From IMG/VR virus record IMGVR_UViG_3300007554_000511, positions 1-64,000 of that record: a stretch of DNA of 64,000 nucleotides. The stretch is one strand, 5' to 3'. The position numbers and the translations under genes are program-made. Origin of the DNA: a virus. Shown piece after piece: positions 1 through 64,000 of the stretch (the first letter of the stretch is position 1; the number at the start of each line of letters is the position of its first letter). Under the pieces are notes generated by a model that was not told the origin of the DNA, searched no databases, and saw nothing but the letters and a program-made list of their open reading frames with translations.

Positions 1-855
1 AACATCAAGATATACCCAACGTTGTGTATCTATATTTGATTTTTGTGACACAAGAAGAACAGACGCAGCCATATAACCTGCATTGCCCACCATACCTCTG
101 CCAGGTTCTGCCATTAGATAATCTACATCACCAAAATGTTTTTCCACAGCGTCAACTAGATATGCGCCATACTTGTCTGAATCTGTAATGTCTTTGCCAT
201 AATACGCAGGAAAGCCGCCACCTAAATTCAACATTGTTAGGTTGTACCCTAAACCTTTGATCATATTCCAAACATCAGCCATTTTTGCAAGCGTGTCGTC
301 CCACATTTCTGGGTGTCGTGTTTGTGAACCAATATGGAAACTGATGCCAATTGGGTTAAGACCGTGTATTTTGGAAGCATCGAACACGTTTACTGCCATA
401 CCTTTGTCGCAGCCGAACTTCTTACTCAATGGCCATTCTGCTTCTGTTGCATCTACAAGAATTCTAACAAATACATCTGACCCCGGTGCGTATTGTGCGA
501 CTTTCATTGCTTCTTCCATGCTGTCTACTGCAAAGAGACGGATGCCGCGCATATATGCATATTGAATATCTTCTACGCGTTTTACAGTGTTACCGAAACT
601 GATATGTTCAGGTTTTGCGCCAGCATCAATGCACATGACGATTTCGCCCATGCTTGCGGCATCGAAGCGAGAGCCTAAATGAACTAGACGTTCTAGAATT
701 TCTTTTTGAGGATTTGCTTTAACAGCGTAATGAATGTGGGCTGATCCTAGCCCTTTTTTAAGTTGTTTGTAGTTTTCTTCAACTTGATCTACGTCTAGGA
801 CGAGTGTGGGTCTGGAAAAAGTGTTTTGTCGAATGTATTGCTCAATTTTGTTCAA
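1..855 (-). CDS. Ornithine/lysine decarboxylase-like PLP enzyme (fold type III), partial
   Basis: The reading frame runs off the left edge, so the C-terminus is missing. Conceptual translation shows the group IV decarboxylase signatures: HYAVKANPQ with the PLP lysine near residue 45, FHIGSQ, a GGGFP loop and EPGRG near the window edge. This family decarboxylates ornithine, lysine or diaminopimelate; the substrate cannot be told here. No ATG fits the start; a TTG at 853-855 lies nine bases after an AGGGG ribosome site and an in-frame stop sits just upstream. An AT-rich late-type motif (AATAAATAT, 895-903) lies about 40 bases upstream. Ornithine decarboxylase would feed putrescine synthesis, and an MTA/SAH nucleosidase further along the window could serve the same pathway. 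Confidence 0.85.
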   Translation of the reverse strand, partial: MNKIEQYIRQNTFSRPTLVLDVDQVEENYKQLKKGLGSAHIHYAVKANPQKEILERLVHLGSRFDAASMGEIVMCIDAGAKPEHISFGNTVKRVEDIQYAYMRGIRLFAVDSMEEAMKVAQYAPGSDVFVRILVDATEAEWPLSKKFGCDKGMAVNVFDASKIHGLNPIGISFHIGSQTRHPEMWDDTLAKMADVWNMIKGLGYNLTMLNLGGGFPAYYGKDITDSDKYGAYLVDAVEKHFGDVDYLMAEPGRGMVGNAGYMAASVLLVSQKSNIDTQRWVYLDV

Positions 856-921
856 CCACGTAAACCCCTATGCTATTGGTACATACCTTATATCATATTT
901 ATTTTATTTTGTAAATGATTC

Positions 922-1485
922 TTAAATTACAAGGTCGAATAGCATGTGAATACGAAGTTCAGAATGATCAGCATTGAATGCAGTGTGCGGCTTTAATGTA
1001 TTTGTCCAATATGCCGAACCATCTGCTTTTAGATGATACACGTTACCATCGATCATCATTCTACAATTTTTGTTTGTTATGATAGGCACGTGAATTCTAG
1101 GTTGCGCATCGCGGTGAATACTCATGCATTTTTTATGGGGTAATGCCATCAAACGTACTCTACCTAGTTTATAATCAGCTTTGATAGTGTCATACACAAC
1201 ACGCAAGTACGTATCATCCAATGCAGAATTGAATTCTGTGAATTCGGATGTATCTAAGTGTGTCTCGCGCTTTATTAACTCACCATTTTCATCGAAGTTT
1301 TGAGTTCCAAACTTGTAGTGTAGACTGCCGGTACCCTCGAACCAAACATCATCACTTCCGGGCAAGTGCGTCAGTGCAATTTGGCTGTGATGTGGTTCCC
1401 AACCCGTTAGTGTTAAGGTGTGATCAAGTGCGTCTTTTAACCCATCAATGTCAAATTTATAATCTAATAATTTTACATCTTCCAT
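922..1485 (-). CDS. 2OG-Fe(II) oxygenase, Asp/Asn beta-hydroxylase-like
   Basis: A 187-residue protein whose C-terminal half carries the double-stranded beta-helix signature: an HRD iron triad start (SIHRDAQPR, about residue 125), a distal histidine (KPHTAFN, about residue 167) and a following LRIHMLFDL strand. These are typical of the aspartyl/asparaginyl beta-hydroxylase family, which uses 2-oxoglutarate, O2 and Fe(II) to hydroxylate a substrate, often a protein side chain. The substrate is unknown. It is one of four predicted 2OG oxygenases in the window, and resembles the gene at 49050-49775 in its iron site. Confidence 0.72.
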   Translation of the reverse strand: MEDVKLLDYKFDIDGLKDALDHTLTLTGWEPHHSQIALTHLPGSDDVWFEGTGSLHYKFGTQNFDENGELIKRETHLDTSEFTEFNSALDDTYLRVVYDTIKADYKLGRVRLMALPHKKCMSIHRDAQPRIHVPIITNKNCRMMIDGNVYHLKADGSAYWTNTLKPHTAFNADHSELRIHMLFDLVI

Positions 1486-1523
1486 ACGACCTATCCCTAA
1501 ATTACTCTTGTAAGTATACTTAT

Positions 1524-1742
1524 TTATTTATTTTTGTTTTCCCAATATTCTTCGTGGGATAATCTGGGCAGTGCAGCAACACGCGCCTCATTTAAAAGTC
1601 GTCTTTTACGTGCCTGTCTTATGCCCCACCAAAAGTAGATACGCCAAAATAATTTAGTATCCATAACACCACGTATTAGAACACGTTTTGCGTCACTAAG
1701 TGCAAATATATCATCTAATTGTGTTAGAATTTTTTTAATCAT
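1524..1742 (-). CDS. Small basic protein, unknown
   Basis: Seventy-two residues, rich in Arg/Lys, with an aromatic stretch (FWRIYFWWG, residues 32-40) that could be membrane-associating but is short. Its start overlaps the end of the upstream gene by eight bases, which suggests translational coupling. No family is recognised. Confidence 0.55.
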   Translation of the reverse strand: MIKKILTQLDDIFALSDAKRVLIRGVMDTKLFWRIYFWWGIRQARKRRLLNEARVAALPRLSHEEYWENKNK

Positions 1743-1980
1743 TTACTAATACCCAACATGCAAATTCTACTGGATCGTAATAGTTGTTCCAAAACACCGG
1801 CGGTTCACCTGCAGGGCCTGCAACTGACATTCTATCTTTTATGCATTTTCGCAAAAATAAAAATCTTCCAGATATCTGACACCGCGCAAATGGATTCAAG
1901 CATCGTATCTCGGAGCGTTTGCGAAGATAACGAAGTTCTCTTTTTAGATTTTGAAATTCCCAGTCGCCGTGTTTTGTCAT
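1735..1980 (-). CDS. Small basic protein, unknown
   Basis: An 81-residue product if started at the ATG at 1980; a longer frame exists but would read through the tRNA-like element upstream, so the internal start is preferred. It is Arg/Lys-rich in the first half and ends DPVEFACWVLVND. No strong ribosome site is seen. It overlaps the downstream gene by eight bases. Function unknown. Confidence 0.5.
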   Translation of the reverse strand: MTKHGDWEFQNLKRELRYLRKRSEIRCLNPFARCQISGRFLFLRKCIKDRMSVAGPAGEPPVFWNNYYDPVEFACWVLVND

Positions 1981-1991
1981 TTCTATATTCT

Positions 1992-2087
1992 TGGAGATGG
2001 GGTGGGGTTCGAACCCAACTTGAACACTCTGTTTCATCCGCCTGCCCAGATTTAACGAAACAGCATAGCACACCATGCCAGCCCATC
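1992..2087 (-). tRNA. tRNA-like element with oversized anticodon loop (probably degenerate)
   Basis: Reading on the minus strand there is a six-pair acceptor stem (GATGGG/CCCATC) followed by T and an encoded CCA, a T-arm with TTCGAAC loop, and a D-arm-like hairpin (GCAT...ATGC). The expected anticodon stem GTTTC/GAAAC encloses 21 bases instead of seven, so no anticodon can be assigned. It follows tRNA-Ser by 16 bases and is probably co-transcribed. Either a decayed tRNA or a tRNA mimic. Confidence 0.4.
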
Positions 2088-2091
2088 GATT

Positions 2092-2100
2092 CTATTTATA
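2092..2100 (-). promoter_or_regulatory. Late-promoter-like motif TATAAATAG
   Basis: A TATAAATAG octamer-type motif lies in the 16-base spacer between tRNA-Ser and the tRNA-like element. It matches the T4-type late -10 element seen elsewhere in the window, but without a mapped transcript it may be chance. Confidence 0.3.
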
Positions 2101-2103
2101 TAA

Positions 2104-2193
2104 TGGCGGGGAGTGTGGGATTCGAACCCACGAGACGCTTTCACGCCTGACGGTTTAGTAGACCGCTGCCTTCGACCGCTCGGCCAACTCCCC
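2104..2193 (-). tRNA. tRNA-Ser (anticodon ACT)
   Basis: A class II tRNA with encoded CCA, acceptor GGGGAGT/ACTCCCC, discriminator G, standard D-arm, a long variable arm and T-arm GTGGG-TTCGAAT-CCCAC. The anticodon loop is CTACTAA, giving ACT, which would read AGU serine codons. Bacterial tRNA-Ser for AGY normally has GCT, so A34 is unusual. Confidence 0.93.
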
Positions 2194-2195
2194 AA

Positions 2196-2720
2196 AATAA
2201 TCAAGTCTCTACCACGTGCAAATCCTGTGAGAGGAATTTATCGGTTTTACCAGCACACTTCCCTAGTATCGTTGAGGAACTAGGTTTCCAGATAGTTAAG
2301 GTAAGGCTCACACCCACTTACCAAAGACTTGACTATATTGTTTTGCAGTTGCATCTTTATTCCTTCTACCTAGTCCACTGTAGGTGCGCCGTAGCTGGCC
2401 ACACAGCTTCATCCCAGTCCAGACGATCAACACTTACACACACTGCTATGCGGCATTACTCTGCTTCGGGTTGTTGTTGTGATTGCTACATCACTTCTCG
2501 TCATATGGTAACCAACCATACTAGACACTGCTACGTGTCACGTTCTGTCGGATCGGAAGAAAGCGAGCAATAAGCAGGACAAAATGCAAGGGCCGTTCTC
2601 GACCGCACCCAAAACAATTTACAAAAAACAAAATGCACAAGGCTTCATATTTCCAGTTATCAATGTGCAAGCATAACGCTATAATAAAACTGGAGCACAA
2701 TAGCATGACGGTGTTTAAAA
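2196..2720 (-). ncRNA. Candidate large structured RNA next to the tRNA cluster
   Basis: About 525 bases without a credible protein gene, ending immediately upstream of tRNA-Ser. It is dense in perfect hairpins: an 8-bp stem closing 2201-2332 (TCAAGTCT/AGACTTGA) that encloses hairpins CCTAGT/ACTAGG (2262-2284) and GTAAG/CTTAC (2301-2321); two hairpins (2479-2494 and 2524-2539) with the same six-base loop, GTAGCA on the minus strand; a hairpin at 2504-2520 (TATGGT/ACCATA); and an inverted repeat CCAGTT/AACTGG near 2656-2697. Size, ornate structure and location beside phage tRNAs recall the GOLLD and ROOL RNA classes, but no class signature was confirmed. Strand is inferred from the neighbours; exact ends are unknown. 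Confidence 0.5.
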
Positions 2721-2779
2721 CCATGACTATGTATGAATCTCATACGAGTTGCTTATTCTCTTCTCTTTCTCCCTTTCCG

Positions 2780-2799
2780 GGTAGTTTTATTAAACTACC
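2780..2799 (-). terminator. Hairpin downstream of the 2806-3369 gene
   Basis: Perfect 8-bp inverted repeat GGTAGTTT/AAACTACC with a four-base loop, just after the stop codon of the minus-strand gene. There is no downstream T run, so it may be a weak terminator or an RNA-stabilising hairpin. Confidence 0.45.
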
Positions 2800-2805
2800 A
2801 AAACC

Positions 2806-3369
2806 TTATAGGATGCCAGCCTTCACTAGGAAGTTTTCTGTGCCATCATCCAGTGTAATTGTAGTCTGCACGTTTAGTTCAAGCAGAGTGTCCTGTAGAC
2901 GCTGCTTTTCTCGCTTAAACTCGTTTGCAGAACGCTTAAACTCCTCAACTTCTTCCTCAGTGAAGATAGTAGTTACAACATCACGGCGGCTATAACCATA
3001 ACCATCGTCTTTAACTTCTTTCAACTTATTGAGTTGACCGTTAAGAACACGAAGGGCAGTTTGCACACCTTTGCTTGCAAGCATCTGCTTGTGGCTGATT
3101 TGTTTTTCAAGATATGCAACATTTGTAAGCATATCGTTGATACCAGATTCAGCGTTTGCACGTGCTACTTTCGCACGAATGTCATAAAGAGACATTAGAA
3201 GTTTATCACGTGTTTCAGCCTCTGCAAAGAAACGGTCACGTGCTGTTTGAATTTGATCTGTTGCGTCTTCAAACTCGTTTAGAGTTACATCATAACGAAG
3301 ATCAAGTGCTTTTACAGCATCGTTGATTGCGTTCTGTAGTGCATTTGCTTTACGTAGTGTAATTTCCAT
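2806..3369 (-). CDS. Coiled-coil protein, unknown
   Basis: A 187-residue, strongly helical and charged protein with heptad-like patterns through most of its length (about residues 5-75 and 95-165) and a short beta-like tail. No enzyme motif is visible. It heads away from the gene-free region and is preceded by a small acidic gene ten bases upstream, so it likely belongs to the operon starting at the TilS-like gene. Function unknown. Confidence 0.7.
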   Translation of the reverse strand: MEITLRKANALQNAINDAVKALDLRYDVTLNEFEDATDQIQTARDRFFAEAETRDKLLMSLYDIRAKVARANAESGINDMLTNVAYLEKQISHKQMLASKGVQTALRVLNGQLNKLKEVKDDGYGYSRRDVVTTIFTEEEVEEFKRSANEFKREKQRLQDTLLELNVQTTITLDDGTENFLVKAGIL

Positions 3370-3378
3370 TTTATTTCC

Positions 3379-3630
3379 TCAAATAATATATTCGTCGTGT
3401 TCGTTTTCCCAGACGCCGATCACATTGCGAAACCCGAGAGCCAAAGTACCATCGTAATCTGATAGTTCTTCCCATTGTGTAATAACTTCGTCTAGTTGTT
3501 CACGGGAAAGTTCTTCAACATTCTCTACACCAAAATGTTCAACGACAAGATCATTTGCCCATTCTGTTACATGACTTTCGATCCAATCAAGTATCTTGTG
3601 TGCCTTATGTACTTTAAATACTTCGCTCAT
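3379..3630 (-). CDS. Small acidic protein, unknown
   Basis: Eighty-three residues, acidic (many Glu/Asp) with a helical N-terminal half. Its ATG overlaps the stop of the short gene upstream in an ATGA arrangement, indicating translational coupling. No family recognised. Confidence 0.7.
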   Translation of the reverse strand: MSEVFKVHKAHKILDWIESHVTEWANDLVVEHFGVENVEELSREQLDEVITQWEELSDYDGTLALGFRNVIGVWENEHDEYII

Positions 3631-3782
3631 TTTAACATCCTTTTTAGTTTAACTAGTAGTGCATGATACCGCATTGCTTCATCGCCTAATTCCAAATCAC
3701 GATTATATATTTCAAGTAGTAGGTCGTGAATAGCTTCCTTACAATCTGCTAGTAGGTAATAGGTTTCGAGGTCGTCTTTCAC
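3627..3782 (-). CDS. Short helical protein, unknown (51 residues)
   Basis: A GTG at 3780-3782 overlaps the TGA stop of the TilS-like gene, and its own TGA overlaps the next ATG, so the frame fills the gap exactly. The product starts MKDDLETYYLLADCKEAI and is helical, with Leu-rich heptads. This chain of overlaps is the main support. Function unknown. Confidence 0.6.
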   Translation of the reverse strand: MKDDLETYYLLADCKEAIHDLLLEIYNRDLELGDEAMRYHALLVKLKRMLK

Positions 3783-4372
3783 AGTGATGCTTCCACTTTC
3801 TTTTTCACTACTGTATGCAATCCTGGGTTTACGATAAGCGCATGTTGCATAAGTTCATTGCGAATGTAGTTACGAACATACTTGTTGTCACTATTGCTTT
3901 TATCTTCTACCCACTTTACGTTTTTACGTTCACACCATTCAATGAATTCACTTTTGCGATTTAGACGAAACGGACGAATGACGTTCTCATTGCGATATGG
4001 GATCATCTTTCCCATACCATTCAAACTTGACCAAATCCAAGTTTCTGCACAATCATCTAAGTGGTGACATGTAATCACCGGAACATCAAGCGAATGAAAC
4101 ACTTTGTAACGTTCATTGCGCCAATGTTCTTCTTGACTATCGCCGTTTGGAACGGCTGTGTCAATGTAATCAACATAGAGAGGAACGCCACTGTCTAGTT
4201 CGTATTCACGTAGGAACCGGTACGCTTCTTCGCTAGTATCCGTTCCATGATGCACAAACTGCATTGCGACAGTGTGATTGCGTTTCAGGAAATCAACCAC
4301 AGCCATGCTGTCCACACCACCACTGGTAGCAACAACAACTTTGCGTGGGATTCGACCTTGAATCTTAATCAT
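3779..4372 (-). CDS. tilS: tRNA(Ile)-lysidine synthase-like PP-loop ATPase (short form)
   Basis: TilS modifies C34 of tRNA-Ile(CAU) to lysidine so that it reads AUA as isoleucine instead of methionine. The 197-residue product has the PP-loop SGGVDSMA (residues 17-24), the HHLDDCAET motif (about 103-111), an RPF...R segment and the VEDKSNSDNKYVRNYIRNE block (about 155-173), all TilS hallmarks. It lacks the C-terminal tRNA-binding domains of full-length bacterial TilS (usually 400 or more residues), like the shortest known forms. A tRNA with anticodon CAT lies 17 bases upstream and a second one 350 bases away, which supports the assignment. Confidence 0.85.
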   Translation of the reverse strand: MIKIQGRIPRKVVVATSGGVDSMAVVDFLKRNHTVAMQFVHHGTDTSEEAYRFLREYELDSGVPLYVDYIDTAVPNGDSQEEHWRNERYKVFHSLDVPVITCHHLDDCAETWIWSSLNGMGKMIPYRNENVIRPFRLNRKSEFIEWCERKNVKWVEDKSNSDNKYVRNYIRNELMQHALIVNPGLHTVVKKKVEASL

Positions 4373-4388
4373 CGTTCACTCTCTATCT

Positions 4389-4466
4389 TGGTAGGTGCGG
4401 AGGGACTCGAACCCATCAATCATCCGTTTATGAGACGGAGGCCTTCACCAATTAGACGACACACCC
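4389..4466 (-). tRNA. tRNA with anticodon CAT (Met or lysidine-Ile)
   Basis: Acceptor GGGTGTG/CGCACCT with discriminator A and encoded CCA; anticodon stem TCCGT/ACGGA with loop CTCATAA, giving CAT. The T-stem has only three good pairs, so this copy looks weak. It is adjacent to the TilS-like gene. It lacks the GGG/CCC anticodon stem of an initiator. Confidence 0.82.
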
Positions 4467-4474
4467 AAATTTTA

Positions 4475-4699
4475 TTAGTAACCCGAAACTGTTACTGTGA
4501 TACCGTGTACCCATTTGCGACCCGGTTCGTCGCCGATGAATTCGCACATCGCGGATTCACCACTCTGAAAGTTGGCTTCTTGCAGCGCCGCTTCAATACT
4601 ACACACCTCTGGTGTTTGATATTCTGCATATCGTGTGTACTGTGCATCCATACTACCGTCTGCTGCCAATACATTAGTGATTATAAACAATGCCCACAT
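4475..4699 (-). CDS. Small exported protein, unknown
   Basis: Seventy-four residues lying between two tRNA genes. The first 13 residues are hydrophobic (MWALFIITNVLAA) and could be a short signal sequence; three cysteines follow. It fills the space between tRNAs exactly, but an alternative out-of-frame reading is also open, so the call is moderate. Function unknown. Confidence 0.5.
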   Translation of the reverse strand: MWALFIITNVLAADGSMDAQYTRYAEYQTPEVCSIEAALQEANFQSGESAMCEFIGDEPGRKWVHGITVTVSGY

Positions 4700-4721
4700 T
4701 CCGTATAACCTTTTTTTTGTT

Positions 4722-4798
4722 TGGTAGGGGATGAGGGACTTGAACCCCCAACCGACCCGTTATGAGCGGGTAGCTCTAACCAATTGAGCTAATCCCCC
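4722..4798 (-). tRNA. tRNA with anticodon CAT (probably tRNA-Ile2)
   Basis: Acceptor GGGGGAT/ATCCCCT, discriminator A, encoded CCA, D-arm TTAGCTCAATTGGTTAGAGC, anticodon stem ACCCG/CGGGT with loop CTCATAA. The D-arm and the GGTCGGTTGG variable segment resemble bacterial tRNA-Ile2, the substrate of TilS, more than elongator Met; identity remains an inference. Confidence 0.88.
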
Positions 4799-4803
4799 AG
4801 AGT

Positions 4804-4887
4804 TGGTACCCGCGACCGGACTCGAACCGGTAAGCATTACGCGTCAGATTTTAAGTCTAATGTGGTTACCTATTTCACCACGCGGGC
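4804..4887 (-). tRNA. tRNA-Leu (anticodon TAA)
   Basis: Class II tRNA with acceptor GCCCGCG/CGCGGGT, discriminator A, encoded CCA, anticodon loop CTTAAAA (TAA, reads UUA), a long variable arm and T-arm ACCGG-TTCGAGT-CCGGT. UUA is a common codon in AT-rich phages. Confidence 0.93.
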
Positions 4888-4892
4888 ATTAT

Positions 4893-4969
4893 TGGCGTCC
4901 CCTGAAGGATTCGAACCCTCGACCTAGTGATTAGAAGTCACTTGCTCTATCCAACTGAGCTAAGGAGAC
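4893..4969 (-). tRNA. tRNA-Arg (anticodon TCT)
   Basis: Acceptor GTCTCCT/AGGGGAC, discriminator G, encoded CCA, D-arm TTAGCTCAGTTGGATAGAGC, anticodon loop CTTCTAA giving TCT for AGA/AGG codons. It closes the tRNA cluster just after the lipoprotein gene. Confidence 0.94.
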
Positions 4970-4983
4970 ATTAGTTTGGACTG

Positions 4984-5310
4984 TTATTTGTACTCAGTCC
5001 AACACTGATATTCTTGATTGTATCCTACGATTACTTGTTCTTGGCGACGTTGATTTGCAAGTGCGCCGCCGATAATTGCACCAACGATAGTAGCGCCATC
5101 GTTCCCTTCGCTGACAACGTTGCCTAGAACGCCGCCGACAACAGCACCACCAACTACTTCACCACCAGATGCTGGGCGATCTAGCACTCCATAAACCGGA
5201 ACATCAACATAGCCGCATTTTTGTACAGGATAGTAAACTTTAGCGGGTTGAGTCGTAGTCTGACATGCTGCAAGACCTAGTAGTGCTGGGATGATTAGTA
5301 GTTGTTTCAT
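4984..5310 (-). CDS. Glycine-zipper outer-membrane lipoprotein
   Basis: A 108-residue protein with a lipoprotein signal: MKQLLIIPALLGLAAC, where the cysteine at residue 16 would be lipidated. Residues 48-90 hold GG-rich repeats (GGAVVGGVLGN, GAIIGGALAN) of the glycine-zipper 2TM family found in bacterial surface lipoproteins. It probably sits in the envelope of the infected cell; a role in superinfection exclusion or envelope alteration is possible but not shown. It reads into the tRNA cluster, so tRNAs may be cut from its transcript. Confidence 0.75.
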   Translation of the reverse strand: MKQLLIIPALLGLAACQTTTQPAKVYYPVQKCGYVDVPVYGVLDRPASGGEVVGGAVVGGVLGNVVSEGNDGATIVGAIIGGALANQRRQEQVIVGYNQEYQCWTEYK

Positions 5311-5405
5311 GTGTCTGTCTCAATCTCTATAATCTTAATATAGTCGATTCTGCGTCTAAAGTCAAGAACTTTTTTTACCAAGAACTTTGATAGTAGAAGT
5401 CCCAT
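5307..5405 (-). CDS. Possible 32-residue peptide overlapping a promoter
   Basis: An ATG six bases after AAGGAT ends in TGA that overlaps the ATG of the lipoprotein gene (ATGA). The product is short and basic (starts MGLLLSKFLVKKVLDFRRR). The frame also contains the promoter at 5337-5365, so it may be a leader peptide or chance. Confidence 0.35.
   Translation of the reverse strand: MGLLLSKFLVKKVLDFRRRIDYIKIIEIETDT
5337..5365 (-). promoter_or_regulatory. Sigma70-type promoter with GAATC spacer
   Basis: TTGACT, 17 bases, TATATT on the minus strand, reading into the lipoprotein gene and tRNA cluster. The spacer contains GAATC three bases upstream of the -10. Confidence 0.75.
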
Positions 5406-5415
5406 AATCTTATCC

Positions 5416-5709
5416 TTATGCTACTTTTTTCAACATTTCAGCGGGAACTTTCCAGTTCGTAGTCATATTGTTGCGGTTCACTTGGCGAACCATAACAGTC
5501 TTGCGATTGATTTTGGTGACTTCGCCATTGATAAGAACATCACGCGCAACAAATTCAACATTGTCGCCGATCACAAGTGTACGACGATTTTGATTTTGAA
5601 CGAAAGTGCGTTGAAGTTTAACACGTTCTGCGACCTTTACAATTTGATCAAAGTCGCCTTTGCCGATAAGAGTGAGAACGGTTTCCATTTCTTTTGCAGT
5701 CATTTTCAT
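5416..5709 (-). CDS. Small basic protein with KOW/SH3-like segment, unknown
   Basis: Ninety-seven residues. The middle (residues 45-80: LVIGDNVEFVARD, INGEVTKINRKTVMVRQ) has the alternating pattern of a small beta barrel such as KOW or SH3 domains, which bind nucleic acid, but no family is confirmed. It has its own promoter 28 bases upstream. Confidence 0.65.
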   Translation of the reverse strand: MKMTAKEMETVLTLIGKGDFDQIVKVAERVKLQRTFVQNQNRRTLVIGDNVEFVARDVLINGEVTKINRKTVMVRQVNRNNMTTNWKVPAEMLKKVA

Positions 5710-5736
5710 CTGTGTATCTCTCTTTGTTACAGTATG

Positions 5737-5765
5737 TTTATATCGTGATTCGCATAGAATGTCAA
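5737..5765 (-). promoter_or_regulatory. Sigma70-type promoter with GAATC spacer
   Basis: TTGACA, 17 bases, TATAAA; the spacer holds CGAATCAC with GAATC four bases before the -10. The -35 hexamer overlaps the stop codon of the upstream small gene. Confidence 0.85.
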
Positions 5766-5914
5766 GAAAGTTTTTCTAGTTTTTTGAAAACTTCCCACAT
5801 TTCAACTAGTAAAGGATGGGTCTCGGGCTCACGACCGACCAGTCCATCATATACTAGGTCATGTACTTCTTCGAATTTCGCTTCCACAAGTTTCAAAAGT
5901 TCCTGACGATCCAT
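5762..5914 (-). CDS. Small acidic protein, unknown (50 residues)
   Basis: A 50-residue frame from ATG 5912-5914 to TGA 5762-5764, starting MDRQELLKLVEAKFEEVHDL, helical and acidic. It is bracketed by two promoters of the same design, and its stop codon lies in the next -35 box. Function unknown. Confidence 0.65.
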   Translation of the reverse strand: MDRQELLKLVEAKFEEVHDLVYDGLVGREPETHPLLVEMWEVFKKLEKLS

Positions 5915-5939
5915 CTTTAACTCCCTTTGTTACAGTATA

Positions 5940-5968
5940 TGTATAATGTGATTCGCGGTGAATGTCAA
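5940..5968 (-). promoter_or_regulatory. Sigma70-type promoter with GAATC spacer
   Basis: TTGACA, 17 bases, TATACA; spacer contains GCGAATCACAT, GAATC four bases before the -10. It serves the 50-residue gene. Confidence 0.85.
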
Positions 5969-5986
5969 GAATATTTTTTTAAATTC

Positions 5987-6316
5987 TTACACCGTTTCTA
6001 CTTCTTTGAAGCCCATCATTGCAACTTTATAGGTCTTACCGTTCGCTACCATGCGATCAAACATTGAAGTGCTACGCAGCCCGTAAGTGCGCCCGTTAGC
6101 AACATGAAGCGGGGCAAGAACAGTTACATCATCGTTAGCATCCGCACCAATCTTCATGCTCCACGAACCGTCAACGTTGTTAGTGTAACGGTAAGCATAT
6201 TCAAGTGCTTCGTCGATGTCTTCAGTGTGCCACACGTTCACTTCTGCAACATCAGTAAACCCTTCTACTGAACCAGTGATTTCGTTTTGGTTGATGTGTT
6301 GAACGGTAACTTTCAT
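5987..6316 (-). CDS. Hypothetical phage protein
   Basis: A 109-residue soluble protein with mixed alpha/beta character and no recognised motif. It is a single-gene unit with its own promoter just upstream, like its neighbours, a pattern typical of phage early accessory genes. Confidence 0.7.
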   Translation of the reverse strand: MKVTVQHINQNEITGSVEGFTDVAEVNVWHTEDIDEALEYAYRYTNNVDGSWSMKIGADANDDVTVLAPLHVANGRTYGLRSTSMFDRMVANGKTYKVAMMGFKEVETV

Positions 6317-6341
6317 GATGACCTCTCTTGATTACATAACT

Positions 6342-6370
6342 GTTATATCGTGATTCGTTTAGTTTGTCAA
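6342..6370 (-). promoter_or_regulatory. Sigma70-type promoter with GAATC spacer
   Basis: TTGACA, 17 bases, TATAAC; spacer contains ACGAATCACGA with GAATC four bases before the -10. Confidence 0.85.
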
Positions 6371-6377
6371 GAAAATT

Positions 6378-6396
6378 AGCGGAAAGATTTTCCGCT
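6378..6396 (-). terminator. Terminator-like hairpin
   Basis: Perfect 8-bp stem AGCGGAAA/TTTCCGCT with a three-base loop, followed on the minus strand by AATTTTC. It lies after the frameshifted gene and before the next promoter. Confidence 0.6.
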
Positions 6397-6420
6397 GAAT
6401 ACTTCAAGAATACCGTAGTA

Positions 6421-6646
6421 CTAATCTTCGTTTGCATCACGAAGAATTGCAAGCGGAGCCTTACCGGCGTCACGCTCTGCGAAGTAACCTTCAACAGTAT
6501 GATTTGCGATTAGTTCTTTGATGAACTTTGCTTTAGTGAAAGGCCCGCAATGCTTAAACCGCGCTACAAAATTTTCAGGCTTTGCTTTACCGTAGAAAAC
6601 ATAGTCACCTGAAGTGGTAAAGTTTGTTTTTACGAGCAATAGCCAT
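6421..6646 (-). pseudogene. Frameshifted, truncated copy of the 7205-7456 gene
   Basis: The conserved part of this frame (VFYGKAKPENFVARFKH, TKAKFIKELIANH, GKAPLAILRDANED) closely matches the intact paralogue at 7205-7456. An ATG at 6646 with a strong GGAGG site opens in another frame and would need a one-base shift in the short A run (CGTAAAAACAAAC) to join it; the C-terminal tail of the paralogue is also missing. Either a decaying duplicate, a frameshifted gene product, or a read from a TTG internal start. Function unknown. Confidence 0.55.
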
Positions 6647-6823
6647 TTAATCCTCCATTCCAACTGTTGACTCTCTGTTAATAATATCAGTCCACATATC
6701 AATTTCATCGCGATAGTTCTCAAGCATAGCAATCAACCATTCAACGCGACCTGCTAGATCAGCTTGTTTCCAATCTTTAGAATCATATAGATCATCACGT
6801 AGCAAGGCAGAAATCTTTTCCAT
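6647..6823 (-). CDS. Small helical protein, unknown (58 residues)
   Basis: ATG at 6821-6823 directly follows the stop of the upstream gene and the frame ends TAA at 6647, overlapping the next ATG in a TAATG context. It begins MEKISALLRDDLYDSKDWKQ. Tight packing supports it as real. Function unknown. Confidence 0.65.
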   Translation of the reverse strand: MEKISALLRDDLYDSKDWKQADLAGRVEWLIAMLENYRDEIDMWTDIINRESTVGMED

Positions 6824-7201
6824 TTAACCCTCCAACGCGGCAAAAGCCGATGCCATGTCGTAGTATTCGTCAAAGCGATTTACTACTTGACGAAGACCTT
6901 CACTGTGTCCATCTTCGTATGCAGGTCCCCATAGCACTGCAAATTGCTTTTCATTGATATCATAATCGGCTTGAATAGCTTCCCGCAACTCCTTCATACG
7001 AAGAGTTTTTTGTGAGGTATAGTATGCAATATTTTCTTTATATGATTCAAGTTCACGTTCATATTCAGCTAAAGCGTAAGCATACACAAGAGCTTCTTCA
7101 GAATTTGGGTCGCGACCAAGTGTTGGCTTAATAGGCTTGGAGTACTGTTTCAGGTCCGCACCCTCGTAGTAAGCATAGTCGTAGTTGTTCATATCAGTCA
7201 T
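6824..7201 (-). CDS. Hypothetical acidic protein
   Basis: A 125-residue, tyrosine- and glutamate-rich protein with a likely helical middle (about residues 35-85). No motif recognised. It sits four bases after the 7205-7456 gene and probably shares its promoter. Confidence 0.68.
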   Translation of the reverse strand: MTDMNNYDYAYYEGADLKQYSKPIKPTLGRDPNSEEALVYAYALAEYERELESYKENIAYYTSQKTLRMKELREAIQADYDINEKQFAVLWGPAYEDGHSEGLRQVVNRFDEYYDMASAFAALEG

Positions 7202-7204
7202 TCC

Positions 7205-7456
7205 TTATTTCATACCCAGCAGGCCATAGAACCAATCTTCGTTAGCATCACGCAGGATTGCAAGAGGAGCTTTTCCTTCAGCCATTCCAGCAAAGTAGCT
7301 TTCTACAGAATGGTTAGCAATCAGTTCTTTTAAGAACTTTGCTTTAGTGATCGGCCCGCGATGTTTGAAACGAGCAACAAAGTTCTTCATGCTGTACTGG
7401 CCGTAATAAACATATTCGCCGTCTTTGATGAAGTTTTCTTTTACGAACTTGGTCAT
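7205..7456 (-). CDS. Hypothetical small protein, intact paralogue
   Basis: An 83-residue protein containing YVYYGQYSMKNFVARFKHRG and KAKFLKELIANHSVESYF. A second, damaged copy lies 560 bases downstream, so this family was duplicated locally. It has its own GAATC promoter. Function unknown. Confidence 0.7.
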   Translation of the reverse strand: MTKFVKENFIKDGEYVYYGQYSMKNFVARFKHRGPITKAKFLKELIANHSVESYFAGMAEGKAPLAILRDANEDWFYGLLGMK

Positions 7457-7485
7457 TTGCGTCTCTCTCTCTTGACTACATTATT

Positions 7486-7513
7486 AATATAGCATGATTC
7501 GCACGAATGTCAA
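7486..7513 (-). promoter_or_regulatory. Sigma70-type promoter with GAATC spacer and extended -10
   Basis: TTGACA, 16 bases, TATATT preceded by TGC (extended -10). The spacer holds GCGAATCATGC with GAATC four bases before the -10, identical in the core to the promoters at 25947 and 29414. Confidence 0.87.
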
Positions 7514-7516
7514 GTT

Positions 7517-7759
7517 TTAATCATCATCTTTTCGTATCAGCAAACGTTCTTCCATACGTTCTTGGAAATCCATTATTTTTTCACTCTCTATCATAGAGAT
7601 TATCAAGTTGGTAACTTCGATGTCCTTCTTAATGAAGAACATCTTTTGTTCTAGTTTTTCCAACTGCTTCTGATAATAGTCAAGTTCTTTTTGTTTTCTT
7701 AGTCTGGTCTCAAGTACCTCAGACAACATTATTAATTTCTGCTGTTCACTATCTGACAT
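7517..7759 (-). CDS. Short coiled-coil protein, unknown
   Basis: Eighty residues from the ATG at 7759, chosen because GAGG lies six bases upstream; a start ten codons earlier would overlap the dehydrogenase gene. The central part (residues 15-65) is a heptad coiled coil with Lys/Glu/Leu. Function unknown; it may be a small adaptor. Confidence 0.62.
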   Translation of the reverse strand: MSDSEQQKLIMLSEVLETRLRKQKELDYYQKQLEKLEQKMFFIKKDIEVTNLIISMIESEKIMDFQERMEERLLIRKDDD

Positions 7760-7766
7760 ATGTACC

Positions 7767-8744
7767 TCACTGTAGTCTACGATTTGCAAAACGCTCTGCT
7801 ACGATTTGTGCAGGGACTCCATCGTGTTCTGCTTCGTCTAGAATATCTTTTACTTTATCTGCTAGATCAGTTGTCAGTGCTTTTTGATAGTCTTTCTTTT
7901 GAAAGTCCAGAGCAACGGCCACGACCCCACCGCAGTTTGCGATAAAATCTGGAACATATTTGTATCCAAGATTTTGTGCTATACCAACATCATTCTCTGT
8001 TTCGAATTGGTTGTTTGCACTACCGCATACTAATTTTGGCTTCATAGTATTTAGTGATCTTAGATTTAGCGTAGCACCTAACGCACACGGTACATACATG
8101 GTGGCTGGCGTTGAGAACATATGTTGGCTTGATAGCATTTTCACCGTATCCATCGTAGTGAACGGGTCTACACCAAACACAATGCCGCTGTCTCTTTGTA
8201 ACATTGTTACGAGTCGTGAACCTACTTTACCAAGTCCTTGGACAATAAATGTCGAACCGTTAATGCGATTGTTGTTGTGCTTTAGTAGTGTGTCGATACA
8301 AGTGTGAACGCCCAATGCTGTTGGGTGACTGCTATCTAGTGTGATACCAGCAACATAACTCGTGCCATCGTTTACTTTATACAAGTCGGCTGTTGTCGTG
8401 CCAATATCACCTGCACAAATATATGCCCCATCTAAAAGGTTAACCGCTTTCCCTAGTATCTGAAAAGCGGCTTCTCTGTTTTTTATCTTGTTTGCATTCA
8501 CTGTCGTTTTCGCGCCGCCGTGATCTAGTCCACCTGCTGCATTTTTAAACGTCATACCTTTACTCAAACGTAGTGCATCAGTTAATTGATCTTGCTCATT
8601 CTGATAGTCATACAGTCGTATGCCACCTATTGCTGGGCCTAACTTTGTGCTGTGAAGTGCTATAAATGCATCTAATCCAGACGCATCATCTGTGACACGG
8701 ATTACTCTTTCGTATCCATCTTTTTCCACGTTTGAGAATTTCAT
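7767..8744 (-). CDS. Leucine/Glu/Phe/Val dehydrogenase family protein
   Basis: NAD-dependent amino acid dehydrogenases deaminate branched-chain or related amino acids to keto acids and ammonium, or run in reverse. The 325-residue product has the substrate-side motif GPAIGGIRLYDY (residues 36-47), the catalytic lysine in GMTFKNAAGGLDHGGAKT (about residues 63-80), and the Rossmann motif VQGLGKVG (about 170-177). The length is slightly below the usual 345-365. Leucine or phenylalanine dehydrogenase is likelier than glutamate dehydrogenase by size. A dehydrogenase of this type in a phage context is unusual and suggests diversion of host amino acid or nitrogen pools. Confidence 0.85.
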   Translation of the reverse strand: MKFSNVEKDGYERVIRVTDDASGLDAFIALHSTKLGPAIGGIRLYDYQNEQDQLTDALRLSKGMTFKNAAGGLDHGGAKTTVNANKIKNREAAFQILGKAVNLLDGAYICAGDIGTTTADLYKVNDGTSYVAGITLDSSHPTALGVHTCIDTLLKHNNNRINGSTFIVQGLGKVGSRLVTMLQRDSGIVFGVDPFTTMDTVKMLSSQHMFSTPATMYVPCALGATLNLRSLNTMKPKLVCGSANNQFETENDVGIAQNLGYKYVPDFIANCGGVVAVALDFQKKDYQKALTTDLADKVKDILDEAEHDGVPAQIVAERFANRRLQ

Positions 8745-8779
8745 TATTCGCTCCTAATAGATTGGGGTCTAATAAGAGC

Positions 8780-8797
8780 GGATCCCCGAAGGGATCC
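8780..8797 (-). terminator. Hairpin with TTCG tetraloop
   Basis: GGATCCC-TTCG-GGGATCC on the minus strand, 22 bases after the glutaredoxin stop codon and upstream of the dehydrogenase gene. The UUCG loop makes a very stable RNA hairpin; the following T run is weak. Confidence 0.6.
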
Positions 8798-8818
8798 TAT
8801 GACCCCTATATATATTTA

Positions 8819-9061
8819 TTAGATTTGATCAAGTTTTGCTTTTAACTCAGTGAACCCGCCAACGTATTCACCATCTAACCAAATTTGTGGAACAGTGCGA
8901 GGTACAACGTTTTCTGCTGCACATGCTTCCATTAGCGATTCCCGTGCGCCCTCAGTTGTCTCTAGATTGATTTCTTCAAATTTGATATTACGAATAGTCA
9001 TTAGTGTCTTTGCTTGCACACAAAAGGTGCATTGCGTTTTTGTATAAATCTTTGCTTCCAT
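8819..9061 (-). CDS. Glutaredoxin
   Basis: An 80-residue glutaredoxin that reduces disulfides with glutathione and, in phages, often serves ribonucleotide reductase. It has the redox pair CTFC (residues 12-15), the cis-proline TVP (about residues 56-58) and the GGF glutathione-binding turn near residue 68. It starts two bases after the ferredoxin reductase gene, so they are probably co-expressed. Confidence 0.92.
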   Translation of the reverse strand: MEAKIYTKTQCTFCVQAKTLMTIRNIKFEEINLETTEGARESLMEACAAENVVPRTVPQIWLDGEYVGGFTELKAKLDQI

Positions 9062-9063
9062 GT

Positions 9064-9831
9064 TTATCCTACAAATGCTTTTTCTAGCACGAATTCACCT
9101 TTAGTGTTGGCGTTGCCTTCCGTGCATCCCTGTTCTTCAATGAAGTATTTTCTCAACTCCATATTCATTTCATGAGAACCACACACCATCACTCTATCGT
9201 GTTCTGGATCGAACGGCTCTATGTTTAATTTATCTTGAACCTTACCAGTATAAAGTGCGTCTGTAATTCTTCCAGTAGTATGGAAGTCTTCGCGTGTCAC
9301 TGTTGGATAAAATACAAATTTACCTTGAGTGACTTCACCGTATATTTCGTGGTCATTGAGTGTATTTAGAAAATCGTGATACGCAAGTTCTGCAATTTCA
9401 CGTGTTCCCCACATCAGAATAACACGATCAAAGTTATCATAAAAATCTAATGATCTTGTAATACTCATAAATGGTGCGACACCAGTACCAGTTGCGAGTA
9501 GATACAAGTTTCTCCCAGACTTGATATTGTCCATTACAAGTGTGCCAACTGCTTTTGTGTTTACAAGCAATTCGTCGCCAACTTTAACATGTTGCAGTCT
9601 ACTTGTGAGTGGACCATCTTGAACTTTGATTGAAAAGAATTCTAAGTATTCTTCATAGTTGGGAGATGCAACTGAATATGCACGTAGGAGTGGCTTACCA
9701 TCTACTTCGATCCCGATCATTAGAAACTCACCGTCACGAAACTTAATGTTTGGTGAGCGAGTTGTACGAATTCTGAATAGTCTGTCTGTGAAGTGTTCTA
9801 CTTCTAGTATCGTTTCTTTTTGAATTGCCAT
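9064..9831 (-). CDS. fpr: Ferredoxin/flavodoxin-NADP+ reductase
   Basis: This FAD enzyme moves electrons between NADPH and ferredoxin or flavodoxin. The 255-residue product from ATG 9829-9831 has the FAD motif RAYSVASP, the NADP phosphate loop GTGVAPF, the VMVCGS strand and a C-terminal FVLEKAFVG aromatic tail, all of the bacterial Fpr class. A longer frame upstream would overlap the broken gene beside it. With the FdxA-type ferredoxin (48273-48611) and glutaredoxin it forms a possible phage-encoded redox set. Confidence 0.92.
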   Translation of the reverse strand: MAIQKETILEVEHFTDRLFRIRTTRSPNIKFRDGEFLMIGIEVDGKPLLRAYSVASPNYEEYLEFFSIKVQDGPLTSRLQHVKVGDELLVNTKAVGTLVMDNIKSGRNLYLLATGTGVAPFMSITRSLDFYDNFDRVILMWGTREIAELAYHDFLNTLNDHEIYGEVTQGKFVFYPTVTREDFHTTGRITDALYTGKVQDKLNIEPFDPEHDRVMVCGSHEMNMELRKYFIEEQGCTEGNANTKGEFVLEKAFVG

Positions 9832-9833
9832 TG

Positions 9834-10079
9834 TTAACCGTATTTTAAAATTAGTTCTGCTTTTTTTTCTTCTGGAGCAGTTGTCCATTTAATCCAAGTG
9901 TCAAACTCCATTATTGTATCATGCCAATAGAAAAATTCTTCATCAACTTGAATAAACGCGGGACCATCTACACGATGAATCTTTCCATACTGATACCAAA
10001 TCTTTTGCTTGACTATGTGATCACATTATGCTGGACCTTCGTCCCTATGCATACTCCCAAACCGATAATATATAGTCAT
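9834..10079 (-). pseudogene. HRxDGPA-repeat protein interrupted by an in-frame stop
   Basis: The frame starting at ATG 10077-10079 reads MTIYYRFGSMHRDEGPA and then a TAA; beyond the stop the same frame continues with WYQYGKIHRVDGPAF and about 40 more residues to a TAA at 9834-9836. The two HR.DGPA repeats flank the stop, so one gene seems to have been broken. Related HNRKGPA wording occurs in the gene at 24709. Function of this repeat family is unknown. Confidence 0.6.
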
Positions 10080-10110
10080 ATCATCATAGTTGTGGATAGC
10101 ATACTTGTGA

Positions 10111-10545
10111 TTATTTTTTCCCTTTGGTCTTTTCCGCCTCTGCTACTCTCAGTCTCAAATCGCTTGTGCTAAATCGGTGATCACGCTCATTAAAATAAAT
10201 GTCAATATCGCGCTTCTTGCAAATATCTCTACCAGTAAAATCTTTGTCACGGTATTCTACCCCAAGAATACGAACATCAATATGCATACCAGAAAGAATA
10301 TCTTCCAAATCTTGCTCTGTTGCATATGGAATGATTTCGTCCACATACTTACATGCGCGTAGTTGCAGATAACGTTCTACTACCGTTTGTACTGGTTTAT
10401 TCTTTGATGGACGATCTAGTGTTGGATCAGTTTGTAATCCAACTATAAGATAGTCACATTGCTGTTTTGCTTCTTCAAGCATTAGAGTGTGACCTGCATG
10501 AAACAGATCGAAACTCGATGCAGTGAATCCTATTTTTTTACTCAT
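10111..10545 (-). CDS. Glycerol-3-phosphate cytidylyltransferase-type nucleotidyltransferase
   Basis: A 144-residue cytidylyltransferase, transferring CMP or AMP to a phosphorylated substrate. It has the nucleotide motif FDLFHAGHT (HxGH, residues 12-20), VGLQTD, and RFSTSDLR (about residues 122-129), which replaces the usual RTxGISTT. Size fits TagD-like single-domain enzymes. A role in modifying lipid, wall polymer or phage glycans is possible; the substrate is unknown. Its start overlaps the next upstream gene by four bases. Confidence 0.83.
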   Translation of the reverse strand: MSKKIGFTASSFDLFHAGHTLMLEEAKQQCDYLIVGLQTDPTLDRPSKNKPVQTVVERYLQLRACKYVDEIIPYATEQDLEDILSGMHIDVRILGVEYRDKDFTGRDICKKRDIDIYFNERDHRFSTSDLRLRVAEAEKTKGKK

Positions 10546-10769
10546 GATACCCTCATTAAAAAATCTGCTGCGTCTTCTTCTTTTCTAAAATTTATTATTG
10601 CAAGGCTCTTGTAACGTTCTATCAGGCAGGAGAAGTCTCCCTGATTGTATCGGGAGACTAACTCACTTCTTAGTTGCTTGCTGTCTCCGTCAAACGCCAC
10701 TGTGATGCAGTATGGTAACTTCACATCTTTGTAAGTTTTTGAGGAGACTATAGTTAAACCTGATCCCAT
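10542..10769 (-). CDS. Hypothetical small protein
   Basis: Seventy-five residues with mixed beta/alpha composition and no motif. Its stop overlaps the cytidylyltransferase start (ATGA type), implying coupling. Function unknown. Confidence 0.62.
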   Translation of the reverse strand: MGSGLTIVSSKTYKDVKLPYCITVAFDGDSKQLRSELVSRYNQGDFSCLIERYKSLAIINFRKEEDAADFLMRVS

Positions 10770-10773
10770 AGTC

Positions 10774-10944
10774 TTATTGATTGGATTCCGCTTTGCCGAT
10801 CAATGCTAGAACGATAACTGCAAATAGACCAAACAATAGACCCATGATAGTCCATGTCGTGGTATTGCGTCCACGTGTTTTTGCCATTTCGTGACAGAGC
10901 CAACCGAACGCTGCCCATACTAGTAGTGTAATAATAAGTTCCAT
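10774..10944 (-). CDS. Small two-helix membrane protein (56 residues)
   Basis: ATG 10942-10944 to TAA 10774-10776. Residues 2-16 (ELIITLLVWAAFGWL) and 32-50 (TIMGLLFGLFAVIVLALIG) are hydrophobic and likely cross the membrane, with a basic loop (AKTRGRN) between them. It fills the gap between neighbours. Could be a holin-like or inner-membrane accessory protein; no family known. Confidence 0.65.
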   Translation of the reverse strand: MELIITLLVWAAFGWLCHEMAKTRGRNTTTWTIMGLLFGLFAVIVLALIGKAESNQ

Positions 10945-10953
10945 AATGTTTCC

Positions 10954-12120
10954 TTACATTTTTGTAGTTGTGGTCTCATATGTCCGATTGTATTGATTGT
11001 TTACACGAACAAATGTCGTGCATTTACTTAGCTGTTTCAGTGTCGCGGCCCCGACATATGTGCAAGTGCTGCGTACACCTCCCAAAATCGTTTGGACTGT
11101 TCCTGCAACTGCTCCTCGGTAAGGGACAAGGACTTCTCGTCCTTCACTAGCACGATAGTCTTTAAGACCGCCAAAATGTTTTGTGTTTGCTGCATCACTA
11201 CTCATTCCGTAAAATTGTACAAACTGTTTTTCTTCAATAATTAGGTTACTGCTATTCCAAGTTTTGCCAAGGTCTGCTATATCTTTTAATCTTAGTTCAT
11301 TAGTGTGATAGCGTTTTGTAATTACTTCACCACCACCTTCGTCGTGTCCGGCAAGCATGCCACCAAGCATCACAAAGTCAGCACCAGCAGCAAATGCTTT
11401 AGCAACATCACCAGGGCAAGTACAACCACCGTCAGCAATAATATGACCTCCAAGGCCGTGAGCAGCATCTGCACATTCGATAACTGCTGATAGTTGGGGA
11501 TAGCCGACACCGGTTTGAATACGAGTAGTACACACACTACCAGGACCAATGCCCACTTTGACAATATCTGCGCCATTTAAGATTAACTCCTGTGTTTGAT
11601 CCGCAGTAACTACGTTACCTGCGATGATTACAATGTGTGGGTGACTCTTACGAATTTCACCTACGTGTGTAACAAACGCTTCACTATAACCATTCGCAAC
11701 ATCAATACATAGATATTTTAATTGTTCACCAACACTTGTATATACCTGAACAAACTTATGATAGTCAGCATTACTTGTACCGATGCTCATTGCAACATAA
11801 TCTGTACGATGATAATTATCAGTACTAAAGTATTCAATCAAATCATCTTTGGAATATGTTTTGACTAAACAAGTAAAAATCTTCTGTTTGGCAAGTTCAT
11901 CTGCCATAGCAAATGTTCCAACACCATCCATGTTTGCTGCCATGATCGGGACACCTTCGTAATGATGATCATCCCAACTTTCATGTTCAAAATGTGGATC
12001 GTAGTTACGGAATGCGAACTTGCGTTCTAGGTCAACATCACTTCGGGATGCAAGTGTGCTACGCTTTGGACGAATAAGAACGTCACTATAGTCTAAAAGA
12101 ATTTCGTTTTCAATACGCAT
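10954..12120 (-). CDS. guaC: GMP reductase / IMP dehydrogenase family
   Basis: GMP reductase converts GMP to IMP with NADPH, recycling guanine nucleotides. The 388-residue TIM barrel has the active-site loop [11 protein letters not shown] with the catalytic cysteine (about residues 192-202), IIADGGC and [11 protein letters not shown] for phosphate binding, and a C-terminal VPYRG loop. The lack of a CBS domain and the GPGSVCTTR wording favour GMP reductase over IMP dehydrogenase. A phage may use it to shift purine pools toward adenine in an AT-rich genome. Confidence 0.88.
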
Positions 12121-12651
12121 TTACGCCTCAACTTCATCAAGGATAGCACCGCGTTCATCACATGGTGTAAGTTTTGGTTCTACTTGGATTTCGCACCAAC
12201 AACCCAGTTCTTCATATCCTACATTTTCAACACCAGAGTTCCATTCTTCATCCCAAGCGTTTTCTACTTCTTCTTGAATTTCTTCTTCGTCGTAGTTGTC
12301 TTTGCCGTCTCCGGTGACGTGAATGGTCCAATCTGCCCAACACCCGTCAAACAATTCTACAAATTCATTGTTGTAATCATCTACTTCATGGAAATCGTTG
12401 TTTACATCTGGTGTTGCAGATTCAATCAGTGCGTCAAGATCATTTTCAAAATCGTCTTCGAAACTGCAATTCATATCTGCGCACCATTCAACAGCATCTT
12501 CTACTGTTTCTGGTACTTTAATGATCCATGATCCCCAGCGATATCCTTCTTCGCGGGTAGCACGAATTGTTGCATCTTCTGTCTTTTTAACAAATGTAGT
12601 ATATTCAACAACTGACTTTTTGTAAGTTGGTTCTAGGAGAAAATATTTCAT
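12121..12651 (-). CDS. Very acidic hypothetical protein
   Basis: A 176-residue protein with long Asp/Glu stretches (for example residues 65-72 and 120-140) and many tryptophans and cysteines. Such charge is common in DNA-mimic or anti-host phage proteins, but that is only a possibility. It abuts the GMP reductase gene with no gap, so they are likely co-translated. Confidence 0.7.
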   Translation of the reverse strand: MKYFLLEPTYKKSVVEYTTFVKKTEDATIRATREEGYRWGSWIIKVPETVEDAVEWCADMNCSFEDDFENDLDALIESATPDVNNDFHEVDDYNNEFVELFDGCWADWTIHVTGDGKDNYDEEEIQEEVENAWDEEWNSGVENVGYEELGCWCEIQVEPKLTPCDERGAILDEVEA

Positions 12652-12672
12652 AACGATACCTTAAATTGTAAT

Positions 12673-12690
12673 GGCGGGGTCGCCCCCGCC
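12673..12690 (-). terminator. GC-rich terminator hairpin
   Basis: GGCGGGG/CCCCGCC seven-pair stem with a four-base loop after the 12698-12994 gene; followed on the minus strand by ATTACAATTT. It separates that gene from the acidic-protein/GMP reductase unit. Confidence 0.7.
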
Positions 12691-12697
12691 GATTATG

Positions 12698-12994
12698 TTA
12701 AGCGCCGATAATTTCTTTGAATTCAGCGATTGCATCACTGTCTATCAGATCAGTGCGATACAATGCATACTTTTTAGTGATACCATTGTATACACCCACT
12801 TCGGTCACATCACCGCGTTCATTAGTTGACATCATGCCGTAAATCTTGTTACGCCCATTCAGTTTCTTAATCATCTTCACTGCTTCATCCATCGAAGGCG
12901 AGAGACGGCGGGGCGGACGCTTTTGTCCAGCTGGCTTACCAGATTTGTTGCGATTGAAAGTTTTCTGGCCAGCAGTAGTATTGAAAGTTGTCAT
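12698..12994 (-). CDS. Basic hypothetical protein
   Basis: Ninety-eight residues with a highly basic N-terminal third (NRNKSGKPAGQKRPPRR, about residues 14-30) followed by a small folded alpha/beta part. The basic tail suggests nucleic-acid binding. It is flanked by its own promoter and terminator, making a single-gene unit. The 200 bases upstream contain only the promoter and AT-rich leader. Confidence 0.65.
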   Translation of the reverse strand: MTTFNTTAGQKTFNRNKSGKPAGQKRPPRRLSPSMDEAVKMIKKLNGRNKIYGMMSTNERGDVTEVGVYNGITKKYALYRTDLIDSDAIAEFKEIIGA

Positions 12995-13164
12995 ATTTTC
13001 CTCATGTTGACAATTTCGTGAGGGACATAAGTTTAATGACGTTGCCCCGGTATGGTCTGTTTATATTAAAGTTTAGTATTAGATTATAATGCGTATGAAA
13101 GTTTATTTGTGTTTGGACATTGTTTCACATACGGTCCAATATCTCTATATTAATTAGTAAGTTT

Positions 13165-13193
13165 ATATTACATCAACATCGTGCCATTGTCAA
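13165..13193 (-). promoter_or_regulatory. Sigma70-type promoter without GAATC
   Basis: TTGACA, 17 bases, TAATAT. It gives a leader of about 160 bases before the 12698-12994 gene. No GANTC occurs in the spacer. Confidence 0.75.
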
Positions 13194-13199
13194 GTCCTT

Positions 13200-13877
13200 T
13201 TATGATTGCCAACGATAAAAAAGATGTGCGCCGATTTGTCCGATTTCGTCCATACTGGCCGAACGCGACCAGTATGGATTTACGTAAGTCGCGTGATAGT
13301 GCGTTGCACCTTCTGCGAGACCACGATATTCGTTAGTATTCAGAATGTCCCAAGCAACTGCTTTGGCACGTTCCCAGTTTTCGCTTTCTGGAATACGATC
13401 ACTCTTACCATCACAATACCAAGAGAATTGGCATTGATTGCGGATCATGTTTCCATTTGCGTCTTTGTGACCTTGATGAATTACCCCGCAAATTGTATCA
13501 GGATAATGGTCATGTTCTACTCGGTTGAGAACAGTGTTTGCTACTGCTGCCATACCTGCTAGATTGTCAATACCAGCCTCAAAGAAAATGTTCTGTGCCA
13601 TGCAAAATTGCTCTGCATCGCTTTCTGGGTTTGCAATAAACGCTGCACGTTGTGCAAGCATTTCCGCGGTTAGTTCATTAGTGTAGACAGCTTTTTCAAC
13701 AACTACCGGTCGCTCAATAACTACTACACGATCAGGTGTGACTGCATCCATGCCAATCACTGCATTGTATTGAACATCATCTTGACTGTTAGTATTTGCA
13801 TAGCCATTTGTGATTGCTACCATACCGATAATTACTGCGGCATTGAAAGCTAGGCTTGCTGCATTGATACCCTTCAT
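13200..13877 (-). CDS. SleB/CwlJ-type cell wall hydrolase, exported
   Basis: A peptidoglycan hydrolase of the hydrolase_2 family. The 225-residue product has an N-terminal hydrophobic segment (about residues 8-25), a variable linker, and the catalytic domain from about residue 90 with NIFFEAGIDNLAGMAAVANTVLNR containing the family glutamate, and CQFSWYCDG, typical of SleB-like phage proteins. It may act in lysis or local wall opening. Its own GAATC promoter lies upstream. A different, M15-type endolysin is encoded at 34500. Confidence 0.88.
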   Translation of the reverse strand: MKGINAASLAFNAAVIIGMVAITNGYANTNSQDDVQYNAVIGMDAVTPDRVVVIERPVVVEKAVYTNELTAEMLAQRAAFIANPESDAEQFCMAQNIFFEAGIDNLAGMAAVANTVLNRVEHDHYPDTICGVIHQGHKDANGNMIRNQCQFSWYCDGKSDRIPESENWERAKAVAWDILNTNEYRGLAEGATHYHATYVNPYWSRSASMDEIGQIGAHLFYRWQS

Positions 13878-13911
13878 TAATACTCCATTCGTTTCTCTTT
13901 CTTACACTATC

Positions 13912-13940
13912 TTTATAGTGTGATTCGCAACGGATGTCAA
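13912..13940 (-). promoter_or_regulatory. Sigma70-type promoter with GAATC spacer
   Basis: TTGACA, 17 bases, TATAAA with GCGAATCACAC in the spacer; GAATC is four bases before the -10. It drives the cell wall hydrolase gene. Confidence 0.86.
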
Positions 13941-13943
13941 CAA

Positions 13944-14495
13944 TTATTTTACGAAAATTTTCAGAATTTCATATTCAATGAAATCGTCACCGCGTTCAAT
14001 ATCGATGAAATCTCCAACTTTGGATCCTAGTAGTTCTTTTCCAAGAGGAGATTTAAAACTAATGATACCAGCAGATGGGTCACTTTCAACCTCACCAAGA
14101 ATTGTGTATGACACGATGCGATTAGTATCTAAGTTTTTAATAGTTACAGTTGTACCGTGTGTCGCAGTTTCGTAATCACCGGATTTCATTTTTGGCAGTA
14201 GTGTAGCACCATCCAACATGGACTGGAGACGATAGATTTCAATATCAATACGCTGCATGTCTTCCAGAGCGCCGTGTAGTTCTTCGTTTTCTTCAAGTCC
14301 ACCCTGCGATCTTGCCGCAGCAATCCGTTCCGAAATTTCGGGTTTGCGCTTGAATAGTCGTGAAATTTTGTCAAGAAGCATTGATCTTCCTGCTTCTGTG
14401 ATAATGTCTCCGCTCACTGGTAGTATTTCCTTATTAGTCGTTGCAGCATATTTATCAGAGTCGTCATTTTTGAATGCCATAATAATATTATTCAT
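13944..14495 (-). CDS. GreA-like transcription elongation factor with altered tip
   Basis: GreA enters the RNA polymerase secondary channel and triggers cleavage of backtracked RNA through two acidic residues at the coiled-coil tip. Here the N-terminal coiled coil has RPEISERIAAARSQGGLEENEE, aligning with the GreA tip but with Gly where the first tip aspartate (Asp41 of E. coli GreA) should be, while the second (Glu44) is kept. The C-terminal FKBP-like domain (from about residue 105, SPLGKELLGSKVGD) is intact. The start is set at 14495 where the ATG overlaps the upstream stop. It may block or tune the channel rather than stimulate cleavage. Confidence 0.82.
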   Translation of the reverse strand: MNNIIMAFKNDDSDKYAATTNKEILPVSGDIITEAGRSMLLDKISRLFKRKPEISERIAAARSQGGLEENEELHGALEDMQRIDIEIYRLQSMLDGATLLPKMKSGDYETATHGTTVTIKNLDTNRIVSYTILGEVESDPSAGIISFKSPLGKELLGSKVGDFIDIERGDDFIEYEILKIFVK

Positions 14496-14814
14496 CTTGA
14501 TCATCCTCGTCGTCGAAATCGCCAAATACCATCAGCTTCATATCGCCAAAAAAATCATACATGTTATCGTGTTCGCCCCTTGTACGTTTCACTAACGCAG
14601 TGAAAAGCATACAAAGCAGTATTACGTCTACAGATACTTCATCTTCCATCGGATCAATGGATTCTTCACGTAGAATACCAATTGTATTTCTCATAAATGC
14701 AAGTGTACCTGCACTCAATTCGAATTGTGGAAGACTTGGTAGTGGATACTCCACATCATCTTTGACTTCTTTCTTACCGAAATAGTCTCGTATGTTTATC
14801 ACATTGTCAGTCAT
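14488..14814 (-). CDS. Hypothetical acidic-tailed protein
   Basis: A 108-residue protein from ATG 14814, which follows the promoter at 14839; an earlier start would lie inside that promoter. The middle is helical and the tail is very acidic (FDDEDDQDE). Its stop overlaps the start of the GreA-like gene, so the two are co-expressed. Function unknown. Confidence 0.65.
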   Translation of the reverse strand: MTDNVINIRDYFGKKEVKDDVEYPLPSLPQFELSAGTLAFMRNTIGILREESIDPMEDEVSVDVILLCMLFTALVKRTRGEHDNMYDFFGDMKLMVFGDFDDEDDQDE

Positions 14815-14838
14815 TTGTTTTCCTTTATTGAGTGTATT

Positions 14839-14867
14839 TTTATATACGATTCGTATATAAATGTCAA
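14839..14867 (-). promoter_or_regulatory. Sigma70-type promoter with GAATC spacer
   Basis: TTGACA, 17 bases, TATAAA; the spacer contains ATACGAATCGTA, where ACGAATCGT is nearly palindromic. It drives the 14488 and GreA-like genes and overlaps the end of the small membrane gene upstream. Confidence 0.82.
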
Positions 14868-15017
14868 TCAAATATTGTGTAGTAACCATTGACATTCTGA
14901 CACATCTTCGGGATTGTCGTAACGTGCGTTACAATATTCCCAACTGTCAATATGCAATATTGCGGTCAGTCCAATCGCAGTGAATGCGCCAAGTAGATAC
15001 ACAAATATAAATTTCAA
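14868..15017 (-). CDS. Small single-pass membrane protein, rare start codon
   Basis: An open frame of 49 residues from TTG 15017, or 53 from an ATT at 15029 that has AGGTG five bases upstream. Residues 2-24 (KFIFVYLLGAFTAIGLTAIL) form one membrane helix, followed by a cysteine-containing tail ending WLLHNI. The lack of an ATG lowers confidence. Confidence 0.45.
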   Translation of the reverse strand: MKFIFVYLLGAFTAIGLTAILHIDSWEYCNARYDNPEDVSECQWLLHNI

Positions 15018-15036
15018 TACGTCTTCAATGTTTCAC

Positions 15037-15576
15037 CTATCTGATTTGAATTCCAAGTTCTGCAATAGCATCTTGTACACTCTTTGCTTGAATGCGACAA
15101 TCTTCTAGTGCATTGTGTGCAGCAAACTGGTAGCGTTTGCGCGGGTCCATAGACACGATACCAAGCAACGTGCGACTATCTTTTACTTTCCAGAATGGCC
15201 ATGGGATTGGAATATCATACATTCTGCACATGTTTTCAATGATAACAATATCAAATGAAACTCCTTGCGCCCAGAACGTATCCACGCCAACGCACCATTT
15301 CTTCAATTCTTGAAGCATAGTTTTTGGAAGAATACGATTATGCGGAGTAAATGCAGCTTCGATGATTTCTGGCTCTTGTTTCCCCCACCATTCAAGTGTA
15401 TCATTGTCAACGCTTCTACCCATGTGTTCTTGATCATCGATATCAAGTTGCATGTAGAACTCACTCCAAGGTTCTTCCTTAGTATTTGGATCGAACTTGA
15501 TTCCGCCAATAGTAAGAACTTGACAGTCAGGTTTAGTTCCCAGCGTTTCCAAGTCGATCATCGCATGTACTGGCAC
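15037..15576 (-). CDS. dexA: DexA-like 3'-5' exonuclease (DEDDh)
   Basis: T4 DexA is a 3'-5' exonuclease that helps degrade host DNA. The 179-residue product has Exo I (MIDLETLG, residues 6-13), a long insertion with TLEWWGKQEPEI very like T4 DexA, Exo II (WAQGVSFDIVII, about residues 102-113) and Exo III HNALEDCRIQA (about residues 154-164) containing the histidine and aspartate. A GTG start overlapping the previous stop is used; an ATG five codons later is an alternative. Confidence 0.87.
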   Translation of the reverse strand: MPVHAMIDLETLGTKPDCQVLTIGGIKFDPNTKEEPWSEFYMQLDIDDQEHMGRSVDNDTLEWWGKQEPEIIEAAFTPHNRILPKTMLQELKKWCVGVDTFWAQGVSFDIVIIENMCRMYDIPIPWPFWKVKDSRTLLGIVSMDPRKRYQFAAHNALEDCRIQAKSVQDAIAELGIQIR

Positions 15577-15749
15577 TAACTTTCACTCCAATAGTGTACT
15601 TCGTCATAATCTGCTTTTAACTTATTCAGAAGTGCAACTACAACATATACGGTTTCCATGTCACCGTCATAACCAAGTTCATTGCGAATAGCATCTTCAT
15701 CCTCAGAATGAAATGCCCAACTCACTGCTTCTTTAAATTTAGGATGCAT
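15576..15749 (-). CDS. Small acidic protein, unknown (57 residues)
   Basis: ATG 15747-15749 to TAG 15576-15578, beginning MHPKFKEAVSWAFHSEDEDA. The stop shares a base with the GTG of the exonuclease gene. Helical and acidic; no family recognised. Confidence 0.6.
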   Translation of the reverse strand: MHPKFKEAVSWAFHSEDEDAIRNELGYDGDMETVYVVVALLNKLKADYDEVHYWSES

Positions 15750-15930
15750 CGTATTCTACTACTTGTACGTAACGTTCTTTTCCACGTTTGCGCCATGACT
15801 TAGCGAAATCTTCTGCTTGCTCTTGTGTTTCAAACAGAACAGGGTTTAGATCCCAACATTTACCATGTGTATCTTCTGTAATATAAATCCAATCATCGGC
15901 GGCAAGCATTATCTTTACTGCATACTTCAT
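15739..15930 (-). CDS. Hypothetical small protein
   Basis: A 63-residue product from ATG 15930, preferred because it overlaps the upstream stop as ATGA and has GAGGA upstream. It contains tryptophan-rich beta-like segments (DDWIYITED) and a helix (TQEQAEDFAKSWRKRG). Function unknown. Confidence 0.6.
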   Translation of the reverse strand: MKYAVKIMLAADDWIYITEDTHGKCWDLNPVLFETQEQAEDFAKSWRKRGKERYVQVVEYDAS

Positions 15931-16028
15931 TGGCACAAGTCCTCATAACGAATTGTATAAACACGATGCTTACTCAAATCTGTTGTTGTGTTTGAGGATT
16001 TAAAAATATAATCCAAAATCTGCTTCAT
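15927..16028 (-). CDS. Very short protein, unknown (33 residues)
   Basis: ATG 16026-16028 sits four bases after a perfect GGAGGT site; the frame starts MKQILDYIFKSS and ends TGA overlapping the next ATG. The strong ribosome site and ATGA coupling support translation. Confidence 0.5.
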   Translation of the reverse strand: MKQILDYIFKSSNTTTDLSKHRVYTIRYEDLCQ

Positions 16029-16030
16029 TA

Positions 16031-16414
16031 TTACCTCCGCATACTTGCTGCATCTTTTGCAGCTTGTTTATTATCTTTACGAACTGGCATCAAATTGCTT
16101 TTGTGTGTAACAACGATACCTGCAATTTCGTCACCTGTATACTTTTGTTGTTCACGGGCAGCGCCATTGGCCGAAACCCGATTACTCAATGTCGCAGTTG
16201 ATTGATGTTCACGGTAGTCCGGAATTTCATTAATGCCAACACGTTTGCCCCACTTGTCATAGAGCATGTGTGTTGATTTGCCAACGCCCATTTTTTGCAA
16301 GAACTTTTCGTGTTCTGCTTCGGCTGCTAGTAGTTTTTTTGTCTTGTTCTTTGCTTTGCGCTTGCGTGTGTTAGTTGTGCTATACGCAGGACCAAGTAAG
16401 TGCATACCTGACAT
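16031..16414 (-). CDS. Basic hypothetical protein
   Basis: A 127-residue lysine- and arginine-rich protein with a basic stretch TRKRKAKNKTKKLLAAEAE (about residues 16-34) and a low-complexity tail. Composition suggests binding to DNA, RNA or the virion interior. It has its own promoter at 16442. Confidence 0.68.
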   Translation of the reverse strand: MSGMHLLGPAYSTTNTRKRKAKNKTKKLLAAEAEHEKFLQKMGVGKSTHMLYDKWGKRVGINEIPDYREHQSTATLSNRVSANGAAREQQKYTGDEIAGIVVTHKSNLMPVRKDNKQAAKDAASMRR

Positions 16415-16441
16415 ACTATTCTCCTAGTTGTTTATGCCGTC

Positions 16442-16470
16442 AATATAGCACACTGGCACTATGTTGTCAA
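16442..16470 (-). promoter_or_regulatory. Sigma70-type promoter, extended -10
   Basis: TTGACA, 17 bases, TATATT preceded by TGC. No GANTC in the spacer. The -35 overlaps the end of the upstream gene. Confidence 0.8.
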
Positions 16471-16856
16471 GAACAAAGATTGGCAACCATTTGGTAATGT
16501 TCCCACGCTTGTTTGATAGCAGGAACATTTTCAGTGTCTTCTGGTGTTACTACGCAATCTAACCAATAGTATGGAAGTCTTGGTGGGTGTGCGCCGAATT
16601 TACGGGGTTGGTGCAACTTTCCAGTGTCATATAGTCTTACTGCCATACGTCTAAAGTCGTCGTGTTCATCTTTGAAATCCCACCATTCTGGATTGCTTAA
16701 CCCACCGTAGACGTAACCATCCCAAATAGAAGACCAATGATTGTCATTATGTGGATCAAAGTCTGTCCTTGCAATAATGACAAGAACATCTTCTTCTTTT
16801 ACTTTTCCAGTATAGATGTCACGTAGGCAACGTGAAAAACTTAGACCTATTTTCAT
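16467..16856 (-). CDS. Hypothetical protein, paralogue A of a two-copy family
   Basis: A 129-residue protein with an N-terminal G..FS.CL.DI..GKV.EEDVL pattern and a C-terminal AWEHYQMVANLC. The gene at 18588-18998 has the same pattern and the matching AWEHYVLLSGLC ending, so the two are diverged duplicates flanking the oxygenase gene. The family is not recognised. Shared context suggests a joint role with the oxygenase. Confidence 0.68.
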   Translation of the reverse strand: MKIGLSFSRCLRDIYTGKVKEEDVLVIIARTDFDPHNDNHWSSIWDGYVYGGLSNPEWWDFKDEHDDFRRMAVRLYDTGKLHQPRKFGAHPPRLPYYWLDCVVTPEDTENVPAIKQAWEHYQMVANLCS

Positions 16857-17944
16857 TATGCCAATTCCTGTGTAGTTTTATTTGGAAGTTTATATGACGA
16901 TGCGTTACCTTTAAGAGAATGTACAATATAATGTATGCGATCAATATAACGATCAATATAAGGCTGCTGTAGATATGGAATCCAAGGTTCAGTTTGAAGG
17001 TGACTTGGATCATATTGGTATCGTAGGCACAAACGATTGTCAGTTTCACCCAAGCGGCGGTGTTGTGTTATACTATTGTCAAACAAGCATAGATCACCGT
17101 CCTGTTCATACCAATGGTCGTAGATGTATTCTGGAACTTCAAGTTCTTTGCGAATTTTTTCTAATAACTTGTCGCTTTCTGCCTGTGACATATCTTTGAT
17201 TGCAGTCACAGTGTTGAAACTGTAGTGTAGACCAACATGACCGTATGGACTTTTAATAACCATCGGAATTTCTTCGTTTGGGAATGGAGCCATATTTTTA
17301 TACATCATATTATCTTGATACCCGTTTAAACCGGGATTGATTTTTCCGGGAGTGAAGTTGTGTAATAAAACCATGTCATTTAATTCACTACGGAAACTTT
17401 CACTTACGCTTTCATAATAGTCCACTGTTGTCAGGAAACCAGTTGCACTTTTAGTAGTTCCTTCAACTCCAAGCAGCGATACATTTGGTGCAAATACAGG
17501 GTTGCCACTTTCGTTGCTATGCCATAGTAGTTCCCCCTCTGCAAACATGCCAAGCGGATTACCATGCTCATCCTTTTTGCCACTAACACGGATTATGTGA
17601 CCTTTTGTTCTACCGCCACCTTCGACTACTCTGCTAAAACCTAGTACACAATCAATATCTTCTTGATCCCAATCGGATTGCATTGGAATACTTGATATTT
17701 TTCCATCCCAGTTTGGATACTTTTCTTTTAGTAGTGCAAAGAATGTCATGCGGTCGTCGCCCCACTTTTTCATCCAAGAATGATAATTATCCCGCGTTAA
17801 ATTTGTTTTTCGGATAATAGTTACGAGTTCCTTCATATGGATTTTTCCGATTTCCATCCACTCGTCGTCTGACATAGTATTAAAATCTACATCATCTATG
17901 AACACACCATAGCTACCACAGCCTGGTATTTTAGACACTTTCAT
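16856..17944 (-). CDS. TauD/TfdA-like 2OG oxygenase with altered iron site
   Basis: A 362-residue protein of the TauD/clavaminate-synthase superfamily, which uses Fe(II) and 2-oxoglutarate. The proximal motif reads LLWHSNESG (about residues 140-148), so the usual HxD is HxN. The distal histidine and 2OG-binding arginine are seen in ITQHRRLGETDNRLCLRYQ (about residues 295-313). The Asp-to-Asn change may weaken iron binding or point to a changed reaction. It sits between two paralogous small genes and next to a sugar-nucleotide dehydrogenase, so a small-molecule or glycan substrate is possible. Confidence 0.78.
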   Translation of the reverse strand: MKVSKIPGCGSYGVFIDDVDFNTMSDDEWMEIGKIHMKELVTIIRKTNLTRDNYHSWMKKWGDDRMTFFALLKEKYPNWDGKISSIPMQSDWDQEDIDCVLGFSRVVEGGGRTKGHIIRVSGKKDEHGNPLGMFAEGELLWHSNESGNPVFAPNVSLLGVEGTTKSATGFLTTVDYYESVSESFRSELNDMVLLHNFTPGKINPGLNGYQDNMMYKNMAPFPNEEIPMVIKSPYGHVGLHYSFNTVTAIKDMSQAESDKLLEKIRKELEVPEYIYDHWYEQDGDLCLFDNSITQHRRLGETDNRLCLRYQYDPSHLQTEPWIPYLQQPYIDRYIDRIHYIVHSLKGNASSYKLPNKTTQELA

Positions 17945-18588
17945 TTTCGATCTCCTTGATTTTTATAAAACCAATCATAGTAGTAAGCAAGTTGCTTTTC
18001 GTTTCGTTTACCATTGAACGCTTCTACTTGCGCAATAAAAATTTCTGGATTAAAGAAATCTTTAATATCAAATAGAATTTCGGCATCTGGTATAAACTCT
18101 TTAGGTATACGCGCATCCCATTTGGCTTTGTCTGCCTTATATTTTTGCAAATACATGGGCTGACGTAATACAGGATCATCTATATCAGATAAATCATAAT
18201 AGCATATTGCGTTATTTAATACAACCTCTCGTTGGTCTGCCCCATAAGAAATACCAACAATAGTTGCATTATCATCAAAATAATTTTTGATTAATTCTGC
18301 TTGACTTGGATCAAACGTACCTATCCACACATCTTTATTGTTGGCGTTTCTTAGCACATCTTCAATTTCCGACATTCTTCCGCGCCAATCAATATCCCTG
18401 AATGTTAGCGGTTTATTATTAGTCAGTTGTAACACATATGGTTCATGTACTCGGTGTATTGGGTAACCGTTGCGGTTTATGTCTGGGGCGCAGGGTTGTA
18501 ACCAATTATCACTCCAACCTGCTAACAGATTAATGAACACATCAACTAGCGAACCATATGGGCATATACCAAAATAAAGTTTTGACAT
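17941..18588 (-). CDS. Hypothetical protein
   Basis: A 215-residue soluble protein. The start MSKLYFGICPYGSLVDVFINLLAGWSD and a middle VWIGTFDPSQAELIKNYFDD hint at an alpha/beta nucleotide- or sulfotransferase-like fold, but no P-loop is clear. It overlaps both neighbours by one to four bases and is part of the oxygenase operon. Confidence 0.65.
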   Translation of the reverse strand: MSKLYFGICPYGSLVDVFINLLAGWSDNWLQPCAPDINRNGYPIHRVHEPYVLQLTNNKPLTFRDIDWRGRMSEIEDVLRNANNKDVWIGTFDPSQAELIKNYFDDNATIVGISYGADQREVVLNNAICYYDLSDIDDPVLRQPMYLQKYKADKAKWDARIPKEFIPDAEILFDIKDFFNPEIFIAQVEAFNGKRNEKQLAYYYDWFYKNQGDRK

Positions 18589-18998
18589 TATTTACACAAT
18601 CCCGATAACAACACATAGTGTTCCCACGCCAACTTGACTGCTGGTTCCATGTCAACTTCTCTCAGATTTATCTGATACCAATGATTTTTCAAATCAGATA
18701 TCATAGCATCGAATGCATGTGATGGCAATGCTTTATCTCGCAATACTAACTTACCACTGTCAATTAGTGTAAGAATGTATTGATATACTTCTTCAAAATC
18801 ATAAAGATGTAATGAGTTTCTACCTTGTGACAAGTGTGAAGTCATTGGATCCAACTGACGATTCCACCAATGTGTTGCATCTTCTGTGTTGTGAAAGTTT
18901 ATACGAGTATCGCCCACGATTGCATAAACGTCATTCACGTTTATTTTCTTTAGTAACAAATCACTGACGCAATATTCTAATCGTGTACCAAGTAACAT
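18588..18998 (-). CDS. Hypothetical protein, paralogue B of a two-copy family
   Basis: A 136-residue relative of the 16467-16856 product, sharing the N-terminal pattern (LEYCVSDLLLKKINVNDVYAI) and C-terminal AWEHYVLLSGLC. One-base overlaps link it to the gene on each side. Function unknown. Confidence 0.66.
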   Translation of the reverse strand: MLLGTRLEYCVSDLLLKKINVNDVYAIVGDTRINFHNTEDATHWWNRQLDPMTSHLSQGRNSLHLYDFEEVYQYILTLIDSGKLVLRDKALPSHAFDAMISDLKNHWYQINLREVDMEPAVKLAWEHYVLLSGLCK

Positions 18999-19726
18999 TA
19001 TTTTTTCCGTAATGAGTTATTCACTTCAATAACTCTCTGCATAATTCTACTTCCAGTAAAATCATAGAATGCTTCTGTATCTTTGGGGAAACAGTGGCCA
19101 CTGTATCCAAGTTTCCCTTCATCATTTGGAGCGACCATGTGTGATGGTCCGATGTTTTCAAACTTAGAAAGAATATCAATCATCTGTTCGTGATTATAAT
19201 GTTCACCGATCTGCCAAAATACTTCATGGAAGAATGCAACTTTTGTAGCAAGCCATGCATTATGCATGTACTTTACCATGCTTGCAGTTTTACGATCTGT
19301 ATCTATGAATTCTACATCAAGATATCCAAATGTTTGTTTCCAGAAAAAACGCTGTAGATTTGTCCCGCCACCAAGAATAAAATACTTTTGATTTGCAAAG
19401 TCGTCTGCTGCTGTTTTCGCTCTCAAAAACTCTGGATTGTAAATCACATTTGACGGATATGTTTCCATCATTGGGAATGGTACTGTGCTTTTAAGAAGAA
19501 TTGGAATGTCGCCAACTTCTGCAATCACACTACGAATAATACTATCATCACACTTACCTTCAACAGTTGGTGTCGGCACGGCGACCACTGCACCCCTAGC
19601 ATTTGGATAGTCTGAAATCTTGTTATTGTTATACTTTGGGTCTATGCGAACAACTTCTTTTTCGTCCGCTTCAAGACTTGCTGCAACAGTTTCACCTACA
19701 AAACCACAACCAACTACTAATATCAT
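18998..19726 (-). CDS. UDP-glucose/GDP-mannose dehydrogenase-like protein, short form
   Basis: These enzymes oxidise a nucleotide sugar at C6 to the uronic acid. The 242-residue product has the Rossmann motif VVGCGFVGETVA (residues 4-15), VPTPTVEGKCDDS, KSTVPF, YNPEFL and the catalytic cysteine in GYSGHCFPKDTEAF (about residues 207-220). It stops at the end of the central domain and lacks the C-terminal UDP-binding domain of the usual 390-440 residue enzymes, so substrate and activity are open. An epimerase and glycosyltransferase also occur in the window. Confidence 0.83.
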   Translation of the reverse strand: MILVVGCGFVGETVAASLEADEKEVVRIDPKYNNNKISDYPNARGAVVAVPTPTVEGKCDDSIIRSVIAEVGDIPILLKSTVPFPMMETYPSNVIYNPEFLRAKTAADDFANQKYFILGGGTNLQRFFWKQTFGYLDVEFIDTDRKTASMVKYMHNAWLATKVAFFHEVFWQIGEHYNHEQMIDILSKFENIGPSHMVAPNDEGKLGYSGHCFPKDTEAFYDFTGSRIMQRVIEVNNSLRKK

Positions 19727-19911
19727 CTGTTTTCCTCTTGGCGTTTTCTGAATGGAATATAGGTATCATTCCACAAATCCCAAACAAAGTATGCGGCAAC
19801 CCCGCCGATTATACTCATATACCAAACGTCCGCGAATATGGCGACTTTTGAATTTGCAATTAGTAAGTCTGCTGCTAAAAGTGCTACAGCCCAATCATAC
19901 CATCTAATCAT
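19723..19911 (-). CDS. Small membrane protein
   Basis: Sixty-two residues with two hydrophobic segments (about residues 5-20 and 31-46) and a basic, polar tail (FRKRQEENR), the layout of a small two-helix membrane protein. It overlaps the dehydrogenase gene by four bases. Function unknown. Confidence 0.6.
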   Translation of the reverse strand: MIRWYDWAVALLAADLLIANSKVAIFADVWYMSIIGGVAAYFVWDLWNDTYIPFRKRQEENR

Positions 19912-19923
19912 TATAGTAACCTT

Positions 19924-20298
19924 TTATGAATAGTTAAAGTGTACGCTTTGTACGAAGTTGAAGTTGCCAGGACGGTCGTTGCCTTCTGCGTTCAACATTT
20001 TATGAACATATTCGGGCAAGTGATGTCCAAACCGTTTTAAGAATTCTTCGCGTGGTAGGTTTTCTGCACCTTGTAGATAATAGCCGCCAAAATGTTCCAC
20101 AAATTCTCTTGCAGCAATAGTTTTATCAGACATGCCTTTTTTGAGTGTACCGGGTGTATAAACACCATTATCAAAGCTACCACGAGTTTCGTAATCATCA
20201 ACGTGCGGATAAGCACGAGTAATCAGTAGCATCACGCTTCTGCCTTCGCCTGTGGCATAATAGTCACATGCTAGGAATTGATACAATTCATCATTCAT
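19924..20298 (-). CDS. Hypothetical protein
   Basis: A 124-residue soluble protein without recognised motif. It overlaps the upstream gene by eight bases. Function unknown. Confidence 0.66.
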   Translation of the reverse strand: MNDELYQFLACDYYATGEGRSVMLLITRAYPHVDDYETRGSFDNGVYTPGTLKKGMSDKTIAAREFVEHFGGYYLQGAENLPREEFLKRFGHHLPEYVHKMLNAEGNDRPGNFNFVQSVHFNYS

Positions 20299-20524
20299 CT
20301 TTTAATACCTTCCACATTTTATCAATGTTTCGCTTTTTGATGAAATCTTCTTCACCAGTATATGTGCTGCACTTACTTAGCTTTTCTTGCACAAACCAAA
20401 GAATTTCATACAAGTCTTTTTTGCATCCCCAAGTTACGAACCCATCCATACGAGGATCGGATTCATTATAAGCAATCTTTTCGATTTCAGTCTTTATGTC
20501 TTCAACTGACCAATTAATTATCAC
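20291..20524 (-). CDS. Hypothetical small protein
   Basis: Seventy-seven residues, helical, lysine- and tryptophan-rich. It overlaps the end of the dihydrofolate reductase gene by eleven bases and so is co-translated with it. Function unknown. Confidence 0.65.
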   Translation of the reverse strand: MIINWSVEDIKTEIEKIAYNESDPRMDGFVTWGCKKDLYEILWFVQEKLSKCSTYTGEEDFIKKRNIDKMWKVLKDE

Positions 20525-20996
20525 GGCGACGATAAATGTCTACGTAGACATCTCCCTGCATTTCGCTACTAACTAATGTATAGTTTTCAAGAATAGGTGT
20601 GCTGGGTAGAAATGTATCACATTCATATGTTCCACTAATTCTACTCAGATGAAATTCTTCGATGATAGGTAACAAACCTTCAATAAGTTTTGCCCCACCG
20701 ATAATCCATACATTTTGCAACTTACTCATACTAACCAAATGAGTTTCTGCTTGTTCGAATGTTAGAAAATGATAAGGCCCCCGCTTATCATCAGTACTAC
20801 GTGTGACCACAATATTGTTACGTTTGGGTAGAGGTTTATTCGGTAGACTGTCCCACGTTGCTTTACCCATTGCAACAACCCCACCTACAGTCTTTTCTTT
20901 AAACCATTTCAAATCCGCTGGATTGTGAGGCCAAGGTAGGTCGCCATCTTTGCCGATACCCCAATCATCATCACATGCTAGAATTGCTCTAATCAT
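20514..20996 (-). CDS. folA: Dihydrofolate reductase
   Basis: DHFR reduces dihydrofolate with NADPH to keep one-carbon units flowing to thymidylate synthesis. The 160-residue product has WGIGKDGDLPWP (residues 12-23), the helix with DLKWFKEKT, the GKATWDSLP cofactor turn, VWIIGGAKL (about residues 95-103) and the C-terminal beta strands. Phage DHFR is common in T4-like viruses. Confidence 0.94.
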   Translation of the reverse strand: MIRAILACDDDWGIGKDGDLPWPHNPADLKWFKEKTVGGVVAMGKATWDSLPNKPLPKRNNIVVTRSTDDKRGPYHFLTFEQAETHLVSMSKLQNVWIIGGAKLIEGLLPIIEEFHLSRISGTYECDTFLPSTPILENYTLVSSEMQGDVYVDIYRRRDN

Positions 20997-21163
20997 TTAC
21001 GTTCCTTATTCTTTTTGTTTTTCAAGTGAAACTGGTACATTTTTAAATAGAACTCAAACGACTTGGGATAGTTCACTGGATTTGGAACTTTCCCATTAAA
21101 GAACTCTAAGAACTCTTTAATTATAGCATCTTTTTCAGATTCGTTCAAGTTGTTTAAATTCAT
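20993..21163 (-). CDS. Small basic helical protein (56 residues)
   Basis: ATG 21161-21163; the TGA at 20993 overlaps the DHFR ATG. It begins MNLNNLNESEKDAIIKEFLE and ends in a lysine-rich tail. Function unknown; coupling to DHFR supports expression. Confidence 0.6.
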   Translation of the reverse strand: MNLNNLNESEKDAIIKEFLEFFNGKVPNPVNYPKSFEFYLKMYQFHLKNKKNKERK

Positions 21164-21164
21164 T

Positions 21165-21452
21165 CTATCTTCCGTGGTATTGCCACATAACTGCGTTGCA
21201 GTATGCGTGTACCGCTCCTTCTGTTAAATCAGTGCCGTGATTGTGCTGCAAATGCACAGGATAACGTAAAAAGTTTGGCGGAAATAATCGCCAATTGATT
21301 TTCTTACTTGTTATTTCTTTTGGTGGAGCAGCATCAAGAGAACAATTGCACCAGTAACAAAGTCCATTTTGCTGTTGTATATATTGTTCTCTGACTTCTC
21401 TGCGTTGTTTCGCATCTGCACGACTATATAGTACTGGAAGTTTGTAAGTCAT
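21165..21452 (-). CDS. HNH endonuclease
   Basis: Ninety-five residues from ATG 21452, chosen because it follows the previous stop by one base. It has the CYWCNCSLD zinc knuckle (about residues 32-40) and the HLQHNHGTDL...HAYCN core (about residues 67-88) of HNH nucleases. It may be a homing or host-DNA-degrading nuclease; no intron is evident around it. Confidence 0.8.
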   Translation of the reverse strand: MTYKLPVLYSRADAKQRREVREQYIQQQNGLCYWCNCSLDAAPPKEITSKKINWRLFPPNFLRYPVHLQHNHGTDLTEGAVHAYCNAVMWQYHGR

Positions 21453-21453
21453 G

Positions 21454-22176
21454 TTAATCCCAAAGTGATTGATAATACTTTCCAAATAGACGGAAGCCAT
21501 TTTGAATACGTTCACCGTATGCTTTTCGTGCATCCCAATCTGTTTCCGCAGTGTGATCTAGACCCTTTGTCATTCGGAAGTTACCATCTTCGTGTTTGAT
21601 CCATTTTAGATCATATACACCTGACTCAAACTGTTCTTCCCAATTTTCGTTACTGCCACCGTCAAGACTTTCAAATGCAAAAATCATTTCTTCCATCACC
21701 CAATCCCAACGCTTGAAATGATTGTCGTCTGTATCCCAATCGTTTTCTTTTGGTGGTGCGCTAGTGCTGCGTAGTTCTTCCGGAACATCTTCATCGTCAA
21801 CAAATGGCGCGCCGTGTTTGTTTTCATTAAGTTGTTTTAGCATAGGACGGATAATATAACCGAGTGTTTCCACCATACCCCAAGTGTCCCAACGATCAAT
21901 ATGCACTTCTATTTTACGTTTCTTTTTACTGTCAATCCAAGATAGCAATTTGTAAAGCCAAGTTTCTGGACGATCTTTGAACCCGTTAGATTCTTCTCCC
22001 ACTTCTGGTTCTGGAAGAACACTGCCGTGTGCAAGCCATTCCCCAAAGTTGTGAACACGATCCGCGGTTCGTTTAATACCGTATTCATCTACTTCTTTTG
22101 GTACCCAGAACATCAACTTTTCTGCAAGTTGATATGGCCCGAAATAATTTGTATATTTGCATATGCGTACTTTCAT
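21454..22176 (-). CDS. Hypothetical phage protein
   Basis: A 240-residue protein from ATG 22176, whose A is the last base of the previous stop (TAATG). It is rich in tryptophan and acidic residues (WDTDDNHFKRWDWVMEEM, about residues 150-167). No motif recognised. It forms an operon with the repeat-containing gene upstream. Confidence 0.68.
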   Translation of the reverse strand: MKVRICKYTNYFGPYQLAEKLMFWVPKEVDEYGIKRTADRVHNFGEWLAHGSVLPEPEVGEESNGFKDRPETWLYKLLSWIDSKKKRKIEVHIDRWDTWGMVETLGYIIRPMLKQLNENKHGAPFVDDEDVPEELRSTSAPPKENDWDTDDNHFKRWDWVMEEMIFAFESLDGGSNENWEEQFESGVYDLKWIKHEDGNFRMTKGLDHTAETDWDARKAYGERIQNGFRLFGKYYQSLWD

Positions 22177-23018
22177 TACATTACCTCGAAATCTGATCCA
22201 ATTCTGAATACCCAAAAATCGCTATTTGGATGTAAATGCGCAACACTGACATATCCAGTGATATCGAATTCTGGCTTCTTGATTTCACGCTCAATAAATG
22301 GACGCAGATAGTTATTCGCTTCTACTGGTAGATTGTAAAGTTTGCCATCATAGCTAAACCAATACATTACATAGTTTCGGCGTTTTTCCCTGTGCTTTGT
22401 TTTAGTCACATATCGAAGACGCATAGCGGTTGGTCCAATTGACGATGCATGAAACTTGTTTTTCTTTTTTACTGCAACGCTTGTGTATTCATCACGCAGT
22501 TTATCGTACACCAAATCAGTCTGATACATTTCTGGCAATTTAACTACCATACCAAGTTGATCTTCAAGAATGTAACCGCGATCTTGGTCCAAAAACTCGG
22601 ACAATTTTTTATCAAAATCACCGACACGTTCATTCATCATTGCACGAAAACCGAGACGTGATTTATAATAATCACGAATTTGTTTTGCTTCTGCGATACT
22701 TTCTTCGTCAGGTTTATACAATTTATCACGAATTTGTTTTGCTTCTGCGATACTTTCTTCGTCAGGTTTATACAATTCTGAAATGTAAGAGTCATCTGTG
22801 ATTCGAAACAGATTGCCTTCTAATGCTCTACACATGTCATAAGTGTAATGCATATCAGTTCCCATCAACGTCTCAAGAATATTTGTCTTTCTCCAATATA
22901 CAACGAGTGCAAGTGGATCAGCCTGAACCTTAAATTGTCTGCGATTTTTGACAGTGTGGTCTCTGTCGTCCTGTTCCCATGTTGCTTGTTCTATTTGTGC
23001 AAAAATATTATTAGACAT
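22176..23018 (-). CDS. Hypothetical phage protein with internal 18-residue duplication
   Basis: A 280-residue protein from ATG 23018, preferred for its AAGGAAATAAT leader. The second quarter carries KLYKPDEESIAEAKQIRD repeated in tandem, encoded by a 54-base direct repeat. The rest is helical in the middle and beta-rich at the C-terminus. No known family; the duplication looks recent because the DNA copies are nearly identical. Confidence 0.68.
   Translation of the reverse strand: MSNNIFAQIEQATWEQDDRDHTVKNRRQFKVQADPLALVVYWRKTNILETLMGTDMHYTYDMCRALEGNLFRITDDSYISELYKPDEESIAEAKQIRDKLYKPDEESIAEAKQIRDYYKSRLGFRAMMNERVGDFDKKLSEFLDQDRGYILEDQLGMVVKLPEMYQTDLVYDKLRDEYTSVAVKKKNKFHASSIGPTAMRLRYVTKTKHREKRRNYVMYWFSYDGKLYNLPVEANNYLRPFIEREIKKPEFDITGYVSVAHLHPNSDFWVFRIGSDFEVM
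22671..22778. repeat. 54-bp tandem duplication inside a gene
   Basis: Two adjacent copies (22671-22724 and 22725-22778) of a 54-bp unit, almost identical, in frame, adding 18 residues to the 22176-23018 product. Confidence 0.95.
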
Positions 23019-23019
23019 A

Positions 23020-24207
23020 TTATTTCCTTCCAATGATCATGAATCGATTGTATTTTTCAAGTGCAAGTGTACCTTTGAAGATGGTACGCGATAGTTTTAG
23101 TTTTTCAGCGAATTCGTCAACATTTGTGATTGTGTTCACCACACTATCATCATCATGTTCGACAAAATCATTGTTCTGTAGTATCACCAACATACCAGCT
23201 GGTATCTTCTCCCACCATGCGTCAAAATTTTCAATGTGTTCACAACTTGTATTGATTACAGTATTTGGATTATCCGTAATTGGATGGCTCATTCTATCAT
23301 TTGCATTACTCCAATACTGCCAAGTATGTTCATTATAATTAATGTCCATAATATCTTGTGTTATTGATTTAAATTGCCATTCGTTTTTAAACCAAGGCTT
23401 ATTAAATACTTCTGCAATGTCTACGCATGTATCGTCAATGTCAAAACTGCGAATTTTGTCAAACTTTACTTTACTTTCAAACATCATAGTGGATAGAATA
23501 CCATACCATCCTGCACACAAGAATACAGTACCAAGATCAATGCCAAAATCTTCTACTGTGCGAACTAGCCAACGCTTACTTGCGAGTTGACCACGTGCCA
23601 TACAGTCTGGACTGAATTTGACTTCATTCACAGAAATCAAAGATTTTAATGCCGGTACGAATTGCGTGTCTACATATCTCTCTAGTAACTTCCACAATGA
23701 CCACATGTTGTCTTCTAGGAGAACTTTACGCAGGTCTTCATCATCGATTAATCTAAACAGACTGTGTAAGTTTTTCTCTGTTACAGCCGCACGTAAGTCC
23801 TCTACTTCTGGCACATTGAACTTTGCCACCAGTCTGAATATACAGCGCGTGTTCTTTTCTGTAACGGCGCGGCGTAAATTGTCAAGTGCGGTGTCATCCC
23901 CGTTTACCGTTTCCATAATTCTAAAAATGCTATGTAGATTGTTTTCTGTCGCGGCGCTGCGAAGTTCTTCTACAAATTCATCATCAACATAACGACCTAG
24001 AACACGAAATATACTATATAGATTTTCTTCAACTACTGCTTTGCGCAATTCATCCAAATCGCCATAATCGCCAACTTCATCGTCGCGAACAACTTTAAAA
24101 ATACTCGGCAAATCTTTATCCACATACGCGCGGCGAAGATTTGCGATATCTTCGTTGTCTGGATATAAAATTTCAAATCTGTCTAAAATTTCGTAAATTT
24201 CTAGCAT
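23020..24207 (-). CDS. Helical-repeat domain fused to class I methyltransferase
   Basis: A 395-residue protein. Residues 20-195 contain six repeats of about 23-32 residues with consensus LR.AV.E.NLHSIFRL, likely a helical scaffold. Residues 215-395 look like a SAM-dependent methyltransferase: a glycine-poor nucleotide loop VFLCAGWYGILSTMM, an acidic strand end KIRSFDIDD, WQFKSITQDIMDI and VINTSCEHIENFDAWWEKI. The repeats may grip a protein or nucleic acid target. Substrate unknown. It abuts the gene downstream by one base. Confidence 0.78.
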   Translation of the reverse strand: MLEIYEILDRFEILYPDNEDIANLRRAYVDKDLPSIFKVVRDDEVGDYGDLDELRKAVVEENLYSIFRVLGRYVDDEFVEELRSAATENNLHSIFRIMETVNGDDTALDNLRRAVTEKNTRCIFRLVAKFNVPEVEDLRAAVTEKNLHSLFRLIDDEDLRKVLLEDNMWSLWKLLERYVDTQFVPALKSLISVNEVKFSPDCMARGQLASKRWLVRTVEDFGIDLGTVFLCAGWYGILSTMMFESKVKFDKIRSFDIDDTCVDIAEVFNKPWFKNEWQFKSITQDIMDINYNEHTWQYWSNANDRMSHPITDNPNTVINTSCEHIENFDAWWEKIPAGMLVILQNNDFVEHDDDSVVNTITNVDEFAEKLKLSRTIFKGTLALEKYNRFMIIGRK

Positions 24208-24208
24208 C

Positions 24209-24445
24209 TTAATGCATTACTTTCTTTGGCTTCATCAAATCCATAGCAGATACATATTCCAACATCTTTGAAATATCGTCAGGAAGCAAGTCGTCGTCTG
24301 CTAGGAACGCTGGCATTTGAACGCAACGAATGTTTCCGTTCATGTCAAATATAAACGCAAAATCGTCAGTTGTCAAGTTACTTTCTTCCGCAGTGCGCGT
24401 AACTTTAAAACTGTTCAGCGGGTTTGGCTTTTTACTATTTGACAT
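24209..24445 (-). CDS. Hypothetical small protein
   Basis: Seventy-eight residues from ATG 24445, which overlaps the stop of the MazG-like gene (TAATG). Acidic in the middle. No motif recognised. Confidence 0.62.
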   Translation of the reverse strand: MSNSKKPNPLNSFKVTRTAEESNLTTDDFAFIFDMNGNIRCVQMPAFLADDDLLPDDISKMLEYVSAMDLMKPKKVMH

Positions 24446-24708
24446 TAATCTACTAGTTTGCTCCATACCTTTAGTTTTTCGCGCTTTACATTTGCGCGAT
24501 CTTCAAGTTGTTTGTTTGTGACAAGTCCATGTTCAACCAGTAGTTCAAGCATACAATACACATCACCTGCTTCTTCGATAAGTTTGGATTGCCATTTTTC
24601 ATCAACCTCACTTTTCTTTTCAAATTTACGCAGATGTTTCATACAAACTTGTACAAGTTCCCCGCATTCTTCTGCGGTGAGTGCTAATAATTCTTGATAT
24701 GTGTTCAT
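24445..24708 (-). CDS. MazG-like nucleotide pyrophosphohydrolase
   Basis: An 87-residue all-alpha NTP pyrophosphohydrolase of the MazG type, with the metal-binding EECGEL (residues 13-18) and EEAGDVYCML (about residues 45-54) motifs. These enzymes hydrolyse NTPs or dNTPs and, in phages, have been linked to stringent-response control or nucleotide recycling. The single-domain size is normal for phage MazG. Confidence 0.85.
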   Translation of the reverse strand: MNTYQELLALTAEECGELVQVCMKHLRKFEKKSEVDEKWQSKLIEEAGDVYCMLELLVEHGLVTNKQLEDRANVKREKLKVWSKLVD

Positions 24709-25035
24709 TCATGGTCCTAACTTCACAGGTTGTGCATCTACAACAAATAATAGATACGCTTTTTCTTCATCTGTAATCTCAGCATAACGAACCCAGTCAT
24801 GTGGATCAAGTTCAATGCCGTTGATGTAAAAAGTTCCAGTATTTTCACTAGTTATTATAGCAGGTCCTTTACGATTATGCAACTCATTTCTGGAGTTTTT
24901 ACAATATTTCCAACCATCGTTGGTGGTATGTTCTGTCACAACATCATCATATGGATAACTAAGGTAGTTTTCAGTTGCGTCTATCTGAAACATCAAACTT
25001 TCAAGTATTAATTCATTTGCTGATATGTTTACCAT
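24709..25035 (-). CDS. HRxGPA-motif protein
   Basis: A 108-residue protein with NELHNRKGPAIIT followed by FYINGIELDPHDW (about residues 50-82), the same motif family as the broken gene at 9834-10079. Such LHR..GPA repeats are seen in phage proteins of unknown function. The first residues overlap the end of the small cysteine-containing gene upstream. Confidence 0.62.
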   Translation of the reverse strand: MVNISANELILESLMFQIDATENYLSYPYDDVVTEHTTNDGWKYCKNSRNELHNRKGPAIITSENTGTFYINGIELDPHDWVRYAEITDEEKAYLLFVVDAQPVKLGP

Positions 25036-25171
25036 CGCTTATTCCACTAGTATGCTTTTTGCTACCACAAGATTTACAGAATGTGATAATAACTTTAAAG
25101 GTAAACCCGCGAAGTTCCACATTGATTTCTTCGCGGACAATATCTGTGTTATCGCAACAGCCTTGAATCAT
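25013..25171 (-). CDS. Small cysteine-containing protein (52 residues)
   Basis: ATG 25169-25171 overlaps the upstream stop as ATGA. The product has GCCD and FCKSCGSKKH, which could bind zinc. It ends inside the next gene. Function unknown. Confidence 0.58.
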   Translation of the reverse strand: MIQGCCDNTDIVREEINVELRGFTFKVIITFCKSCGSKKHTSGISDGKHISK

Positions 25172-25509
25172 TGCTTCTTTCTTGCATCACGGAAATCTGA
25201 TACATCTTTTACGGCACTTTCCAATACTGCACTGTAGTTCAATGCAGTTTGTTCGGTTAGCACAATCGTAGTCTGCATTTCGGCGTAACCTTTGGTAACG
25301 ATCTGCCAAATCTGTTTCCAACGGTTTTTTTCCCACCACTTGGTATGCTGCGTGTGGTATAAGTGAACTTGTACGTGGCTATCATCTGCCTCTACTTCAA
25401 TCGTATGTGCGCAATCTTCGCTGCCACAATCGCACTGCACGTAATAAAACATTGCATCACCAAAGTCTCCTTGCTTGAGGATGCCAGTTGCAGGAGTTTC
25501 TACTTTCAT
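25168..25509 (-). CDS. Hypothetical phage protein
   Basis: A 113-residue protein with a beta-rich N-terminal half and a CDCGSEDCAH segment (about residues 26-35) that could bind zinc; helical C-terminus. It overlaps its neighbours on both sides. Function unknown. Confidence 0.68.
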   Translation of the reverse strand: MKVETPATGILKQGDFGDAMFYYVQCDCGSEDCAHTIEVEADDSHVQVHLYHTQHTKWWEKNRWKQIWQIVTKGYAEMQTTIVLTEQTALNYSAVLESAVKDVSDFRDARKKQ

Positions 25510-25677
25510 ACTTTATCGCCTTTAATCACATTGAACGGAATGACTTCTGCGTCAGGTTTTTTAGTTGTTGATTTCGGAGGTTCTGGAACATACGTGTGTG
25601 AATCTTTACGTGGGTCATAACTGCTACTTGGAACAACCCCGTATCCAACCAGTTCGCCTTTGCGACATCAATGCCAT
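25506..25677 (-). pseudogene. Short gene needing a +1 frameshift
   Basis: ATG at 25675-25677 overlaps the upstream stop, but that frame soon ends in TAG. The +1 frame continues as RKGELVGYGVVPSSSYDPRK and PDAEVIPFNVIKGDKV and its TGA overlaps the next ATG exactly as in neighbouring coupled genes. So an original gene of about 57 residues appears to have one base gained or lost near its start, or uses a frameshift. Confidence 0.5.
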
Positions 25678-25916
25678 TATGCTGCCTCCCAGGTCATCGT
25701 CACACCAACATTCATTTCGGCGTTGCGCTTTGCAGCATCAAATGAAACGAACGGCCCACGAGACGTAAACGCATCATCAAGTCCACCTTCTGGCGTATAC
25801 AGCATCCAATGGTTGCGATCATAGTTGTTTGTATCAACAAAGCGTTCGATACGAACAGGTTTAATGCTGTTAGTAGCAACAGCAACAGTTTCGCTAACAA
25901 CTTTGAACTGCATCAT
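25677..25916 (-). CDS. Hypothetical small protein
   Basis: Seventy-nine residues with repeated beta-like segments and no motif. First gene after the GAATC promoter at 25947. Function unknown. Confidence 0.66.
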   Translation of the reverse strand: MMQFKVVSETVAVATNSIKPVRIERFVDTNNYDRNHWMLYTPEGGLDDAFTSRGPFVSFDAAKRNAEMNVGVTMTWEAA

Positions 25917-25946
25917 GTCTTGATTCCTTCTCTTGACTACTCTATT

Positions 25947-25974
25947 AATATAGCATGATTCGCAAGGATGTCAA
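25947..25974 (-). promoter_or_regulatory. Sigma70-type promoter with GAATC spacer and extended -10
   Basis: TTGACA, 16 bases, TATATT with TGC before it; spacer GCGAATCATGC puts GAATC four bases before the -10. Confidence 0.87.
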
Positions 25975-25991
25975 GAAAAAGATGGGGATTT

Positions 25992-27122
25992 TTACATCCC
26001 CATCCATTTTGCACAAGCGTCCCACTTGACGTTAGTAAACAGTTGCTTTTCTACGTGCTGCATTAGAACATCACGAACATCGTTACCATCAAGAACACGG
26101 AACAACAGAGGAACCATTTGCTTGTCTTCCACAGTCGGAACAAACTGCGTAGCGATTGCTTTGCGGTCACCCTCATACGATTGATCACACGCCATACGAA
26201 GACCATAGAGACGGTTTTCAGTTTGCTTAAACGCTTTCCAGAAACGAATTTCAAAGTTACGAACACGGTTAGCTTGAACAACCGGCAGCATCGGCATAAC
26301 ATCGTCGATTTCTTCATTGATAATCAAGTTAACGATATTACGTTCAAACACAATGCGATCCACAGTCTTGTGGATACGTACATACCAATCGTTTTTAACT
26401 TTCAGCATGTGTCCATCAGCAAAACGGATGATGTCACCTTCACGACCTTCTGCTTGACGCTGGCGGGCAATGTAGTCACTAATATTACCTTCTACCGAAC
26501 CATAACGAGGAACCTTGGTGAACGGTGCCGCTTCGTCAAACATGTATTCACCAGTAAAGTTATTACGGCTACCAAGGTAAACAAGGTCTGCTTCTTCGTA
26601 TGCAAGAACAATCTGGTTGAACGGGCTAATCCACTCAAAGATAGGAGTTTCATTGCGGTCAAAAGCGTCACGCATCCACTCTTTTTTGGCGGGGTCTTGT
26701 GCAGCAAGCCACGTTTCTGCTTGCATCGCAACCTCGGTTACACCCATCTTGGTAGCAAGACGAAGATAGCCGTCAACCACGATAGGACGGATCATTGAAC
26801 CATCCATCTTTTCCATAATGATGTGATCTTGCGACATATCAACCACGTGAGATTGAGTTTCTTCACGTTCATTGATGTTGAAGAACTTGTGGAATGGACG
26901 CGAAATAATATAGCCTTCACGGTCAAAAATAAGGCCACGGCATTCACGGCGAATAGCACCACCTAAATCATCAGGTCCAGTCATATCAAACGTATCAGCC
27001 ATAGCAACAACGTAGTTTACTACCTTGTAACCTTCACGCTCCGCTAGAATGAATTCCCCGCGAGTTTGAATGTAAGGCAGAACATCGTCAAGATGGCGAA
27101 TTTCTGGAAACTTGTAGTGCAT
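25992..27122 (-). CDS. rnlA: RNA ligase 1 (T4 Rnl1-type)
   Basis: T4 RNA ligase 1 seals tRNA broken by host anticodon nucleases. The 376-residue product matches the T4 enzyme in length and has the nucleotidyl-lysine motif EKMDGSMI (K of KxDG, about residue 105), a motif III-like FEWISP (about residues 164-169), the motif IV-like EGDIIRF and the motif V lysines HMLKVKND (about residues 240-247). Its partners, a 5' kinase and a 3' phosphatase, are encoded nearby, giving a full tRNA repair set. Confidence 0.93.
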   Translation of the reverse strand: MHYKFPEIRHLDDVLPYIQTRGEFILAEREGYKVVNYVVAMADTFDMTGPDDLGGAIRRECRGLIFDREGYIISRPFHKFFNINEREETQSHVVDMSQDHIIMEKMDGSMIRPIVVDGYLRLATKMGVTEVAMQAETWLAAQDPAKKEWMRDAFDRNETPIFEWISPFNQIVLAYEEADLVYLGSRNNFTGEYMFDEAAPFTKVPRYGSVEGNISDYIARQRQAEGREGDIIRFADGHMLKVKNDWYVRIHKTVDRIVFERNIVNLIINEEIDDVMPMLPVVQANRVRNFEIRFWKAFKQTENRLYGLRMACDQSYEGDRKAIATQFVPTVEDKQMVPLLFRVLDGNDVRDVLMQHVEKQLFTNVKWDACAKWMGM

Positions 27123-27125
27123 ATC

Positions 27126-27275
27126 TTATGCTCCTAGTTCTACTTCTTTGATACGTGTGTCAGTAATATCGTCAGCAATGTTTTCTGCGATGGTTTCGGC
27201 AATATCGTAGGATTCAGTTACAAACTGTTTTACTTTTTGATCTGCAACGTAAACTTCAACAATGTACTGCTTCAT
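27126..27275 (-). CDS. Small acidic protein (49 residues)
   Basis: ATG 27273-27275 overlaps the stop of the kinase gene as ATGA; TAA at 27126 lies just before the RNA ligase start. It begins MKQYIVEVYVADQKVKQ and has a beta-beta-alpha look. It sits between kinase and ligase, so may assist or simply share their transcript. Confidence 0.62.
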   Translation of the reverse strand: MKQYIVEVYVADQKVKQFVTESYDIAETIAENIADDITDTRIKEVELGA

Positions 27276-27808
27276 TCGTCAACTCCATAATCAATGCCAA
27301 GCAAGGCACCATGCATATTGTAGAAAGTGATCATATCAAAACCTTCCGCTACAGTAGGGACAGTAAATGATTCGATCATATTAGTCAAGATGTTTTGTGG
27401 AATAGTTTTTCCAGGACGATTGCGCAAGCGATAGGCCCACGCTTTTTGATCATCGAACCACCCTGCTTCTGGTGGAATGATACATTCACAACGAACTTGG
27501 TATCCCGCTTGCTTCATACGGTTGATGATTTTCTTACGCTTGCCTTCACCAAGGTTGGTTTGGTCCCAGATGATGTCTCGCTGTTCTTTAATTGCATCAT
27601 CTAACAGTGCGTTCATGGACTCTGTTGCTGCTTTGATGTTATCTTCAAACGCTTCATTATAAGTCTTACCAAAGTTGGCGGCCGCTTCTTCAATGAATTG
27701 GTCAGTGCTGTAAATGAAAGTATCAACATCTTTATACATACCATTTACAATAGTGGATTTGCCCAAACCAGGCAAGCCAACCATTACATAACAAATAGGT
27801 TCAGACAT
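27272..27808 (-). CDS. Polynucleotide 5'-kinase (PseT kinase-domain type)
   Basis: A 178-residue P-loop kinase with MVGLPGLGKST (residues 8-18), STDQFIEEA as the acidic catalytic segment, IIWDQTN and a lid with arginines (RLRNRPGK). This is the layout of the N-terminal kinase half of T4 polynucleotide kinase. The 3'-phosphatase half is absent and is instead encoded at 28930-29379. Position directly upstream of the RNA ligase supports a role in tRNA repair. Confidence 0.82.
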   Translation of the reverse strand: MSEPICYVMVGLPGLGKSTIVNGMYKDVDTFIYSTDQFIEEAAANFGKTYNEAFEDNIKAATESMNALLDDAIKEQRDIIWDQTNLGEGKRKKIINRMKQAGYQVRCECIIPPEAGWFDDQKAWAYRLRNRPGKTIPQNILTNMIESFTVPTVAEGFDMITFYNMHGALLGIDYGVDE

Positions 27809-28434
27809 TATTTCTCCAATGCTTGTGCTAGTTTGCGAGTTGTGTCAATACCCTCTATGACACTGTTATAGAATGATTCGTTCACATTGTCAACCAAAAT
27901 ATTCAGCATCATAGTTTCTTTGAGTTTTTGCATAAACGAAATGTTGTTTCGTGCAAATTCTTCAACCGTGCAACCATACAAGTTCATAGACTCATTCATA
28001 ATCCTTACAAAGTTATTTGTTGTTTGCACTTTGTCAGTCAATGCGTGAAGGTCTGCACGAATAAGTGCTTTATGAGTATCTTTTGACCAAGTTGTGACTT
28101 CGTGGCGAATAGTCTGCCCGATAAGAATACCAATCTCAATCAAATCAACTTCATAATTGCTAAATCCGCTATATTGTTTACACATATCGTAGAATAGCAA
28201 TGCAGAACGTTCTTCTTTATCTGGTTGATTATCATACACAATGTCGTGAAACATTACTGCCCAATCAAGATTGGAATCGTATGGAACGTTTGTATCTTCA
28301 AGATACTGATACATCGCTTCAATATGACTGTTGTTGTGATACTCGCAACCGTTGATTTCGTTCTCATTCATAAGAACATATGCTTCGGTTGCCAGATCAG
28401 TGTATTGTATTCTAGACCAAGGATAAGCACTCAT
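27808..28434 (-). CDS. HD-domain metal-dependent phosphohydrolase
   Basis: A 208-residue helical protein with YHNNSHIEAM (about residues 32-41) and the HD pair in VMFHDIVYDNQPDKEERS (about residues 60-77), followed by a conserved distal DLHALTDK. This fits the predicted HD-superfamily hydrolases related to nucleotide phosphatases. It lies between the kinase and phosphatase genes of the RNA repair set; a role on cyclic phosphates or nucleotides is possible but not shown. Confidence 0.78.
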   Translation of the reverse strand: MSAYPWSRIQYTDLATEAYVLMNENEINGCEYHNNSHIEAMYQYLEDTNVPYDSNLDWAVMFHDIVYDNQPDKEERSALLFYDMCKQYSGFSNYEVDLIEIGILIGQTIRHEVTTWSKDTHKALIRADLHALTDKVQTTNNFVRIMNESMNLYGCTVEEFARNNISFMQKLKETMMLNILVDNVNESFYNSVIEGIDTTRKLAQALEK

Positions 28435-28601
28435 TGTTCTTCATCCCATTGAATTTCTCGGTCTCGGAACCACCTCTGGCGAACTGCTTTTTCTTGATCA
28501 GTTTTGGCGTAAAAGATCCAACTTTTATATCCATTCACGAATAGAATAGCGTCAGCAATCATATAGCCCGCAAACATAATAGCTAGTGTAACTCCGAGCA
28601 T
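28431..28601 (-). CDS. Small membrane protein (56 residues)
   Basis: ATG at 28599-28601 overlaps the previous stop and the TGA overlaps the HD gene ATG. The first 22 residues (LGVTLAIMFAGYMIADAILF) form one membrane helix, followed by a charged cytoplasmic tail rich in Arg/Gln/Glu. Function unknown. Confidence 0.6.
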   Translation of the reverse strand: MLGVTLAIMFAGYMIADAILFVNGYKSWIFYAKTDQEKAVRQRWFRDREIQWDEEQ

Positions 28602-28930
28602 TACAGTTCCTCTACAGTTTGTTGACCTAGTTCGATTCGATCAATTGATTCTGGAGCATGCCAAACGTTACCAATACGAATTCCGTCACTACCACGTTTA
28701 TCAAGCCAACTATTAAGATCAGAGTTAAACGAATTCTCGTTAGCGTTTCTAAACACCCAATCACGACCCCTAACATCCTCTTGACTATACACTCTGATAA
28801 ATGGGTTGTCAACTCCTTTGATATAAACTTTCAATAATTGATTACGCCGACGAAGAGGGTCGGTTTCGTAAGCCTTCTCTGCTTCGGTTTGTGGGTTCCA
28901 GAACCATTTAAGTTTTTCAATTAGTGACAT
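28601..28930 (-). CDS. Hypothetical protein
   Basis: A 109-residue soluble protein with an aromatic N-terminus (EKLKWFWNP) and no recognised motif. One-base overlap with the phosphatase gene upstream and TAATG coupling downstream. Confidence 0.65.
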   Translation of the reverse strand: MSLIEKLKWFWNPQTEAEKAYETDPLRRRNQLLKVYIKGVDNPFIRVYSQEDVRGRDWVFRNANENSFNSDLNSWLDKRGSDGIRIGNVWHAPESIDRIELGQQTVEEL

Positions 28931-29379
28931 TAGAAGTCCTCTTCACCTTGATATACATTAAAAACAAAGATACCGTTATCACGCCACATGCGCACAACAC
29001 GTGGACGATCATCAAACACCATGTCAGGCTTTTTACCGTAGTCCGCAATGATTTGATCCAAGATTTCTTGCTTGACAATGTCATCGCTGCGGAAGTCGTC
29101 TGCCTTACGCATGAACAGATGCGAATCAACGCTCCAAAAGCCATTAGCATCCAGCCATGCTACAGTAGCATCACCGCTACGCTCGTTACGACCACTGGCA
29201 AACACAATGTCGTGACCAGCATCACGCAGAGCAAAGAACGCTGCTGCCACATGTGGATTCACAACATCATTCGGAATGCCAGCGTCAAACGCCTTCCAGT
29301 TCTTTGGTTTGCTGCGAACATAATCCAGCCGATGCTCGATGTTTGCTAAGGTTCCGTCAATGTCAAATACTACCAGCAT
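28930..29379 (-). CDS. Polynucleotide 3'-phosphatase (PseT phosphatase-domain type, HAD)
   Basis: The 149-residue product aligns by eye with the C-terminal half of T4 PseT: HAD motif FDIDGTLANIEHR (residues 4-16), VNPHVAA, the FASGRNER loop, the RSDDIVKQEILDQII segment and VFDDRPRVVRMWRDNGI (about residues 117-133). That half removes 3' or cyclic phosphates from cleaved tRNA. Here it is a free-standing gene, with the kinase half 1.1 kb downstream. It is first behind a GAATC promoter. Confidence 0.85.
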   Translation of the reverse strand: MLVVFDIDGTLANIEHRLDYVRSKPKNWKAFDAGIPNDVVNPHVAAAFFALRDAGHDIVFASGRNERSGDATVAWLDANGFWSVDSHLFMRKADDFRSDDIVKQEILDQIIADYGKKPDMVFDDRPRVVRMWRDNGIFVFNVYQGEEDF

Positions 29380-29413
29380 TATTCTTCCAATCCTTCTCTT
29401 TGCTTACATATTA

Positions 29414-29441
29414 GTTATAGCATGATTCGCGAGGATGTCAA
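29414..29441 (-). promoter_or_regulatory. Sigma70-type promoter with GAATC spacer
   Basis: TTGACA, 16 bases, TATAAC preceded by TGC; GCGAATCATGC in the spacer. It drives the phosphatase-HD-kinase-ligase run. Confidence 0.87.
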
Positions 29442-29443
29442 GT

Positions 29444-29908
29444 TTATTCTACATATGCTTTTGCAAAACCTTCAACATAAAGAGTACGACTAACTGTAAG
29501 TTTATAAAAGTTGAAATCCCCGAACATTCCCCACATCTGCGCACCGCTATCTACTTTGCAATATTCACTTAACAGATTTTGATATTCATTTGACGATTTA
29601 TCAAGCAAAAGTTTTTCAATCGTGCCGCTAAATGTAACGCGAGGATTATTCATTTTTGTTTTGTGAAATTCTACACCAGCAAAATATACACTACAGCGTT
29701 TATTATCTGAAATATTTCGTGTGTGTTCACTTAGATCACTAAGCAACAAATAGATTTCATCGTTTAATATCATTGGGACTACTTTGGTCACCATTGGGAA
29801 TTCTGCGTTTATAGTCCCTAGTGCAGAATGGGAAAAATCAGACAACAAGAGTTTTATCTTGTCTCTGATTTCATTTGTTATTGGATGATATGTGTCATTA
29901 TTTTTCAT
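29444..29908 (-). CDS. PNPOx/HugZ-like FMN-binding split-barrel protein
   Basis: A 154-residue protein from ATG 29908 (ATGA overlap with the previous gene). The segments ALGTINAEFPMVTKVVPM, EIYLLLSDLSEHTRNI and RVTFSGTIEKL, then MWGMFGDFNFYKLTVSRTLYVEGFAKAY, follow the pyridoxamine-phosphate-oxidase-like/HugZ heme-utilisation family. Members bind FMN or heme and act as oxidoreductases. Its function in a phage is unknown; a redox or iron-heme role would fit other genes here. Confidence 0.72.
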   Translation of the reverse strand: MKNNDTYHPITNEIRDKIKLLLSDFSHSALGTINAEFPMVTKVVPMILNDEIYLLLSDLSEHTRNISDNKRCSVYFAGVEFHKTKMNNPRVTFSGTIEKLLLDKSSNEYQNLLSEYCKVDSGAQMWGMFGDFNFYKLTVSRTLYVEGFAKAYVE

Positions 29909-30153
29909 TCGTTTGTAAACATGTAGTAAGCATGTTCCTCCTGCGTTGCATTCAACACTATACGATAGCAAAGTTGAAGTGTTGCTGGATTACGAACCAT
30001 ATCTAGTTCCACGTCACCAGTGGAAATCTTTTCACGAATCCATTCGTTTTCTTCTACCCAATCCTGTATTGCTAGACTTGCATACATACCTGGATCTTCT
30101 GATCCATCGTTTATGTTGAATGTTTTAATTATCCGTTTGATTTTGTGCATCAA
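29905..30153 (-). CDS. Hypothetical small protein
   Basis: Eighty-two residues, mixed helix, no motif. Overlaps the oxidase-like gene (ATGA) and the gene upstream by 29 bases. Function unknown. Confidence 0.62.
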   Translation of the reverse strand: MMHKIKRIIKTFNINDGSEDPGMYASLAIQDWVEENEWIREKISTGDVELDMVRNPATLQLCYRIVLNATQEEHAYYMFTNE

Positions 30154-30376
30154 TTTTAAGTGCCAAATTCTCTACCATCAACTTTAGAATAGTCGCAAGT
30201 AGCAATACTTCTTTGTCATCCGAAGATTGGATGTTTTCAAACATTTCAAGCGTAGTTATGGACATACTTTCATATGCCACTTCTTTGTCTAGCATAGACT
30301 TATCCCAATCAATAGAATCTTGTATTCCCATGGTCTCTGCTAGTTCAATTAAAGTGTTCGGATCAATCATTTCCAT
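30125..30376 (-). CDS. Hypothetical acidic small protein
   Basis: Eighty-three residues, acidic and helical (many Glu, Asp, Leu, Met). Overlaps on both sides. Function unknown. Confidence 0.62.
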   Translation of the reverse strand: MEMIDPNTLIELAETMGIQDSIDWDKSMLDKEVAYESMSITTLEMFENIQSSDDKEVLLLATILKLMVENLALKIDAQNQTDN

Positions 30377-30611
30377 ACCTCATTACATACATCATTGCAT
30401 CATTCATATTTTCAAATTCCGCCCAGATGTTTACTGTGCCACCTTCATAATCGCCGATGGCGCAAAAAGAATCATACACCCGTTGTGCATGTTCTACCAA
30501 ATATTGTCCCGGTTCCGTCTTACAGAAGCCAAGCAGAACGTTACGGCATGTACCTCTGATTTCTTTATCAAGACCAATGCTAATCGCAGCAACCATAACC
30601 TTTTCTACCAT
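30363..30611 (-). CDS. Hypothetical small protein
   Basis: Eighty-two residues with a helical N-terminal half and a C-terminal part resembling small phage proteins that end in aromatic strands (VNIWAEFENMNDAMMYVMR). Overlaps the metallophosphoesterase gene by seven bases. Function unknown. Confidence 0.64.
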   Translation of the reverse strand: MVEKVMVAAISIGLDKEIRGTCRNVLLGFCKTEPGQYLVEHAQRVYDSFCAIGDYEGGTVNIWAEFENMNDAMMYVMRYGND

Positions 30612-31156
30612 TTGCGAAGTTCCTCAATGTTTACTGGTGTGTAGTTAATTTTTTCAACTGATACGTTGCGGTATGGACCTTCTGGGCTATCGTGTTGGTG
30701 AATATGCCCGTGAACATTTAGCAGTGTTTCACATCCATCAGGCCACACTTTTGTTTTGTCTGTCTGTTGTAGCAATCCACTTTCGTGAAGGGGGACGTGA
30801 CTAAACATCAAACCAAATTCTGGAAACATTCTCCACATTTGAACTTTTGCAAAGAACCCACCACTTGATAGAAACTTAATATCATCGTGATTGCCAACAA
30901 TGAGACGTTTGCTGCCATTGAATTTGGGCCACAGTTTCTTGAAGTCTTCTTTATCGCCCATAAAGACATCGCCAAGGTGATACACGATATCACCTTGCTT
31001 AACGACACTGTTCCAGTTTTCAAGCATACACTCATTCATTTGGTCAACATTGTCAAACAGTTCACCACGAAAACGAACGCCGTCTTTGTCCTTAAAGTTT
31101 AGAATGTTGCTGTGAAATAAGTGGGTGTCGCTGATTACCCAGATATCTCTACTCAT
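30605..31156 (-). CDS. Calcineurin-like metallophosphoesterase
   Basis: A 183-residue two-metal phosphoesterase with the motifs WVISDTHLFH (residues 6-15), GDIVYHLGDVF (about residues 55-65), IVGNHDD (about residues 86-92), MFSHVPLH and NVHGHIHQH (about residues 147-155). It could hydrolyse phosphodiesters, nucleotides or phosphoproteins. It is one base from the UV endonuclease gene. Common in phages, with the exact substrate unknown. Confidence 0.9.
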   Translation of the reverse strand: MSRDIWVISDTHLFHSNILNFKDKDGVRFRGELFDNVDQMNECMLENWNSVVKQGDIVYHLGDVFMGDKEDFKKLWPKFNGSKRLIVGNHDDIKFLSSGGFFAKVQMWRMFPEFGLMFSHVPLHESGLLQQTDKTKVWPDGCETLLNVHGHIHQHDSPEGPYRNVSVEKINYTPVNIEELRKW

Positions 31157-32172
31157 TACCGTGTTGCCTCCTCGAATGGAATACTAGCCAAGTTCTTACA
31201 CTTTGCCTCTACCATGATATCGCATGTTTCTCTAAATGTTCCAGCCCATTCGTTGACTGCGCTGTTCCACATGTAGTCGCTGTGTGCGCGAAGTTTTGCC
31301 TTTTTAAATCCTCGATCAAACAGGGATCCAAAGTCTGGACGGTCTGTTGTCGAATGCTCGGTAAGTAAATCTTCTCTAGATACGCTGTAGTGAATAACGG
31401 GACGCACACCGCGCCAGCTATCAATAACTCGTTTAACCCTATCGTCCGTTGCTTCAATATATTCGCCTCCTGAATGACACCAATGATGGTGAATGTCTAG
31501 CACCAGAGCGAGATCGTTTGCAAGCTCAAGACTGTCTCCAATTCCCCATTTGTTTTCGTCGTTTTCGATTGTAATAGTGTTTCTTGCCTCTGGTGAGAGA
31601 CGTTTAAGCGCGGCTTTGATACCGGCTGGACCTTGGCGGCCACTGATGTGGACATTGATTTTGAAGTCTTGAAATTGCTTGCCGTAGCCCATCCATCTTG
31701 CGATATCAACATGATATTCAAATTCCTCAATGCTGTTTTGAACAATGTCTGGATTATCTGATGCAAGCACACAAAACTGTCCGGGATGCATTGATAGTCT
31801 GACATCATTCAACCGTGCTTTATCGCCGATTGATGCAAGACGCCGTTCGATAAGATCGGTGATATATTTAGTTTTAGTCAAATTACCAAACTGCTTTTCA
31901 GTGTAAGCAGGGAGCATGTCGCTACCAAGACGAAGCATACGCTGTTCTAGCGGAAGAGTGCTAACATAATCCACCAAACGCTCAGTAGCATTCAAATTAT
32001 GTTCAACAATCTCATAGACACGGCGCTCTGCTTCGTCTTGATTTTCGCGTAGCCACTTGATAGTGGTACCGCGAAAGTTAAGTGGTTGCTCTGTTTCCTT
32101 TAGAACTTTTGCTTGTAGGGAACGATCGGCGTGCATGTACTTACATGCAAAACCCACTTTGCGTACTGTCAT
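31156..32172 (-). CDS. uvsE: UV damage endonuclease (UvsE/UVDE)
   Basis: UVDE nicks DNA 5' of UV photoproducts and starts alternative excision repair. The 338-residue product, started at ATG 32172 after GGAG, has KVGFACKY, the long RLGSDMLPAYTEK block (about residues 80-92), the metal-site segments RLSMHPGQFCVLAS (about residues 120-133), TIENDE and VLDIHHHWCH (about residues 212-221), typical of the TIM-barrel family. Marine phages exposed to sunlight often carry such repair genes. Confidence 0.92.
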   Translation of the reverse strand: MTVRKVGFACKYMHADRSLQAKVLKETEQPLNFRGTTIKWLRENQDEAERRVYEIVEHNLNATERLVDYVSTLPLEQRMLRLGSDMLPAYTEKQFGNLTKTKYITDLIERRLASIGDKARLNDVRLSMHPGQFCVLASDNPDIVQNSIEEFEYHVDIARWMGYGKQFQDFKINVHISGRQGPAGIKAALKRLSPEARNTITIENDENKWGIGDSLELANDLALVLDIHHHWCHSGGEYIEATDDRVKRVIDSWRGVRPVIHYSVSREDLLTEHSTTDRPDFGSLFDRGFKKAKLRAHSDYMWNSAVNEWAGTFRETCDIMVEAKCKNLASIPFEEATR

Positions 32173-32173
32173 A

Positions 32174-32422
32174 TTATTCTCCACCATGTACAAAACGAAT
32201 CATAGCTTCAACATAGCTCTTATCTTCCGGAATTACAACCACTTTTTCAACTGAATTGTGGTAACTCTTGTAATATTGACTATATTGTTCAATACGTTTC
32301 AATCCCTTCAAAACTTTCCCTTTGATGGTCCAGTTTCCCTTTCCACATTCATAATTAAGAAACTTAACAACAGCATAAAACTGATCACGGGAAGTGAACG
32401 CAAACTTAAATTCATGTGTCAT
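32174..32422 (-). CDS. Small basic protein, unknown
   Basis: Eighty-two residues from ATG 32420-32422; a longer frame upstream would cross the consensus promoter at 32451. Aromatic and lysine-rich (DQFYAVVKFLNYECGKGNW). It is first in the unit with UV endonuclease and metallophosphoesterase. Function unknown. Confidence 0.62.
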   Translation of the reverse strand: MTHEFKFAFTSRDQFYAVVKFLNYECGKGNWTIKGKVLKGLKRIEQYSQYYKSYHNSVEKVVVIPEDKSYVEAMIRFVHGGE

Positions 32423-32450
32423 GGCATACTCCAATATTTTATATGCAATC

Positions 32451-32479
32451 ATTATATGAAATAAATAGCATCGTGTCAA
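32451..32479 (-). promoter_or_regulatory. Perfect sigma70 consensus promoter
   Basis: TTGACA, 17 bases, TATAAT on the minus strand, without GANTC. On the plus strand the spacer reads ATAAATAGC, a late-type motif facing the divergent 32490 gene, so the region is a two-way promoter. Confidence 0.83.
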
Positions 32480-32489
32480 GGAAAATATT

Positions 32490-33203
32490 ATGAAAAGATC
32501 ACAAGAACAAATTGATGAAATAATCTCACGGACTGGCGAAACAGTTGTGTTTGAAAAGTATCTGACCGCCGACGAAGTGTCACATTTGCTCGGCATCTTC
32601 AAACGAGATAATGAAAAGATTTTCAAGTCGAGTGGACCTGTCAATGGTATCCCTCCTTGGGACGATGCAGTATTCAAAAGTATAGTTGATCGTGTATGCA
32701 CAGATATGAATGTCGAACTTGAAATATTTGGTGGTAACTATTTCAACGTCAAAGTCCCACATGGCATTCATAACGATGTACCAAAAGATGATCATTCTAC
32801 TATTCCAGCAAAGTGCATTGTAATACCACTGGAAAAGATATACAGAGATGACTGGGAACACAGAGATGACGATGCACAGTTTTATGTATTCGATCAAATG
32901 TACGTTGAAGGTCCAGTGAAATGCTACAAAGGTGGACCAGAAATGGACTCACCGTTTAACATTCCACTATACGATTATTCAGACATATATGGTATACACG
33001 AAGATTGCAGAAAGCCAGAAGGAAACTTCAAGCATCTTATGCAAAAACGTTGGCTAGAAGGATTCAGTATAGAAAAGACTTGCAACTGGGTTCCCGGCGA
33101 TGTTATTGTTTTTGATTGCGCTAGAATACATTGTGCAAGCGCGTTTACTAGGAATGGCATAATGGAAAAGACCGGATTGAGTATTTTCGCTTCATATAGA
33201 TAA
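32490..33203 (+). CDS. 2OG-Fe(II) oxygenase (phytanoyl/prolyl-hydroxylase type)
   Basis: A 237-residue dioxygenase-like protein with a clean iron triad: HGIHNDV (HxD, about residues 91-97) and ARIHCASAF (distal His, about residue 217), followed by KTGLSIFASYR. The order of strands (NYFNVKVP, KCIVIPLEKI, PGDVIVFD) suits the cupin fold. The substrate is unknown. It heads a plus-strand block and is transcribed away from the UV endonuclease unit. Confidence 0.72.
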   Translation: MKRSQEQIDEIISRTGETVVFEKYLTADEVSHLLGIFKRDNEKIFKSSGPVNGIPPWDDAVFKSIVDRVCTDMNVELEIFGGNYFNVKVPHGIHNDVPKDDHSTIPAKCIVIPLEKIYRDDWEHRDDDAQFYVFDQMYVEGPVKCYKGGPEMDSPFNIPLYDYSDIYGIHEDCRKPEGNFKHLMQKRWLEGFSIEKTCNWVPGDVIVFDCARIHCASAFTRNGIMEKTGLSIFASYR

Positions 33204-33207
33204 ATAC
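33199..33207 (+). promoter_or_regulatory. T4-type late promoter GATAAATAC
   Basis: GATAAATAC overlaps the stop codon of the oxygenase gene and lies 28 bases before the next plus-strand ATG. Confidence 0.65.
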
Positions 33208-33234
33208 ATAAAATATTTTGTAAAGGAATTCACC

Positions 33235-33972
33235 ATGTCAGATATGAAAAAATGGAAACAGCTTATAGAAAGTGCAAGCAAAGCTATCGTTGAAAATCCA
33301 GTAGAAGACACAGACTACACTGATCACGAAGTATCTATGGCAAAGTCGCAACTACTGTCAACAGTAAAGAGTGCAACACGTATTGCAAAGCATCTAAAAA
33401 ATCTAAGCGAAGAAGAAGGCCTCGAAGGTTGGGTAGCATCAAAGATTACAATGGCTGAAGATTATCTTCAGGCTGTTGCAGACTATATGGATGGCGAAGA
33501 CCTACAGGAAGGTTACAAAATTCTTCCACAAATCGACAACGACAAGTATCCTGAAATCAATGGACTAGAAGGTCCGTTCCGCACACTAAACGGTGCAGTT
33601 GTTTATTACGATCCAAAAGAAGGAAAGTATTACGACAAAGACCGCGACATGTATCTTTCATATGAAGAATTTCGTCAGATGGATACAGACTACAGTGGCA
33701 TGAAAGATGAACGAGATATTCCTGTTAAAGAAGAAAGTGCAAGTTGGCATGATATTCTAGGTGGTGATCTACCAAACGGAATCGACTACGACTTCAACAA
33801 TCTACCAAAAGTAAATTGGTCACAGTATTCAAAAGAAGACATTGCGAAATTTGTGGACCATTTAGAAAATCTAGATTTTGAGGATGGTGTCGATGTTAGT
33901 GGTTCAGGCTATGATGGCATGTACCGTAAAGCAATCAAGTGGGTTGAAAAAAATCTTATGGGTAAGAAATGA
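33235..33972 (+). CDS. Probable late phage protein, unknown
   Basis: A 245-residue acidic protein behind a late promoter. The N-terminal part (DTDYTDHEVSMAKSQLLS and EGLEGWVASKITMAEDYL, about residues 24-85) has wording I associate with virion or scaffold-linked proteins of T4-like marine phages; the C-terminal half is rich in aspartate and tyrosine. The specific role is not known. Confidence 0.66.
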   Translation: MSDMKKWKQLIESASKAIVENPVEDTDYTDHEVSMAKSQLLSTVKSATRIAKHLKNLSEEEGLEGWVASKITMAEDYLQAVADYMDGEDLQEGYKILPQIDNDKYPEINGLEGPFRTLNGAVVYYDPKEGKYYDKDRDMYLSYEEFRQMDTDYSGMKDERDIPVKEESASWHDILGGDLPNGIDYDFNNLPKVNWSQYSKEDIAKFVDHLENLDFEDGVDVSGSGYDGMYRKAIKWVEKNLMGKK

Positions 33973-34196
33973 CCATAACCCCACTATCAACAAAGCAAAC
34001 TGCTACTCACTGTGAAATATGCGGGCACCCATCACATTGTGGTGGGCCCACTACTATGACGGTAAGAGACTATTCGGTAGACGGTGGTGCGTTACGAGAA
34101 ATACAAGTATGTAACCACTGTAGTTGTGACAAATGCAACGAACCAGAAGAAATAAATAAAGAACAAAAAATAATCCCAAACAATAAAAAATTCTAA
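33969..34196 (+). CDS. Cysteine-rich zinc-binding small protein
   Basis: Seventy-five residues with CEICGHPSHCG (about residues 15-25) and CNHCSCDKC (about residues 48-56), enough cysteines and histidines for one or two zinc knuckles. It overlaps the previous gene by four bases. Function unknown. Confidence 0.62.
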   Translation: MTITPLSTKQTATHCEICGHPSHCGGPTTMTVRDYSVDGGALREIQVCNHCSCDKCNEPEEINKEQKIIPNNKKF

Positions 34197-34210
34197 AAGA
34201 GGAAATCAAA

Positions 34211-34450
34211 ATGGGCAAGAAAAAGCAAAGAGCTACGCAAACATCACAGGGTGTTCATGGCGGATCAATGAAGACTAGTATTCGTACTCCAGGTACACGC
34301 ATTGTTAATCAACGTGCGGCTTGGGCAAAAGGCAAGAACGTTGTTCTAACTATTGAGAACCCAAACAAGAATGAAACCAATCGTAAGTTCATTCGGGTCA
34401 ATGCACGTGAAATTTGGGGTAACCCACGAAAACAAAATATCAGACCATAA
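34211..34450 (+). CDS. Basic hypothetical protein
   Basis: Seventy-nine residues, very basic (MGKKKQRATQ...), ending NPRKQNIRP, with a beta-like middle (GKNVVLTIENP). Possibly binds nucleic acid. Preceded by GAGG and followed by a terminator. Confidence 0.65.
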   Translation: MGKKKQRATQTSQGVHGGSMKTSIRTPGTRIVNQRAAWAKGKNVVLTIENPNKNETNRKFIRVNAREIWGNPRKQNIRP

Positions 34451-34453
34451 AAG

Positions 34454-34477
34454 AAAAGGGAGCATTGCTCCCTTTTT
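34454..34477. terminator. Bidirectional terminator between convergent genes
   Basis: AAAAGGGAGC-ATT-GCTCCCTTTTT: a six-pair GC stem flanked by A and T runs, so it can stop transcripts from both directions. Confidence 0.88.
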
Positions 34478-34499
34478 AGTATTCTATTTGTAATTTTTA

Positions 34500-34952
34500 T
34501 CACATCAATTCAAAATGCGGGCCATCAATGAATGGTCTTTTTCCTTGACTTCTTCTTAGGTCGATATACGCGTTAGATGCATCTTGCATGGTGCCGTCCC
34601 ATTCTCTGATATCGGATACTTGCCATGCCGCGCCCCAACGTATTGCAACTCCCTCTTCCATAGCTGCAAGTTTCATCGCGTCTGCGATGTTGTCATATAG
34701 TGACAGTTCCCATGATGCCTTGCCGCCAACATATGCCATTAAATCTACGGCAATGCCGTCAATATGTTTTGACTTCATAGTCTGTGATGCGCCTTTTGCA
34801 ACAAGTTCACGCTGTTCTTCGACGGTTCTTAAACCCTGAACTACCCCAAAATCAACAGTTGTAAGTTCAATCGCACGTTTCACAACACGAACTAGTCTTT
34901 CATCTACGCCCTCTAATCTTGCAAGGCTGCGCTTGCTTAATTTGTACGCCAT
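34500..34952 (-). CDS. Endolysin, M15-family L-alanyl-D-glutamate peptidase type
   Basis: A 150-residue zinc peptidase of the VanY/T5-endolysin group that cuts peptide cross-bridges in peptidoglycan. It shows VVQGLRTVEEQ (about residues 38-48), the zinc motif SKHIDGIAVDL (His and Asp, about residues 61-71) and the C-terminal GPHFEL (about residues 144-149). No signal peptide, so it needs a holin. Likely the main lysis enzyme. Confidence 0.92.
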   Translation of the reverse strand: MAYKLSKRSLARLEGVDERLVRVVKRAIELTTVDFGVVQGLRTVEEQRELVAKGASQTMKSKHIDGIAVDLMAYVGGKASWELSLYDNIADAMKLAAMEEGVAIRWGAAWQVSDIREWDGTMQDASNAYIDLRRSQGKRPFIDGPHFELM

Positions 34953-34953
34953 T

Positions 34954-35379
34954 TTAGTCCTCCAATTTGACTATGCCACTTTCCAGTAGCTTGTTTCTAT
35001 TTAGCATATGTAACTCTTTTACGTCTTCTTTATTTTCACCATTATATGCAACTGCGTGATAATTTTCTATCATATGAGCGGAAAGTAGCTTATCGTTTGG
35101 TAACACAAAGTCTCCGAGTATTCTTCCGAACTTACCAGTTTCGTCTTTATGTGTCTTAATTATTTGCGCACTGCCGATCGGAAGCAGTCCTTTTACAAAG
35201 TCCTTTGCTGCGATACCGAATTTCTTTTCAGTTAAATCTTTAGTTCTACTTTCTGGAGTATCAATACCTATGACGCGGACGCGTTCTCCTCGCTTCCAAA
35301 TACCAAAACCTAGATCAATGTCCACATCAATTGTATCTCCGTCTACTACACGAAGAATTTTACATTTATACTCATACAT
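34954..35379 (-). CDS. Thermonuclease (staphylococcal nuclease homologue)
   Basis: A 141-residue SNase domain with VVDGDTIDVDIDLGFG (residues 11-26), RVIGIDTPESR (about residues 35-45), the catalytic glutamate region EKKFGIAAKD, and GKFGRILGDF (about residues 82-91). It cleaves DNA and RNA using calcium. No signal peptide. It may degrade host nucleic acid. Confidence 0.88.
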   Translation of the reverse strand: MYEYKCKILRVVDGDTIDVDIDLGFGIWKRGERVRVIGIDTPESRTKDLTEKKFGIAAKDFVKGLLPIGSAQIIKTHKDETGKFGRILGDFVLPNDKLLSAHMIENYHAVAYNGENKEDVKELHMLNRNKLLESGIVKLED

Positions 35380-35387
35380 AAATTATC

Positions 35388-36377
35388 TCACTTATATTTT
35401 TTGTATTCCCATTCACCCAGAATGCCACCATCTTCAATATATTGCAATCTATCTGCCCACGGAACTTCTTCTCCGTTTTCGGTGATTTTATCAATATTTT
35501 CTAGATAACTGTCCATGTAGTGATCTGGTAATTCTTTTCCCATTTCATAGAATGAGAAACTTTCTCTTGCACTCCACAACCAGAAACTGTTTACACCAAA
35601 GTTCAAACTATCTGGTTCTTCCAAGAAGCAATACTTTCCATGATCAAGCAACTTTATCAATTCACCATTATGTGCATATCTGTTCATATGCGTACCAGCT
35701 GGCGGTATAAGAGCAACAACGTCAGTTTCATTGACTACACGTGTCAACTTAATTTTTCCGCGCATTTTACGAACACCATGCGAGTCAGTAACTTTAGGTT
35801 GACCAAAAGTTATACATTCAGAAATATTATGTCCACTGTAATCTAGATACCATGCAACGATTAATGCAGATGCGCCGCCCAAACTATGACCAGTGATATA
35901 TGAAGTCCATGTTTTATCCATACGACTTAATAAATCGTCTGCAATCATTTCCGCAGTTCTGTGAAATCCAGTGTGCAATTCTATGCCCAATCTGAAACTT
36001 TTGTCTTTTAGAAAATGAATGTCTTGTAACGCGTTATGCGAATTATCCGTTCCACGAATAGCAATATAGTAAACTTTGTTACTTTGATCCGCTAGAAGGA
36101 TATATTGTATTTTGTTTATCGTATTAACGTAAACAATGTCATAACCTTGATACTGTTGTTTAATAACTGAATGGTCTCGTTTGTATGCGTATCTCGCGAA
36201 CTCTGCAAACCATCGTATTGTATTCCAATCAGGTTCATGGTCTTTTGTGAAACTCTGCTGAAATGTTTCGTCTAGTGCGTATTTACCTACCAGCCATCTC
36301 CGCGCCGCTTTTGCAAGTTGTGCAATAATCCATCCTTGCACAAACCACCGCAACAAGTATTGTATTAACCATACCAT
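35388..36377 (-). CDS. Class 3 lipase
   Basis: A 329-residue alpha/beta hydrolase with the nucleophile elbow TGHSLGGASALIVA (Ser about residue 147), an upstream IAIRGTDN oxyanion segment, TFGQPKVTD (Asp region) and a late His (MNRYAHNGE). The N-terminal 30 residues contain hydrophobic, membrane-associating helices. It could hydrolyse membrane lipids during lysis or change surface lipids. Preceded by a late prom­oter and a GAGGAGG ribosome site, so it is a late gene. Confidence 0.85.
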   Translation of the reverse strand: MVWLIQYLLRWFVQGWIIAQLAKAARRWLVGKYALDETFQQSFTKDHEPDWNTIRWFAEFARYAYKRDHSVIKQQYQGYDIVYVNTINKIQYILLADQSNKVYYIAIRGTDNSHNALQDIHFLKDKSFRLGIELHTGFHRTAEMIADDLLSRMDKTWTSYITGHSLGGASALIVAWYLDYSGHNISECITFGQPKVTDSHGVRKMRGKIKLTRVVNETDVVALIPPAGTHMNRYAHNGELIKLLDHGKYCFLEEPDSLNFGVNSFWLWSARESFSFYEMGKELPDHYMDSYLENIDKITENGEEVPWADRLQYIEDGGILGEWEYKKYK

Positions 36378-36400
36378 AGCAGTACCTCCTCAACTCTGTG

Positions 36401-36409
36401 GTATTTATC
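36401..36409 (-). promoter_or_regulatory. T4-type late promoter GATAAATAC
   Basis: Reads into the lipase gene, 23 bases before its ATG, and follows directly after the peroxiredoxin terminator. Confidence 0.72.
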
Positions 36410-36418
36410 TGCATATGG

Positions 36419-36443
36419 AAAAAGCGGAGCATTGCCCCGCTTT
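36419..36443 (-). terminator. Terminator after the peroxiredoxin gene
   Basis: On the minus strand GCGGGGC-AAT-GCTCCGC followed by TTTTT, a classic intrinsic terminator. Confidence 0.86.
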
Positions 36444-36462
36444 GTATCTTATATTTCAATTA

Positions 36463-36990
36463 TTATAGTACAGCGATTACATTCTCAGGTGATGTTTCGC
36501 CATATGGATCCGTGTCTGCACCAGTTTGATTCTTGCCGGGTTCTTCGAACCAATGTGTGATTACACCATCATCAACAATCATTGCATATCGCCAGCTACG
36601 GTAGCCAAAGCCAAGGTGCTTTTTGTTTACAAGCATATCCAAGCCTTCAGTGAATTCACCGTTGCCGTCTGGGATAACTTTTACACGCTCTACGCACTGA
36701 TCTTTTGCCCATTTGTTCATAACGAATGCATCATTAACACTTACACAATAGATTTCGTCAATGCCTTTTTCTTTAAATTCTGGCTGCATAGATTCAAAGC
36801 CAGGTAGCTGATATGTTGAACAAGTTGGTGTAAATGCGCCAGGTAGTGAAAATACTACCACACGTTTACCAGCAAAATAGTCTGCTGTTGTTACATCTTG
36901 CCAACGATATGGGTTTGGCCCTGCAATACTTTCATCGCGGACACGTGTTTTGAATGTCACGTTTGGGACGTGAGTTCCTACTTTAGTCAT
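36463..36990 (-). CDS. Peroxiredoxin (Prx5 type)
   Basis: A 175-residue thiol peroxidase with the peroxidatic cysteine in LPGAFTPTCS (about residues 49-58) and the GFGYRSWRYAMIV strand. It reduces peroxides using glutaredoxin or thioredoxin; a glutaredoxin gene is present at 8819. It forms a one-gene unit with a strong terminator. Confidence 0.9.
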   Translation of the reverse strand: MTKVGTHVPNVTFKTRVRDESIAGPNPYRWQDVTTADYFAGKRVVVFSLPGAFTPTCSTYQLPGFESMQPEFKEKGIDEIYCVSVNDAFVMNKWAKDQCVERVKVIPDGNGEFTEGLDMLVNKKHLGFGYRSWRYAMIVDDGVITHWFEEPGKNQTGADTDPYGETSPENVIAVL

Positions 36991-37012
36991 AATATTTCTC
37001 CGTGTGTGTGTG

Positions 37013-37519
37013 TTATGATTCGTTAGTTTTATATGGGACTGCTCTTACGTCATCGAACTTGAAATCTTTGCACATTTCTTGTATTCGTTCCATTCGTTCT
37101 GTTGCTGATTTAGAACTATGAAATCCCCATTCTTGCACAATGTCTCCAGCAGATCCTTTCCAACTGTATTCAAGTCGCCATCTGTCAAATAATTCAACAT
37201 CTGGCCCTTTTGGTTGTTTCTTTAGTTCTGCTACTTGTGCTTTTAATCTTTCATTTTCTTCTACGAGTGCTGCTACTTGTTCGACAATATTACCTGTAGT
37301 TTTTGTCACTTTAGTAAACCTTTGCGCAATTACTGTTGCACCTTTTGGAAGAATTCGTTCATGTTCAGTTGGGTCAGTTTGTATGTATTGGGGCGGATCA
37401 CATGGTTCTCCGAACCGCTCGTACCCCAAGTGTTCTCTGCCTTTAGTAACTTCCCAGATTTGAATGTCAGTCAATTCATATCCTCTACGTTGGCATGTTG
37501 AATATATTTTCGTTTCCAT
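37013..37519 (-). CDS. Hypothetical protein with short coiled coil
   Basis: A 168-residue protein with a coiled coil at about residues 78-105 (IVEQVAALVEENERLKAQVA) and no known domain. Its start overlaps the previous gene by 35 bases, which is long; no later start is convincing. Function unknown. Confidence 0.62.
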   Translation of the reverse strand: METKIYSTCQRRGYELTDIQIWEVTKGREHLGYERFGEPCDPPQYIQTDPTEHERILPKGATVIAQRFTKVTKTTGNIVEQVAALVEENERLKAQVAELKKQPKGPDVELFDRWRLEYSWKGSAGDIVQEWGFHSSKSATERMERIQEMCKDFKFDDVRAVPYKTNES

Positions 37520-37760
37520 TTATTTGATACCACCACCAAAACTCAAAAGCATCATTTTCATTTTTAAAACTTACAAATACTTTCGATGTGTCTTTGTCTA
37601 AATGTTTGAAGTGCCAATTGGGATTGGCACTTCCATATGTTTCATCACAATAGTCTACAATTGTACTTGATATACCAGATGTTTCTAGGTCTACAACAAA
37701 ATCAAAGGTACTGATAAACTGATCAATGTATTGATTTTCTTTGTAGAACCTAGCACCCAT
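37485..37760 (-). CDS. Hypothetical protein
   Basis: Ninety-one residues, aromatic-rich, with a C-terminal KVFVSFKNENDAFEFWWWYQ, a pattern seen in small phage proteins that end in a beta-alpha unit. One-base overlap with the aminopeptidase gene. Function unknown. Confidence 0.64.
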   Translation of the reverse strand: MGARFYKENQYIDQFISTFDFVVDLETSGISSTIVDYCDETYGSANPNWHFKHLDKDTSKVFVSFKNENDAFEFWWWYQINGNENIFNMPT

Positions 37761-39166
37761 TAATACTTCATATCTTCGTCAATTGAATGTTCTGTTGTGT
37801 CTTGCACAAGATTGAATAACGTGCGAACGCCGAATCCCACTGCACCAGCAGGAACAGTTACTTTACCCTTTGCATCCCAGCACACACCTGCAATGTCTAG
37901 GTGCGCCCAGGCACGTTCTTTATCTACGAAACGATATAAGAACTCTGCCGCAGTTGTTGAACCACCGTTACGCCCACCGCCGATGTTTTTCATATCTGCG
38001 ATATCACTATCAATCATCGCGTTCCAGTTTTTACCCATTGGCATACGCCAGTAATCTTCGCCAGATTTTTTACCTGCTGATTTAACTGCTTCGCCCCATG
38101 AGGTTGAGTTTGTGAACAAGCCAGCCGCTTCCTCACCAAGTGAAACTACAATCGCACCAGTTAGTGTTGCTAGATCAACAATTCGGCTAGGATCGTATTC
38201 GCGTTGAATGTATGTTAGAATGTCTGCAAGAACTAGGCGACCTTCTGCATCGGTGTTTAGATTTTCTACAGTCATACCCGATAGAGAAGTCACAACGTCA
38301 CCCGGCTTCACTGCATTACCGTCTGGCATGTTTTCAACAAGACCTACAATACCAACTACGTTTGACTGAATGTCGTGCGATGCAATGGCGTGCATTGCGC
38401 CAACTACTGCACCAGAACCACCCATGTCATATTTCATATCACCCATACCTGCACTAGGCTTGATGCTGATACCGCCAGTGTCAAAACATACACCTTTACC
38501 AACAAGTGCAGTTGGGCGTTCATCGCCACCATTTAGCCATTCCATCACAACTACATAACTGTCTTTTGTCGATCCTTGGCCAACGCTTAGTAGCAAATCA
38601 AAACCCATAGATTCCAATTGTGACTGGTGGAAGATGCGAACATTTACACCTAGCGGAGTAAGAGTGTCATTAATACGTTGCGCGTATTCTGCCGGATATA
38701 ATACATTACCGGGTTCTGTAATTAGATCACGTGCAAAATAAACACTTTCGTGAATTGAGTGTTCCTCGACTGCATCAATATGCACTGCAAGGTTTGCATC
38801 ATCCTTCTTTACAGTTTTGTATTTGTTGAAAGTATAAAGTGCCAGCATTGCGCCTTCATAAATGCTTTCATTGTGAGAACCGTCGATATCAAAGTAAAGA
38901 TTGTCTGCTTTTCCTTTATATGCTTTTGCATACTTACCGCCGAAATCTCGCCAGTCTTGGTCCGATGTTGCATTAGTTTTTACAACAGTAATGCTATCAA
39001 CATTTACTTTTGATGGGAATGAAATTGTAACTTCCGCAGTTTCATTTTCATCAAACTTCTTCATCTTTGCAACACTTGATAGCTGACCAGAAGTTTTCTT
39101 ATCAAGTGCTTTAAATTCTTTCGAATCGTATAGCACAACAATCGCAGAGTTTGTTTCGTAGCTCAT
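37760..39166 (-). CDS. pepA: Leucyl aminopeptidase (M17)
   Basis: A 468-residue dizinc aminopeptidase. The C-terminal catalytic domain holds VGKGVCFDTGGISIKPSAGM (about residues 222-241), KYDMGGSGAV and the family signature NTDAEGRLVLAD (about residues 305-316). Such enzymes finish degradation of peptides made by ATP-dependent proteases. With ClpX, ClpS and tmRNA in the same segment this looks like part of a protein-turnover set. Full length, no lesion seen. Confidence 0.93.
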   Translation of the reverse strand: MSYETNSAIVVLYDSKEFKALDKKTSGQLSSVAKMKKFDENETAEVTISFPSKVNVDSITVVKTNATSDQDWRDFGGKYAKAYKGKADNLYFDIDGSHNESIYEGAMLALYTFNKYKTVKKDDANLAVHIDAVEEHSIHESVYFARDLITEPGNVLYPAEYAQRINDTLTPLGVNVRIFHQSQLESMGFDLLLSVGQGSTKDSYVVVMEWLNGGDERPTALVGKGVCFDTGGISIKPSAGMGDMKYDMGGSGAVVGAMHAIASHDIQSNVVGIVGLVENMPDGNAVKPGDVVTSLSGMTVENLNTDAEGRLVLADILTYIQREYDPSRIVDLATLTGAIVVSLGEEAAGLFTNSTSWGEAVKSAGKKSGEDYWRMPMGKNWNAMIDSDIADMKNIGGGRNGGSTTAAEFLYRFVDKERAWAHLDIAGVCWDAKGKVTVPAGAVGFGVRTLFNLVQDTTEHSIDEDMKY

Positions 39167-39624
39167 TCCTTAAATCCTTTTATGGTTGTGTGTTCTTTAT
39201 GCTTTTCAATATATTCGTCTTTGTAATCAGGATGTTCCATGTAGTATTTTGCACCGCGACCATTTCGATGTGCAAGTCTTACACTTCCCGGGAATCCATC
39301 AACATCTCCGTGATATCTTGGAATAAAATGAATATGTGGCCACATCACTGTTTGTCCTGCGCAACCACCGATATTCATTCCAAAATGGTATCCGTCTATT
39401 TTTCCTTCACTTCGAAGTCTGTCACCATATTCAACAGTTGCTTCAAGTGCCATTGTTATAAATTTAATATTATTTTCTTTTGGTACAAACAACAGATGAC
39501 CGTCACATACTGGCCATCTGTCATTGAACACTGCATAGTAGAAATTTTCTTCTACTTTCTCTTGTCCGCTAGTTTCAAACGGAGAGTTTTCGAAGCGTTC
39601 TATATTTGGTTTGTCTATTCCCAT
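39163..39624 (-). CDS. HIT-family nucleotide hydrolase/transferase-like protein
   Basis: A 153-residue protein with the late HIT pattern GQTVMWPHIHFIPRYHGDVDGF (about residues 89-110) cut short of a full triple His; HIH follows a Trp. An N-terminal strand DGHLLFVPKE (about residues 41-50) matches the HIT fold. Members act on dinucleoside polyphosphates or AMP-lysine type bonds. It overlaps the genes on both sides. Confidence 0.72.
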   Translation of the reverse strand: MGIDKPNIERFENSPFETSGQEKVEENFYYAVFNDRWPVCDGHLLFVPKENNIKFITMALEATVEYGDRLRSEGKIDGYHFGMNIGGCAGQTVMWPHIHFIPRYHGDVDGFPGSVRLAHRNGRGAKYYMEHPDYKDEYIEKHKEHTTIKGFKE

Positions 39625-40328
39625 GCGTCAAGTACCGGTAGCAAACGCTTCACAATGTTTGCTGCTTTCTTACTACTGTCATCAACGAAATCGTCAAAGT
39701 CAATATGTGATTCATCACCCGCAAGATCACTCAATACGCGAACAACTACGAATGGCTTGTGCCAGTTGCAACACACTTGTGCGATTGCAGCACCTTCCAT
39801 TTCGACTGCATCTGCTTTGAATTGTTTAAAGAACATAGAACGTGTGTCGCTACACGCAAGATATGTATCACCAGTGATAACTCTACCAAAGTGTACTAGA
39901 TCGCCAACTTGTGACTTGATTGCTGCGCGTAATTCTGGAGACATTTTATATGCAACATCTGTATCATCATCTGTCAGTGATGGGAAACTTCCAGGAATGG
40001 CACTGATCAATTGCCCTTCGACAATTGCACCGTAGTCGTGTTGAATAAGTTGTTCTGCAACAATGACATCGCCAATTTTATATTTTGGATTAACTCCACC
40101 TGCAACACCACTAAATGCAATACTAGTGCAATTAAAGTGCCCCAATAGCAGGCTAGTAGTCATGGAGGCATTTACTTTACCAATGCCACTTTCTGCTGCT
40201 ACAACCTCGACTCCATTAATGGATCCAAATTGAAATATTTTTGTATTGATTGTTTCTGTGCGCGGTGGGGAATCCCACTCTAGTTTTGAGTATTCCTCGG
40301 GAATAGCCGAGATTACACCTACTGTCAT
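39615..40328 (-). CDS. mtnN: 5'-methylthioadenosine/S-adenosylhomocysteine nucleosidase
   Basis: MTAN cleaves adenine from MTA and SAH, by-products of polyamine synthesis and methylation. The 237-residue product has the N-terminal catalytic glutamate region VISAIPEE (residues 5-12), FSGVAGGVNP, ITGDTYLA and the ribose-binding VEMEGAAIAQV (about residues 169-179) with VLSDLAGD later. It pairs functionally with the decarboxylase at the left edge and the methyltransferase genes. Confidence 0.9.
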   Translation of the reverse strand: MTVGVISAIPEEYSKLEWDSPPRTETINTKIFQFGSINGVEVVAAESGIGKVNASMTTSLLLGHFNCTSIAFSGVAGGVNPKYKIGDVIVAEQLIQHDYGAIVEGQLISAIPGSFPSLTDDDTDVAYKMSPELRAAIKSQVGDLVHFGRVITGDTYLACSDTRSMFFKQFKADAVEMEGAAIAQVCCNWHKPFVVVRVLSDLAGDESHIDFDDFVDDSSKKAANIVKRLLPVLDAWE

Positions 40329-40338
40329 TTATACCTCG

Positions 40339-40662
40339 TTAGTCTGCGAGTTCCAATGTAACTGCTAATGGATAGTTGTTTGCTCTTGCAACTCTAACTG
40401 TTTCTTCAACTTTTTGTTCTGCGATTTCGAGATTGTACATACCAACAATTGCACGTTGTTCTACGTGAATTTTATTTGCCAAATCTGCGGCAGTTTGTTC
40501 ATCGTGTCTATACAATTCAATCAGAACATCAATAACAAAATCAAAAGGTGTTTTATCATCATTATGCATGAATACATAATAACGCTTTGGTTCATCGATT
40601 GAAATTAGCGAATGGCTGCTTACTGATACCTTTGATTCGCTTTGTGAGTCTATAATTGACAT
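40339..40662 (-). CDS. clpS: ClpS-like adaptor protein
   Basis: ClpS delivers N-degron proteins to ClpAP. The 107-residue product, started at ATG 40662 downstream of a late promoter, has MHNDDKTPFDFVIDVL (about residues 32-47), ADLANKIHVEQRAIVGMYN (about residues 57-75) and the C-terminal ARANNYPLAVTLE, which together are the ClpS core. A longer frame would start inside the late promoter. No ClpA is in the window, so it must use the host partner. Confidence 0.88.
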   Translation of the reverse strand: MSIIDSQSESKVSVSSHSLISIDEPKRYYVFMHNDDKTPFDFVIDVLIELYRHDEQTAADLANKIHVEQRAIVGMYNLEIAEQKVEETVRVARANNYPLAVTLELAD

Positions 40663-40693
40663 GTTTGAATTTAATCCGTTTCGTGTTGGTAAC

Positions 40694-40702
40694 ATATTTA
40701 TC
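40694..40702 (-). promoter_or_regulatory. T4-type late promoter GATAAATAT
   Basis: Lies between the Hsp20 terminator and the clpS start, 32 bases upstream of ATG. Confidence 0.72.
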
Positions 40703-40730
40703 AAAAAGAGAGGAGAATTGCTCTCCTCTC
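40703..40730 (-). terminator. Terminator after the Hsp20 gene
   Basis: GAGAGGAGA-GCAAT-TCTCCTCTC followed by TTTTT on the minus strand. Confidence 0.9.
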
Positions 40731-40750
40731 CCTGTAGTATATCAAAACAT

Positions 40751-41167
40751 TTAGCGAATGTCAATACGTTTAGGCATTTTTGCTTCTGGAACTTTACGCT
40801 CTAGAAGTACATAAAGCATACCATCTTCCATAGTTGCATCTAGAACTTCTACGTACTCTGCAAGTTTCCAAGAACGTGTGAAGTTACGATTTGCGATGCC
40901 GCGATGCAAATACTTGCGGTCTTCTGACTCGACTTCTGCTTTGTTGCCTTCGATTGTCAACAGGCCTTCTTTTACAGTGATGTTCAATTCATCACGTTTG
41001 AATCCTGCAAGTGCCAATGTAATTTGATATTGTGTTTCACCCACTGTCTCAACATTATATGGAGGGTATCCACTGTTGTTAAGATTTGTGAAATCCTCAA
41101 CTAGACGATCAAATCCTACTAGTGAGCGGTGAAAATCAGGAAGGTTTAGTGTTGTAATTCTTGTCAT
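40751..41167 (-). CDS. Small heat shock protein (Hsp20/IbpA)
   Basis: A 138-residue alpha-crystallin chaperone. It has the N-terminal RSLVGFDRLVEDF, the core YNVETVGETQYQITLALAGF (about residues 37-56), ELNITVKEGLLTIEG and NRNFTRSWKLAEYVEVLDA plus DGMLYVLLERKVPE. It holds unfolded proteins. Common in T4-like phages. The 90 bases upstream hold a GGGT/ACCC hairpin before the ribosome site that could act as a thermosensor; this is weak. Confidence 0.93.
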   Translation of the reverse strand: MTRITTLNLPDFHRSLVGFDRLVEDFTNLNNSGYPPYNVETVGETQYQITLALAGFKRDELNITVKEGLLTIEGNKAEVESEDRKYLHRGIANRNFTRSWKLAEYVEVLDATMEDGMLYVLLERKVPEAKMPKRIDIR

Positions 41168-41258
41168 GTTGTTTCTCCTTTAATAAGCAAGAATGATGGG
41201 TCCCATTTGGCAACCCGTGTGCATCAAACTTTTGGTTGCTGCACATAATTGTCAAGTG

Positions 41259-41792
41259 TCACTGATCCTTAGCAACACCTGCAAGTTTTTGTAGACGACC
41301 GATGAAGCCTGTATCATCACGTTCGCCTTCAAAAACAAAAGTGTTTGACTTTTTGTTGTTACGCAACTTGGTGTACATTTCACCCGCTTTGCCTGGTGAT
41401 AGTGTACCCACGTCAAACATTACGCCACCAGATTTATCATAGACTTTTGCACCATCTTTATCTTTGACTAGCACGCCGTCTTGATTGTACTTACCACCAA
41501 GTTCAATCATCTGTTGACGAAACTTTTCGTCTGTTCCCTCTGGAGCAATAACGAAAAGTGAATCCTCTGACACATGTACTTCATTGTCGGTGCCTTGATT
41601 TTCAATCCAGTAACCATCTACGAAGAAGAAGCCGTAACCTAGTTTGCGAATAGTCGCTGCTAGTGCTTTGTTACGTTGTATATTTTCTTCACGACCATAC
41701 TCGCCACGGAACGCAGTCAGTAGTGCGATAGGTCTGTCTGACTTGGCATGTTGCCAAACACGTGACAATGATGCTTCTTGTACTTGTGCCAT
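41259..41792 (-). CDS. Hypothetical phage protein
   Basis: A 177-residue alpha/beta protein with IALLTAFRGEYGREENIQRN near the start (residues 22-41) and FFFVDGYWIENQ in the middle; a regular phage protein of unknown role. Its promoter carries both sigma70 and late elements. Confidence 0.68.
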   Translation of the reverse strand: MAQVQEASLSRVWQHAKSDRPIALLTAFRGEYGREENIQRNKALAATIRKLGYGFFFVDGYWIENQGTDNEVHVSEDSLFVIAPEGTDEKFRQQMIELGGKYNQDGVLVKDKDGAKVYDKSGGVMFDVGTLSPGKAGEMYTKLRNNKKSNTFVFEGERDDTGFIGRLQKLAGVAKDQ

Positions 41793-41814
41793 TCAAATTA
41801 CTCCTTTGAATTTT

Positions 41815-41843
41815 AATATAGTGTATTTATCTCAAAATGTCAA
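41815..41843 (-). promoter_or_regulatory. Dual promoter: sigma70 with a late motif in the spacer
   Basis: TTGACA, 17 bases, TATATT, and GATAAATAC inside the spacer. The gene at 41259 could be made both early and late. Confidence 0.75.
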
Positions 41844-41846
41844 GTA

Positions 41847-42086
41847 TCATACACCAAGTTTTTCAGAAAAAAGTACAATATTTTTTGCTGGACCAATATC
41901 TTTTGGTAATCCACCATGTTCATCAATATAATGCTGTACTACTGCTTTATACCATAACTGAGAATTATGATGTGCCATTTTGTTAAACTTTGAAATACCA
42001 TGACTGGTACTATCCATTGTCATTAATGCTCTAGTTGCTTCACGCTGTAGTGTTCGCAAGTCTAGTGTTTCAACATCAATTGTCAT
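41847..42086 (-). CDS. Hypothetical small protein
   Basis: Seventy-nine residues, helical, histidine-containing (SKFNKMAHHNSQLWYK). Its stop lies next to the dual promoter. Divergent from the 42144 gene. Function unknown. Confidence 0.62.
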   Translation of the reverse strand: MTIDVETLDLRTLQREATRALMTMDSTSHGISKFNKMAHHNSQLWYKAVVQHYIDEHGGLPKDIGPAKNIVLFSEKLGV

Positions 42087-42107
42087 TACGCAATCCTTTT
42101 AATTTTA

Positions 42108-42115
42108 GATAAATA
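42108..42115 (+). promoter_or_regulatory. T4-type late promoter GATAAATA
   Basis: Plus-strand motif 28 bases before the ATG of the 42144 gene. Confidence 0.62.
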
Positions 42116-42143
42116 TATTATATAATACACCATGGAGTAAAAT

Positions 42144-42437
42144 ATGTACAAGCAAACACTTAAATATTATCCACGATTAATCAGAGAACATTCATCAGCC
42201 GACGATTTTATCGACAATAACGGTCTCAGAAACTATTACCAGTTTTTACATGATCTTAGCATACGTAGAGGTATTGCGTATAACATAAAACTATCTGACG
42301 ACAAGTTATGCTTAATCACAGAAGTAATCTACAATACTAGGCAAGATGGTTTGGAAGCAGAAAACGAGTTGCACGGAGATCCAGTGTTTAGCGATGTGGA
42401 TAATGTCGCAATTTACATAACCAAAGAAGATTTGTAA
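42144..42437 (+). CDS. Hypothetical protein
   Basis: A 97-residue protein on the plus strand, basic N-terminus (LKYYPRLIREH) and acidic tail. Late promoter upstream and terminator downstream make it an independent unit. Function unknown. Confidence 0.66.
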   Translation: MYKQTLKYYPRLIREHSSADDFIDNNGLRNYYQFLHDLSIRRGIAYNIKLSDDKLCLITEVIYNTRQDGLEAENELHGDPVFSDVDNVAIYITKEDL

Positions 42438-42460
42438 TAAAATCTTCCCATCGTTAAATT

Positions 42461-42487
42461 AAATAAGAGGGCACCGCCCTCTTATTT
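42461..42487. terminator. Perfect bidirectional terminator
   Basis: A 12-base perfect inverted repeat AAATAAGAGGGC-ACC-GCCCTCTTATTT with A/T flanks, between the convergent 42144 and S21 genes. Confidence 0.92.
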
Positions 42488-42488
42488 T

Positions 42489-42737
42489 TTACCAGCGTGA
42501 CATTTCACGTAATGTACGCAACCAGCGTTGACGGCCAGCTTCCTTTGCTGTGCGGCGTTTCTCTGAACCACCAACATAATGCTGTCTTTCGCGATATTCC
42601 ATCACGATATTTTCTTCGACGCATTTTTTCTTAAAGCGTCTGATTGCTTTTTCTATATTACCACCACGAACACTTACTGTGGTGCCTGACTTCGCGAAAC
42701 GATCTTCGTCGTTACCTTTTTGATAGTGTTTAGACAT
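42489..42737 (-). CDS. rpsU: Ribosomal protein S21-like (bS21)
   Basis: bS21 binds the 30S platform near the anti-Shine-Dalgarno and aids initiation. The 82-residue product has the conserved GNIEKAIRRFKKKCVEENI (about residues 27-45) and the basic tail SEKRRTAKEAGRQRWLR. Phages often carry bS21, thought to bias ribosomes toward phage mRNA. It overlaps the IF3 gene by eight bases. Confidence 0.92.
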   Translation of the reverse strand: MSKHYQKGNDEDRFAKSGTTVSVRGGNIEKAIRRFKKKCVEENIVMEYRERQHYVGGSEKRRTAKEAGRQRWLRTLREMSRW

Positions 42738-43272
42738 CTTTTATAATTACACCTGTTATTCTATTGCCTGCTTGAGTTAGTACTTGCTCATACTTAAATC
42801 CAGTTAGACGTACAGAAAACTCTGACACGAGATTAGCTTTAACCTCATTTCCTTTGGTGATTTCTCTGCCTCTAAGCTGGACTGTTATTTTTACTTTTGC
42901 ACCCTTCTCAATAAACTTAGCGATTTGTTTTACTTTAATATCCAAATCATGTTCACCGATGCCGGGTCTGAATTTTACTTCCTTAATCTCAATAGCGTTC
43001 TCTCTTGCCTTTTTAGCGGCTTCCTTTTCACGCTTTTTAAGTTCGTAGTTATATTTATTCAAATCAACAATTCTTGCTACGGGAGGACTACTTTTTTCGG
43101 TAATTATTACCAAGTCTTTGTCCTGTTGCATCGCTAGATCAAGCGCGTCACGCTTTGACATAATCCCAAGTTGTTCATTATCATCACCGACAACTCTTAA
43201 CTCATTGTATCTAATGCGCTCGTTTGCAATGGGTTGATCATTGCCGCGCGATCCACGATTGTACTTATCCAT
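42730..43272 (-). CDS. infC: Translation initiation factor IF-3
   Basis: IF3 keeps the subunits apart and checks start codon pairing on the 30S. The 180-residue protein has NERIRYNELRVVGDD...LGIMSKRDAL (N domain), a lysine-rich linker KKREKEAAKKAREN, and the C domain with KEVKFRPGIGEHDLDIKVKQ and KVKITVQLRGREIT, i.e. both domains of a full-length IF3. Its coupling to S21 gives a two-gene initiation control cassette. Rare in phages. Confidence 0.93.
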   Translation of the reverse strand: MDKYNRGSRGNDQPIANERIRYNELRVVGDDNEQLGIMSKRDALDLAMQQDKDLVIITEKSSPPVARIVDLNKYNYELKKREKEAAKKARENAIEIKEVKFRPGIGEHDLDIKVKQIAKFIEKGAKVKITVQLRGREITKGNEVKANLVSEFSVRLTGFKYEQVLTQAGNRITGVIIKDV

Positions 43273-43277
43273 AGTAA

Positions 43278-44516
43278 TTATTTTTGCATTTCCTTTTCTT
43301 GCTTGAATACTAGCACAGGATCACCACCATGTTGAATGAATTCCTGTGTGACTACGACTTTTTCTAGACCATCTTTGGCTAGTGTCGGAAGTTTAAATTG
43401 AATTTTAAGTAGCGCCTTCTCAATTACACTACGAAGTCCTCTGGCGCCAGTTTTGTTTTCGACAGCATTGTCTGCGATTGCTTGTAGTGATTCTGGTGTA
43501 AATTCTAGTTCAACATTGTCTAGATCAAAAAGACGTTTAAACTGACTTACTAGATTGTTCTTTGGCTCAGTTAGAACCCGAACAAGTTGTTCTGCGTTGA
43601 GTGGATCAAGTCCAACTACGATTGGGAAACGTCCCATGAATTCTGGAATCATACCATATTTGATAACATCTTGTGGAGTTACATTTTCACGAATGTTGAC
43701 TTTACTGTCTGATGGAGTTTTAACATCTGCACCGAAACCAATAGACGCCCCAGTGGCTAGTCTCTTTTCAATCACTTTATCGATACCAACAAAAGCCCCA
43801 CCGACAATGAACAGAATTTCGTCAGTCTTGACTTCAATCATATCTTGCCCCGGATGCTTACGCCCACCGCCAGGTGGGACGCGCACAGTAGTACCTTCGA
43901 CAATCTTTAGCAATGCTTGCTGTACACCTTCTCCGGATACATCCTTACTGATTGAAATGTTTTCGCCTTTTTTTGCTTTCTTATCGACTTCATCGATATA
44001 CACAATTCCGCGCTCTGCTTTCTTTACATCAAAGTCACTTGCCATAAGTAGACGTTGAATAACGTTTTCAACGTCCTCGCCCACATAACCACTCTCTGTT
44101 AGAGTAGTTGCGTCCACCTGTGCGAACGGCACATCCAGCAATTTTGCGATTGATTTTGCAATAAGAGTCTTACCAGTACCAGACGGTCCCATAACCATCA
44201 CGTTTGATTTTTCTAGTTCGACATCTTTTGACTTTGAGTTGATACGCTTATAATGGTTGTAGACGGCAACGCTCAACACTTCCTTAGCTTCATCTTGACC
44301 AATAATGTATTTGTCCAAATGGTCTTTAATTTGCTCAGGCGTTGGGATGCCGTCTACGTGTGTAGTATCAACATCAGATTTGGTATCGTGTATAATCTCA
44401 TAACATAGATCGACGCATTCATTACAGATATATATTCCAGGTCCTGCAATCAATGTTTTAATGTCTGTTTTATGTTTCCCACAAAACGAACACGTGTACT
44501 CTTTTTTCTCTGACAT
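43278..44516 (-). CDS. clpX: ClpX, ATPase subunit of ClpXP
   Basis: ClpX unfolds tagged proteins and threads them into ClpP. The 412-residue product is full length: an N-terminal zinc domain (CSFCGKH...CNECVDLC), Walker A GPSGTGKT (about residues 109-116), Walker B IVYIDEVDKKA, the pore loop GYVGEDVE, and the substrate-binding loop PGGGRKHPGQ (RKH motif). The ClpP-docking IGF-type loop and sensor regions appear intact. No clpP in the window. A phage ClpX could redirect host ClpP to tmRNA-tagged or phage substrates. Confidence 0.96.
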   Translation of the reverse strand: MSEKKEYTCSFCGKHKTDIKTLIAGPGIYICNECVDLCYEIIHDTKSDVDTTHVDGIPTPEQIKDHLDKYIIGQDEAKEVLSVAVYNHYKRINSKSKDVELEKSNVMVMGPSGTGKTLIAKSIAKLLDVPFAQVDATTLTESGYVGEDVENVIQRLLMASDFDVKKAERGIVYIDEVDKKAKKGENISISKDVSGEGVQQALLKIVEGTTVRVPPGGGRKHPGQDMIEVKTDEILFIVGGAFVGIDKVIEKRLATGASIGFGADVKTPSDSKVNIRENVTPQDVIKYGMIPEFMGRFPIVVGLDPLNAEQLVRVLTEPKNNLVSQFKRLFDLDNVELEFTPESLQAIADNAVENKTGARGLRSVIEKALLKIQFKLPTLAKDGLEKVVVTQEFIQHGGDPVLVFKQEKEMQK

Positions 44517-44526
44517 TTTTCCTCGA

Positions 44527-46038
44527 TTAGTTGTTTAGGTCGTCTAGCCAACCAGATTTCTTAACTGCTTCTGTATTTAGCTTTCGTTCAAGCGCCTTCT
44601 GCATTTTTTCTAATGCTTCTGGTGATGCACTGTCAACTACGTCTTCGATATTTACTGACTTTGCAGCATTTTCACGAAGTACATACTCTTTTTTGCCTGC
44701 ACGAACTTCTGCTAAATCTTTATTTTCCACTACCACATCTGTTTCTTTTGGTGTTTCAATAACTATATTATCACTCATTGAGGTCGGTTTGTCAAGTGAT
44801 TTTTCATCGTTATTATGATTTTTAGAAAAAAGAACATCAAAAATTTCTTCCTGTCTACCGCCTTCATTGCGGTTCTGGAAGCTAAAGTTTGCTGCGATTA
44901 GTAGAAGAACAGCTAGTGGGTCGAACACAAAAATAAACACAATGATAAGCCAACGTACGGCTGCATCAATAGTATCACGCTCTGTATTACCATAAACTAA
45001 TTCAGCGATGTATTTGATTGGGCCAACTTCTGCTTCAAGTTTGCGAATTTCACTTTCTAGTGCAAACTTTTCGTCCTGTAGAACGCCAATAGCACTTTCT
45101 GTCTCGCCAATTTTAGCAATTAGAAGTTCAATCTCTGCTGTGTTGTCAATCTCTGCACTTGATGCAAGCTCTTGTCTCAAACGACTAATAGTTTCCTGTG
45201 AAGTCGCAACTTCAACTTCTGCAATAGAACGCAAACGTGCGATTTCCGCACGTGCTGCAATAACTGCATCACTATCAACTGAATTGCGTAGTTGCTCAAT
45301 TACACCTTGTAGACGTTGTTTTTCTGCAAGTTGATTTGTACGGAAACGATCAACTGCGGATGCAGTTTGTGAACCGTAGTTCCCATCTTGAGGAACGCCA
45401 ACTAGACCTTGAAGTTCACGAATTTGATTGTTTGAAACATACTGTTGAATTAAATCAAGTTTTTCGTCAACTCTTTTGATTTGGTCCATGTAAACTTGAA
45501 CATCTTCGTTTGAGTTTTCACTTGCAATGATAGCATTTTGATCATCAATTGCTGGTTGGATACGTGCATATGCTTGATCCATACGTGCTTGTTCTGCATC
45601 GATTTGTGCTTGTACTGCACTTGTATCATTTGCAGATTCACTATCCAGTTTTTCGATTTTTGCTTCTGTGCGAGTGATCAATTCTTCATTTCTGAGAATA
45701 TCATTTTCACTACGTTCAATACGTGCTGCATTTTCTTGTCCCTGTGCAGCTTGTTCTAAGTGCGCTCTTGACAAAAAGCCAAAAATGCCCATAGATGTAA
45801 TGAACATAAGAACTACTGTAGCCATTGTTAGGTAGCTTTTCAGTAGAAACGGTGCCCTCTTCCAATTACGATATACCCATGAAGCGGAAACAAGTTTACC
45901 TACTTCAAGTGCGCCAGCCATGATGGCAACTGGTATTGCAGAGGCGGCAAAAATCGCCATAAGACCAGCGATTGAAAACCATCCTGCGATGAACGCAATA
46001 CAAATTGCGACCATAAAGGTAATAATTGGAAATATCAT
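44527..46038 (-). CDS. Membrane protein with long coiled coil and PG-binding segment
   Basis: A 503-residue protein: about three N-terminal membrane helices (residues 1-50 and 68-92), a coiled coil of about 230 residues, and another membrane helix (about residues 365-385) before an acidic tail. Inside the coiled coil, IRELQGLVGVPQDGNYGSQT (about residues 198-217) resembles a PG_binding_1 peptidoglycan-binding unit. It may bridge inner membrane and wall, for example in lysis or envelope remodelling. It has a late promoter. Confidence 0.74.
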   Translation of the reverse strand: MIFPIITFMVAICIAFIAGWFSIAGLMAIFAASAIPVAIMAGALEVGKLVSASWVYRNWKRAPFLLKSYLTMATVVLMFITSMGIFGFLSRAHLEQAAQGQENAARIERSENDILRNEELITRTEAKIEKLDSESANDTSAVQAQIDAEQARMDQAYARIQPAIDDQNAIIASENSNEDVQVYMDQIKRVDEKLDLIQQYVSNNQIRELQGLVGVPQDGNYGSQTASAVDRFRTNQLAEKQRLQGVIEQLRNSVDSDAVIAARAEIARLRSIAEVEVATSQETISRLRQELASSAEIDNTAEIELLIAKIGETESAIGVLQDEKFALESEIRKLEAEVGPIKYIAELVYGNTERDTIDAAVRWLIIVFIFVFDPLAVLLLIAANFSFQNRNEGGRQEEIFDVLFSKNHNNDEKSLDKPTSMSDNIVIETPKETDVVVENKDLAEVRAGKKEYVLRENAAKSVNIEDVVDSASPEALEKMQKALERKLNTEAVKKSGWLDDLNN

Positions 46039-46072
46039 TTTTAATCTCCTCTGATAATATCAGACCTCAACT

Positions 46073-46081
46073 GTATTTATC
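46073..46081 (-). promoter_or_regulatory. T4-type late promoter GATAAATAC
   Basis: Lies 35 bases before the ATG of the coiled-coil membrane protein gene. Confidence 0.74.
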
Positions 46082-46104
46082 ATTTTTAGGAGAAAAAATC
46101 GTAA

Positions 46105-46449
46105 CTACCAAACTAGTGCAAAGAACTCCGCATCCTTTTGGCTTTCAAAAAAGAAGAATCCATAAGCCGCTACAAATGAACTGAAATCTTTTTCACAGTT
46201 TTGTTTGCACCATTCAATCATTGCATTACGATTTGCAGTGGTCATTTGGGATGGGTTAATGACAACTGTTGTATAGCCTTTTTCGATACATTGTTCCATA
46301 AGTTTGGTTTGTGCTTGAAATGATTCAATGAATTTTTGTAATAATAACGACTTGCCAGAACCACGCCCACCATATGACACAATATTCATCTCACCTTTTT
46401 TTATACCATACATACCGTTGATAAGTTGCTTCTGCCATTTTTCCATCAT
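46105..46449 (-). CDS. Small P-loop protein
   Basis: A 114-residue protein with a Walker A motif YGGRGSGKSLLLQKF (about residues 26-40) but too short for a full ATPase; the C-terminal half (MIEWCKQNCEKDF, FFFESQKDAEFFAL) is of a different type. It may be a fusion of a truncated ATPase with a short phage domain. Overlaps upstream gene by four bases. Confidence 0.6.
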   Translation of the reverse strand: MMEKWQKQLINGMYGIKKGEMNIVSYGGRGSGKSLLLQKFIESFQAQTKLMEQCIEKGYTTVVINPSQMTTANRNAMIEWCKQNCEKDFSSFVAAYGFFFFESQKDAEFFALVW

Positions 46450-46739
46450 GCACCTAGGCTTACTGGTCCTGCAATTTCTGCAAGGAATAGCATTTGAATG
46501 AATTCGTGTTCGTCAAACTCATTATTTCCATCACGCGATTTAATTATTGTTATAGGTTCGTTATCAATCTTTCGCCATACTTTGCCTGCGTTGTACATTT
46601 TACTCATTGACGCCATCCGACTAAGATCATCTGCAATAGGATAATCACCACGAATATACCGAGTTTCAATCTCTGCTAATGGCAGACCATAAACTTCGGC
46701 AACATATGAGTCATAGCGATAGTAATGTATGATTTTCAT
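46446..46739 (-). CDS. Hypothetical protein
   Basis: Ninety-seven residues, mixed alpha/beta, no motif. One-base overlap upstream, four-base overlap downstream. Function unknown. Confidence 0.62.
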   Translation of the reverse strand: MKIIHYYRYDSYVAEVYGLPLAEIETRYIRGDYPIADDLSRMASMSKMYNAGKVWRKIDNEPITIIKSRDGNNEFDEHEFIQMLFLAEIAGPVSLGA

Positions 46740-47134
46740 TACGAACCTGTGATTAGCATAAGAGAACCATCTTCTTGCATTTCAAAATCTTCGATATAGC
46801 GATGATGTGTACCGCTCTGACGAATGCAAGATTCGGCAGCGAACCAAAGAGACTTAACAGAACCGTCTGTTGCAAACATCGTAACTTCTGCTGATGAACG
46901 CTTTCCACCATCGCGTAGGTCTGTCATTAATTCTTCGGTCGTTGCATCAGGACGAATATATTCATAGCGCACTTGACGCATTTTGTTATTGAAAATTTCA
47001 AAGTCGAGGTCTACGTTACCAGCATCGTAAATTGACCAGATTGATTCATAACCCAGTGCGGATTGCTGTTTGCCCCAGTATTCGAATGAATCTGCGATGG
47101 CTGCGACGGTATCTACAACAGTGTTCATTTTCAT
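46739..47134 (-). CDS. Hypothetical protein
   Basis: A 131-residue protein from ATG 47134, preferred because an upstream ATG sits in the AAAGGA ribosome site. Beta-rich C-terminal half. First gene behind a GAATC promoter. Function unknown. Confidence 0.64.
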   Translation of the reverse strand: MKMNTVVDTVAAIADSFEYWGKQQSALGYESIWSIYDAGNVDLDFEIFNNKMRQVRYEYIRPDATTEELMTDLRDGGKRSSAEVTMFATDGSVKSLWFAAESCIRQSGTHHRYIEDFEMQEDGSLMLITGS

Positions 47135-47157
47135 GTCCTTTATCACTTACATATATA

Positions 47158-47186
47158 TGTATAGAGTGATTCGTCCATTATGTCAA
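47158..47186 (-). promoter_or_regulatory. Sigma70-type promoter with GAATC spacer
   Basis: TTGACA, 17 bases, TATACA; spacer contains ACGAATCACTC with GAATC four bases before the -10. Confidence 0.85.
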
Positions 47187-47193
47187 GGAAAAA

Positions 47194-48129
47194 TTATATC
47201 CATTCGGATATTTTTCTACCACCTGCCGGGTAGATTGAGAAACGCGCACCTTTAACACCAAAGTTGTCACGGTCGCCTTTATACATTGCCATTAGAACTG
47301 GTTCAAATGCCTGTTCTACACGGTCGCCATTTGCATGTACCGAGCCAGTTGCTACAAGTTGATTACCTTTAAACACTGGATCACCCTGAATTACTAGATC
47401 AACGTTTTGTGCGCTGCGTTCGCCACCGAAGCCATTACCGTAAACTGCGATACCACGAAGTTTACCATTTTTGATTTTGCGGGCAAGCGTTGTTGCATTT
47501 GGTATTGCACCATCTGGATACTTTGCGATAACATCACGCGCAAATGCAAGAATTTCTTCTTTTGCTTCTGGGAATGATGCATATACTTGCTTCATTTCTC
47601 TATCACTCATACCGCCCCATTGACCGAAGTCGGTTGCTTTAGAACCCTTTTTGTGTGAGATCCAAGCAACTGCATTTCCGTTTGCATCTACTGCATGAAA
47701 ATCTGATTTTGGGGGTCCTGGAGTTGTGACAAATTGTGATACTGATACAGTGCGATCACCGATTTGAATTTCTAATTCTGGGCGATTGCCCTTCATTTTA
47801 GCGAACATTTCATTAAGTGCGTTTAGTGCAGCATCTTCGTCGCGTGTTGAAAAGCCTGCGCCTTTACCACCGAATTCGCCAGTTTTTTCTAGTGAAGTTA
47901 AGCGAACGGTGCGACCATCTTCGGTTTCAAACGTGTCTGGAATATAACCAGATTTTAAACGTGCAAGTGTATCTTCGTCACGCTTCAAGCGGACTGAAGG
48001 TTCTGTTTGACCTGCCAGAACAAATGCTTCACCTGCTTCATACTTCTGTATGAATTTGGCAAGTCTTGCTTGACTTTTTAACAAGTCTTTACGTTCTAGT
48101 TTCTTTTCAGTTAGTTCGCTGTATCTCAT
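47194..48129 (-). CDS. Hypothetical late protein, possible nuclease-like
   Basis: A 311-residue protein from ATG 48129. Segments VAWISHKKGSKATDFGQWGG (about residues 152-171) and YGNGFGGE are shared with a phage protein type I cannot name firmly; the ISHKKG..FGQWGG wording recalls nuclease-like phage proteins. An ATG five codons earlier lies inside the late promoter GATAAATAC. There is almost no leader between promoter and start. Confidence 0.65.
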   Translation of the reverse strand: MRYSELTEKKLERKDLLKSQARLAKFIQKYEAGEAFVLAGQTEPSVRLKRDEDTLARLKSGYIPDTFETEDGRTVRLTSLEKTGEFGGKGAGFSTRDEDAALNALNEMFAKMKGNRPELEIQIGDRTVSVSQFVTTPGPPKSDFHAVDANGNAVAWISHKKGSKATDFGQWGGMSDREMKQVYASFPEAKEEILAFARDVIAKYPDGAIPNATTLARKIKNGKLRGIAVYGNGFGGERSAQNVDLVIQGDPVFKGNQLVATGSVHANGDRVEQAFEPVLMAMYKGDRDNFGVKGARFSIYPAGGRKISEWI

Positions 48130-48133
48130 AGAT

Positions 48134-48142
48134 GTATTTATC
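48134..48142 (-). promoter_or_regulatory. T4-type late promoter GATAAATAC at the gene start
   Basis: Ends four bases before the ATG at 48129, so the transcript may be leaderless or use another start. The 128 bases upstream to 48272 hold only AT-rich sequence. Confidence 0.55.
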
Positions 48143-48272
48143 ATAATGGAAAAGACTCGCAGAGGATCTACAAGCCTTTTCTTTAATATAATGTGCTTTA
48201 TAAAATTCTGGAATGAAATGCAGTGTCCAGAACGAAATAATTAATAATAACTTAGTAAGTTATTTATCTTTA

Positions 48273-48611
48273 TTAGTCATAGTCGTCTAGTAGATTTGTT
48301 TTGTCTTCTGTATAACCTTTTGCTGGATTCAAAGAATCTGCATCAGGAAGTGGATCTTTTTGCTCTGTGATAACGTCCCATACATTAGACCATTTTTTAT
48401 TAATGTCATATAGTCGCTGTGTGAACTTATGATCCGTATCTGGAATGATAGCGTTTGCAGGACATTCCGGTTCACAAACACCGCAATCAATACATTCATC
48501 AGGATTGATTACTAGCATGTCTTCGCCTTCATAAAAACAATCAACTGGGCAAACAGCCACGCAGTCGGTATATTTGCATTTAATACAATCTTGTGTTACT
48601 ACATATGTCAT
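48273..48611 (-). CDS. fdxA: 7Fe ferredoxin (FdxA type)
   Basis: A 112-residue ferredoxin with [20 protein letters not shown] (residues 5-24) and [16 protein letters not shown] (about residues 40-55), the pattern for one [3Fe-4S] and one [4Fe-4S] cluster, plus the C-terminal extension typical of FdxA. It carries electrons, possibly from the phage ferredoxin-NADP reductase. Late promoter upstream. Confidence 0.93.
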
Positions 48612-48630
48612 TCACTATTACTCCATAAGA

Positions 48631-48653
48631 ATAGGGTGGTCGAACCACCCTAT
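48631..48653 (-). terminator. Hairpin after the phasin-like gene
   Basis: Ten-base perfect stem ATAGGGTGGT/ACCACCCTAT with a three-base loop; no strong T run. A late motif (AATAAATAC, 48656-48664) lies just upstream, so the hairpin is in the fdxA leader and may act as both terminator and leader structure. Confidence 0.6.
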
Positions 48654-48655
48654 AG

Positions 48656-48664
48656 TATTTATTG
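48656..48664 (-). promoter_or_regulatory. T4-type late promoter AATAAATAC
   Basis: Precedes the fdxA gene by 45 bases, separated by the hairpin. Confidence 0.6.
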
Positions 48665-48667
48665 TTA

Positions 48668-49024
48668 TTATTTTTTACCGTTTACAAAGTTGTAGAACTT
48701 CTCTGCTGCGTCTAGAACAGCCTCAGTTCCTGGGACGGTTGGCATTGCAACTTTAGTTACAACTTCGCCACCTTCTTTTTTAACTGATGCTTCGTACTCG
48801 CCAACTTTAGCATGATAATCTTGCCATAGTTGTGATTGTGCCATTTCTAGCATCTGTGCGCGAATTTCATAACCATTCTTGTTGAATGATACTTTTGGCA
48901 TTTCTGGTGCTTTTGGCATCATCTTAGTGAATGCTTCTGCAAATGCTTCCGGTTGAACACCAGTCGTTGTGTATAGTTCTGCAAATTTCTCTGCCATTTC
49001 TGTCATTTGTTTTACATCAAACAT
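48668..49024 (-). CDS. Phasin-like protein
   Basis: A 118-residue helical protein with NGYEIRAQMLEMAQSQLWQD (about residues 50-69), a pattern of phasins that coat polyhydroxyalkanoate granules, and a C-terminal AVLDAAEKFYNFVN. Phasins in phages are unusual; related proteins in marine phages may have a different, unknown role. Independent of neighbours. Confidence 0.65.
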   Translation of the reverse strand: MFDVKQMTEMAEKFAELYTTTGVQPEAFAEAFTKMMPKAPEMPKVSFNKNGYEIRAQMLEMAQSQLWQDYHAKVGEYEASVKKEGGEVVTKVAMPTVPGTEAVLDAAEKFYNFVNGKK

Positions 49025-49049
49025 TATATTTCTCCTGTGTATGTGTGTA

Positions 49050-49775
49050 TTAATAGTTCTCAGTTGAACTAATCAACTTTAGAACGTTTTCCCATGTTTT
49101 GGGAACATTCACTATCAAGTGAATTGAGTTATCCATCCAACTAGATGTTCTATGTGTTTTTCGTGTATCAACATAGTACGCTCTGCCCGGAACGATATTC
49201 ATTTTGCGACCTTCCATTTCCCACTCGTATGATTCATGAGTAGTATTATCTGAAAGAAATGCGACAATTCTAAATGTCTCTCTTGTAAGACTTGGGTTAT
49301 CTCTATGTGGCGGGAACCAACCTCCAGCGTTTGATTTGATTAGCATTGTTCTACCGAGAGGAGAAAAGTAATCTAACATATCATGCAATACTGGCAAATC
49401 ATTATATAGTGCAGTCGGCGCATTGAAGTCTGTTTCTTTTAATTTCCGTTTTGCACGGAACACCGCTTCTGGCATGCTCAAACTGTCGTTGGGGTTGTCA
49501 CCTTCAAGACCCACAAGACATAGACCTTCACGATTATTGCTCCACCCTTCGCGCTGTAAGTACGGAACCCAACTATTATTCCAAGGTTCAATTTCTCGTT
49601 TAAATTGATTAATATCGAATTTCCACATCAAAGGTTCAAACGAACCAATTGCGCCAAGTTGCATTTCGCATTTTAAATCTTCTTCGGTAGGCTCATACTT
49701 CTTGCCTTTAGATTTAGACCATGCCTCGTAATAGTTCGCTTGGCTTCTGCGATTGGCTTTACCCATCAATTCCAT
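49050..49775 (-). CDS. 2OG-Fe(II) oxygenase, Asp/Asn beta-hydroxylase-like
   Basis: A 241-residue protein with GGWFPPHRDNPSL (HRD, about residues 129-141), a distal THRTSSW (about residues 208-214) and HLIVNVPKTW, the same iron site as the gene at 922. Likely hydroxylates a protein or lipid-linked substrate; not known. It overlaps no gene but lies two bases from the next. Confidence 0.74.
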   Translation of the reverse strand: MELMGKANRRSQANYYEAWSKSKGKKYEPTEEDLKCEMQLGAIGSFEPLMWKFDINQFKREIEPWNNSWVPYLQREGWSNNREGLCLVGLEGDNPNDSLSMPEAVFRAKRKLKETDFNAPTALYNDLPVLHDMLDYFSPLGRTMLIKSNAGGWFPPHRDNPSLTRETFRIVAFLSDNTTHESYEWEMEGRKMNIVPGRAYYVDTRKTHRTSSWMDNSIHLIVNVPKTWENVLKLISSTENY

Positions 49776-49776
49776 A

Positions 49777-50109
49777 TTACGATACTAACTCCGGTACTTC
49801 CTCAAAGAGTGCGGCAGAACCACCAATATAGTAGCGAAGAAGTTGAACATCATCATCTTGACTACGATATGTTTCTACCCATTTACGTGCAACCTCGCCG
49901 GTTTCACAAATGATAACACAGTTTGCAGTTCTAAAGTACATCGGTACCGCAGAAACGTGATTTGGAAGATCGTATTCTTCTATTTCGAACGCATCTTTAA
50001 TGCGTCCTTGGGCATCAACATTATCCTCGTCGCGAATATCAACGATGATCAAAATACCACCAATTAGACCTCTAAGTTCATCTGGACCAATACCAAATTC
50101 TTCTGACAT
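49777..50109 (-). CDS. Rhodanese-like protein without obvious active cysteine loop
   Basis: A 110-residue protein with IIVDIRDEDNVDAQGRIKDA (about residues 21-40) and VIICETGEVARKWVE, the order of a rhodanese domain. The usual active-site loop CxxGxR is CETGEV, so sulfur transfer is possible but not certain. First gene after the tmRNA. Confidence 0.6.
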   Translation of the reverse strand: MSEEFGIGPDELRGLIGGILIIVDIRDEDNVDAQGRIKDAFEIEEYDLPNHVSAVPMYFRTANCVIICETGEVARKWVETYRSQDDDVQLLRYYIGGSAALFEEVPELVS

Positions 50110-50121
50110 ATATAAACTCCG

Positions 50122-50484
50122 TTAAGTTGCAACTTTTCTGTTGCTAGGTAAGTTGCCAACCCCCACGTGCTATTAAGCCGCTAGTTTTGCCATTGCTGGC
50201 GCTGCGTTTGTGTTTGCAGTTATAAAGTTTGACCGAATAACGTAGGTCACCACGGTTAACTCCACTCTATCTTCACACCTGTCGATTCCTAATTCAGCCC
50301 CATCAAAAACACACTTTACAGGATTTGAACCTGTAATCGTACTAGGGTTCCTCATCGTACTACCGTTCCTAGACCACCTTGCTTTTGCTGTATAACATAC
50401 GCTTTCAAAGTGTGTTTGTGGTGGAGCTGTCGGGATTCGCACCCGAGTCCAGTATGTGTCCACGTTGCTTCAACGCTAACAGTT
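50122..50484 (-). ncRNA. ssrA: Circularly permuted (two-piece) tmRNA
   Basis: The acceptor piece comes first in transcription: T-arm TCGGG-TGCGAAT-CCCGA and CAGCTCC-ACCA ending at 50419. An intervening 117 bases (50302-50418) follow, then the coding piece starting GGGGCTG at 50301, which pairs with CAGCTCC. The tag frame at 50173-50217 reads ANTNAAPAMAKLAA and stops. A terminal GCAAC/GTTGC hairpin ends near 50122. This order is that of the alphaproteobacterial two-piece tmRNA, which rescues stalled ribosomes and tags proteins for ClpXP. The intervening segment has an 11-bp stem (50307-50317/50407-50417) abutting a tRNA T-arm (50318-50334), so it is itself tRNA-like. Boundaries are approximate. 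Confidence 0.93.
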
Positions 50485-50486
50485 TA

Positions 50487-50515
50487 TTTATAGCATATAA
50501 AGTATTAGATGTCAA
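50487..50515 (-). promoter_or_regulatory. Dual promoter of the tmRNA gene
   Basis: TTGACA, 17 bases, TATAAA, where the -10 continues as TATAAATAA and so also matches the late motif. The -10 ends three bases before the predicted RNA. Confidence 0.8.
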
Positions 50516-50519
50516 TAAA

Positions 50520-50541
50520 AAAGTGCGCCGAAGCGCACTTT
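50520..50541 (-). terminator. Terminator of the porin-like gene
   Basis: AAAGTGCGC-TTCG-GCGCACTTTTTT on the minus strand, with UUCG loop and T run, between the porin stop and the tmRNA promoter. Confidence 0.92.
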
Positions 50542-50569
50542 GATATCTGTTTTTATCTTTAACGATAAA

Positions 50570-51322
50570 TTAGAATGCGAATGAAACGCCTACTGCGATA
50601 GTGTTCGCATCGGTGTTCAGATCACGTGCACCTTCTACATACGCAGATGCATTTGCTGATAGTTCAAGATCATAGCCAACGCCTAGAGCATCAAAGCCAG
50701 TTGTATCTACGGTTGTGAAACCGTTTACAGTACCACCGAGTGTCGCATATGACGCGTTTAGTTCTACTGCTACGTCAGTGTCATAAGTAATGATACCGCC
50801 GATTGAAAGGTCTTCTGCTACTAGCTGTGCATATGATGCAGCTAGAATGTAATCTTTCGTATCAACGTCATAGTCCACGCCCACAACAACGCCAGCGTAT
50901 TGTGCTGTCGCTTGGATGTTTTGTACGTCTGTGCCAGTGTCTAGACCTACTGATACGCCGAAACCGTAAAGACCATCTACAGTTAGAGTACGGTCAGAAG
51001 TTGATGCAGTTGCTAGAATTGAACCACCTACAGTGTTTAGACCACCGCCGAATGAGAATACACCGTCTTGGTCGCCATATGTTAGCACTGCTTCGCCTAC
51101 GTGCGCGCCTACATACCAACCAGTTAGGTCTTGTGTTTCTACATCTGCTTTTACGCCTGCTACGAAACGATCAACGTTACCGTCTACTGATGCAGTTACG
51201 GAAGTTGAAGATACACCACCGGTTGTTGAATAATCTGTTTCAATACCAAATGAAAGAGGTGCTGCTGATGCTGCGCCTGCTGCGAGTGCGAATGCTGATG
51301 CGGTAATTAGTGTTTTAATCAT
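50570..51322 (-). CDS. Outer-membrane porin-like protein
   Basis: A 250-residue protein with a signal peptide (MIKTLITASAFALAAGAASA, residues 1-20, cut likely after AAGAASA) and alternating hydrophobic strands to a terminal phenylalanine (VGVSFAF), as in Gram-negative beta-barrel porins of the porin_4 group. A phage-encoded porin could replace or mask a host receptor or change permeability of the infected cell. It has its own promoter, leader hairpin and terminator. Not truncated. Confidence 0.8.
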   Translation of the reverse strand: MIKTLITASAFALAAGAASAAPLSFGIETDYSTTGGVSSTSVTASVDGNVDRFVAGVKADVETQDLTGWYVGAHVGEAVLTYGDQDGVFSFGGGLNTVGGSILATASTSDRTLTVDGLYGFGVSVGLDTGTDVQNIQATAQYAGVVVGVDYDVDTKDYILAASYAQLVAEDLSIGGIITYDTDVAVELNASYATLGGTVNGFTTVDTTGFDALGVGYDLELSANASAYVEGARDLNTDANTIAVGVSFAF

Positions 51323-51350
51323 TATATTTCCTTTAATATTACATGATAAA

Positions 51351-51370
51351 GAGAAGCCTTTCGGCTTCTC
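51351..51370 (-). terminator. Leader hairpin before the porin gene
   Basis: GAGAAGCC-GAAA-GGCTTCTC followed by TTTATC, a GNRA-capped stem in the predicted porin leader. It could end upstream transcripts, attenuate or stabilise the porin mRNA. Confidence 0.6.
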
Positions 51371-51399
51371 TAGAAGATATACTTATCTTCATTAATATT

Positions 51400-51428
51400 A
51401 ATATAATACACTATAGCCTATATTTCAA
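51400..51428 (-). promoter_or_regulatory. Putative promoter of the porin gene
   Basis: TTGAAA, 17 bases, TATATT. The leader includes the GNRA hairpin and ends in an AAGGAAATATA ribosome site. Confidence 0.6.
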
Positions 51429-51485
51429 TGATTTGTTTACAAAAATAAGATTTATAAGTTATTGTGTTGTATAAATGTAACAGAT

Positions 51486-51653
51486 TTACCACTTACCGAT
51501 GTTCAGCAAATTCTTTTGACTGTGTACTGCTGACAGTAACCGTCTGATCTTTTCTGCGTTCTTTGGATATGTTTCCAGTAGTTCTCGGTGTAATAGTTTG
51601 TCTAGGTACTCTAGTTCCTCTACGCTCAGATTGTTTATTTTGCTTGATACCAT
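51486..51653 (-). CDS. Nested out-of-frame protein (55 residues)
   Basis: ATG 51653, seven bases after GGGAG, opens a frame inside the 51493-51837 gene. It reads MVSSKINNLSVEELEYLDKL and RRLLSAVHSQKN, a well-behaved helical protein, while the host frame here is low in complexity. Either a nested gene or the original 3' end of a frameshifted gene. Confidence 0.5.
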   Translation of the reverse strand: MVSSKINNLSVEELEYLDKLLHRELLETYPKNAEKIRRLLSAVHSQKNLLNIGKW

Positions 51654-51837
51654 AACGTTTCTCCCAGGCCTCTTCGAACCCTTCTTCATTTACATATGCT
51701 TCCTCGTTATGCCACAATCTTGCGAAATAACTTCTAAGCACAGATTCAATATCGTTTTCGCTATATTCTTTTGGTATTAGATGGCCTTTGACTATCCACA
51801 TTAGTCTGTTTGCTTCTTTGAATTCTTCTGGTGACAT
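51493..51837 (-). CDS. Hypothetical protein with overlapping frame
   Basis: A 114-residue protein; the first 60 residues look folded (SVLRSYFARLWHNEEAYVN), the last 50 are Thr/Arg/Lys-rich and overlap the nested frame. It starts shortly after the 51864 gene. Function unknown. Confidence 0.58.
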   Translation of the reverse strand: MSPEEFKEANRLMWIVKGHLIPKEYSENDIESVLRSYFARLWHNEEAYVNEEGFEEAWEKRYGIKQNKQSERRGTRVPRQTITPRTTGNISKERRKDQTVTVSSTQSKEFAEHR

Positions 51838-51863
51838 TGTTCACCTCCGTTTAACAAAGATAT

Positions 51864-52091
51864 TTACTTAGACTTCTGTTTGTTTGCGCGAACATGGCTC
51901 TTTTTTGGTGCTTCTTTTTTATCAACTTTTTTGCTGAACCAGTCATATCTGACCAATAGTGGATCCACTGCAACTTCTGCTTGTCGCTGTGTCCAACTGA
52001 ACTTCTTTTTTATGTCTGCATACAACTTATCTTTGTCAGTATGCAATGACATATAGTTAAGGATAATACGATCTATTTCTAACCAATTCAT
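51864..52091 (-). CDS. Small basic-tailed protein
   Basis: A 75-residue protein from ATG 52091, which overlaps the stop of the membrane gene (ATGA). Helical, with a basic tail (KKEAPKKSHVRANKQKSK). Possibly binds nucleic acid; unknown. Confidence 0.6.
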   Translation of the reverse strand: MNWLEIDRIILNYMSLHTDKDKLYADIKKKFSWTQRQAEVAVDPLLVRYDWFSKKVDKKEAPKKSHVRANKQKSK

Positions 52092-52294
52092 CCCTGACGC
52101 CACATTGTGTATGCACCGTACGCAATAGCACAATATGCAATAGCACAATATGCAATAGCACAATATGCAAGAATTTTCGTTAGTGGACCAAAGACGATAA
52201 TCGCTGCACCTACTGCAACCATTACTGCACCGTAAAAAGTTGAACGCTCTGCTAGGCGCTCTTTTATCCAATTAGTAATCAATGATGTAATCAT
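52088..52294 (-). CDS. Small membrane protein with expanded pentapeptide repeat
   Basis: A 68-residue protein. Residues 20-42 form a membrane helix (YGAVMVAVGAAIIVFGPLTK) and the C-terminal part is a second hydrophobic stretch built from the repeat AYCAI/YCAIA, encoded by a 15-bp DNA repeat. The size and two-helix layout recall holins or small phage membrane proteins. The repeat adds several cysteines in a row of five-residue spacing. Confidence 0.66.
   Translation of the reverse strand: MITSLITNWIKERLAERSTFYGAVMVAVGAAIIVFGPLTKILAYCAIAYCAIAYCAIAYGAYTMWRQG
52122..52166. repeat. 15-bp tandem repeat, three copies
   Basis: GCAATAGCACAATAT repeated perfectly three times (52122-52136, 52137-52151, 52152-52166), in frame within the membrane gene; a partial fourth copy follows. 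Confidence 0.95.
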
Positions 52295-52545
52295 CGTTTC
52301 TCTCCGTTTAATAGCATTTGAACCTGTCGTTCCAACTGCTGAATTTTTTTATCTTGCTCACGTAGCTTTGATTCCAGGCCTCGGACATAGTTCATTGACG
52401 GTAACTTTTGTTCGCTGCCATCTTCTGCTACCATCGTCAGTGATTCGGTACCACTACCACGTAGCCCACCCAACACTCTGTTTGGGTTTTTTTCTTTTAC
52501 TGCTTTTTTTGCGTATGCCGCATACTGTGCGTAAATATGGTTCAT
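52291..52545 (-). CDS. Short coiled-coil protein
   Basis: Eighty-four residues with a C-terminal coiled coil (about residues 55-80, ESKLREQDKKIQQLERQVQ). Four-base overlap with the membrane gene, so they may be partners. Function unknown. Confidence 0.64.
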   Translation of the reverse strand: MNHIYAQYAAYAKKAVKEKNPNRVLGGLRGSGTESLTMVAEDGSEQKLPSMNYVRGLESKLREQDKKIQQLERQVQMLLNGEKR

Positions 52546-52553
52546 TCTGTCTC

Positions 52554-53453
52554 CTAAGAGTAATCGTATAAATTCATACGTTCACATATTATATTTGCTG
52601 CAAGTTCATGTCCTAACTCATTCCAATGACCGTCAGGTACAGTGTATTTAGACACAAAATCATCTCCGGATTGCAATGCATAATCGAACATGTAATACAA
52701 ATAATTATATATACCCGGTTTGTCTGGTAGTGTGTATTTGAAACAATCGTAATATTTAAAATCACCTCGCTGTAGCATATCACTAAATGTATTCAACAAA
52801 GTATCACGATCATGTTGATACTTATGATATGAATTCGAAGGCAGGCTGTGATTTTTATATTTTTCTATATAGTCATGTTCGCCGAAGTCATTCATCAGGT
52901 CAAACATATAATATTTTAATCCCCTAGATTCTAACAGAACTTTTATAGACATTACAGTTTGTACGTATGTATATAACATGGCAAGTTTGTCAAATAAAAT
53001 TTCAGATATTGTAAATGAATCATTCTTCGACAATGATATACGATTATCACCAATTTTTGATAATTGATGAAATCCTTGCAAAAATGCGGTCTGTGTAAAA
53101 TCTGCATAATAGTGGTTATCATCATACTGGTGCCCCACCATTGTTCTTGTCAATGGATATGTAAGTGCAATAAGAACAAAACTGTTATCGGCTGATACCG
53201 AAGGAGTGTTATACACAAATCTTAACAGTTCTTGATACGTCCGTTGGTTCGAACCTGCAGGTATTCCAAAATTATAAGCAGCTTTAAAGCCAAGTTTGTT
53301 TTTCAACTTGTTGGTATAAGCAAGTTTATGAGTTTCTGCCGCATAATCATCAAATTCAGAAAAACCACTGTTAATAAATTTTTCGGCAACTAACCCCTGA
53401 CCAAATGTAAAACTATCCCCAAAACTATAAAGTGTATAATCGTCCCAATTCAT
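52554..53453 (-). CDS. SGNH-like hydrolase
   Basis: A 299-residue protein with the GDS block YSFGDSFTFG (residues 9-18), a later IPAGSNQRTYQE (block III-like Asn, about residues 65-75) and DGHWNELGHELAA (about residues 275-287) that could provide the catalytic Asp-His. SGNH enzymes remove acyl or acetyl groups from lipids or sugars. Overlaps the deformylase gene by four bases. Confidence 0.75.
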   Translation of the reverse strand: MNWDDYTLYSFGDSFTFGQGLVAEKFINSGFSEFDDYAAETHKLAYTNKLKNKLGFKAAYNFGIPAGSNQRTYQELLRFVYNTPSVSADNSFVLIALTYPLTRTMVGHQYDDNHYYADFTQTAFLQGFHQLSKIGDNRISLSKNDSFTISEILFDKLAMLYTYVQTVMSIKVLLESRGLKYYMFDLMNDFGEHDYIEKYKNHSLPSNSYHKYQHDRDTLLNTFSDMLQRGDFKYYDCFKYTLPDKPGIYNYLYYMFDYALQSGDDFVSKYTVPDGHWNELGHELAANIICERMNLYDYS

Positions 53454-53962
53454 TTTTTTGATTTTCTTCCAATTCGCTTCAACTTTTCTCTGCGTTTAGA
53501 TTTTGCAATAGAAAGTGCAGTAGAACCCGCACGTTCATCGAATGTGACTCCTTCAAGATGATCATACTCATGTTGGATTGCCTGTGCCCATACACCTACA
53601 AACTCAGAAGTCTTTCTAACACCGTTAACGTCTGTAAACTCACAACGCACTTTGTTATGACGCTTTACTTTCATCTGCAAATGTGGAAAACTCAAACACC
53701 CTTCGAGGAATAGTTCTTCCTCACTGTCTTCGGTTGGTTCCCACTTTGGATTTATACATACAACATAACCAGTGTCACGATGACCAATAACGAATACGCG
53801 TTCTGCTACACCAACTTGTGGTGCCGCTAGACCGATTCCATCGTGTTCTTGCATAGTAACAATCATACTGTAAACTAAATCCTTAGTTTCTTCTGAAATA
53901 ATATGCTCTTGACATTTCTGCTTCAATATTGGATCTGTTTCTTTTACTAACTCATACGTCAT
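53450..53962 (-). CDS. def: Peptide deformylase
   Basis: Removes the formyl group from new proteins. The 170-residue product from ATG 53962 carries GIGLAAPQVG (about residues 42-51), EGCLSFP with the metal cysteine (about residues 84-90) and QHEYDHLEG (about residues 126-134). A longer frame overlaps the efflux gene more, so the internal start is preferred. Marine phages often carry deformylase; here it extends the translation set. Confidence 0.93.
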   Translation of the reverse strand: MTYELVKETDPILKQKCQEHIISEETKDLVYSMIVTMQEHDGIGLAAPQVGVAERVFVIGHRDTGYVVCINPKWEPTEDSEEELFLEGCLSFPHLQMKVKRHNKVRCEFTDVNGVRKTSEFVGVWAQAIQHEYDHLEGVTFDERAGSTALSIAKSKRREKLKRIGRKSKK

Positions 53963-54857
53963 AAAATAATTCCTCGTCTGGGCAATTTCCATGCTCCGCT
54001 TGAATAGTTGCATGTACTATTCCAAATTCTTTATGTAATGTTTTCTTTGCATTATAAATTGCATCATTGCAGCTACCACCATCAATTAGCGATATGTGTA
54101 GTGTTGCCGCAACCTGACCACTTGATATTTCCCATATATGTATATGATGAACATCGATAACATCGTCTACGTATGTCATTAATGTTTCTTTGAGTTTTTT
54201 AATATCTATGTTATCCGGTTTGCGTTCCATAAGAATGTTTACACTGTCGCGTAATAATTCCCAACCACTACGTAAAATAATACCTGCTAGTATGACAGAC
54301 ATGATAGGATCAGCATAATACCAATCTGTAAAATATATAATTATACCTGCAACAATAGCTGCAACACTTCCGAATATATCCATGAGAACATGTAATATTG
54401 CTCCACGCATGTTTATATTGTCATGCGAATGCCCGGCATGTAGTAATTTAAATACTACAATATTTGCTAGTAGACCAATAACCGCAATGCCAATCATCGG
54501 TAGAGGATCAACTGCCTCAACATGGACTATTCGCCGTATTGATTCATATATAATAAACCCGAATAGAACAAACCACGCTATGGCATTAAAGAGTGCAGCG
54601 AGTACTTCACTACGTCTGTACCCATAAGAATATTCGTCGGTTGGTTTCCTCTTGCCTACATAGAAGCCGAAGAGAGTAACACACAAGGCAAGTACATCTG
54701 TTGCCAAATGCCCAGCATCTCCTAGTAGGGCAAGTGAGTTTGTGATGACCCAGCCCCACACTTCTATTATTATGAATATTGAAAGTAGTACAATCGACCA
54801 CTTCAATACGGTTTCTGATTTATGTTTTTCTCTAGTGTGATATGTTGCATGTTTCAT
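53952..54857 (-). CDS. Cation diffusion facilitator (zinc/iron/manganese efflux)
   Basis: A 301-residue CDF transporter with about six membrane helices (residues 18-205), the metal site pairs LLGDAGHLATD (helix 2, about residues 45-55) and HVLMDIFGSV (helix 5, about residues 155-164), a His loop HAGHSHDN and a cytoplasmic C-terminal domain. CDF proteins export divalent metals in exchange for protons. A transporter in a phage is surprising and may stabilise metal levels during infection. Overlaps the epimerase gene by four bases. Confidence 0.93.
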   Translation of the reverse strand: MKHATYHTREKHKSETVLKWSIVLLSIFIIIEVWGWVITNSLALLGDAGHLATDVLALCVTLFGFYVGKRKPTDEYSYGYRRSEVLAALFNAIAWFVLFGFIIYESIRRIVHVEAVDPLPMIGIAVIGLLANIVVFKLLHAGHSHDNINMRGAILHVLMDIFGSVAAIVAGIIIYFTDWYYADPIMSVILAGIILRSGWELLRDSVNILMERKPDNIDIKKLKETLMTYVDDVIDVHHIHIWEISSGQVAATLHISLIDGGSCNDAIYNAKKTLHKEFGIVHATIQAEHGNCPDEELFYDV

Positions 54858-55768
54858 TGTAATAGATTCTTAAAAGTCCTGTCTATTCCGTCTGCGATTG
54901 AAACAGTCGGATGCCAATCTAGTAGTTTTTTAATTTTTGATATGTCTGCTAAAGTCTCTTTAGCATACCCTTTTGGGTTATCTATATTTATAGTCTCTAG
55001 ATTAGGCGCATACTTTCGAAGAATTTCTACAACAGCATTCACTGATATATTCGTACCAGTACCAACGTTGAAAATTTCACTCTTTACTTTGCTTTCCATA
55101 CTTGCAATACACGCACGTGCAACATCGGTCACGTGTACGTAATCTCGCATGTAATCCCCTTCACCATGAATTGTTAGAGGCTCACCCTCTTTTGCTAGTC
55201 GAGCAAACTTACCAATCATCAAACCACCTTCATTTGTGTTGGGCTGATCTTCTGAATATACGGTAAAGAAACGAAGCACATTGTAGTTCAAATCGAACAT
55301 ATTCTTGTACTGTTTACAAAGATGCTCCCCAAACAACTTGGTCATAGCATAATAATTCAATGGGTCAGGTTTGTGGTACGGTTTGTGCGGGGCGGGATTG
55401 TTACCGTATACACTTGAACTACTCGCATAAACAAACTTTCGCACACCAACTGCGGCTGCGGCAGTTAGCATATTTTTCGTACCAGTCACGTTATTGTCGT
55501 AATAATCATCTGGGTTGATGAAACTTTCAGGGATACGAGGCTTTGCGGCTAAGTGTATAACATAGTCTTGGCCGGCACAAGCCATAACGCATTTTGCTGC
55601 ATTTTGTATATCGCCTTTGATATACTTGATATGCTCCCATCCTTGCGGTTTTTCTTTTTTATCAAGAACCGAAACTTGATATCCATCTCTTATTAACTGT
55701 GACACTAACTCCGTACCGATATACCCGGCGCCGCCTGTCACTAGTACTTTACCTTTTAGCTGCATCAA
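54854..55768 (-). CDS. NAD-dependent sugar epimerase/dehydratase
   Basis: A 304-residue extended SDR enzyme with GGAGYIGTELV (residues 12-22), an SSSVYG strand-serine, YYAMTKLFGEHL (catalytic YxxxK, about residues 143-154) and GTGTNISVNAVVEIL. It likely converts a nucleotide sugar for cell or phage glycans. The UDP-sugar dehydrogenase and the glycosyltransferase in the window could be in the same pathway. Confidence 0.92.
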   Translation of the reverse strand: MMQLKGKVLVTGGAGYIGTELVSQLIRDGYQVSVLDKKEKPQGWEHIKYIKGDIQNAAKCVMACAGQDYVIHLAAKPRIPESFINPDDYYDNNVTGTKNMLTAAAAVGVRKFVYASSSSVYGNNPAPHKPYHKPDPLNYYAMTKLFGEHLCKQYKNMFDLNYNVLRFFTVYSEDQPNTNEGGLMIGKFARLAKEGEPLTIHGEGDYMRDYVHVTDVARACIASMESKVKSEIFNVGTGTNISVNAVVEILRKYAPNLETINIDNPKGYAKETLADISKIKKLLDWHPTVSIADGIDRTFKNLLQ

Positions 55769-56053
55769 TTACCTCAAATTTGGAATGTTAGGATCAACAA
55801 AATCTTCTGGTGTTTCTAATTCAACATCTTCATAGAAAAACTTGTACCGTAATTCCGTCAAAAACGCACGTGCGTTGGGATCCATCATATTAAGACGTTC
55901 TTCGTTGATCACCATTGTTTGAAATGATAGCCATTCATTCCATGCTTTCTCTGAAATTGTATTCAGAATTTCCACTCCTGCCGCACCTGGGAACGGCGCC
56001 TTTGATTGCGCGGGGAGTTCTTGCTTGTACTTTGCGCAAAATACTGTAGTCAT
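55769..56053 (-). CDS. yggX: Fe(2+)-trafficking protein YggX
   Basis: A 94-residue protein from ATG 56053, four bases after GGAGGT. It has FCAKYKQELPAQ, FPGAAGVEI, ISEKAWNEWLSFQTMVINE and LNMMDPNARAFL, matching YggX, which protects iron-sulfur clusters and iron during oxidative stress. It ends next to the epimerase gene. Along with the ferredoxin, reductase and metal pump it suggests a metal/redox focus. Confidence 0.92.
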   Translation of the reverse strand: MTTVFCAKYKQELPAQSKAPFPGAAGVEILNTISEKAWNEWLSFQTMVINEERLNMMDPNARAFLTELRYKFFYEDVELETPEDFVDPNIPNLR

Positions 56054-56157
56054 GTCTACCTCCATAATAATAGAAACATTATATCATAACACTACACGTA
56101 TTACAAGTACTAATTGTGCTATGCATTTCTCGCATGGCGGCATTGCGCTAACAACAG

Positions 56158-56186
56158 TTGAAAATTGAGTTTTGGAGTGCTATATT
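56158..56186 (+). promoter_or_regulatory. Sigma70-type promoter, extended -10
   Basis: TTGAAA, 17 bases, TATATT preceded by TGC on the plus strand; a GCTGC/GCAGC hairpin lies in the leader. It drives the five-gene small-ORF operon. Confidence 0.75.
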
Positions 56187-56256
56187 GTAATAAATAATAG
56201 TAGACGCTGCGATGCAGCATACGTTATTTACACACACATATATATAGGAAGAAAAA

Positions 56257-56475
56257 ATGACACAATTCGTTACAGCAATGGTAGCAATTCTTGATCTGGG
56301 TTCAGTGTTCGACCCAATCATATCCTCATACAAGTCACTACGCGACAAAATTATCACAGACCGTGCAACTGCTATCGCTATTAAAGAACTAAACAAACTA
56401 ACAGACCGTGAACTTGCAGATATTGGCATTTCACGCAGTATGATCCGTTCAGTAGCAATGGAGGCATACAAATGA
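56257..56475 (+). CDS. DUF1127 family small protein
   Basis: A 72-residue protein whose C-terminal part LNKLTDRELADIGISRSMIR (about residues 47-66) is the DUF1127 signature, common in alphaproteobacteria and enterobacteria and, in Rhodobacter, linked to RNA turnover. The N-terminal part is a hydrophobic helix, longer than usual. First gene of a plus-strand operon with strong AGGAAG ribosome site. Confidence 0.85.
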   Translation: MTQFVTAMVAILDLGSVFDPIISSYKSLRDKIITDRATAIAIKELNKLTDRELADIGISRSMIRSVAMEAYK

Positions 56476-56648
56476 TTAAAAGATTTTTCTCAAGACTGTT
56501 TACAGCCCGTGATTATTATAAAGATATAAAAGAAGCATATTTGGCAGAATCGACAGACCTAGTTGATCTTGAACGCCGTGTGCGTCAGATGGATCGTGGA
56601 CAAGCCCCATGGCAACAACAAAATAAAAATTTAAACGGGTGGGTATAA
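56472..56648 (+). CDS. DUF3563-like small protein (58 residues)
   Basis: ATG 56472-56474 overlaps the previous stop as ATGA. The product has LAESTDLVDLERRVRQMDRG (about residues 25-44), the pattern of DUF3563, another alphaproteobacterial small family, with a basic N-terminus. Role unknown. Confidence 0.75.
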   Translation: MIKRFFSRLFTARDYYKDIKEAYLAESTDLVDLERRVRQMDRGQAPWQQQNKNLNGWV

Positions 56649-56806
56649 TGATGTTTAAAAAGTTTTTGAGTTTTATTAGAGAAGACCGTAAAATGCGTGA
56701 ACATCAATTGATGAATCTTGCTAAAGTAGAATATGGTAAAGATTGGCAGTATGCTTACTACCAACTAATCAATGGTAAACAACCAGTATCTGGAGTAAAA
56801 CTATGA
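56648..56806 (+). CDS. Small basic protein (52 residues)
   Basis: ATG 56648 shares bases with the previous stop (TAATG). Starts MMFKKFLSFIREDRKMREHQ, basic and helical like the neighbour. Unknown. Confidence 0.66.
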   Translation: MMFKKFLSFIREDRKMREHQLMNLAKVEYGKDWQYAYYQLINGKQPVSGVKL

Positions 56807-56958
56807 CATCTATTTCCAATAAGCCATCATTTTGGCATAGAGTAAAGATTGCATTTGAAATTCTAGGATACGCACGTGCAGCACGTGAGCTAACCCGTCT
56901 AGGATATCATGCAGAAGCAAAAAACTGCATGATGCAAGTTAAAAGTTTGAGAGACTAA
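56803..56958 (+). CDS. Small DUF1127-like protein (51 residues)
   Basis: Overlaps the previous stop as ATGA. The sequence AFEILGYARAARELTRLGYH resembles the ARAARELARLG part of DUF1127 proteins, but the family is not certain. Confidence 0.66.
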   Translation: MTSISNKPSFWHRVKIAFEILGYARAARELTRLGYHAEAKNCMMQVKSLRD

Positions 56959-57077
56959 TGTGGCCTTATAATGATGAAGAATGGGATTTTATTTCATTAC
57001 CAAATAAAAAACCTTGGTTGTTCGCCATACCAGTACTAGAACATAATTTTTGGATAAAAATAAAAGCCGCTCTTTGA
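56958..57077 (+). CDS. Tiny protein (39 residues)
   Basis: TAATG overlap with the previous gene; starts MWPYNDEEWDFISLPNKKPW, aromatic-rich, and its end is inside the terminator stem. Translation is plausible through coupling. Unknown. Confidence 0.55.
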   Translation: MWPYNDEEWDFISLPNKKPWLFAIPVLEHNFWIKIKAAL

Positions 57078-57087
57078 AGCGGCTTTT
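57062..57087. terminator. Bidirectional terminator overlapping the last small gene
   Basis: AAAAGCCGCT-CTTTGA-AGCGGCTTTT, serving both the plus-strand operon and the minus-strand spoVR gene. Confidence 0.9.
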
Positions 57088-57091
57088 ATTA

Positions 57092-58591
57092 TTATTTTAT
57101 GAGACGTTTACATTCATATACATCTAACGTTTCATCGTTGTACATACTGTACAATCTAACATCGTATCCCCACAGCTTTTGAATATTGATAAGAACTTGA
57201 TCTGCATCTTTCTTATTCAATCTGCGACCTTGATAACTGTGGTGAGTAAGTGTCAACTCACGTGTTTCTGTGATATCTGCTTCCGTGACCTGAATATCTG
57301 GAATCATCGCTGCTGTTTCGTACTGTGCGCTAAGACTCTTACGAACATCACGATATCCTTTTTCATTGTGAATACTTGTAACAACATAGTTGTCAAAATA
57401 TTCTTCATCGTGCAGAGTGAACAATTTCCAATCACGAATTACTTTTGGACCTAAGAATTGACGAATTGCACTTTCGTCACGATAATTCGCAACAATGTCA
57501 CGAATAGTTTCGCGCCAATCAGTTCCGACAATATGTGGGAACCATTCTTCATCTTCTTTGTCAGGTGTCTCACATGCACGTTGTACATCTTTTAGAATTG
57601 CAAATCCAAGAGCATATGGATTGAATCCACTGTAATGCTTTGAATTGAAGTTTGGTTGATACAACACCGCACTGTGCAATTTGAAGAATTCAATCATCGC
57701 ACCATCGTCAACTTTTCCTTGATTATAAAGTTCATTGAAGATGTAGTGATGCGTGAAACTTGCAAAACCTTCGTTCATAACTTTTGTTTGATATTGCGGA
57801 TAGAAGTATTGTGCAATACGTCTAACAATGCGACAAATCTCACGTTGCCATGGACGAAGTACCGGAGAATGCTTTTCTAAGAAGTAAAGTAGATTTTCTT
57901 CTGGTTCACTTGGCCATACTCGTTTTTCTGCTTTCTTATCTTCTTCTTTCTTTGGTACTGTTCTCCAAAGGTCATTCACCTGCGATTGTAGATATTGACT
58001 ACGTTCACGTTGTTTTTCTGCTTCAAGTTTTGCGTTCAACTTCGTAGGACGCTTATACTTGTTAATACTCTGATATTGAATTGCGTGGCAAGCATCAAGA
58101 GTTTCCTCAACGAGTGCTTCACCGTAACGTTCTTCGCATTCACGAATATAATTTTTAGCAAATACAAGATAATCTACAATGGCATCAGGCGATGTCCACT
58201 GCTTGAACAAATAGTTGTTCTTAAAGAAGTGATTGTGACCGAATGCAGCATGTGCAATAACAAGTGCCTGCGTAGTCATAGAGTTTTCTTCCATCAAATA
58301 GTTGATGCAAGGATTACTATTAATAACAAGTTCGTATGCAAGGCCCATGTGGCCTTTGCGATACTGTTGCATGTTTCCGATGAAACTCTTACCAAAACTC
58401 CAATGATTATACATTAGCGGCATGCCAACACTGCTGTAAGCATCAAGCATCTGTTCTACTGTGATAATTTCAATTTGGTTTGGGAAGCAATCTAGTCCCA
58501 TATCGTTGACTGCGATTTCTTCACACGCATCCATGACGCTATAAAGTTTGTCGAAGTCCCAATGTGTACCGGTGTATAGTAGATTACTCAT
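57092..58591 (-). CDS. SpoVR family protein (YcgB)
   Basis: A 499-residue protein. YcgB/SpoVR is part of the prkA-yeaH-ycgB regulon of stationary phase; its biochemical role is unknown. Conserved segments include HWSFGKSF (about residues 63-70), GLAYELVINSNPCINYLMEEN, AHAAFGHNHFFKNN and an HWVG-type end of the N-terminal block, as in the bacterial family. Full length. It overlaps the yeaH-like gene by four bases, as in bacterial operons. Confidence 0.93.
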   Translation of the reverse strand: MSNLLYTGTHWDFDKLYSVMDACEEIAVNDMGLDCFPNQIEIITVEQMLDAYSSVGMPLMYNHWSFGKSFIGNMQQYRKGHMGLAYELVINSNPCINYLMEENSMTTQALVIAHAAFGHNHFFKNNYLFKQWTSPDAIVDYLVFAKNYIRECEERYGEALVEETLDACHAIQYQSINKYKRPTKLNAKLEAEKQRERSQYLQSQVNDLWRTVPKKEEDKKAEKRVWPSEPEENLLYFLEKHSPVLRPWQREICRIVRRIAQYFYPQYQTKVMNEGFASFTHHYIFNELYNQGKVDDGAMIEFFKLHSAVLYQPNFNSKHYSGFNPYALGFAILKDVQRACETPDKEDEEWFPHIVGTDWRETIRDIVANYRDESAIRQFLGPKVIRDWKLFTLHDEEYFDNYVVTSIHNEKGYRDVRKSLSAQYETAAMIPDIQVTEADITETRELTLTHHSYQGRRLNKKDADQVLINIQKLWGYDVRLYSMYNDETLDVYECKRLIK

Positions 58592-59877
58592 TTAGCTTTT
58601 GCGTCCTGTTTCTTAAATATTTCTCGGAATACTGGATAGATGTCTGATCTATTCTCAATATACTTAGATATGAGATTTTTGTGTGTGCTTTCTAGCTTCT
58701 TGTATTCGTCAATTAGGTTACCAGACGCGTAATAGCTACCTTTACGCATTTCACCAACCTGAATATAACTAAAATACTGTGTGATTGGTAGAATATCTTT
58801 TGACAGAATATTCTTCAATTTTTCGTTGTCTTCACTCCAGTTGTCACCATCGCTTGCTTGTGCGAAATAGATGTTCCACTCATTTGGCGAATACCTATCT
58901 TTAAGAATATCTTTCGCAAGTTCAAATGCACTACTTACGGTTGTACCACCGTTTTCCCTGAGATTGAAGAATTCTTCTTCGGAACATTCACGTGCAGTAA
59001 TGTGGTGCCTAATGAACACACATTCTACTCGCTTATACTTGCGAGAAATAAACAAGTTCAATAGCATGAAATAGCGTTTTGCAAGTTCTTTATGAAACTC
59101 TGTCATAGACGCAGAAACGTCCATAACAAAAAACACAACAGCTTGTGAAGTAGGTCTAGGTTTCTTGGAAAAGTTATTGTAACGTAAATCTACTGGATCA
59201 ACGAATGCTACCGAATTTGCACGAATTCGTAGTTTACGAATTTCTTCTTCAAGTTCTAAACGCTTATCTTCGTCTTCCTCAGTTTCAAGTATCGCTTCAA
59301 GTTCACGTATCTTACGTAGCTTTGGCGTTTTCAATGCGATCTTACGACCCATTGAATTAATCATACTCTGTTCTAGATTTAGCTGTGCGGGGTTACCTTC
59401 ATTGGTATAGCCACTGCGAGACATTTCAAAACGTTCTACTGTTTTGTTCTCTTTGCTAATCATGTGAGGAAGTTCTAGGTCTTCGAAAAGTATATTGATA
59501 AATTCGTCATTGCTGAGAGCAAAACCAAATTCGTCTTCGCCTTCGCCCTCATTGCTTGCTTTCCCTTCACCAGAGCCTCCACCAGAGCCTCCACCTTTTG
59601 GTTTCTGTAGCAAGTCCCCTTCTACGAAATCTTCGTTTCCTGGGAGAACAATATCACGTGAACCGCTATCGCTCTTGTGATTGAATTGCGGTTCACTTAT
59701 ACCTTTACGAGTAATGACCACTTCTTGATCGTCCCCCGAACCTTTGATGCTGCGTTTGCCTAAAGACTCGTGGATGCTTTTTCTAATTTCATCTTTAGTT
59801 CTTTTAATGAACTTTTGACGATTACCTGAACTTTTTCCGCCAGGATTTTTTCTTCGATCAATGATAGTGTTTGCCAT
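58588..59877 (-). CDS. YeaH/DUF444 von Willebrand-like protein
   Basis: A 429-residue partner of PrkA. It has VVFFVMDVSASM (MIDAS-like DxSxS, about residues 248-259), an RNGGTTVSSAFELA segment (about residues 307-320) and an N-terminal basic, low-complexity part with KPKGGGSGGGSGEGK. In E. coli YeaH is co-expressed with YeaG. Ends overlap both neighbours' leader or stop. Confidence 0.93.
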   Translation of the reverse strand: MANTIIDRRKNPGGKSSGNRQKFIKRTKDEIRKSIHESLGKRSIKGSGDDQEVVITRKGISEPQFNHKSDSGSRDIVLPGNEDFVEGDLLQKPKGGGSGGGSGEGKASNEGEGEDEFGFALSNDEFINILFEDLELPHMISKENKTVERFEMSRSGYTNEGNPAQLNLEQSMINSMGRKIALKTPKLRKIRELEAILETEEDEDKRLELEEEIRKLRIRANSVAFVDPVDLRYNNFSKKPRPTSQAVVFFVMDVSASMTEFHKELAKRYFMLLNLFISRKYKRVECVFIRHHITARECSEEEFFNLRENGGTTVSSAFELAKDILKDRYSPNEWNIYFAQASDGDNWSEDNEKLKNILSKDILPITQYFSYIQVGEMRKGSYYASGNLIDEYKKLESTHKNLISKYIENRSDIYPVFREIFKKQDAKAK

Positions 59878-59886
59878 TATAAGTCC

Positions 59887-61821
59887 TTAGTTAGACTTTT
59901 GTACGCGCATATACCATTCTACTAGTCGTTTTACCTGACGCCCGGTATAACCCTTTTCGATCATGCGTGAAACAAAGTCGTTGTGCTTCTGTTCTTCTTC
60001 TTTTGACTTTTTGCTGCCGAAAGAAATAACTGGAAGTAGTTCTTCTGTTCCTGCGAACATCTTGTTTTCGATAACTTCACGCATCTTTTCGTATGCAGTC
60101 CAAGGTGGGTTGTTACCGTCATATTTAACTCGCGCACGAAGAACCCAATTAACGACTTCATTACGGAAGTCTTTTGGATTTGCGATGCCAGCTGGTTTTT
60201 CAATCTTTTCAAGTTCTTCATTTAGAATTGAACGATCAAAGAGGTTACCGGTATCGGGATCTTTGTAATCAATATTTTGAATCCAGTGATCCGCATAATC
60301 TAGATAACGATCAAACAAGTTCTGTCCATATTCGTTATAACTTTCTAGATATGCTTTCTGAATTTCATTACCTACTTGCTCTGCATAACGAACACTTAGA
60401 TAGTCTTTGATGTATGAAAGAAGACGTTGCTCCGTTTCTTCTGGGAATTGTTCACGCTTGATTGCGGTTTCTAGAACATACATCAAGTGTACTGGGTCTG
60501 CACTAACTTCATTTGTGTCAAAGTTGAATGTCTGTGACAGAATTTTGAAAGCGAAACGAGTAGAAATACCACTCATACCTTCATCAACACCTGCAACATC
60601 TTTATATTCTTGCATCGTCTTTGCTCTTGGGTCAACATCTTGTAGATTTTCGCCATTGTACACTCGCATCTTCGCTGGAAGATTTGAGTTTGTGTGTTCT
60701 TTCAAACGTGACAGAACTGTGAACTGTGCAAGCATTTCAAGTGTGTGAGGTGCGCACTTCGAATTGTCTAGACCAGAAGACTGTAGCATCTTTGCATAGA
60801 TGTGTGTTTCTTCATCTGTGCGCAAGCAGTATGGAACTTTAACAATGTAAACACGATCCAAGAACGCTTCGTTGTTCTTGTTGTTGCGGAATGCTTCCCA
60901 TTCGCTTTCGTTAGAGTGTGCAACTACTACACCGTTGAATGGAATAGCTGAAATGCCTTCTGTCCCCATGTAGTTGCCTTCCTGCGTTGCAGTAAGTAGT
61001 GGGTGAAGCACTTTAATTGGTGCTTTGAACATTTCAACGAACTCCATCATACCTTGGTTGCCTCGGCAGAGACCACCGGAGAATGCGTATGAGTCCGGAT
61101 CGTTTTGTGAGAAATATTCTAGTTTACGAATATCAGTCTTGCCTACTAGTGATGAAATGTCTTGGTTGTTATCATCACCGGGTTCAGTTTTCATGATGCC
61201 AATTTGCTTCAACTTACTTGGGTACATCTTGACTACTGAGAACTTTGTAATATCACCACTAAATTCATCAAGACGCTTTACTGCCCACGGTGAAAGTAGA
61301 CCGTTGATATAACGCTTTGAGATACCATATTCTTCTTCTAGGTCTGCTGCGAACTGCTTTGGTTCAAACAATCCTAGAGGAGTTTCAAATATTGGCGATA
61401 GTTCGTCGCCTGCTTTTAGTACATAGATTGGATGTACTTCCATTAGTTCTTTTAAACGCTCTGCGAGTGATGATTTACCACCACCAACTGGACCAAGAAG
61501 ATAAAGTACTTGTTTCTTTTCTTCTAGACCTTGTGCAGAATGTCGGAAATAAGCGACCAGGCGCTCAATTGTTTCTTCCATTCCAAAGAAATCTTTGAAT
61601 GCTGGATAAACTTTAATAGTACGGTTTAAGAAGATACGGCTTAGTCGTGGATCTGAACTTGTGTCAACAATTTCAGGTTCACCGATTGCTTGTAGCATAC
61701 GCTCCGCCGCTGTAGCATATGCAAGCCGATCTGTCTTACAAAGTTCTAAGTATTCAGCAATTGACATTTCATCTTCTTGCTTACTAGCATAAACTTTGGT
61801 AAACTTTTCTAGAACGCCCAT
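59887..61821 (-). CDS. prkA: PrkA/YeaG serine protein kinase
   Basis: A 644-residue kinase with an N-terminal AAA-like ATPase domain: Walker A LLGPVGGGKSSLAERL (about residues 108-123), PLGLFEP and GNQGMMEFVEMFK, and a C-terminal PrkA kinase domain (from about residue 400). YeaG/PrkA phosphorylates proteins in nutrient stress and sporulation. Length equals the bacterial enzyme. Its promoter (61855) carries GAATC in the spacer. A phage copy could reprogram host starvation response. Confidence 0.96.
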   Translation of the reverse strand: MGVLEKFTKVYASKQEDEMSIAEYLELCKTDRLAYATAAERMLQAIGEPEIVDTSSDPRLSRIFLNRTIKVYPAFKDFFGMEETIERLVAYFRHSAQGLEEKKQVLYLLGPVGGGKSSLAERLKELMEVHPIYVLKAGDELSPIFETPLGLFEPKQFAADLEEEYGISKRYINGLLSPWAVKRLDEFSGDITKFSVVKMYPSKLKQIGIMKTEPGDDNNQDISSLVGKTDIRKLEYFSQNDPDSYAFSGGLCRGNQGMMEFVEMFKAPIKVLHPLLTATQEGNYMGTEGISAIPFNGVVVAHSNESEWEAFRNNKNNEAFLDRVYIVKVPYCLRTDEETHIYAKMLQSSGLDNSKCAPHTLEMLAQFTVLSRLKEHTNSNLPAKMRVYNGENLQDVDPRAKTMQEYKDVAGVDEGMSGISTRFAFKILSQTFNFDTNEVSADPVHLMYVLETAIKREQFPEETEQRLLSYIKDYLSVRYAEQVGNEIQKAYLESYNEYGQNLFDRYLDYADHWIQNIDYKDPDTGNLFDRSILNEELEKIEKPAGIANPKDFRNEVVNWVLRARVKYDGNNPPWTAYEKMREVIENKMFAGTEELLPVISFGSKKSKEEEQKHNDFVSRMIEKGYTGRQVKRLVEWYMRVQKSN

Positions 61822-61854
61822 ATAATATATTCTCCGCTTTTCTATGATGTTTTA

Positions 61855-61883
61855 ATAATACTTGTATTTGCGATTCGTGTCAA
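61855..61883 (-). promoter_or_regulatory. Sigma70-type promoter with GAATC near the -35
   Basis: TTGACA, 17 bases, TATTAT; CGAATC lies directly after the -35 (GAATC at spacer positions 2-6) instead of near the -10. It drives the prkA-yeaH-spoVR operon. Confidence 0.8.
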
Positions 61884-62725
61884 CTCAAATCAGTATCATC
61901 AGAAGATAGAAAAATCTTACTGACATTACCGTTAAAAGTGTAATGACCAACGTGATCTAGTTTCACTAGTGGATCTAACCATACTTCACCGCCGATTTTT
62001 TGCCAACGACGACAAAACGCATAGTCTTCCGAGAGATAACGCTTGGTGTCTTGTTCGTGCATACAATCGAAAAATAGATATGTCCACTTTGCAAATTCTG
62101 CATCTAAGTTCAAGTCGTTATTGAAGTATAGTTCTGGGTACGCTTCAATCATTCTGTCGAATACACTACGCTTGATTAACATAAAACCAGTAGCTGCGTC
62201 TTTCAGCTTGACTAGTCCGTTTTCAATCTTTAGATTTCGAGTATTATCTTCTTTGAAATTCCATTCAAAGTTCAATGCATAGTTTGCACCTGCATCTTTT
62301 AGTTCATCACCATTTTTAATTCCCATATCTGCACGTTTATAGATATTTCGCCAATCCAATTCTTTCTTTGGGTATGCACCGACAATAATATCTTTATCGT
62401 GTTGTAGCATATGCAAAATGTCCAAAGCATCAAAATTGATGTCCGCATCGATGAACATCAAGTGTGTTGCTTTTGGATTTGCTAGGAAATATGCAACCAT
62501 GTGACAACGAGCCCTTGAAATAAGAGACTCGTTGGCACTAGTTGTTACTGAGTATGGAATGTTGTATTTTGTGTACATCATATGGGCGCGGCTCCACGAA
62601 CGGAAGAATGGCTCTGTAACTTGTCCACCATAACATGGTGTGCAGTAATGTACATGTGTGTTCTTTATAAAATCTAGATCGATTTCCTTACGATAAGACG
62701 CAAGTTGATCCATTAAATTTGTCAT
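61880..62725 (-). CDS. Glycosyltransferase, GT-A fold
   Basis: A 281-residue protein with VHYCTPCYGG near the start, LMFIDADINF with a DxD (about residues 90-99), a long middle, ATGFMLIKRSVF and YLSEDYAFCRRWQK (about residues 235-248), typical of family 2-like transferases common in T4-like phages. It likely attaches sugar to DNA, protein or cell-surface glycan. Its stop overlaps the prkA promoter -35. Confidence 0.86.
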   Translation of the reverse strand: MTNLMDQLASYRKEIDLDFIKNTHVHYCTPCYGGQVTEPFFRSWSRAHMMYTKYNIPYSVTTSANESLISRARCHMVAYFLANPKATHLMFIDADINFDALDILHMLQHDKDIIVGAYPKKELDWRNIYKRADMGIKNGDELKDAGANYALNFEWNFKEDNTRNLKIENGLVKLKDAATGFMLIKRSVFDRMIEAYPELYFNNDLNLDAEFAKWTYLFFDCMHEQDTKRYLSEDYAFCRRWQKIGGEVWLDPLVKLDHVGHYTFNGNVSKIFLSSDDTDLS

Positions 62726-62736
62726 GTTCTACCCTG

Positions 62737-63045
62737 TTAATATTTGAAAACGTCCCTAAATGACGGTTTCGATTTTTTCTTGAACACATTGGCAAGTTCT
62801 TTAACACCATCACCAATGAACCCAATACTGTCTTCGCTATCTTTATTATATTGACGAACATTCTTTGTCATGCCCATCTTTTTAAATTCTTCTTTAACGT
62901 TATTTACAAACGTTTTATCTTTTGTTAGTTTGAATGGCCATTGTTTGTTATAACCAATTGGATTAACTACTATGACAATACCATCAACTTCAAAATCGCA
63001 ATTCCAAGTTTTACCTTTTGAATCTGTAACTTTAATTGTCGCCAT
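62737..63045 (-). CDS. Hypothetical basic protein
   Basis: A 102-residue protein from ATG 63045 (a GAGAAAACG leader precedes it). Beta-rich N-terminus, basic tail with KKKSKPSFRDVF. Function unknown. Confidence 0.66.
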   Translation of the reverse strand: MATIKVTDSKGKTWNCDFEVDGIVIVVNPIGYNKQWPFKLTKDKTFVNNVKEEFKKMGMTKNVRQYNKDSEDSIGFIGDGVKELANVFKKKSKPSFRDVFKY

Positions 63046-63068
63046 CGTTTTCTCCTTCACTCTATATA

Positions 63069-63097
63069 AGAATACGATATTTTGTTAAGAAAGTCAA
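63069..63097 (-). promoter_or_regulatory. Sigma70-type promoter without GAATC
   Basis: TTGACT, 17 bases, TATTCT, driving the 62737 gene. The -35 ends at the stop codon of the kinase gene. Confidence 0.65.
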
Positions 63098-63775
63098 TTA
63101 TCTTTTTTGTGATTGTATCCACTGTTTTGCAGCTGGCATTTTTGGAGGAGTTGATAAGAATCTATTGATTGATTTATCAACATTCATGAAGTTTTGTTTG
63201 CGATCTGGATCTTCCAGACCACCTGAGTTATCCACAACGTGGAAGTTTGCAGCACCAAAGACTTGCTGGAATTTCATAAGGTTCTGTTGAACCGCATTCC
63301 ACATCTTTGCTACCATTTCTTTTGGGATTGATCTTGCGCGTTGAAGATTGCGCTCTTGTGCTACTTCTTCGCTTGTGTTTACAAATAGCATCATTGTATC
63401 GTAGCCAAGTTCTTTTAGCTTTTCATTTGCTTTTGAAACTTTTGCTACATCTTTACCAGTACCGTCGATGATTAATCCTAGACGAACATCAAGATAATGA
63501 TTTTCACGCTTCTTTGTAAGTTCTTTTGCACGATTACGTGTTTCTTGACCTTTTGGACTTGCAATTGTCTCTGGATCAAGTGGCATGTCTGCTTTTTGCA
63601 TTAGCCATTCATAAATTTCATCACTGTTTACAGTTTTTAGACCTGTGCCGACAAGTAGTTTGCTGGCAATAAAAGATTTACCAGAGCCGGGACCACCAGC
63701 CATGAATACTGCTTTAAAAATGTGGGGATCATTTACACCTTCTTCTACGGGTGATAAGATTTCTTCGATACGCAT
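63098..63775 (-). CDS. P-loop kinase, zeta-toxin/adenylate-kinase-like
   Basis: A 225-residue protein with VFMAGGPGSGKSFIASKLL (about residues 23-41), VNSDEIYEWL, LIIDGTGKD (about residues 99-107) and ERNLQRARSIPKEMV, the plan of zeta-toxin-like or nucleotide kinases. Frequently found in T4-like marine phages with unknown substrate. A late promoter in an inverted repeat precedes it. Confidence 0.83.
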   Translation of the reverse strand: MRIEEILSPVEEGVNDPHIFKAVFMAGGPGSGKSFIASKLLVGTGLKTVNSDEIYEWLMQKADMPLDPETIASPKGQETRNRAKELTKKRENHYLDVRLGLIIDGTGKDVAKVSKANEKLKELGYDTMMLFVNTSEEVAQERNLQRARSIPKEMVAKMWNAVQQNLMKFQQVFGAANFHVVDNSGGLEDPDRKQNFMNVDKSINRFLSTPPKMPAAKQWIQSQKR

Positions 63776-63780
63776 TTGTT

Positions 63781-63820
63781 ATTACTCCCAATGTTATATG
63801 TATTTATCATTGGGAGTAAT
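63781..63820 (-). promoter_or_regulatory. Late promoter inside a perfect inverted repeat
   Basis: ATTACTCCCAATG (63781-63793) and its exact complement (63808-63820) flank a 14-base loop containing the late motif ATAAATACATATAA. It may terminate the upstream gene and start the kinase gene. Confidence 0.75.
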
Positions 63821-63834
63821 TATTTTATTTTGCG

Positions 63835-64000
63835 TTATACACCTTTAAGACCATTCCATGTCGCTGTGGTATTAGATAACAACTGTGCCGAACGTGCAAC
63901 TGTAGCCGTTGCGTTTGGTTTGATACGTGCATTGTATATTTCTTTGCACTTAGATTCTTTTGTTTCGTCTTTGTTTGCGTTACTAGGTGCTGTATAAATT
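63835..64000 (-). CDS. C-terminal end of a protein, truncated by the window
   Basis: An open frame runs off the right edge and ends TAA at 63835-63837. The visible 54 residues include KDETKESKCKEIYNARIK and end TTATWNGLKGV. Too little to assign. Confidence 0.6.
   Translation of the reverse strand, partial: IYTAPSNANKDETKESKCKEIYNARIKPNATATVARSAQLLSNTTATWNGLKGV

Follow-up and report, generated by a model that had tools for sequence, protein, structure and literature searches.

A gap beside a phage tRNA gene probably encodes three separate structured RNAs

What does a gene-free gap beside a phage tRNA gene encode? The question arises near the start of the 64,000-nucleotide stretch of DNA analysed here (the window), which is the first part of a 112,630-base virus record; a 342-kb IMG/VR contig (L001) carries a stretch identical to the window region around 2196-2720. 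The gap at 2196-2720 lies between an open reading frame at 2806-3369 and a tRNA-Ser(ACU) gene, and the genes next to it, one of them TilS-like (PP-loop family), are on the minus strand. The initial annotation had read this gap as a single large structured RNA without genes, possibly of the GOLLD or ROOL type, that ends at tRNA-Ser. The adjoining tRNA-Ser was confirmed, and the gap was indeed found to be gene-free: the frames inside 2196-2720 span only 30-76 amino acids, the longest of them gave no Pfam match above the cut-off, and tblastn with the 76-aa and 67-aa frames against 50,697 phage records returned no match. A hidden protein in another frame was thus rejected.

GOLLD (RF02032) and ROOL are both phage RNAs found near tRNA islands, as is the window region, and both use kissing loops; ROOL is also similar in total length, and GOLLD, likewise without an assigned function, assembles into a homo-oligomeric cage (PMC12286853). 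The GOLLD covariance model gave no match in the window, in contrast to the positive controls L007, L008, L031 and L046, which it matched at 182-196 bits. The ROOL Rfam covariance model did not match either, and no ROOL-positive control was met among the loci searched. At gathering thresholds, Rfam as a whole returned no match within the gap, and only chance-level matches appeared up to E=10; its ribozyme models gave no match, and tRNA/tmRNA model matches and ARAGORN calls were absent from 2197-2779, all of them lying outside the three modules described below. L007 and L008 are relatives of the window phage that carry two of these modules, A and C, apart from GOLLD. Membership in GOLLD or ROOL, which the initial annotation had proposed, was therefore rejected, since no model matched and L007 and L008 carry a true GOLLD at a separate place. 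In the C-bearing phages the true GOLLD co-occurs with C and maps to 9633-10097 (L007), 9782-10244 (L008), 844-1304 (L031) and 120-579 (L046); a tRNA gene was predicted within each of these four matches.

Comparison with related phages resolved positions 2197-2779 on the minus strand into what are probably three separate structured RNAs rather than one giant RNA:

2549-2779, minus strand: module A RNA, about 231 nt, with a closing helix of 2762-2779 with 2549-2566; matched by model R3
2350-2545, minus strand: module B RNA, with approximate ends and a length of about 196 nt; homologues in L013/L081 and L094; matched by model R2
2197-2336, minus strand: module C RNA, 140 nt in length, with P1 (2336-2322 with 2211-2197) as its closing stem

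The interval of the initial annotation accordingly loses the 5' part of A and fuses three modules; its structured non-coding RNA beside phage tRNA genes stands, whereas its single large RNA does not, as A, B and C occur separately. Query positions 1-203 matched L010 and in parts L007 and L008, positions 308-481 gave an 84% match to L013, and positions 576-614 matched L007, L008, L010 and a Synechococcus phage. Three of these loci, L007, L008 and L010, lack B and have tRNA-Leu(CAA) between A and C, while L013 has B alone, after tRNA-Leu(CAA). The modules are thus separate, split by tRNA genes or missing in related phages, unlike the one continuous large RNA of ROOL and the single large RNA of GOLLD. 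If A, B and C nevertheless formed one large ornate RNA with a GOLLD- or ROOL-like role, such as that of a multimeric cage, this would suit their combined length of ~580 nt beside tRNAs and the GUAGC/GCUAC loop complementarity within B, kissing loops being present in GOLLD and ROOL too (PMC12286853). We consider this very improbable, given the lack of an Rfam match, the tRNA genes that separate the modules in relatives, and the closing helix that A and C each have of their own. All three RNAs appear to be undescribed in Rfam and in open-licence papers, in which we found no description of them.

The folding energy of the 525 nt was no better than that of shuffles (z-scores of +0.77 on the minus strand and +0.22 on the plus strand), so more-than-chance structure is not shown by this measure, which we discarded as evidence. 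Structure beyond chance was shown instead by comparison of homologues, one of the checks proposed by the initial annotation: covariation was present in C, in the closing helix of A and in B. The structures of C and A are well supported, that of B moderately so. That the stretch is chance or decayed sequence without function would fit the folding energies, but hardly deserves belief in view of the compensatory changes in every module and of a C core kept in 45 distinct phage sequences.

Module C and its tRNA neighbour comprise the following features:

2301-2321, minus strand: P2 hairpin, GUAAG-UGGGUGUGAGC-CUUAC, in which GUGAG (2311-2307) kisses the P3 loop
2262-2284, minus strand: extra hairpin, CCUAGU..ACUAGG, an insertion missing in most members
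2236-2255, minus strand: invariant core, UGCUGGUAAAACCGAUAAAU, containing the mini-hairpin P6 (2251-2249 with 2245-2243)
2223-2235, minus strand: P3 hairpin, UCCU-CUCAC-AGGA, whose loop (2231-2227) pairs with the P2 loop
2104-2193, minus strand: tRNA-Ser(ACU), starting 3 nt beyond module C

The closing stem seen by the initial annotation proved real and longer than claimed, with 15 bp including G-U (2322-2336 with 2197-2211). Across its members, C is an RNA of ~100-150 nt that combines an invariant core with a kissing loop that covaries. The common fold, derived from the flanks, consists of the closing stem P1, the P2 hairpin with a loop of ~14 nt, and P4 (UGC/GCA plus a variable pair), which encloses P6 (GGU-AAA-ACC) and the P3 hairpin. 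Pairing holds in 90.8% of the cells of seed alignment A4, compared to 74.7% when shuffled and at most 45.5% when slid, and the covariation score reaches 0.478, compared to 0.194±0.018 for shuffled and at most 0.129 for slid structures. In a wider hand alignment, which is supporting evidence only because the register was chosen by hand, pairing was found in 108/108 cases for the kissing loop, 107/108 for P3 and 133/135 for P2 (shuffled means of 85, 73 and 68, respectively). P1 is strongly supported (21.5 versus 13.8±0.5 for shuffled partners), and an additional helix, P5, which competes with inner P1 pairs in the window, only moderately (11.1 versus 9.35±0.36). The kissing pairs GAGA/UCUC, UAGG/CCUA, GAGG/CCUC and GGGA/UCCC occur where the window has GUGAG/CUCAC, so the loop-loop contacts suggested by the initial annotation hold for C; in B they are possible only, via the GUAGCA loops. 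P6 shows the compensatory changes GCU/AGC and GGA/UCC, the Pseudomonas phages Astolliot and Milchi having GCU-AAA-AGC. Model R1, built without the window, scored the window C at 45.3 bits with an E-value of 4.3e-7 in 836 kb, a rough figure as are all E-values of the covariance models R1, R2 and R3. Because the scanned core pattern came from the window, the R1 seed was selected for the core, though not for the helices.

The C core was scanned as the exact pattern TGCTGGTAWAACCGWTAAAT, a procedure that underestimates C, and was detected in 58 stretches of IMG/VR DNA. A tRNA or tmRNA lay within 6 kb of C in 41 of the 45 distinct sequences, the nearest being on the same strand in 41/41, with a median gap of 8 nt; four C loci had no tRNA within reach. 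C adjoins many different tRNAs, on either side, and is present in one copy, at most two, per locus, though the clusters hold many tRNAs. Among isolates, it was found in Astolliot, Milchi, Synechococcus phage BUCT-ZZ01, where it lies directly 5' of a permuted tmRNA, and Agrobacterium phage Atu_ph07. The Atu_ph07 copy (299480-299579, minus strand) was found by R1 among whole isolate phages, at a rough E-value of 2.4e-5, and its core was not preselected, as it differs from the scanned pattern. Its kissing pair (CUGUC/GACAG) and its P6 pair (GGA/UCC) are both new, and its closing stem measures 10 bp. This copy sits in an unannotated 777-bp gap with the nearest tRNA ~3.6 kb away and ends in a terminator-like U-run. 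A search of KVP40, P-SSM2, PA5oct, pVp-1, TSW001, CcrColossus, LR745206, Domovoi and XacN1 found no C. Loci L098-L105, from a scan with a core-variant pattern, were judged unrelated to C (16.7-17.9 bits where scored, no tRNAs), and the pattern matches L095 and L096, also without tRNAs, were attributed to chance.

In 257 Gb of cellular genomes, the core gave 8 exact matches, compared to ~7.5 expected by chance according to our own estimate from 18 effective bases on both strands. None of the 8 lies in a tRNA cluster or has the C fold, and they score at most 28.1 bits. The presence of C in cellular genomes was rejected on this ground, and C is phage-only as far as this exact-core scan shows.

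Could C be a small ribozyme, self-cleaving or processing, that belongs to phage tRNA operons and whose kissing loop and core form an active site that trims the adjacent tRNA transcript? An invariant unpaired core and a loop-loop contact are common among small ribozymes; C has both, and only a few nucleotides separate it from tRNA ends. However, it matches no Rfam ribozyme, it occurs once or at most twice per locus despite the many tRNAs in a cluster, and the Atu_ph07 copy is away from tRNAs, so we consider a ribozyme distinctly unlikely.

By place and size, the closest analogues of C and B are rnaC and rnaD of phage T4 (species 1 and 2 RNA), stable RNAs of 119-139 nt in a phage tRNA cluster that are annotated without a stated function. 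In contrast to C, rnaC ends in a T arm, and by eye neither rnaC nor rnaD has the C core. R1 found no match in the T4 genome (AF158101) and the sequences differ by eye, so homology to rnaC/rnaD was rejected. tRNAs and permuted tmRNAs are frequent neighbours of C, and the window modules match neither model. In L033 (3958-4055, minus strand), L038 and L035 (2791-2873), the C core is part of a fold that resembles a tRNA in having an acceptor stem, a D arm and a T arm; R1 scores L033 at 36 bits and L035 at only 23 bits, which is noise level. Short hypothetical proteins, UTS52133.1 in BUCT-ZZ01 (L022 1454-1648) and XPP60698.1 in Milchi (L092 2501-2605), are annotated across C and are probably spurious.

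Module A and the gene upstream of it are composed of the following:

2806-3369, minus strand: gene for a 187-aa protein predicted to be all-helical, the constant 5' neighbour of A
2780-2799, minus strand: hairpin GGUAGUUU-AAUA-AAACUACC, a perfect 8-bp inverted repeat between the ORF stop and A
2653-2693, minus strand: A inner stem, CCAGUU (2693-2688) with AACUGG (2658-2653), with compensatory changes
2611-2640, minus strand: A heptad track, with UUG at 2631, 2624 and 2617 in register and at 2640 out of register

The 5' arm of the A closing helix pairs best with its own 3' arm in 9/9 sequences, at a mean of -33.7 kcal/mol compared to -21.1 for the arms of others, the best of 20,000 permutations reaching -31.2. 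Homologues carry variants of the inner stem such as CCGAUU/AAUCGG and CUAGCG/CGCUAG. Downstream of this stem runs the UUG heptad track. Chains of 3-6 UUG with a period of 7 were detected in the window and in seven other metagenomic A sequences, period 7 giving the longest chain in each, and a pyrimidine follows UUG in every heptad of the A chains. The A of Caulobacter phage CcrColossus has six heptads (TTGTGGG TTGCGCG TTGTCCG TTGTAGC TTGCCCT TTGTCCA) and that of Brevundimonas phage Domovoi has five UGC heptads, numbers that were each reached in 0/2000 shuffles. With only three heptads in register (p = 0.0075), the window track was recognised through these relatives.

A was located directly 3' of homologues of ORF 2806-3369, which are 42-65% identical, in all eight metagenomic phage loci with A, the window included. 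It also follows a distant homologue of this ORF in CcrColossus, where this is gp272, and in Domovoi, in gaps of 284 nt and 313 nt, respectively. The GGTAG..CTACC of the hairpin at 2780-2799 is found in L010, L007, L126 and L127 as well. L002 has an ORF homologue and no recognisable A; in L002 and L004 (5571-5920), the place of A downstream of the ORF homologue is taken by another structured-looking stretch, whose end, just ahead of tRNA-Met, resembles the T arm and acceptor strand of a tRNA. The protein encoded by ORF 2806-3369 is predicted to be all-helical (mean pLDDT 90.5), and has no family match above the cut-off; its only fold match, to 3kdq, is weak (E 0.057).

The constant position of A directly 3' of the same ORF would also fit cis elements of the tRNA-cluster transcript, which would stabilise it, space its processing sites or, in the case of A, regulate the ORF via its 3' UTR, rather than separate RNAs. 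The tight apposition of C to tRNA genes and the terminator-like U-run of the Atu_ph07 copy point the same way. The C core and kissing loop are, however, far more elaborate than stabilising hairpins, and C stands beside many different tRNAs on either side, which makes cis elements an unlikely explanation.

For module B, the hairpins are as follows:

2524-2539, minus strand: hairpin 1, GACAC-GUAGCA-GUGUC; L081 has UCUGU-GUAGCA-ACAGA, the same loop on another stem
2479-2494, minus strand: hairpin 2, GUGAU-GUAGCA-AUCAC, with the GUAGCA loop kept in the window and L081
2388-2399, minus strand: hairpin GCC-AGCUAC-GGC, the same in L013/L081 and missing in L094

The two same-loop hairpins of the initial annotation are thus present, GUAGCA being the minus-strand reading of what is UGCUAC on the plus strand. 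The AGCUAC loop (2391-2396) is complementary to GUAGCA over 5 nt, which suggests a contact between these loops; since the loops differ in L094, the contact is only suggested. B is known from three distinct sequences (window, L013/L081 and L094), each of which lies in a tRNA cluster, and RNAalifold on them gave 12 pairs with two-sided changes. A tRNA-like RNA was observed in the window (1993-2088, minus strand), in L013 (6131-6227) and in L081 (848-944). ARAGORN calls it Phe/Tyr, whereas Rfam gives no tRNA call. Its CCA end is encoded, and an elongated anticodon arm replaces the 7-nt loop; GGGCAGGCGGATGAAACA is kept and the acceptor stem is different between the two phages. Elsewhere in the window, we observed a phage-encoded permuted tmRNA of the alphaproteobacterial type (50082-50512, minus strand, tag ANTNAAPAMAKLAA) and, from translations read by eye, IF-3-like and ClpX-like genes (42730-44516, minus strand); IF-3 is also annotated in the C-bearing Atu_ph07.

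The comparisons above establish, at the level of sequence, the independent occurrence of the modules, their helices, their constant neighbours and their strand. Our preferred reading, which we consider likely, is that three separate structured RNAs are read on the minus strand in one array with the phage tRNA genes; in this reading, C and B would act in trans, and A would work with the protein encoded upstream. A consensus scan for promoters and terminators gave none that settles the transcript of the array. The end of C is 3 nt from tRNA-Ser, and in many phages C lies a few nucleotides from a tRNA, so the array may be transcribed together with the tRNAs and then separated by the ordinary processing of tRNAs. 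C folds as a junction closed by P1, in which the kiss between the P2 and P3 loops would lock the invariant core in one shape. It seems quite possible, if short of probable, that C is a stable, non-catalytic trans RNA that occupies or decoys the host translation or tRNA-handling machinery, and B probably works like C, in trans. This proposal for C and B is based on the precedent of T4 rnaC/rnaD and on ribosome binding by GOLLD, which is reported from pull-downs in work cited in PMC12286853. As for A, its closing helix would present a single-stranded UUG-type heptad track, one heptad for each subunit of the protein encoded upstream. Because of the constant protein neighbour and the regular heptads, we tentatively propose, as a possibility held somewhat more loosely than that for C, that A and this protein form a ribonucleoprotein or that A is a 3'-UTR autoregulator. 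It is doubtful that the fullest version holds in all its parts, namely that C is a catalytic or decoy RNA of a new functional class in large phages of Proteobacteria and Cyanobacteria and that A and ORF 2806-3369 form a ribonucleoprotein whose oligomeric helical protein reads the UUG heptads.

The novelty of these RNAs is at the level of the RNA family, since orphan phage RNAs beside tRNAs (T4 rnaC/rnaD, GOLLD, ROOL) are already known. Phage tRNA islands are usually taken as codon supplements. Our data indicate that they also hold recurrent structured RNAs that have been overlooked or miscalled as proteins, as with the two annotations across C. With C beside tRNAs in dozens of phages and A tied to a single protein gene, both look like widespread phage tools. 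The function of C is directly testable, as Pseudomonas, Synechococcus and Agrobacterium phages that carry it have been isolated; for A, there is a candidate protein partner, and CcrColossus, which infects Caulobacter crescentus, can serve as the experimental phage.

Follow-up and report, generated by a model that had tools for sequence, protein, structure and literature searches.

A GANTC-containing element at a fixed distance from the -10 box in one class of sigma70-type promoters of a jumbo phage, and its match to the reported GcrA motif

The window, the whole 64,000-nucleotide stretch of DNA analysed here, derives from a 342-kb jumbo phage of the T4 superfamily, designated G003. Sigma70-type -35 and -10 boxes are present at the promoters listed for the window (Table 1) and across G003, and the genes that follow these promoters include those for an endolysin, a polynucleotide kinase/phosphatase-like protein and a YeaG-like protein. 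An earlier note on this DNA had described eleven minus-strand promoters with a GAATC, and all eleven were found on that strand at the positions given. The eight in which, by its account, exactly 4 nt separate the GAATC from the downstream -10 box and the core is CGAATCA (5737, 5940, 6342, 7486, 13912, 25947, 29414 and 47158) are indeed built in this way, and a ninth such promoter, at 27865, was absent from its list. Two promoter classes had also been suggested, and element-free promoters do occur alongside the CGAATCA promoters: six of them (13165, 16442, 32451, 41815, 50487 and 63069) are present and contain no GANTC, with weak -10 boxes at 13165 and 63069. The promoter-like site at 50487, without GAATC, lies at the tmRNA.

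Table 1. Promoters carrying GAATC and further features of the window (window coordinates; offset, number of nt between GAATC and the -10 box)
Feature	Position	Strand	Context
Promoter, TTGACT -35, GAATC 3 nt upstream of -10 (offset variant)	5337..5365	-	precedes ORF 4984-5310
Promoter, CGAATCA offset 4	5737..5765	-	precedes ORF 5416-5709; kept in G001 ortholog
Promoter, CGAATCA offset 4	5940..5968	-	precedes short ORF read by eye
Promoter, CGAATCA offset 4	6342..6370	-	precedes ORF 5987-6316
Promoter, CGAATCA offset 4, 16-nt spacer ending TGC	7486..7513	-	precedes ORF 7205-7456
Endolysin (PF07486)	13200..13877	-	Pfam E 3.8e-24, PHROG endolysin; downstream of 13912 promoter
Promoter, CGAATCA offset 4	13912..13940	-	precedes endolysin gene; kept in G001 ortholog
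Promoter, CGAATCG offset 3	14839..14867	-	within ORF as first called
Promoter, CGAATCA offset 4, 16-nt spacer class	25947..25974	-	
Promoter, CGAATCA offset 4	27865..27893	-	within ORF, upstream of 27272-27808; G006 ortholog (one seen) without element
Promoter, CGAATCA offset 4, 16-nt spacer class	29414..29441	-	precedes polynucleotide kinase/phosphatase-like gene 28930-29379
Promoter, CGAATCA offset 4	47158..47186	-	precedes ORF 46739-47146; kept in G001 and L123 orthologs
Permuted tmRNA, alphaproteobacterial type	50125..50519	-	RF01849 91.7 bits, RF04321 101.8 bits
Promoter, second placement: GAATC (CGAATCG) near -35	61855..61883	-	precedes YeaG-like gene 59887-61821

With a strict pattern, TTGAC-(16..18)-TATA scored for GAATC at offset 4, we found the element in 9 of 18 strict sites of the window and in 24 of 66 sites of the whole G003 genome, all 24 on the minus strand, while a GANTC anywhere in the spacer occurs at 27 of the 66. 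The spacer enrichment expected in the earlier note is thus borne out: permuting the letters within spacers 1,000 times never produced more than 2 such sites (on average 0.06) against the 24 of 66 observed, and each of ten first-order Markov sequences had either none or one. The -35 box is TTGACA at every one of the 24 offset-4 sites, and the distance of the element from the -10 box is constant for both 16- and 17-nt spacers. In its unforced flanks, GAATC is preceded by C in 85-100% and followed by A in 73-100% of cases. According to a crude ORF map, 23 of the 54 copies of CGAATCA lie in the 7% of G003 that is non-coding, compared with 2 of 64 for the control word CGTATCA and 2 of 47 for CGAAACA.

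The element promoters have a TGTAA start region in common, and the 16-nt class, which carries TGC before the -10 box, is near-uniform from CGAATCA through the -10. Both features would fit recent copying of one promoter cassette, in which the element is carried along without selection. This explanation is disfavoured and appears very improbable to us: the 17-nt class is poorly conserved in its upstream flank and between the -35 box and CGAATCA, the element also occurs near the -35 box in another arrangement, and orthologous promoters have diverged around the retained element at protein identities of 35-84% (in a biased set). The element was kept in 35 of 46 orthologous upstream regions of this biased set, and one ortholog carries CGATTCG in place of CGAATCA. 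A few GATTC matches followed by G resemble family members by eye; together with the CGATTCG ortholog, they indicate that GANTC can survive a change of its N.

Related phages have this promoter as well, as do contigs that resemble the Pelagibacter phage HTVC112P. Matching stretches in IMG/VR numbered at least 117 for GAATC, at least 120 for GATTC and at least 120 for TGATTCG, with 69 for the scrambled control CTAAGC, 33 for GACTC, 29 for GAGTC, 54 for CGAAACA and 16 for a wrong-spacing control with too wide gaps; these raw counts alone are not decisive. After repeat removal, the matches listed comprised 118 GAATC, 72 GATTC and 23 TGATTCG cores, and 48, 21, 25 and 34 cores for CTAAGC, GACTC, GAGTC and CGAAACA, respectively, the TGATTCG and CGAAACA patterns being one base longer than the others. 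It is clustering that sets GAATC apart: among the matches listed, two or more copies were found in 39 of 117 loci, several of which derive from one contig, as opposed to a single locus each for the scrambled control (of 69) and for GATTC (of 120). Of the 117 TGATTCG matches listed, 61 are one repeated sequence resembling coding DNA, and this direct orientation formed no promoter family among the IMG/VR matches listed. Set aside were GAGTC promoters in other contigs, which by eye resemble repeated operators of unrelated phages, and CGAAACA-type promoters, apparently one orthologous promoter in distant phages in the loci read. Two of the IMG/VR matches come from datasets other than metagenomes; by eye, L080 belongs to the family and L072 does not. 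The YeaG-like protein of G003 is shared (60-62%) by the uncultured phages LR745206, LR756502 and LR756504, each 635-642 kb in size, which are without the promoter; the reversed-control pattern matched once, in one of the three.

The element has a single orientation and a dominant offset of 4, besides offset 3 and the placement near the -35 box. N is A in 57 of 58 offset-4 GANTC sites, and GACTC, which YGAKTCG would also allow, is found at none of the 58. Fixed orientation, near-invariant N and fixed distance from the -10 box would fit one asymmetric protein, such as a phage-encoded activator or sigma appropriator that reads CGAATCA beside the host sigma70 in the manner of T4 middle mode, the GANTC being coincidental. 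The architecture is also uncommon in bacterial genomes, and protein matches to the jumbo group G003/G001/G006, one or more per locus, were seen in 34 of the 39 multi-copy loci, both in keeping with such a protein. We nevertheless regard it as unlikely, since the site is identical to the GcrA motif as published (PMC7987155), GANTC is avoided as a whole word, and five HTVC112P-like loci carry the element too, four of them without any jumbo-group match in the fragments seen.

The window contains 122 GANTC, whereas dinucleotide shuffles average 216. Of 16 palindromes, GANTC has the lowest observed/expected ratio both in G003 (0.63) and in G001 (0.86), and the third lowest in G006 (0.74). Ratios of 0.85 or less were found in 6 of 8 alphaproteobacterial phages versus none of the 6 other phages examined. 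Avoidance is absent from the alphaproteobacterial phages HTVC112P (0.95) and Phosso (0.97), and HTVC008M avoids GANTC most strongly (0.17) yet has no element; these cases speak against a GcrA reading of the promoters. For G003 itself, the permuted alpha-type tmRNA and the endolysin, which has a match in 35 of 96 Alphaproteobacteria and in 0 of 99 Gammaproteobacteria, suggest an alphaproteobacterial host. The relative G001 encodes an N6_N4 methylase with CcrM as best PDB match (E 2.9e-21). No GcrA gene was detected in G003 or the relatives searched, with phiCbK matched as positive control, so GcrA would have to be supplied by the host.

None of nine isolate phages matched the exact pattern. Alphaproteobacteria are the hosts of seven, and the nine include Pelagibacter, Sinorhizobium, Caulobacter, Agrobacterium and Ruegeria phages, phiCbK among them. 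Among the BLAST records listed for two single promoters (all 17 for one, the best 40 of 100 for the other), no isolate was recognised as a carrier, S-RIM2 being the listed isolate whose sequence was inspected. A cyanophage promoter has a similar -10 and start region but no GAATC, so the element looks added to an ordinary promoter. This promoter, like the TGC before the -10 box in the 16-nt class, would also suit contact of another host factor, or of RNA polymerase itself, with this part of the spacer, without a role for methylation. We consider such contact quite improbable as the explanation, for it leaves the avoidance of GANTC, the GcrA motif match and the ortholog with N = T unexplained. 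Bacterial promoters of the same architecture showed no clear excess: 385 Alphaproteobacteria gave 19 matches to a looser pattern versus 9 to the reversed control, and the 115 GTDB stretches with the exact pattern appear scattered, 4 of them being titled Alphaproteobacteria, Rhodobacteraceae, Parvularculaceae or Pseudomonadota. Among the alphaproteobacterial matches, L376 falls between ORFs and L432 within one.

On the opposite strand CGAATCA reads TGATTCG, which is reported as the extended motif through which GcrA activates promoters in Caulobacter, with YGAKTCK as its degenerate form (PMC7987155). GcrA is described as binding sigma2 and methylated DNA (PMC7403470), and those cell-cycle promoters of Caulobacter whose -10 and -35 boxes flank a GANTC as turning on at 40-60 min (PMC4287350). 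We propose that CGAATCA is an activator element within one class of G003 sigma70 promoters, where host GcrA, as sigma70 cofactor, would read it with the GANTC methylated by host CcrM, and RNA polymerase together with GcrA would open the promoter. Judged from the sequence, we think it probable, if far from certain, that host GcrA-sigma70 reads a (probably CcrM-methylated) GANTC at these promoters. GcrA is most likely the reader and the site probably methylated when relevant, and we infer that the promoter class may be tied to the host cell-cycle state or to methylation of the infecting DNA. The link to GcrA and CcrM drawn in the earlier note is thus upheld in part: motif identity, GANTC avoidance and host markers favour it, and absence from isolates and rarity in Alphaproteobacteria tell against it. 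Evasion of this control, the other option raised there, is disfavoured because GANTC sites are kept in promoters though avoided overall.

Isolates without the element, few bacterial matches, an N that is nearly always A and a fixed orientation all weigh against the GcrA reading. The authors of PMC7987155 regard the GcrA site as palindromic in essence and would expect little effect from moderate shifts, whereas the element here has one orientation, its N is almost always A, and TGATTCG forms no promoter family among the matches listed. A published phage-genome scan detected no asymmetry in GcrA sites (PMC9437464). Methylation might furthermore act as a timer: a GANTC methylation that the virion DNA had acquired in its previous host would let GcrA-sigma70 fire the class at once, replication to hemi- or unmethylated copies would stop it, and the host cell-cycle stage would gate infection too, a scheme we consider rather unlikely. 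If GcrA is indeed the reader, a phage promoter class would be defined by a host epigenetic mark, in large uncultured phages as well as a second lineage, and phages that possibly draw on the GcrA/CcrM system could be flagged simply by the CGAATCA promoter in their sequence.

Among the titles, abstract beginnings and passages covered, no paper was found on GANTC-bearing phage promoters or on GcrA with phage early promoters. In T4 middle promoters, a MotA activator box replaces the consensus -35, whereas the offset-4 sites of G003 keep it. The mom gene of phage Mu is a single phage gene under host Dam methylation of phage DNA; G003 would instead have a genome-wide promoter class and GANTC. Phage promoters controlled by CtrA ('lytic deferment', PMC9437464) likewise involve a host cell-cycle regulator acting through phage promoter sites, but the regulator and the site reported there differ. 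The phiCbK-like phages (PMC3556154) and Atu_ph08 (PMC6630229) also fall within the GcrA system and are reported to encode GcrA homologs, that is, they supply the protein, while G003 carries sites only. Also close are the GcrA/CcrM sigma70 promoters of Caulobacter crescentus, which are likewise described with -35 and -10 boxes, a GANTC between them and TGATTCG on one strand (PMC7987155, PMC4287350, PMC7403470). Unlike these, the promoters of G003, for which a role of GcrA is what we infer, are phage-borne and combine near-consensus boxes with one orientation, a distance of mostly 4 nt from the -10 box and an almost invariable A as N.

The promoters that bear the element CGAATCA are a real and unusual promoter class. 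All eleven promoters listed in an earlier note are present in the window, and the fixed GAATC position claimed there, four nucleotides upstream of the -10 box (offset 4), is found in 9 of the 18 window sites selected strictly by TTGAC, a spacer of 16-18 nt and TATA, with nothing else required; the ninth lies at 27865. Among strict sites, offset-4 GAATC occurs in 24/66 in the jumbo phage contig G003, 18/40 in its relative G001 and 15/39 in its relative G006. The proposed enrichment over shuffled sequence is borne out, as shuffling the letters within the spacers 1,000 times yielded no more than 2, 1 and 2 such sites, respectively. All 24 G003 sites lie on the minus strand, and the reversed pattern had 0 matches in the 19 records searched. 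Since spacers of 16 nt (9 sites) and 17 nt (15 sites) share the offset, the distance of GAATC is set by the -10 box and not by the -35 box.

When GAATC alone was forced within the element, C preceded it in 100% of the 16-nt and 100% of the 17-nt G003 spacers, in 85% in G001 and in 94% in G006, and A followed it in 100%, 73%, 95% and 100%. CGAATCA was also the top word (17/31, 12/21 and 11/19) in promoters chosen by their -35, -10 and start-region signature, for which GAATC was not required. Conservation between the -35 box and the element is weak in the 17-nt class, the last letter excepted, and TGTAA is conserved around the expected transcription start. On a crude ORF map, 23 of 54 CGAATCA copies in G003 fall outside genes (non-coding share 7%), compared with 2/64 and 2/47 for the control words CGTATCA and CGAAACA. 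In a second placement the element sits at the -35 box, as TTGACGAATCR or TTGACACGAATCG; G003 has five such sites and G006 has two, with two pairs similar by eye. A promoter of cyanophage S-RIM2 has a similar -10 and start region without GAATC.

The window constitutes bases 1-64,000 of a virus record of 112,630 bases, which overlaps G003 (3300027757_000397, an IMG/VR contig of 342,181 bases): at the two joins, where the bases were compared, the sequences agree along 139 and 491 bases. The joined length matches exactly, and the promoter sites keep one constant offset. Among the products of G003 are a UvsX-like recombinase, a terminase, a tail sheath and a ribonucleotide reductase, all of T4-superfamily type. 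Proteins that G001 and G006 have in common with it show 51-60% median identity, and because of this relationship the two are not independent of G003. Three neighbouring window genes resemble a SpoVR-YeaH-YeaG set, in which the SpoVR and YeaH assignments are tentative. Enterobacter phage LAU1 and three uncultured phages of 635-642 kb carry versions of the YeaG-like protein that share 60-67% identity with it. G006 (L479, L482) has 36 tRNA matches, one of them within a GOLLD RNA match.

Coordinates of features in the window and in stretches of G001 (L475, L455) and G006 (L482)
Feature	Location	Strand	Remarks
Permuted tmRNA, alphaproteobacterial type	window 50125-50519	-	Rfam alpha_tmRNA 91.7 bits, cut-off 50
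Alpha-type tmRNA, G001	L475:16552-16859		126.3 bits (first 140 of 155 kb searched)
Endolysin, PF07486	window 13200-13877		behind CGAATCA promoter
N6_N4 methylase, G001	L455:1339-2205		closest solved structure CcrM
SpoVR-YeaH-YeaG-like genes	window 57092-61821	-	
Neighbouring stretches, apparent paralogs	window 6421-6732 and 7205-7456	-	~6.5 kb copy looks degraded, frame interrupted (by eye)
GOLLD RNA, G006	L482:9335-9797		

The promoter recurs in other phages. Among the pattern matches listed, 39 of 117 IMG/VR loci carry several copies, and for 34 of these 39 one or more proteins match G003, G001 or G006, in some cases only a few and at low identity. Five loci (L134, L097, L038, L040, L137) show similarity to Pelagibacter phage HTVC112P, with median identities of 36-47% across 2-11 proteins, and four of the five have 0 matches to the jumbo group; locus L027 matched neither. 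Orthologous genes retain the promoter in their upstream regions in 35/46 cases (one G001 upstream counted twice), a set biased because loci were fetched using the promoter pattern; the promoter is present in 5/5 G001 rows (four distinct) and 0/2 from G006, and one ortholog (L103) has CGATTCG, with N = T. Nine isolate phages, of which seven infect Alphaproteobacteria, gave 0 exact matches to the pattern, and in the isolates and bacterial genomes searched the architecture did not exceed a weak excess. In Atu_ph07 (L498-L517) a different set of promoters recurs, which combines a T-rich, GANTC-free spacer with a ATCGAAAC start region. Five unrelated contigs (L583, L587, L588, L591, L606) carry CGAGTC promoters, 4/5 with a further CGAGTCG directly downstream; these copies resemble repeated repressor operators.

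By its terminase, G003 comes closest among isolates to Pseudomonas phage PA5oct and its relatives (55%), followed by Agrobacterium phage Atu_ph07 (52%) and Sinorhizobium phage Phosso (50.5%), so kinship by itself is not decisive for the host. Three lines of sequence evidence point to Alphaproteobacteria as probable hosts. First, the window encodes an alpha-type tmRNA (lower-scoring families of the clan set aside), as does G001; none above cut-off was found in the G006 contig or the five HTVC112P-like loci. Extra sequence between the two pieces of the window tmRNA looks tRNA-like by eye. Second, the endolysin matches 35/96 sampled Alphaproteobacteria (best 45% identity), the positive control for 0/99 Gammaproteobacteria, these being the two classes compared. 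Third, the genome-wide count proposed earlier gave 1314 GANTC sites in G003 on both strands versus 2073 expected (ratio 0.63); among 16 palindromes of this form, GANTC is the one most strongly avoided in G003 and G001 (0.86) and ranks third in G006 (0.74). Six of eight alphaproteobacterial-host reference phages (HTVC008M, phiM12, phiM9, Atu_ph07, phiCbK, DSS3P2) have ratios of 0.17-0.85, the two without avoidance being HTVC112P (0.95) and Phosso (0.97); the other six (T4, S-PM2, S-RIM2, MIJ3, 121Q and LR745206, which has no recorded host and is placed here without proof) range over 0.95-1.24, and 11 of these 14 ratios derive from partial genomes of 50-400 kb. PMC9516812 reports GANTC depletion for about half of 33 pelagiphages.

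The element, its geometry, GANTC avoidance, recurrence and host markers are the observed part of the case. The class is best explained, we consider with moderate confidence, by phage use of the host GcrA/CcrM system: host GcrA would come with sigma70 RNA polymerase and read the methylated element, and these promoters would then open. N is A at 57 of 58 offset-4 GANTC sites, in a single orientation, so that more than GANTC gets read. A candidate phage-encoded reader of CGAATCA would account for this bias, and an asymmetric GcrA motif fits it equally. No GcrA gene was found in the phage or the relatives searched, no methylase of the N6_N4 family, to which the search was limited, in G003, and no Pfam match for a DPPY-like ORF; both G001 and G006 have N6_N4 methylases, that of G001 scoring 98 bits against NCBIfam CcrM, far under the cut-off of 830. 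Of ten proteins behind CGAATCA promoters, six had no Pfam family, and the others are the endolysin, a glycine-zipper protein, a polynucleotide kinase/phosphatase-like protein and an AAA ATPase; our guess is that these are early genes.

Published work on GcrA and on GANTC methylation forms the background to the GcrA reading. GcrA is a sigma70 cofactor that binds sigma2 and m6A DNA (PMC7403470), and Pelagibacter methylates GANTC (PMC12570018, PMC9516812). GcrA activation is linked to TGATTCG or YGAKTCK, an extended motif reported as not seen in B. subvibrioides (PMC7987155). In Caulobacter, cell-cycle promoters whose GANTC lies between the -10 and -35 boxes become active at 40-60 min (PMC4287350).
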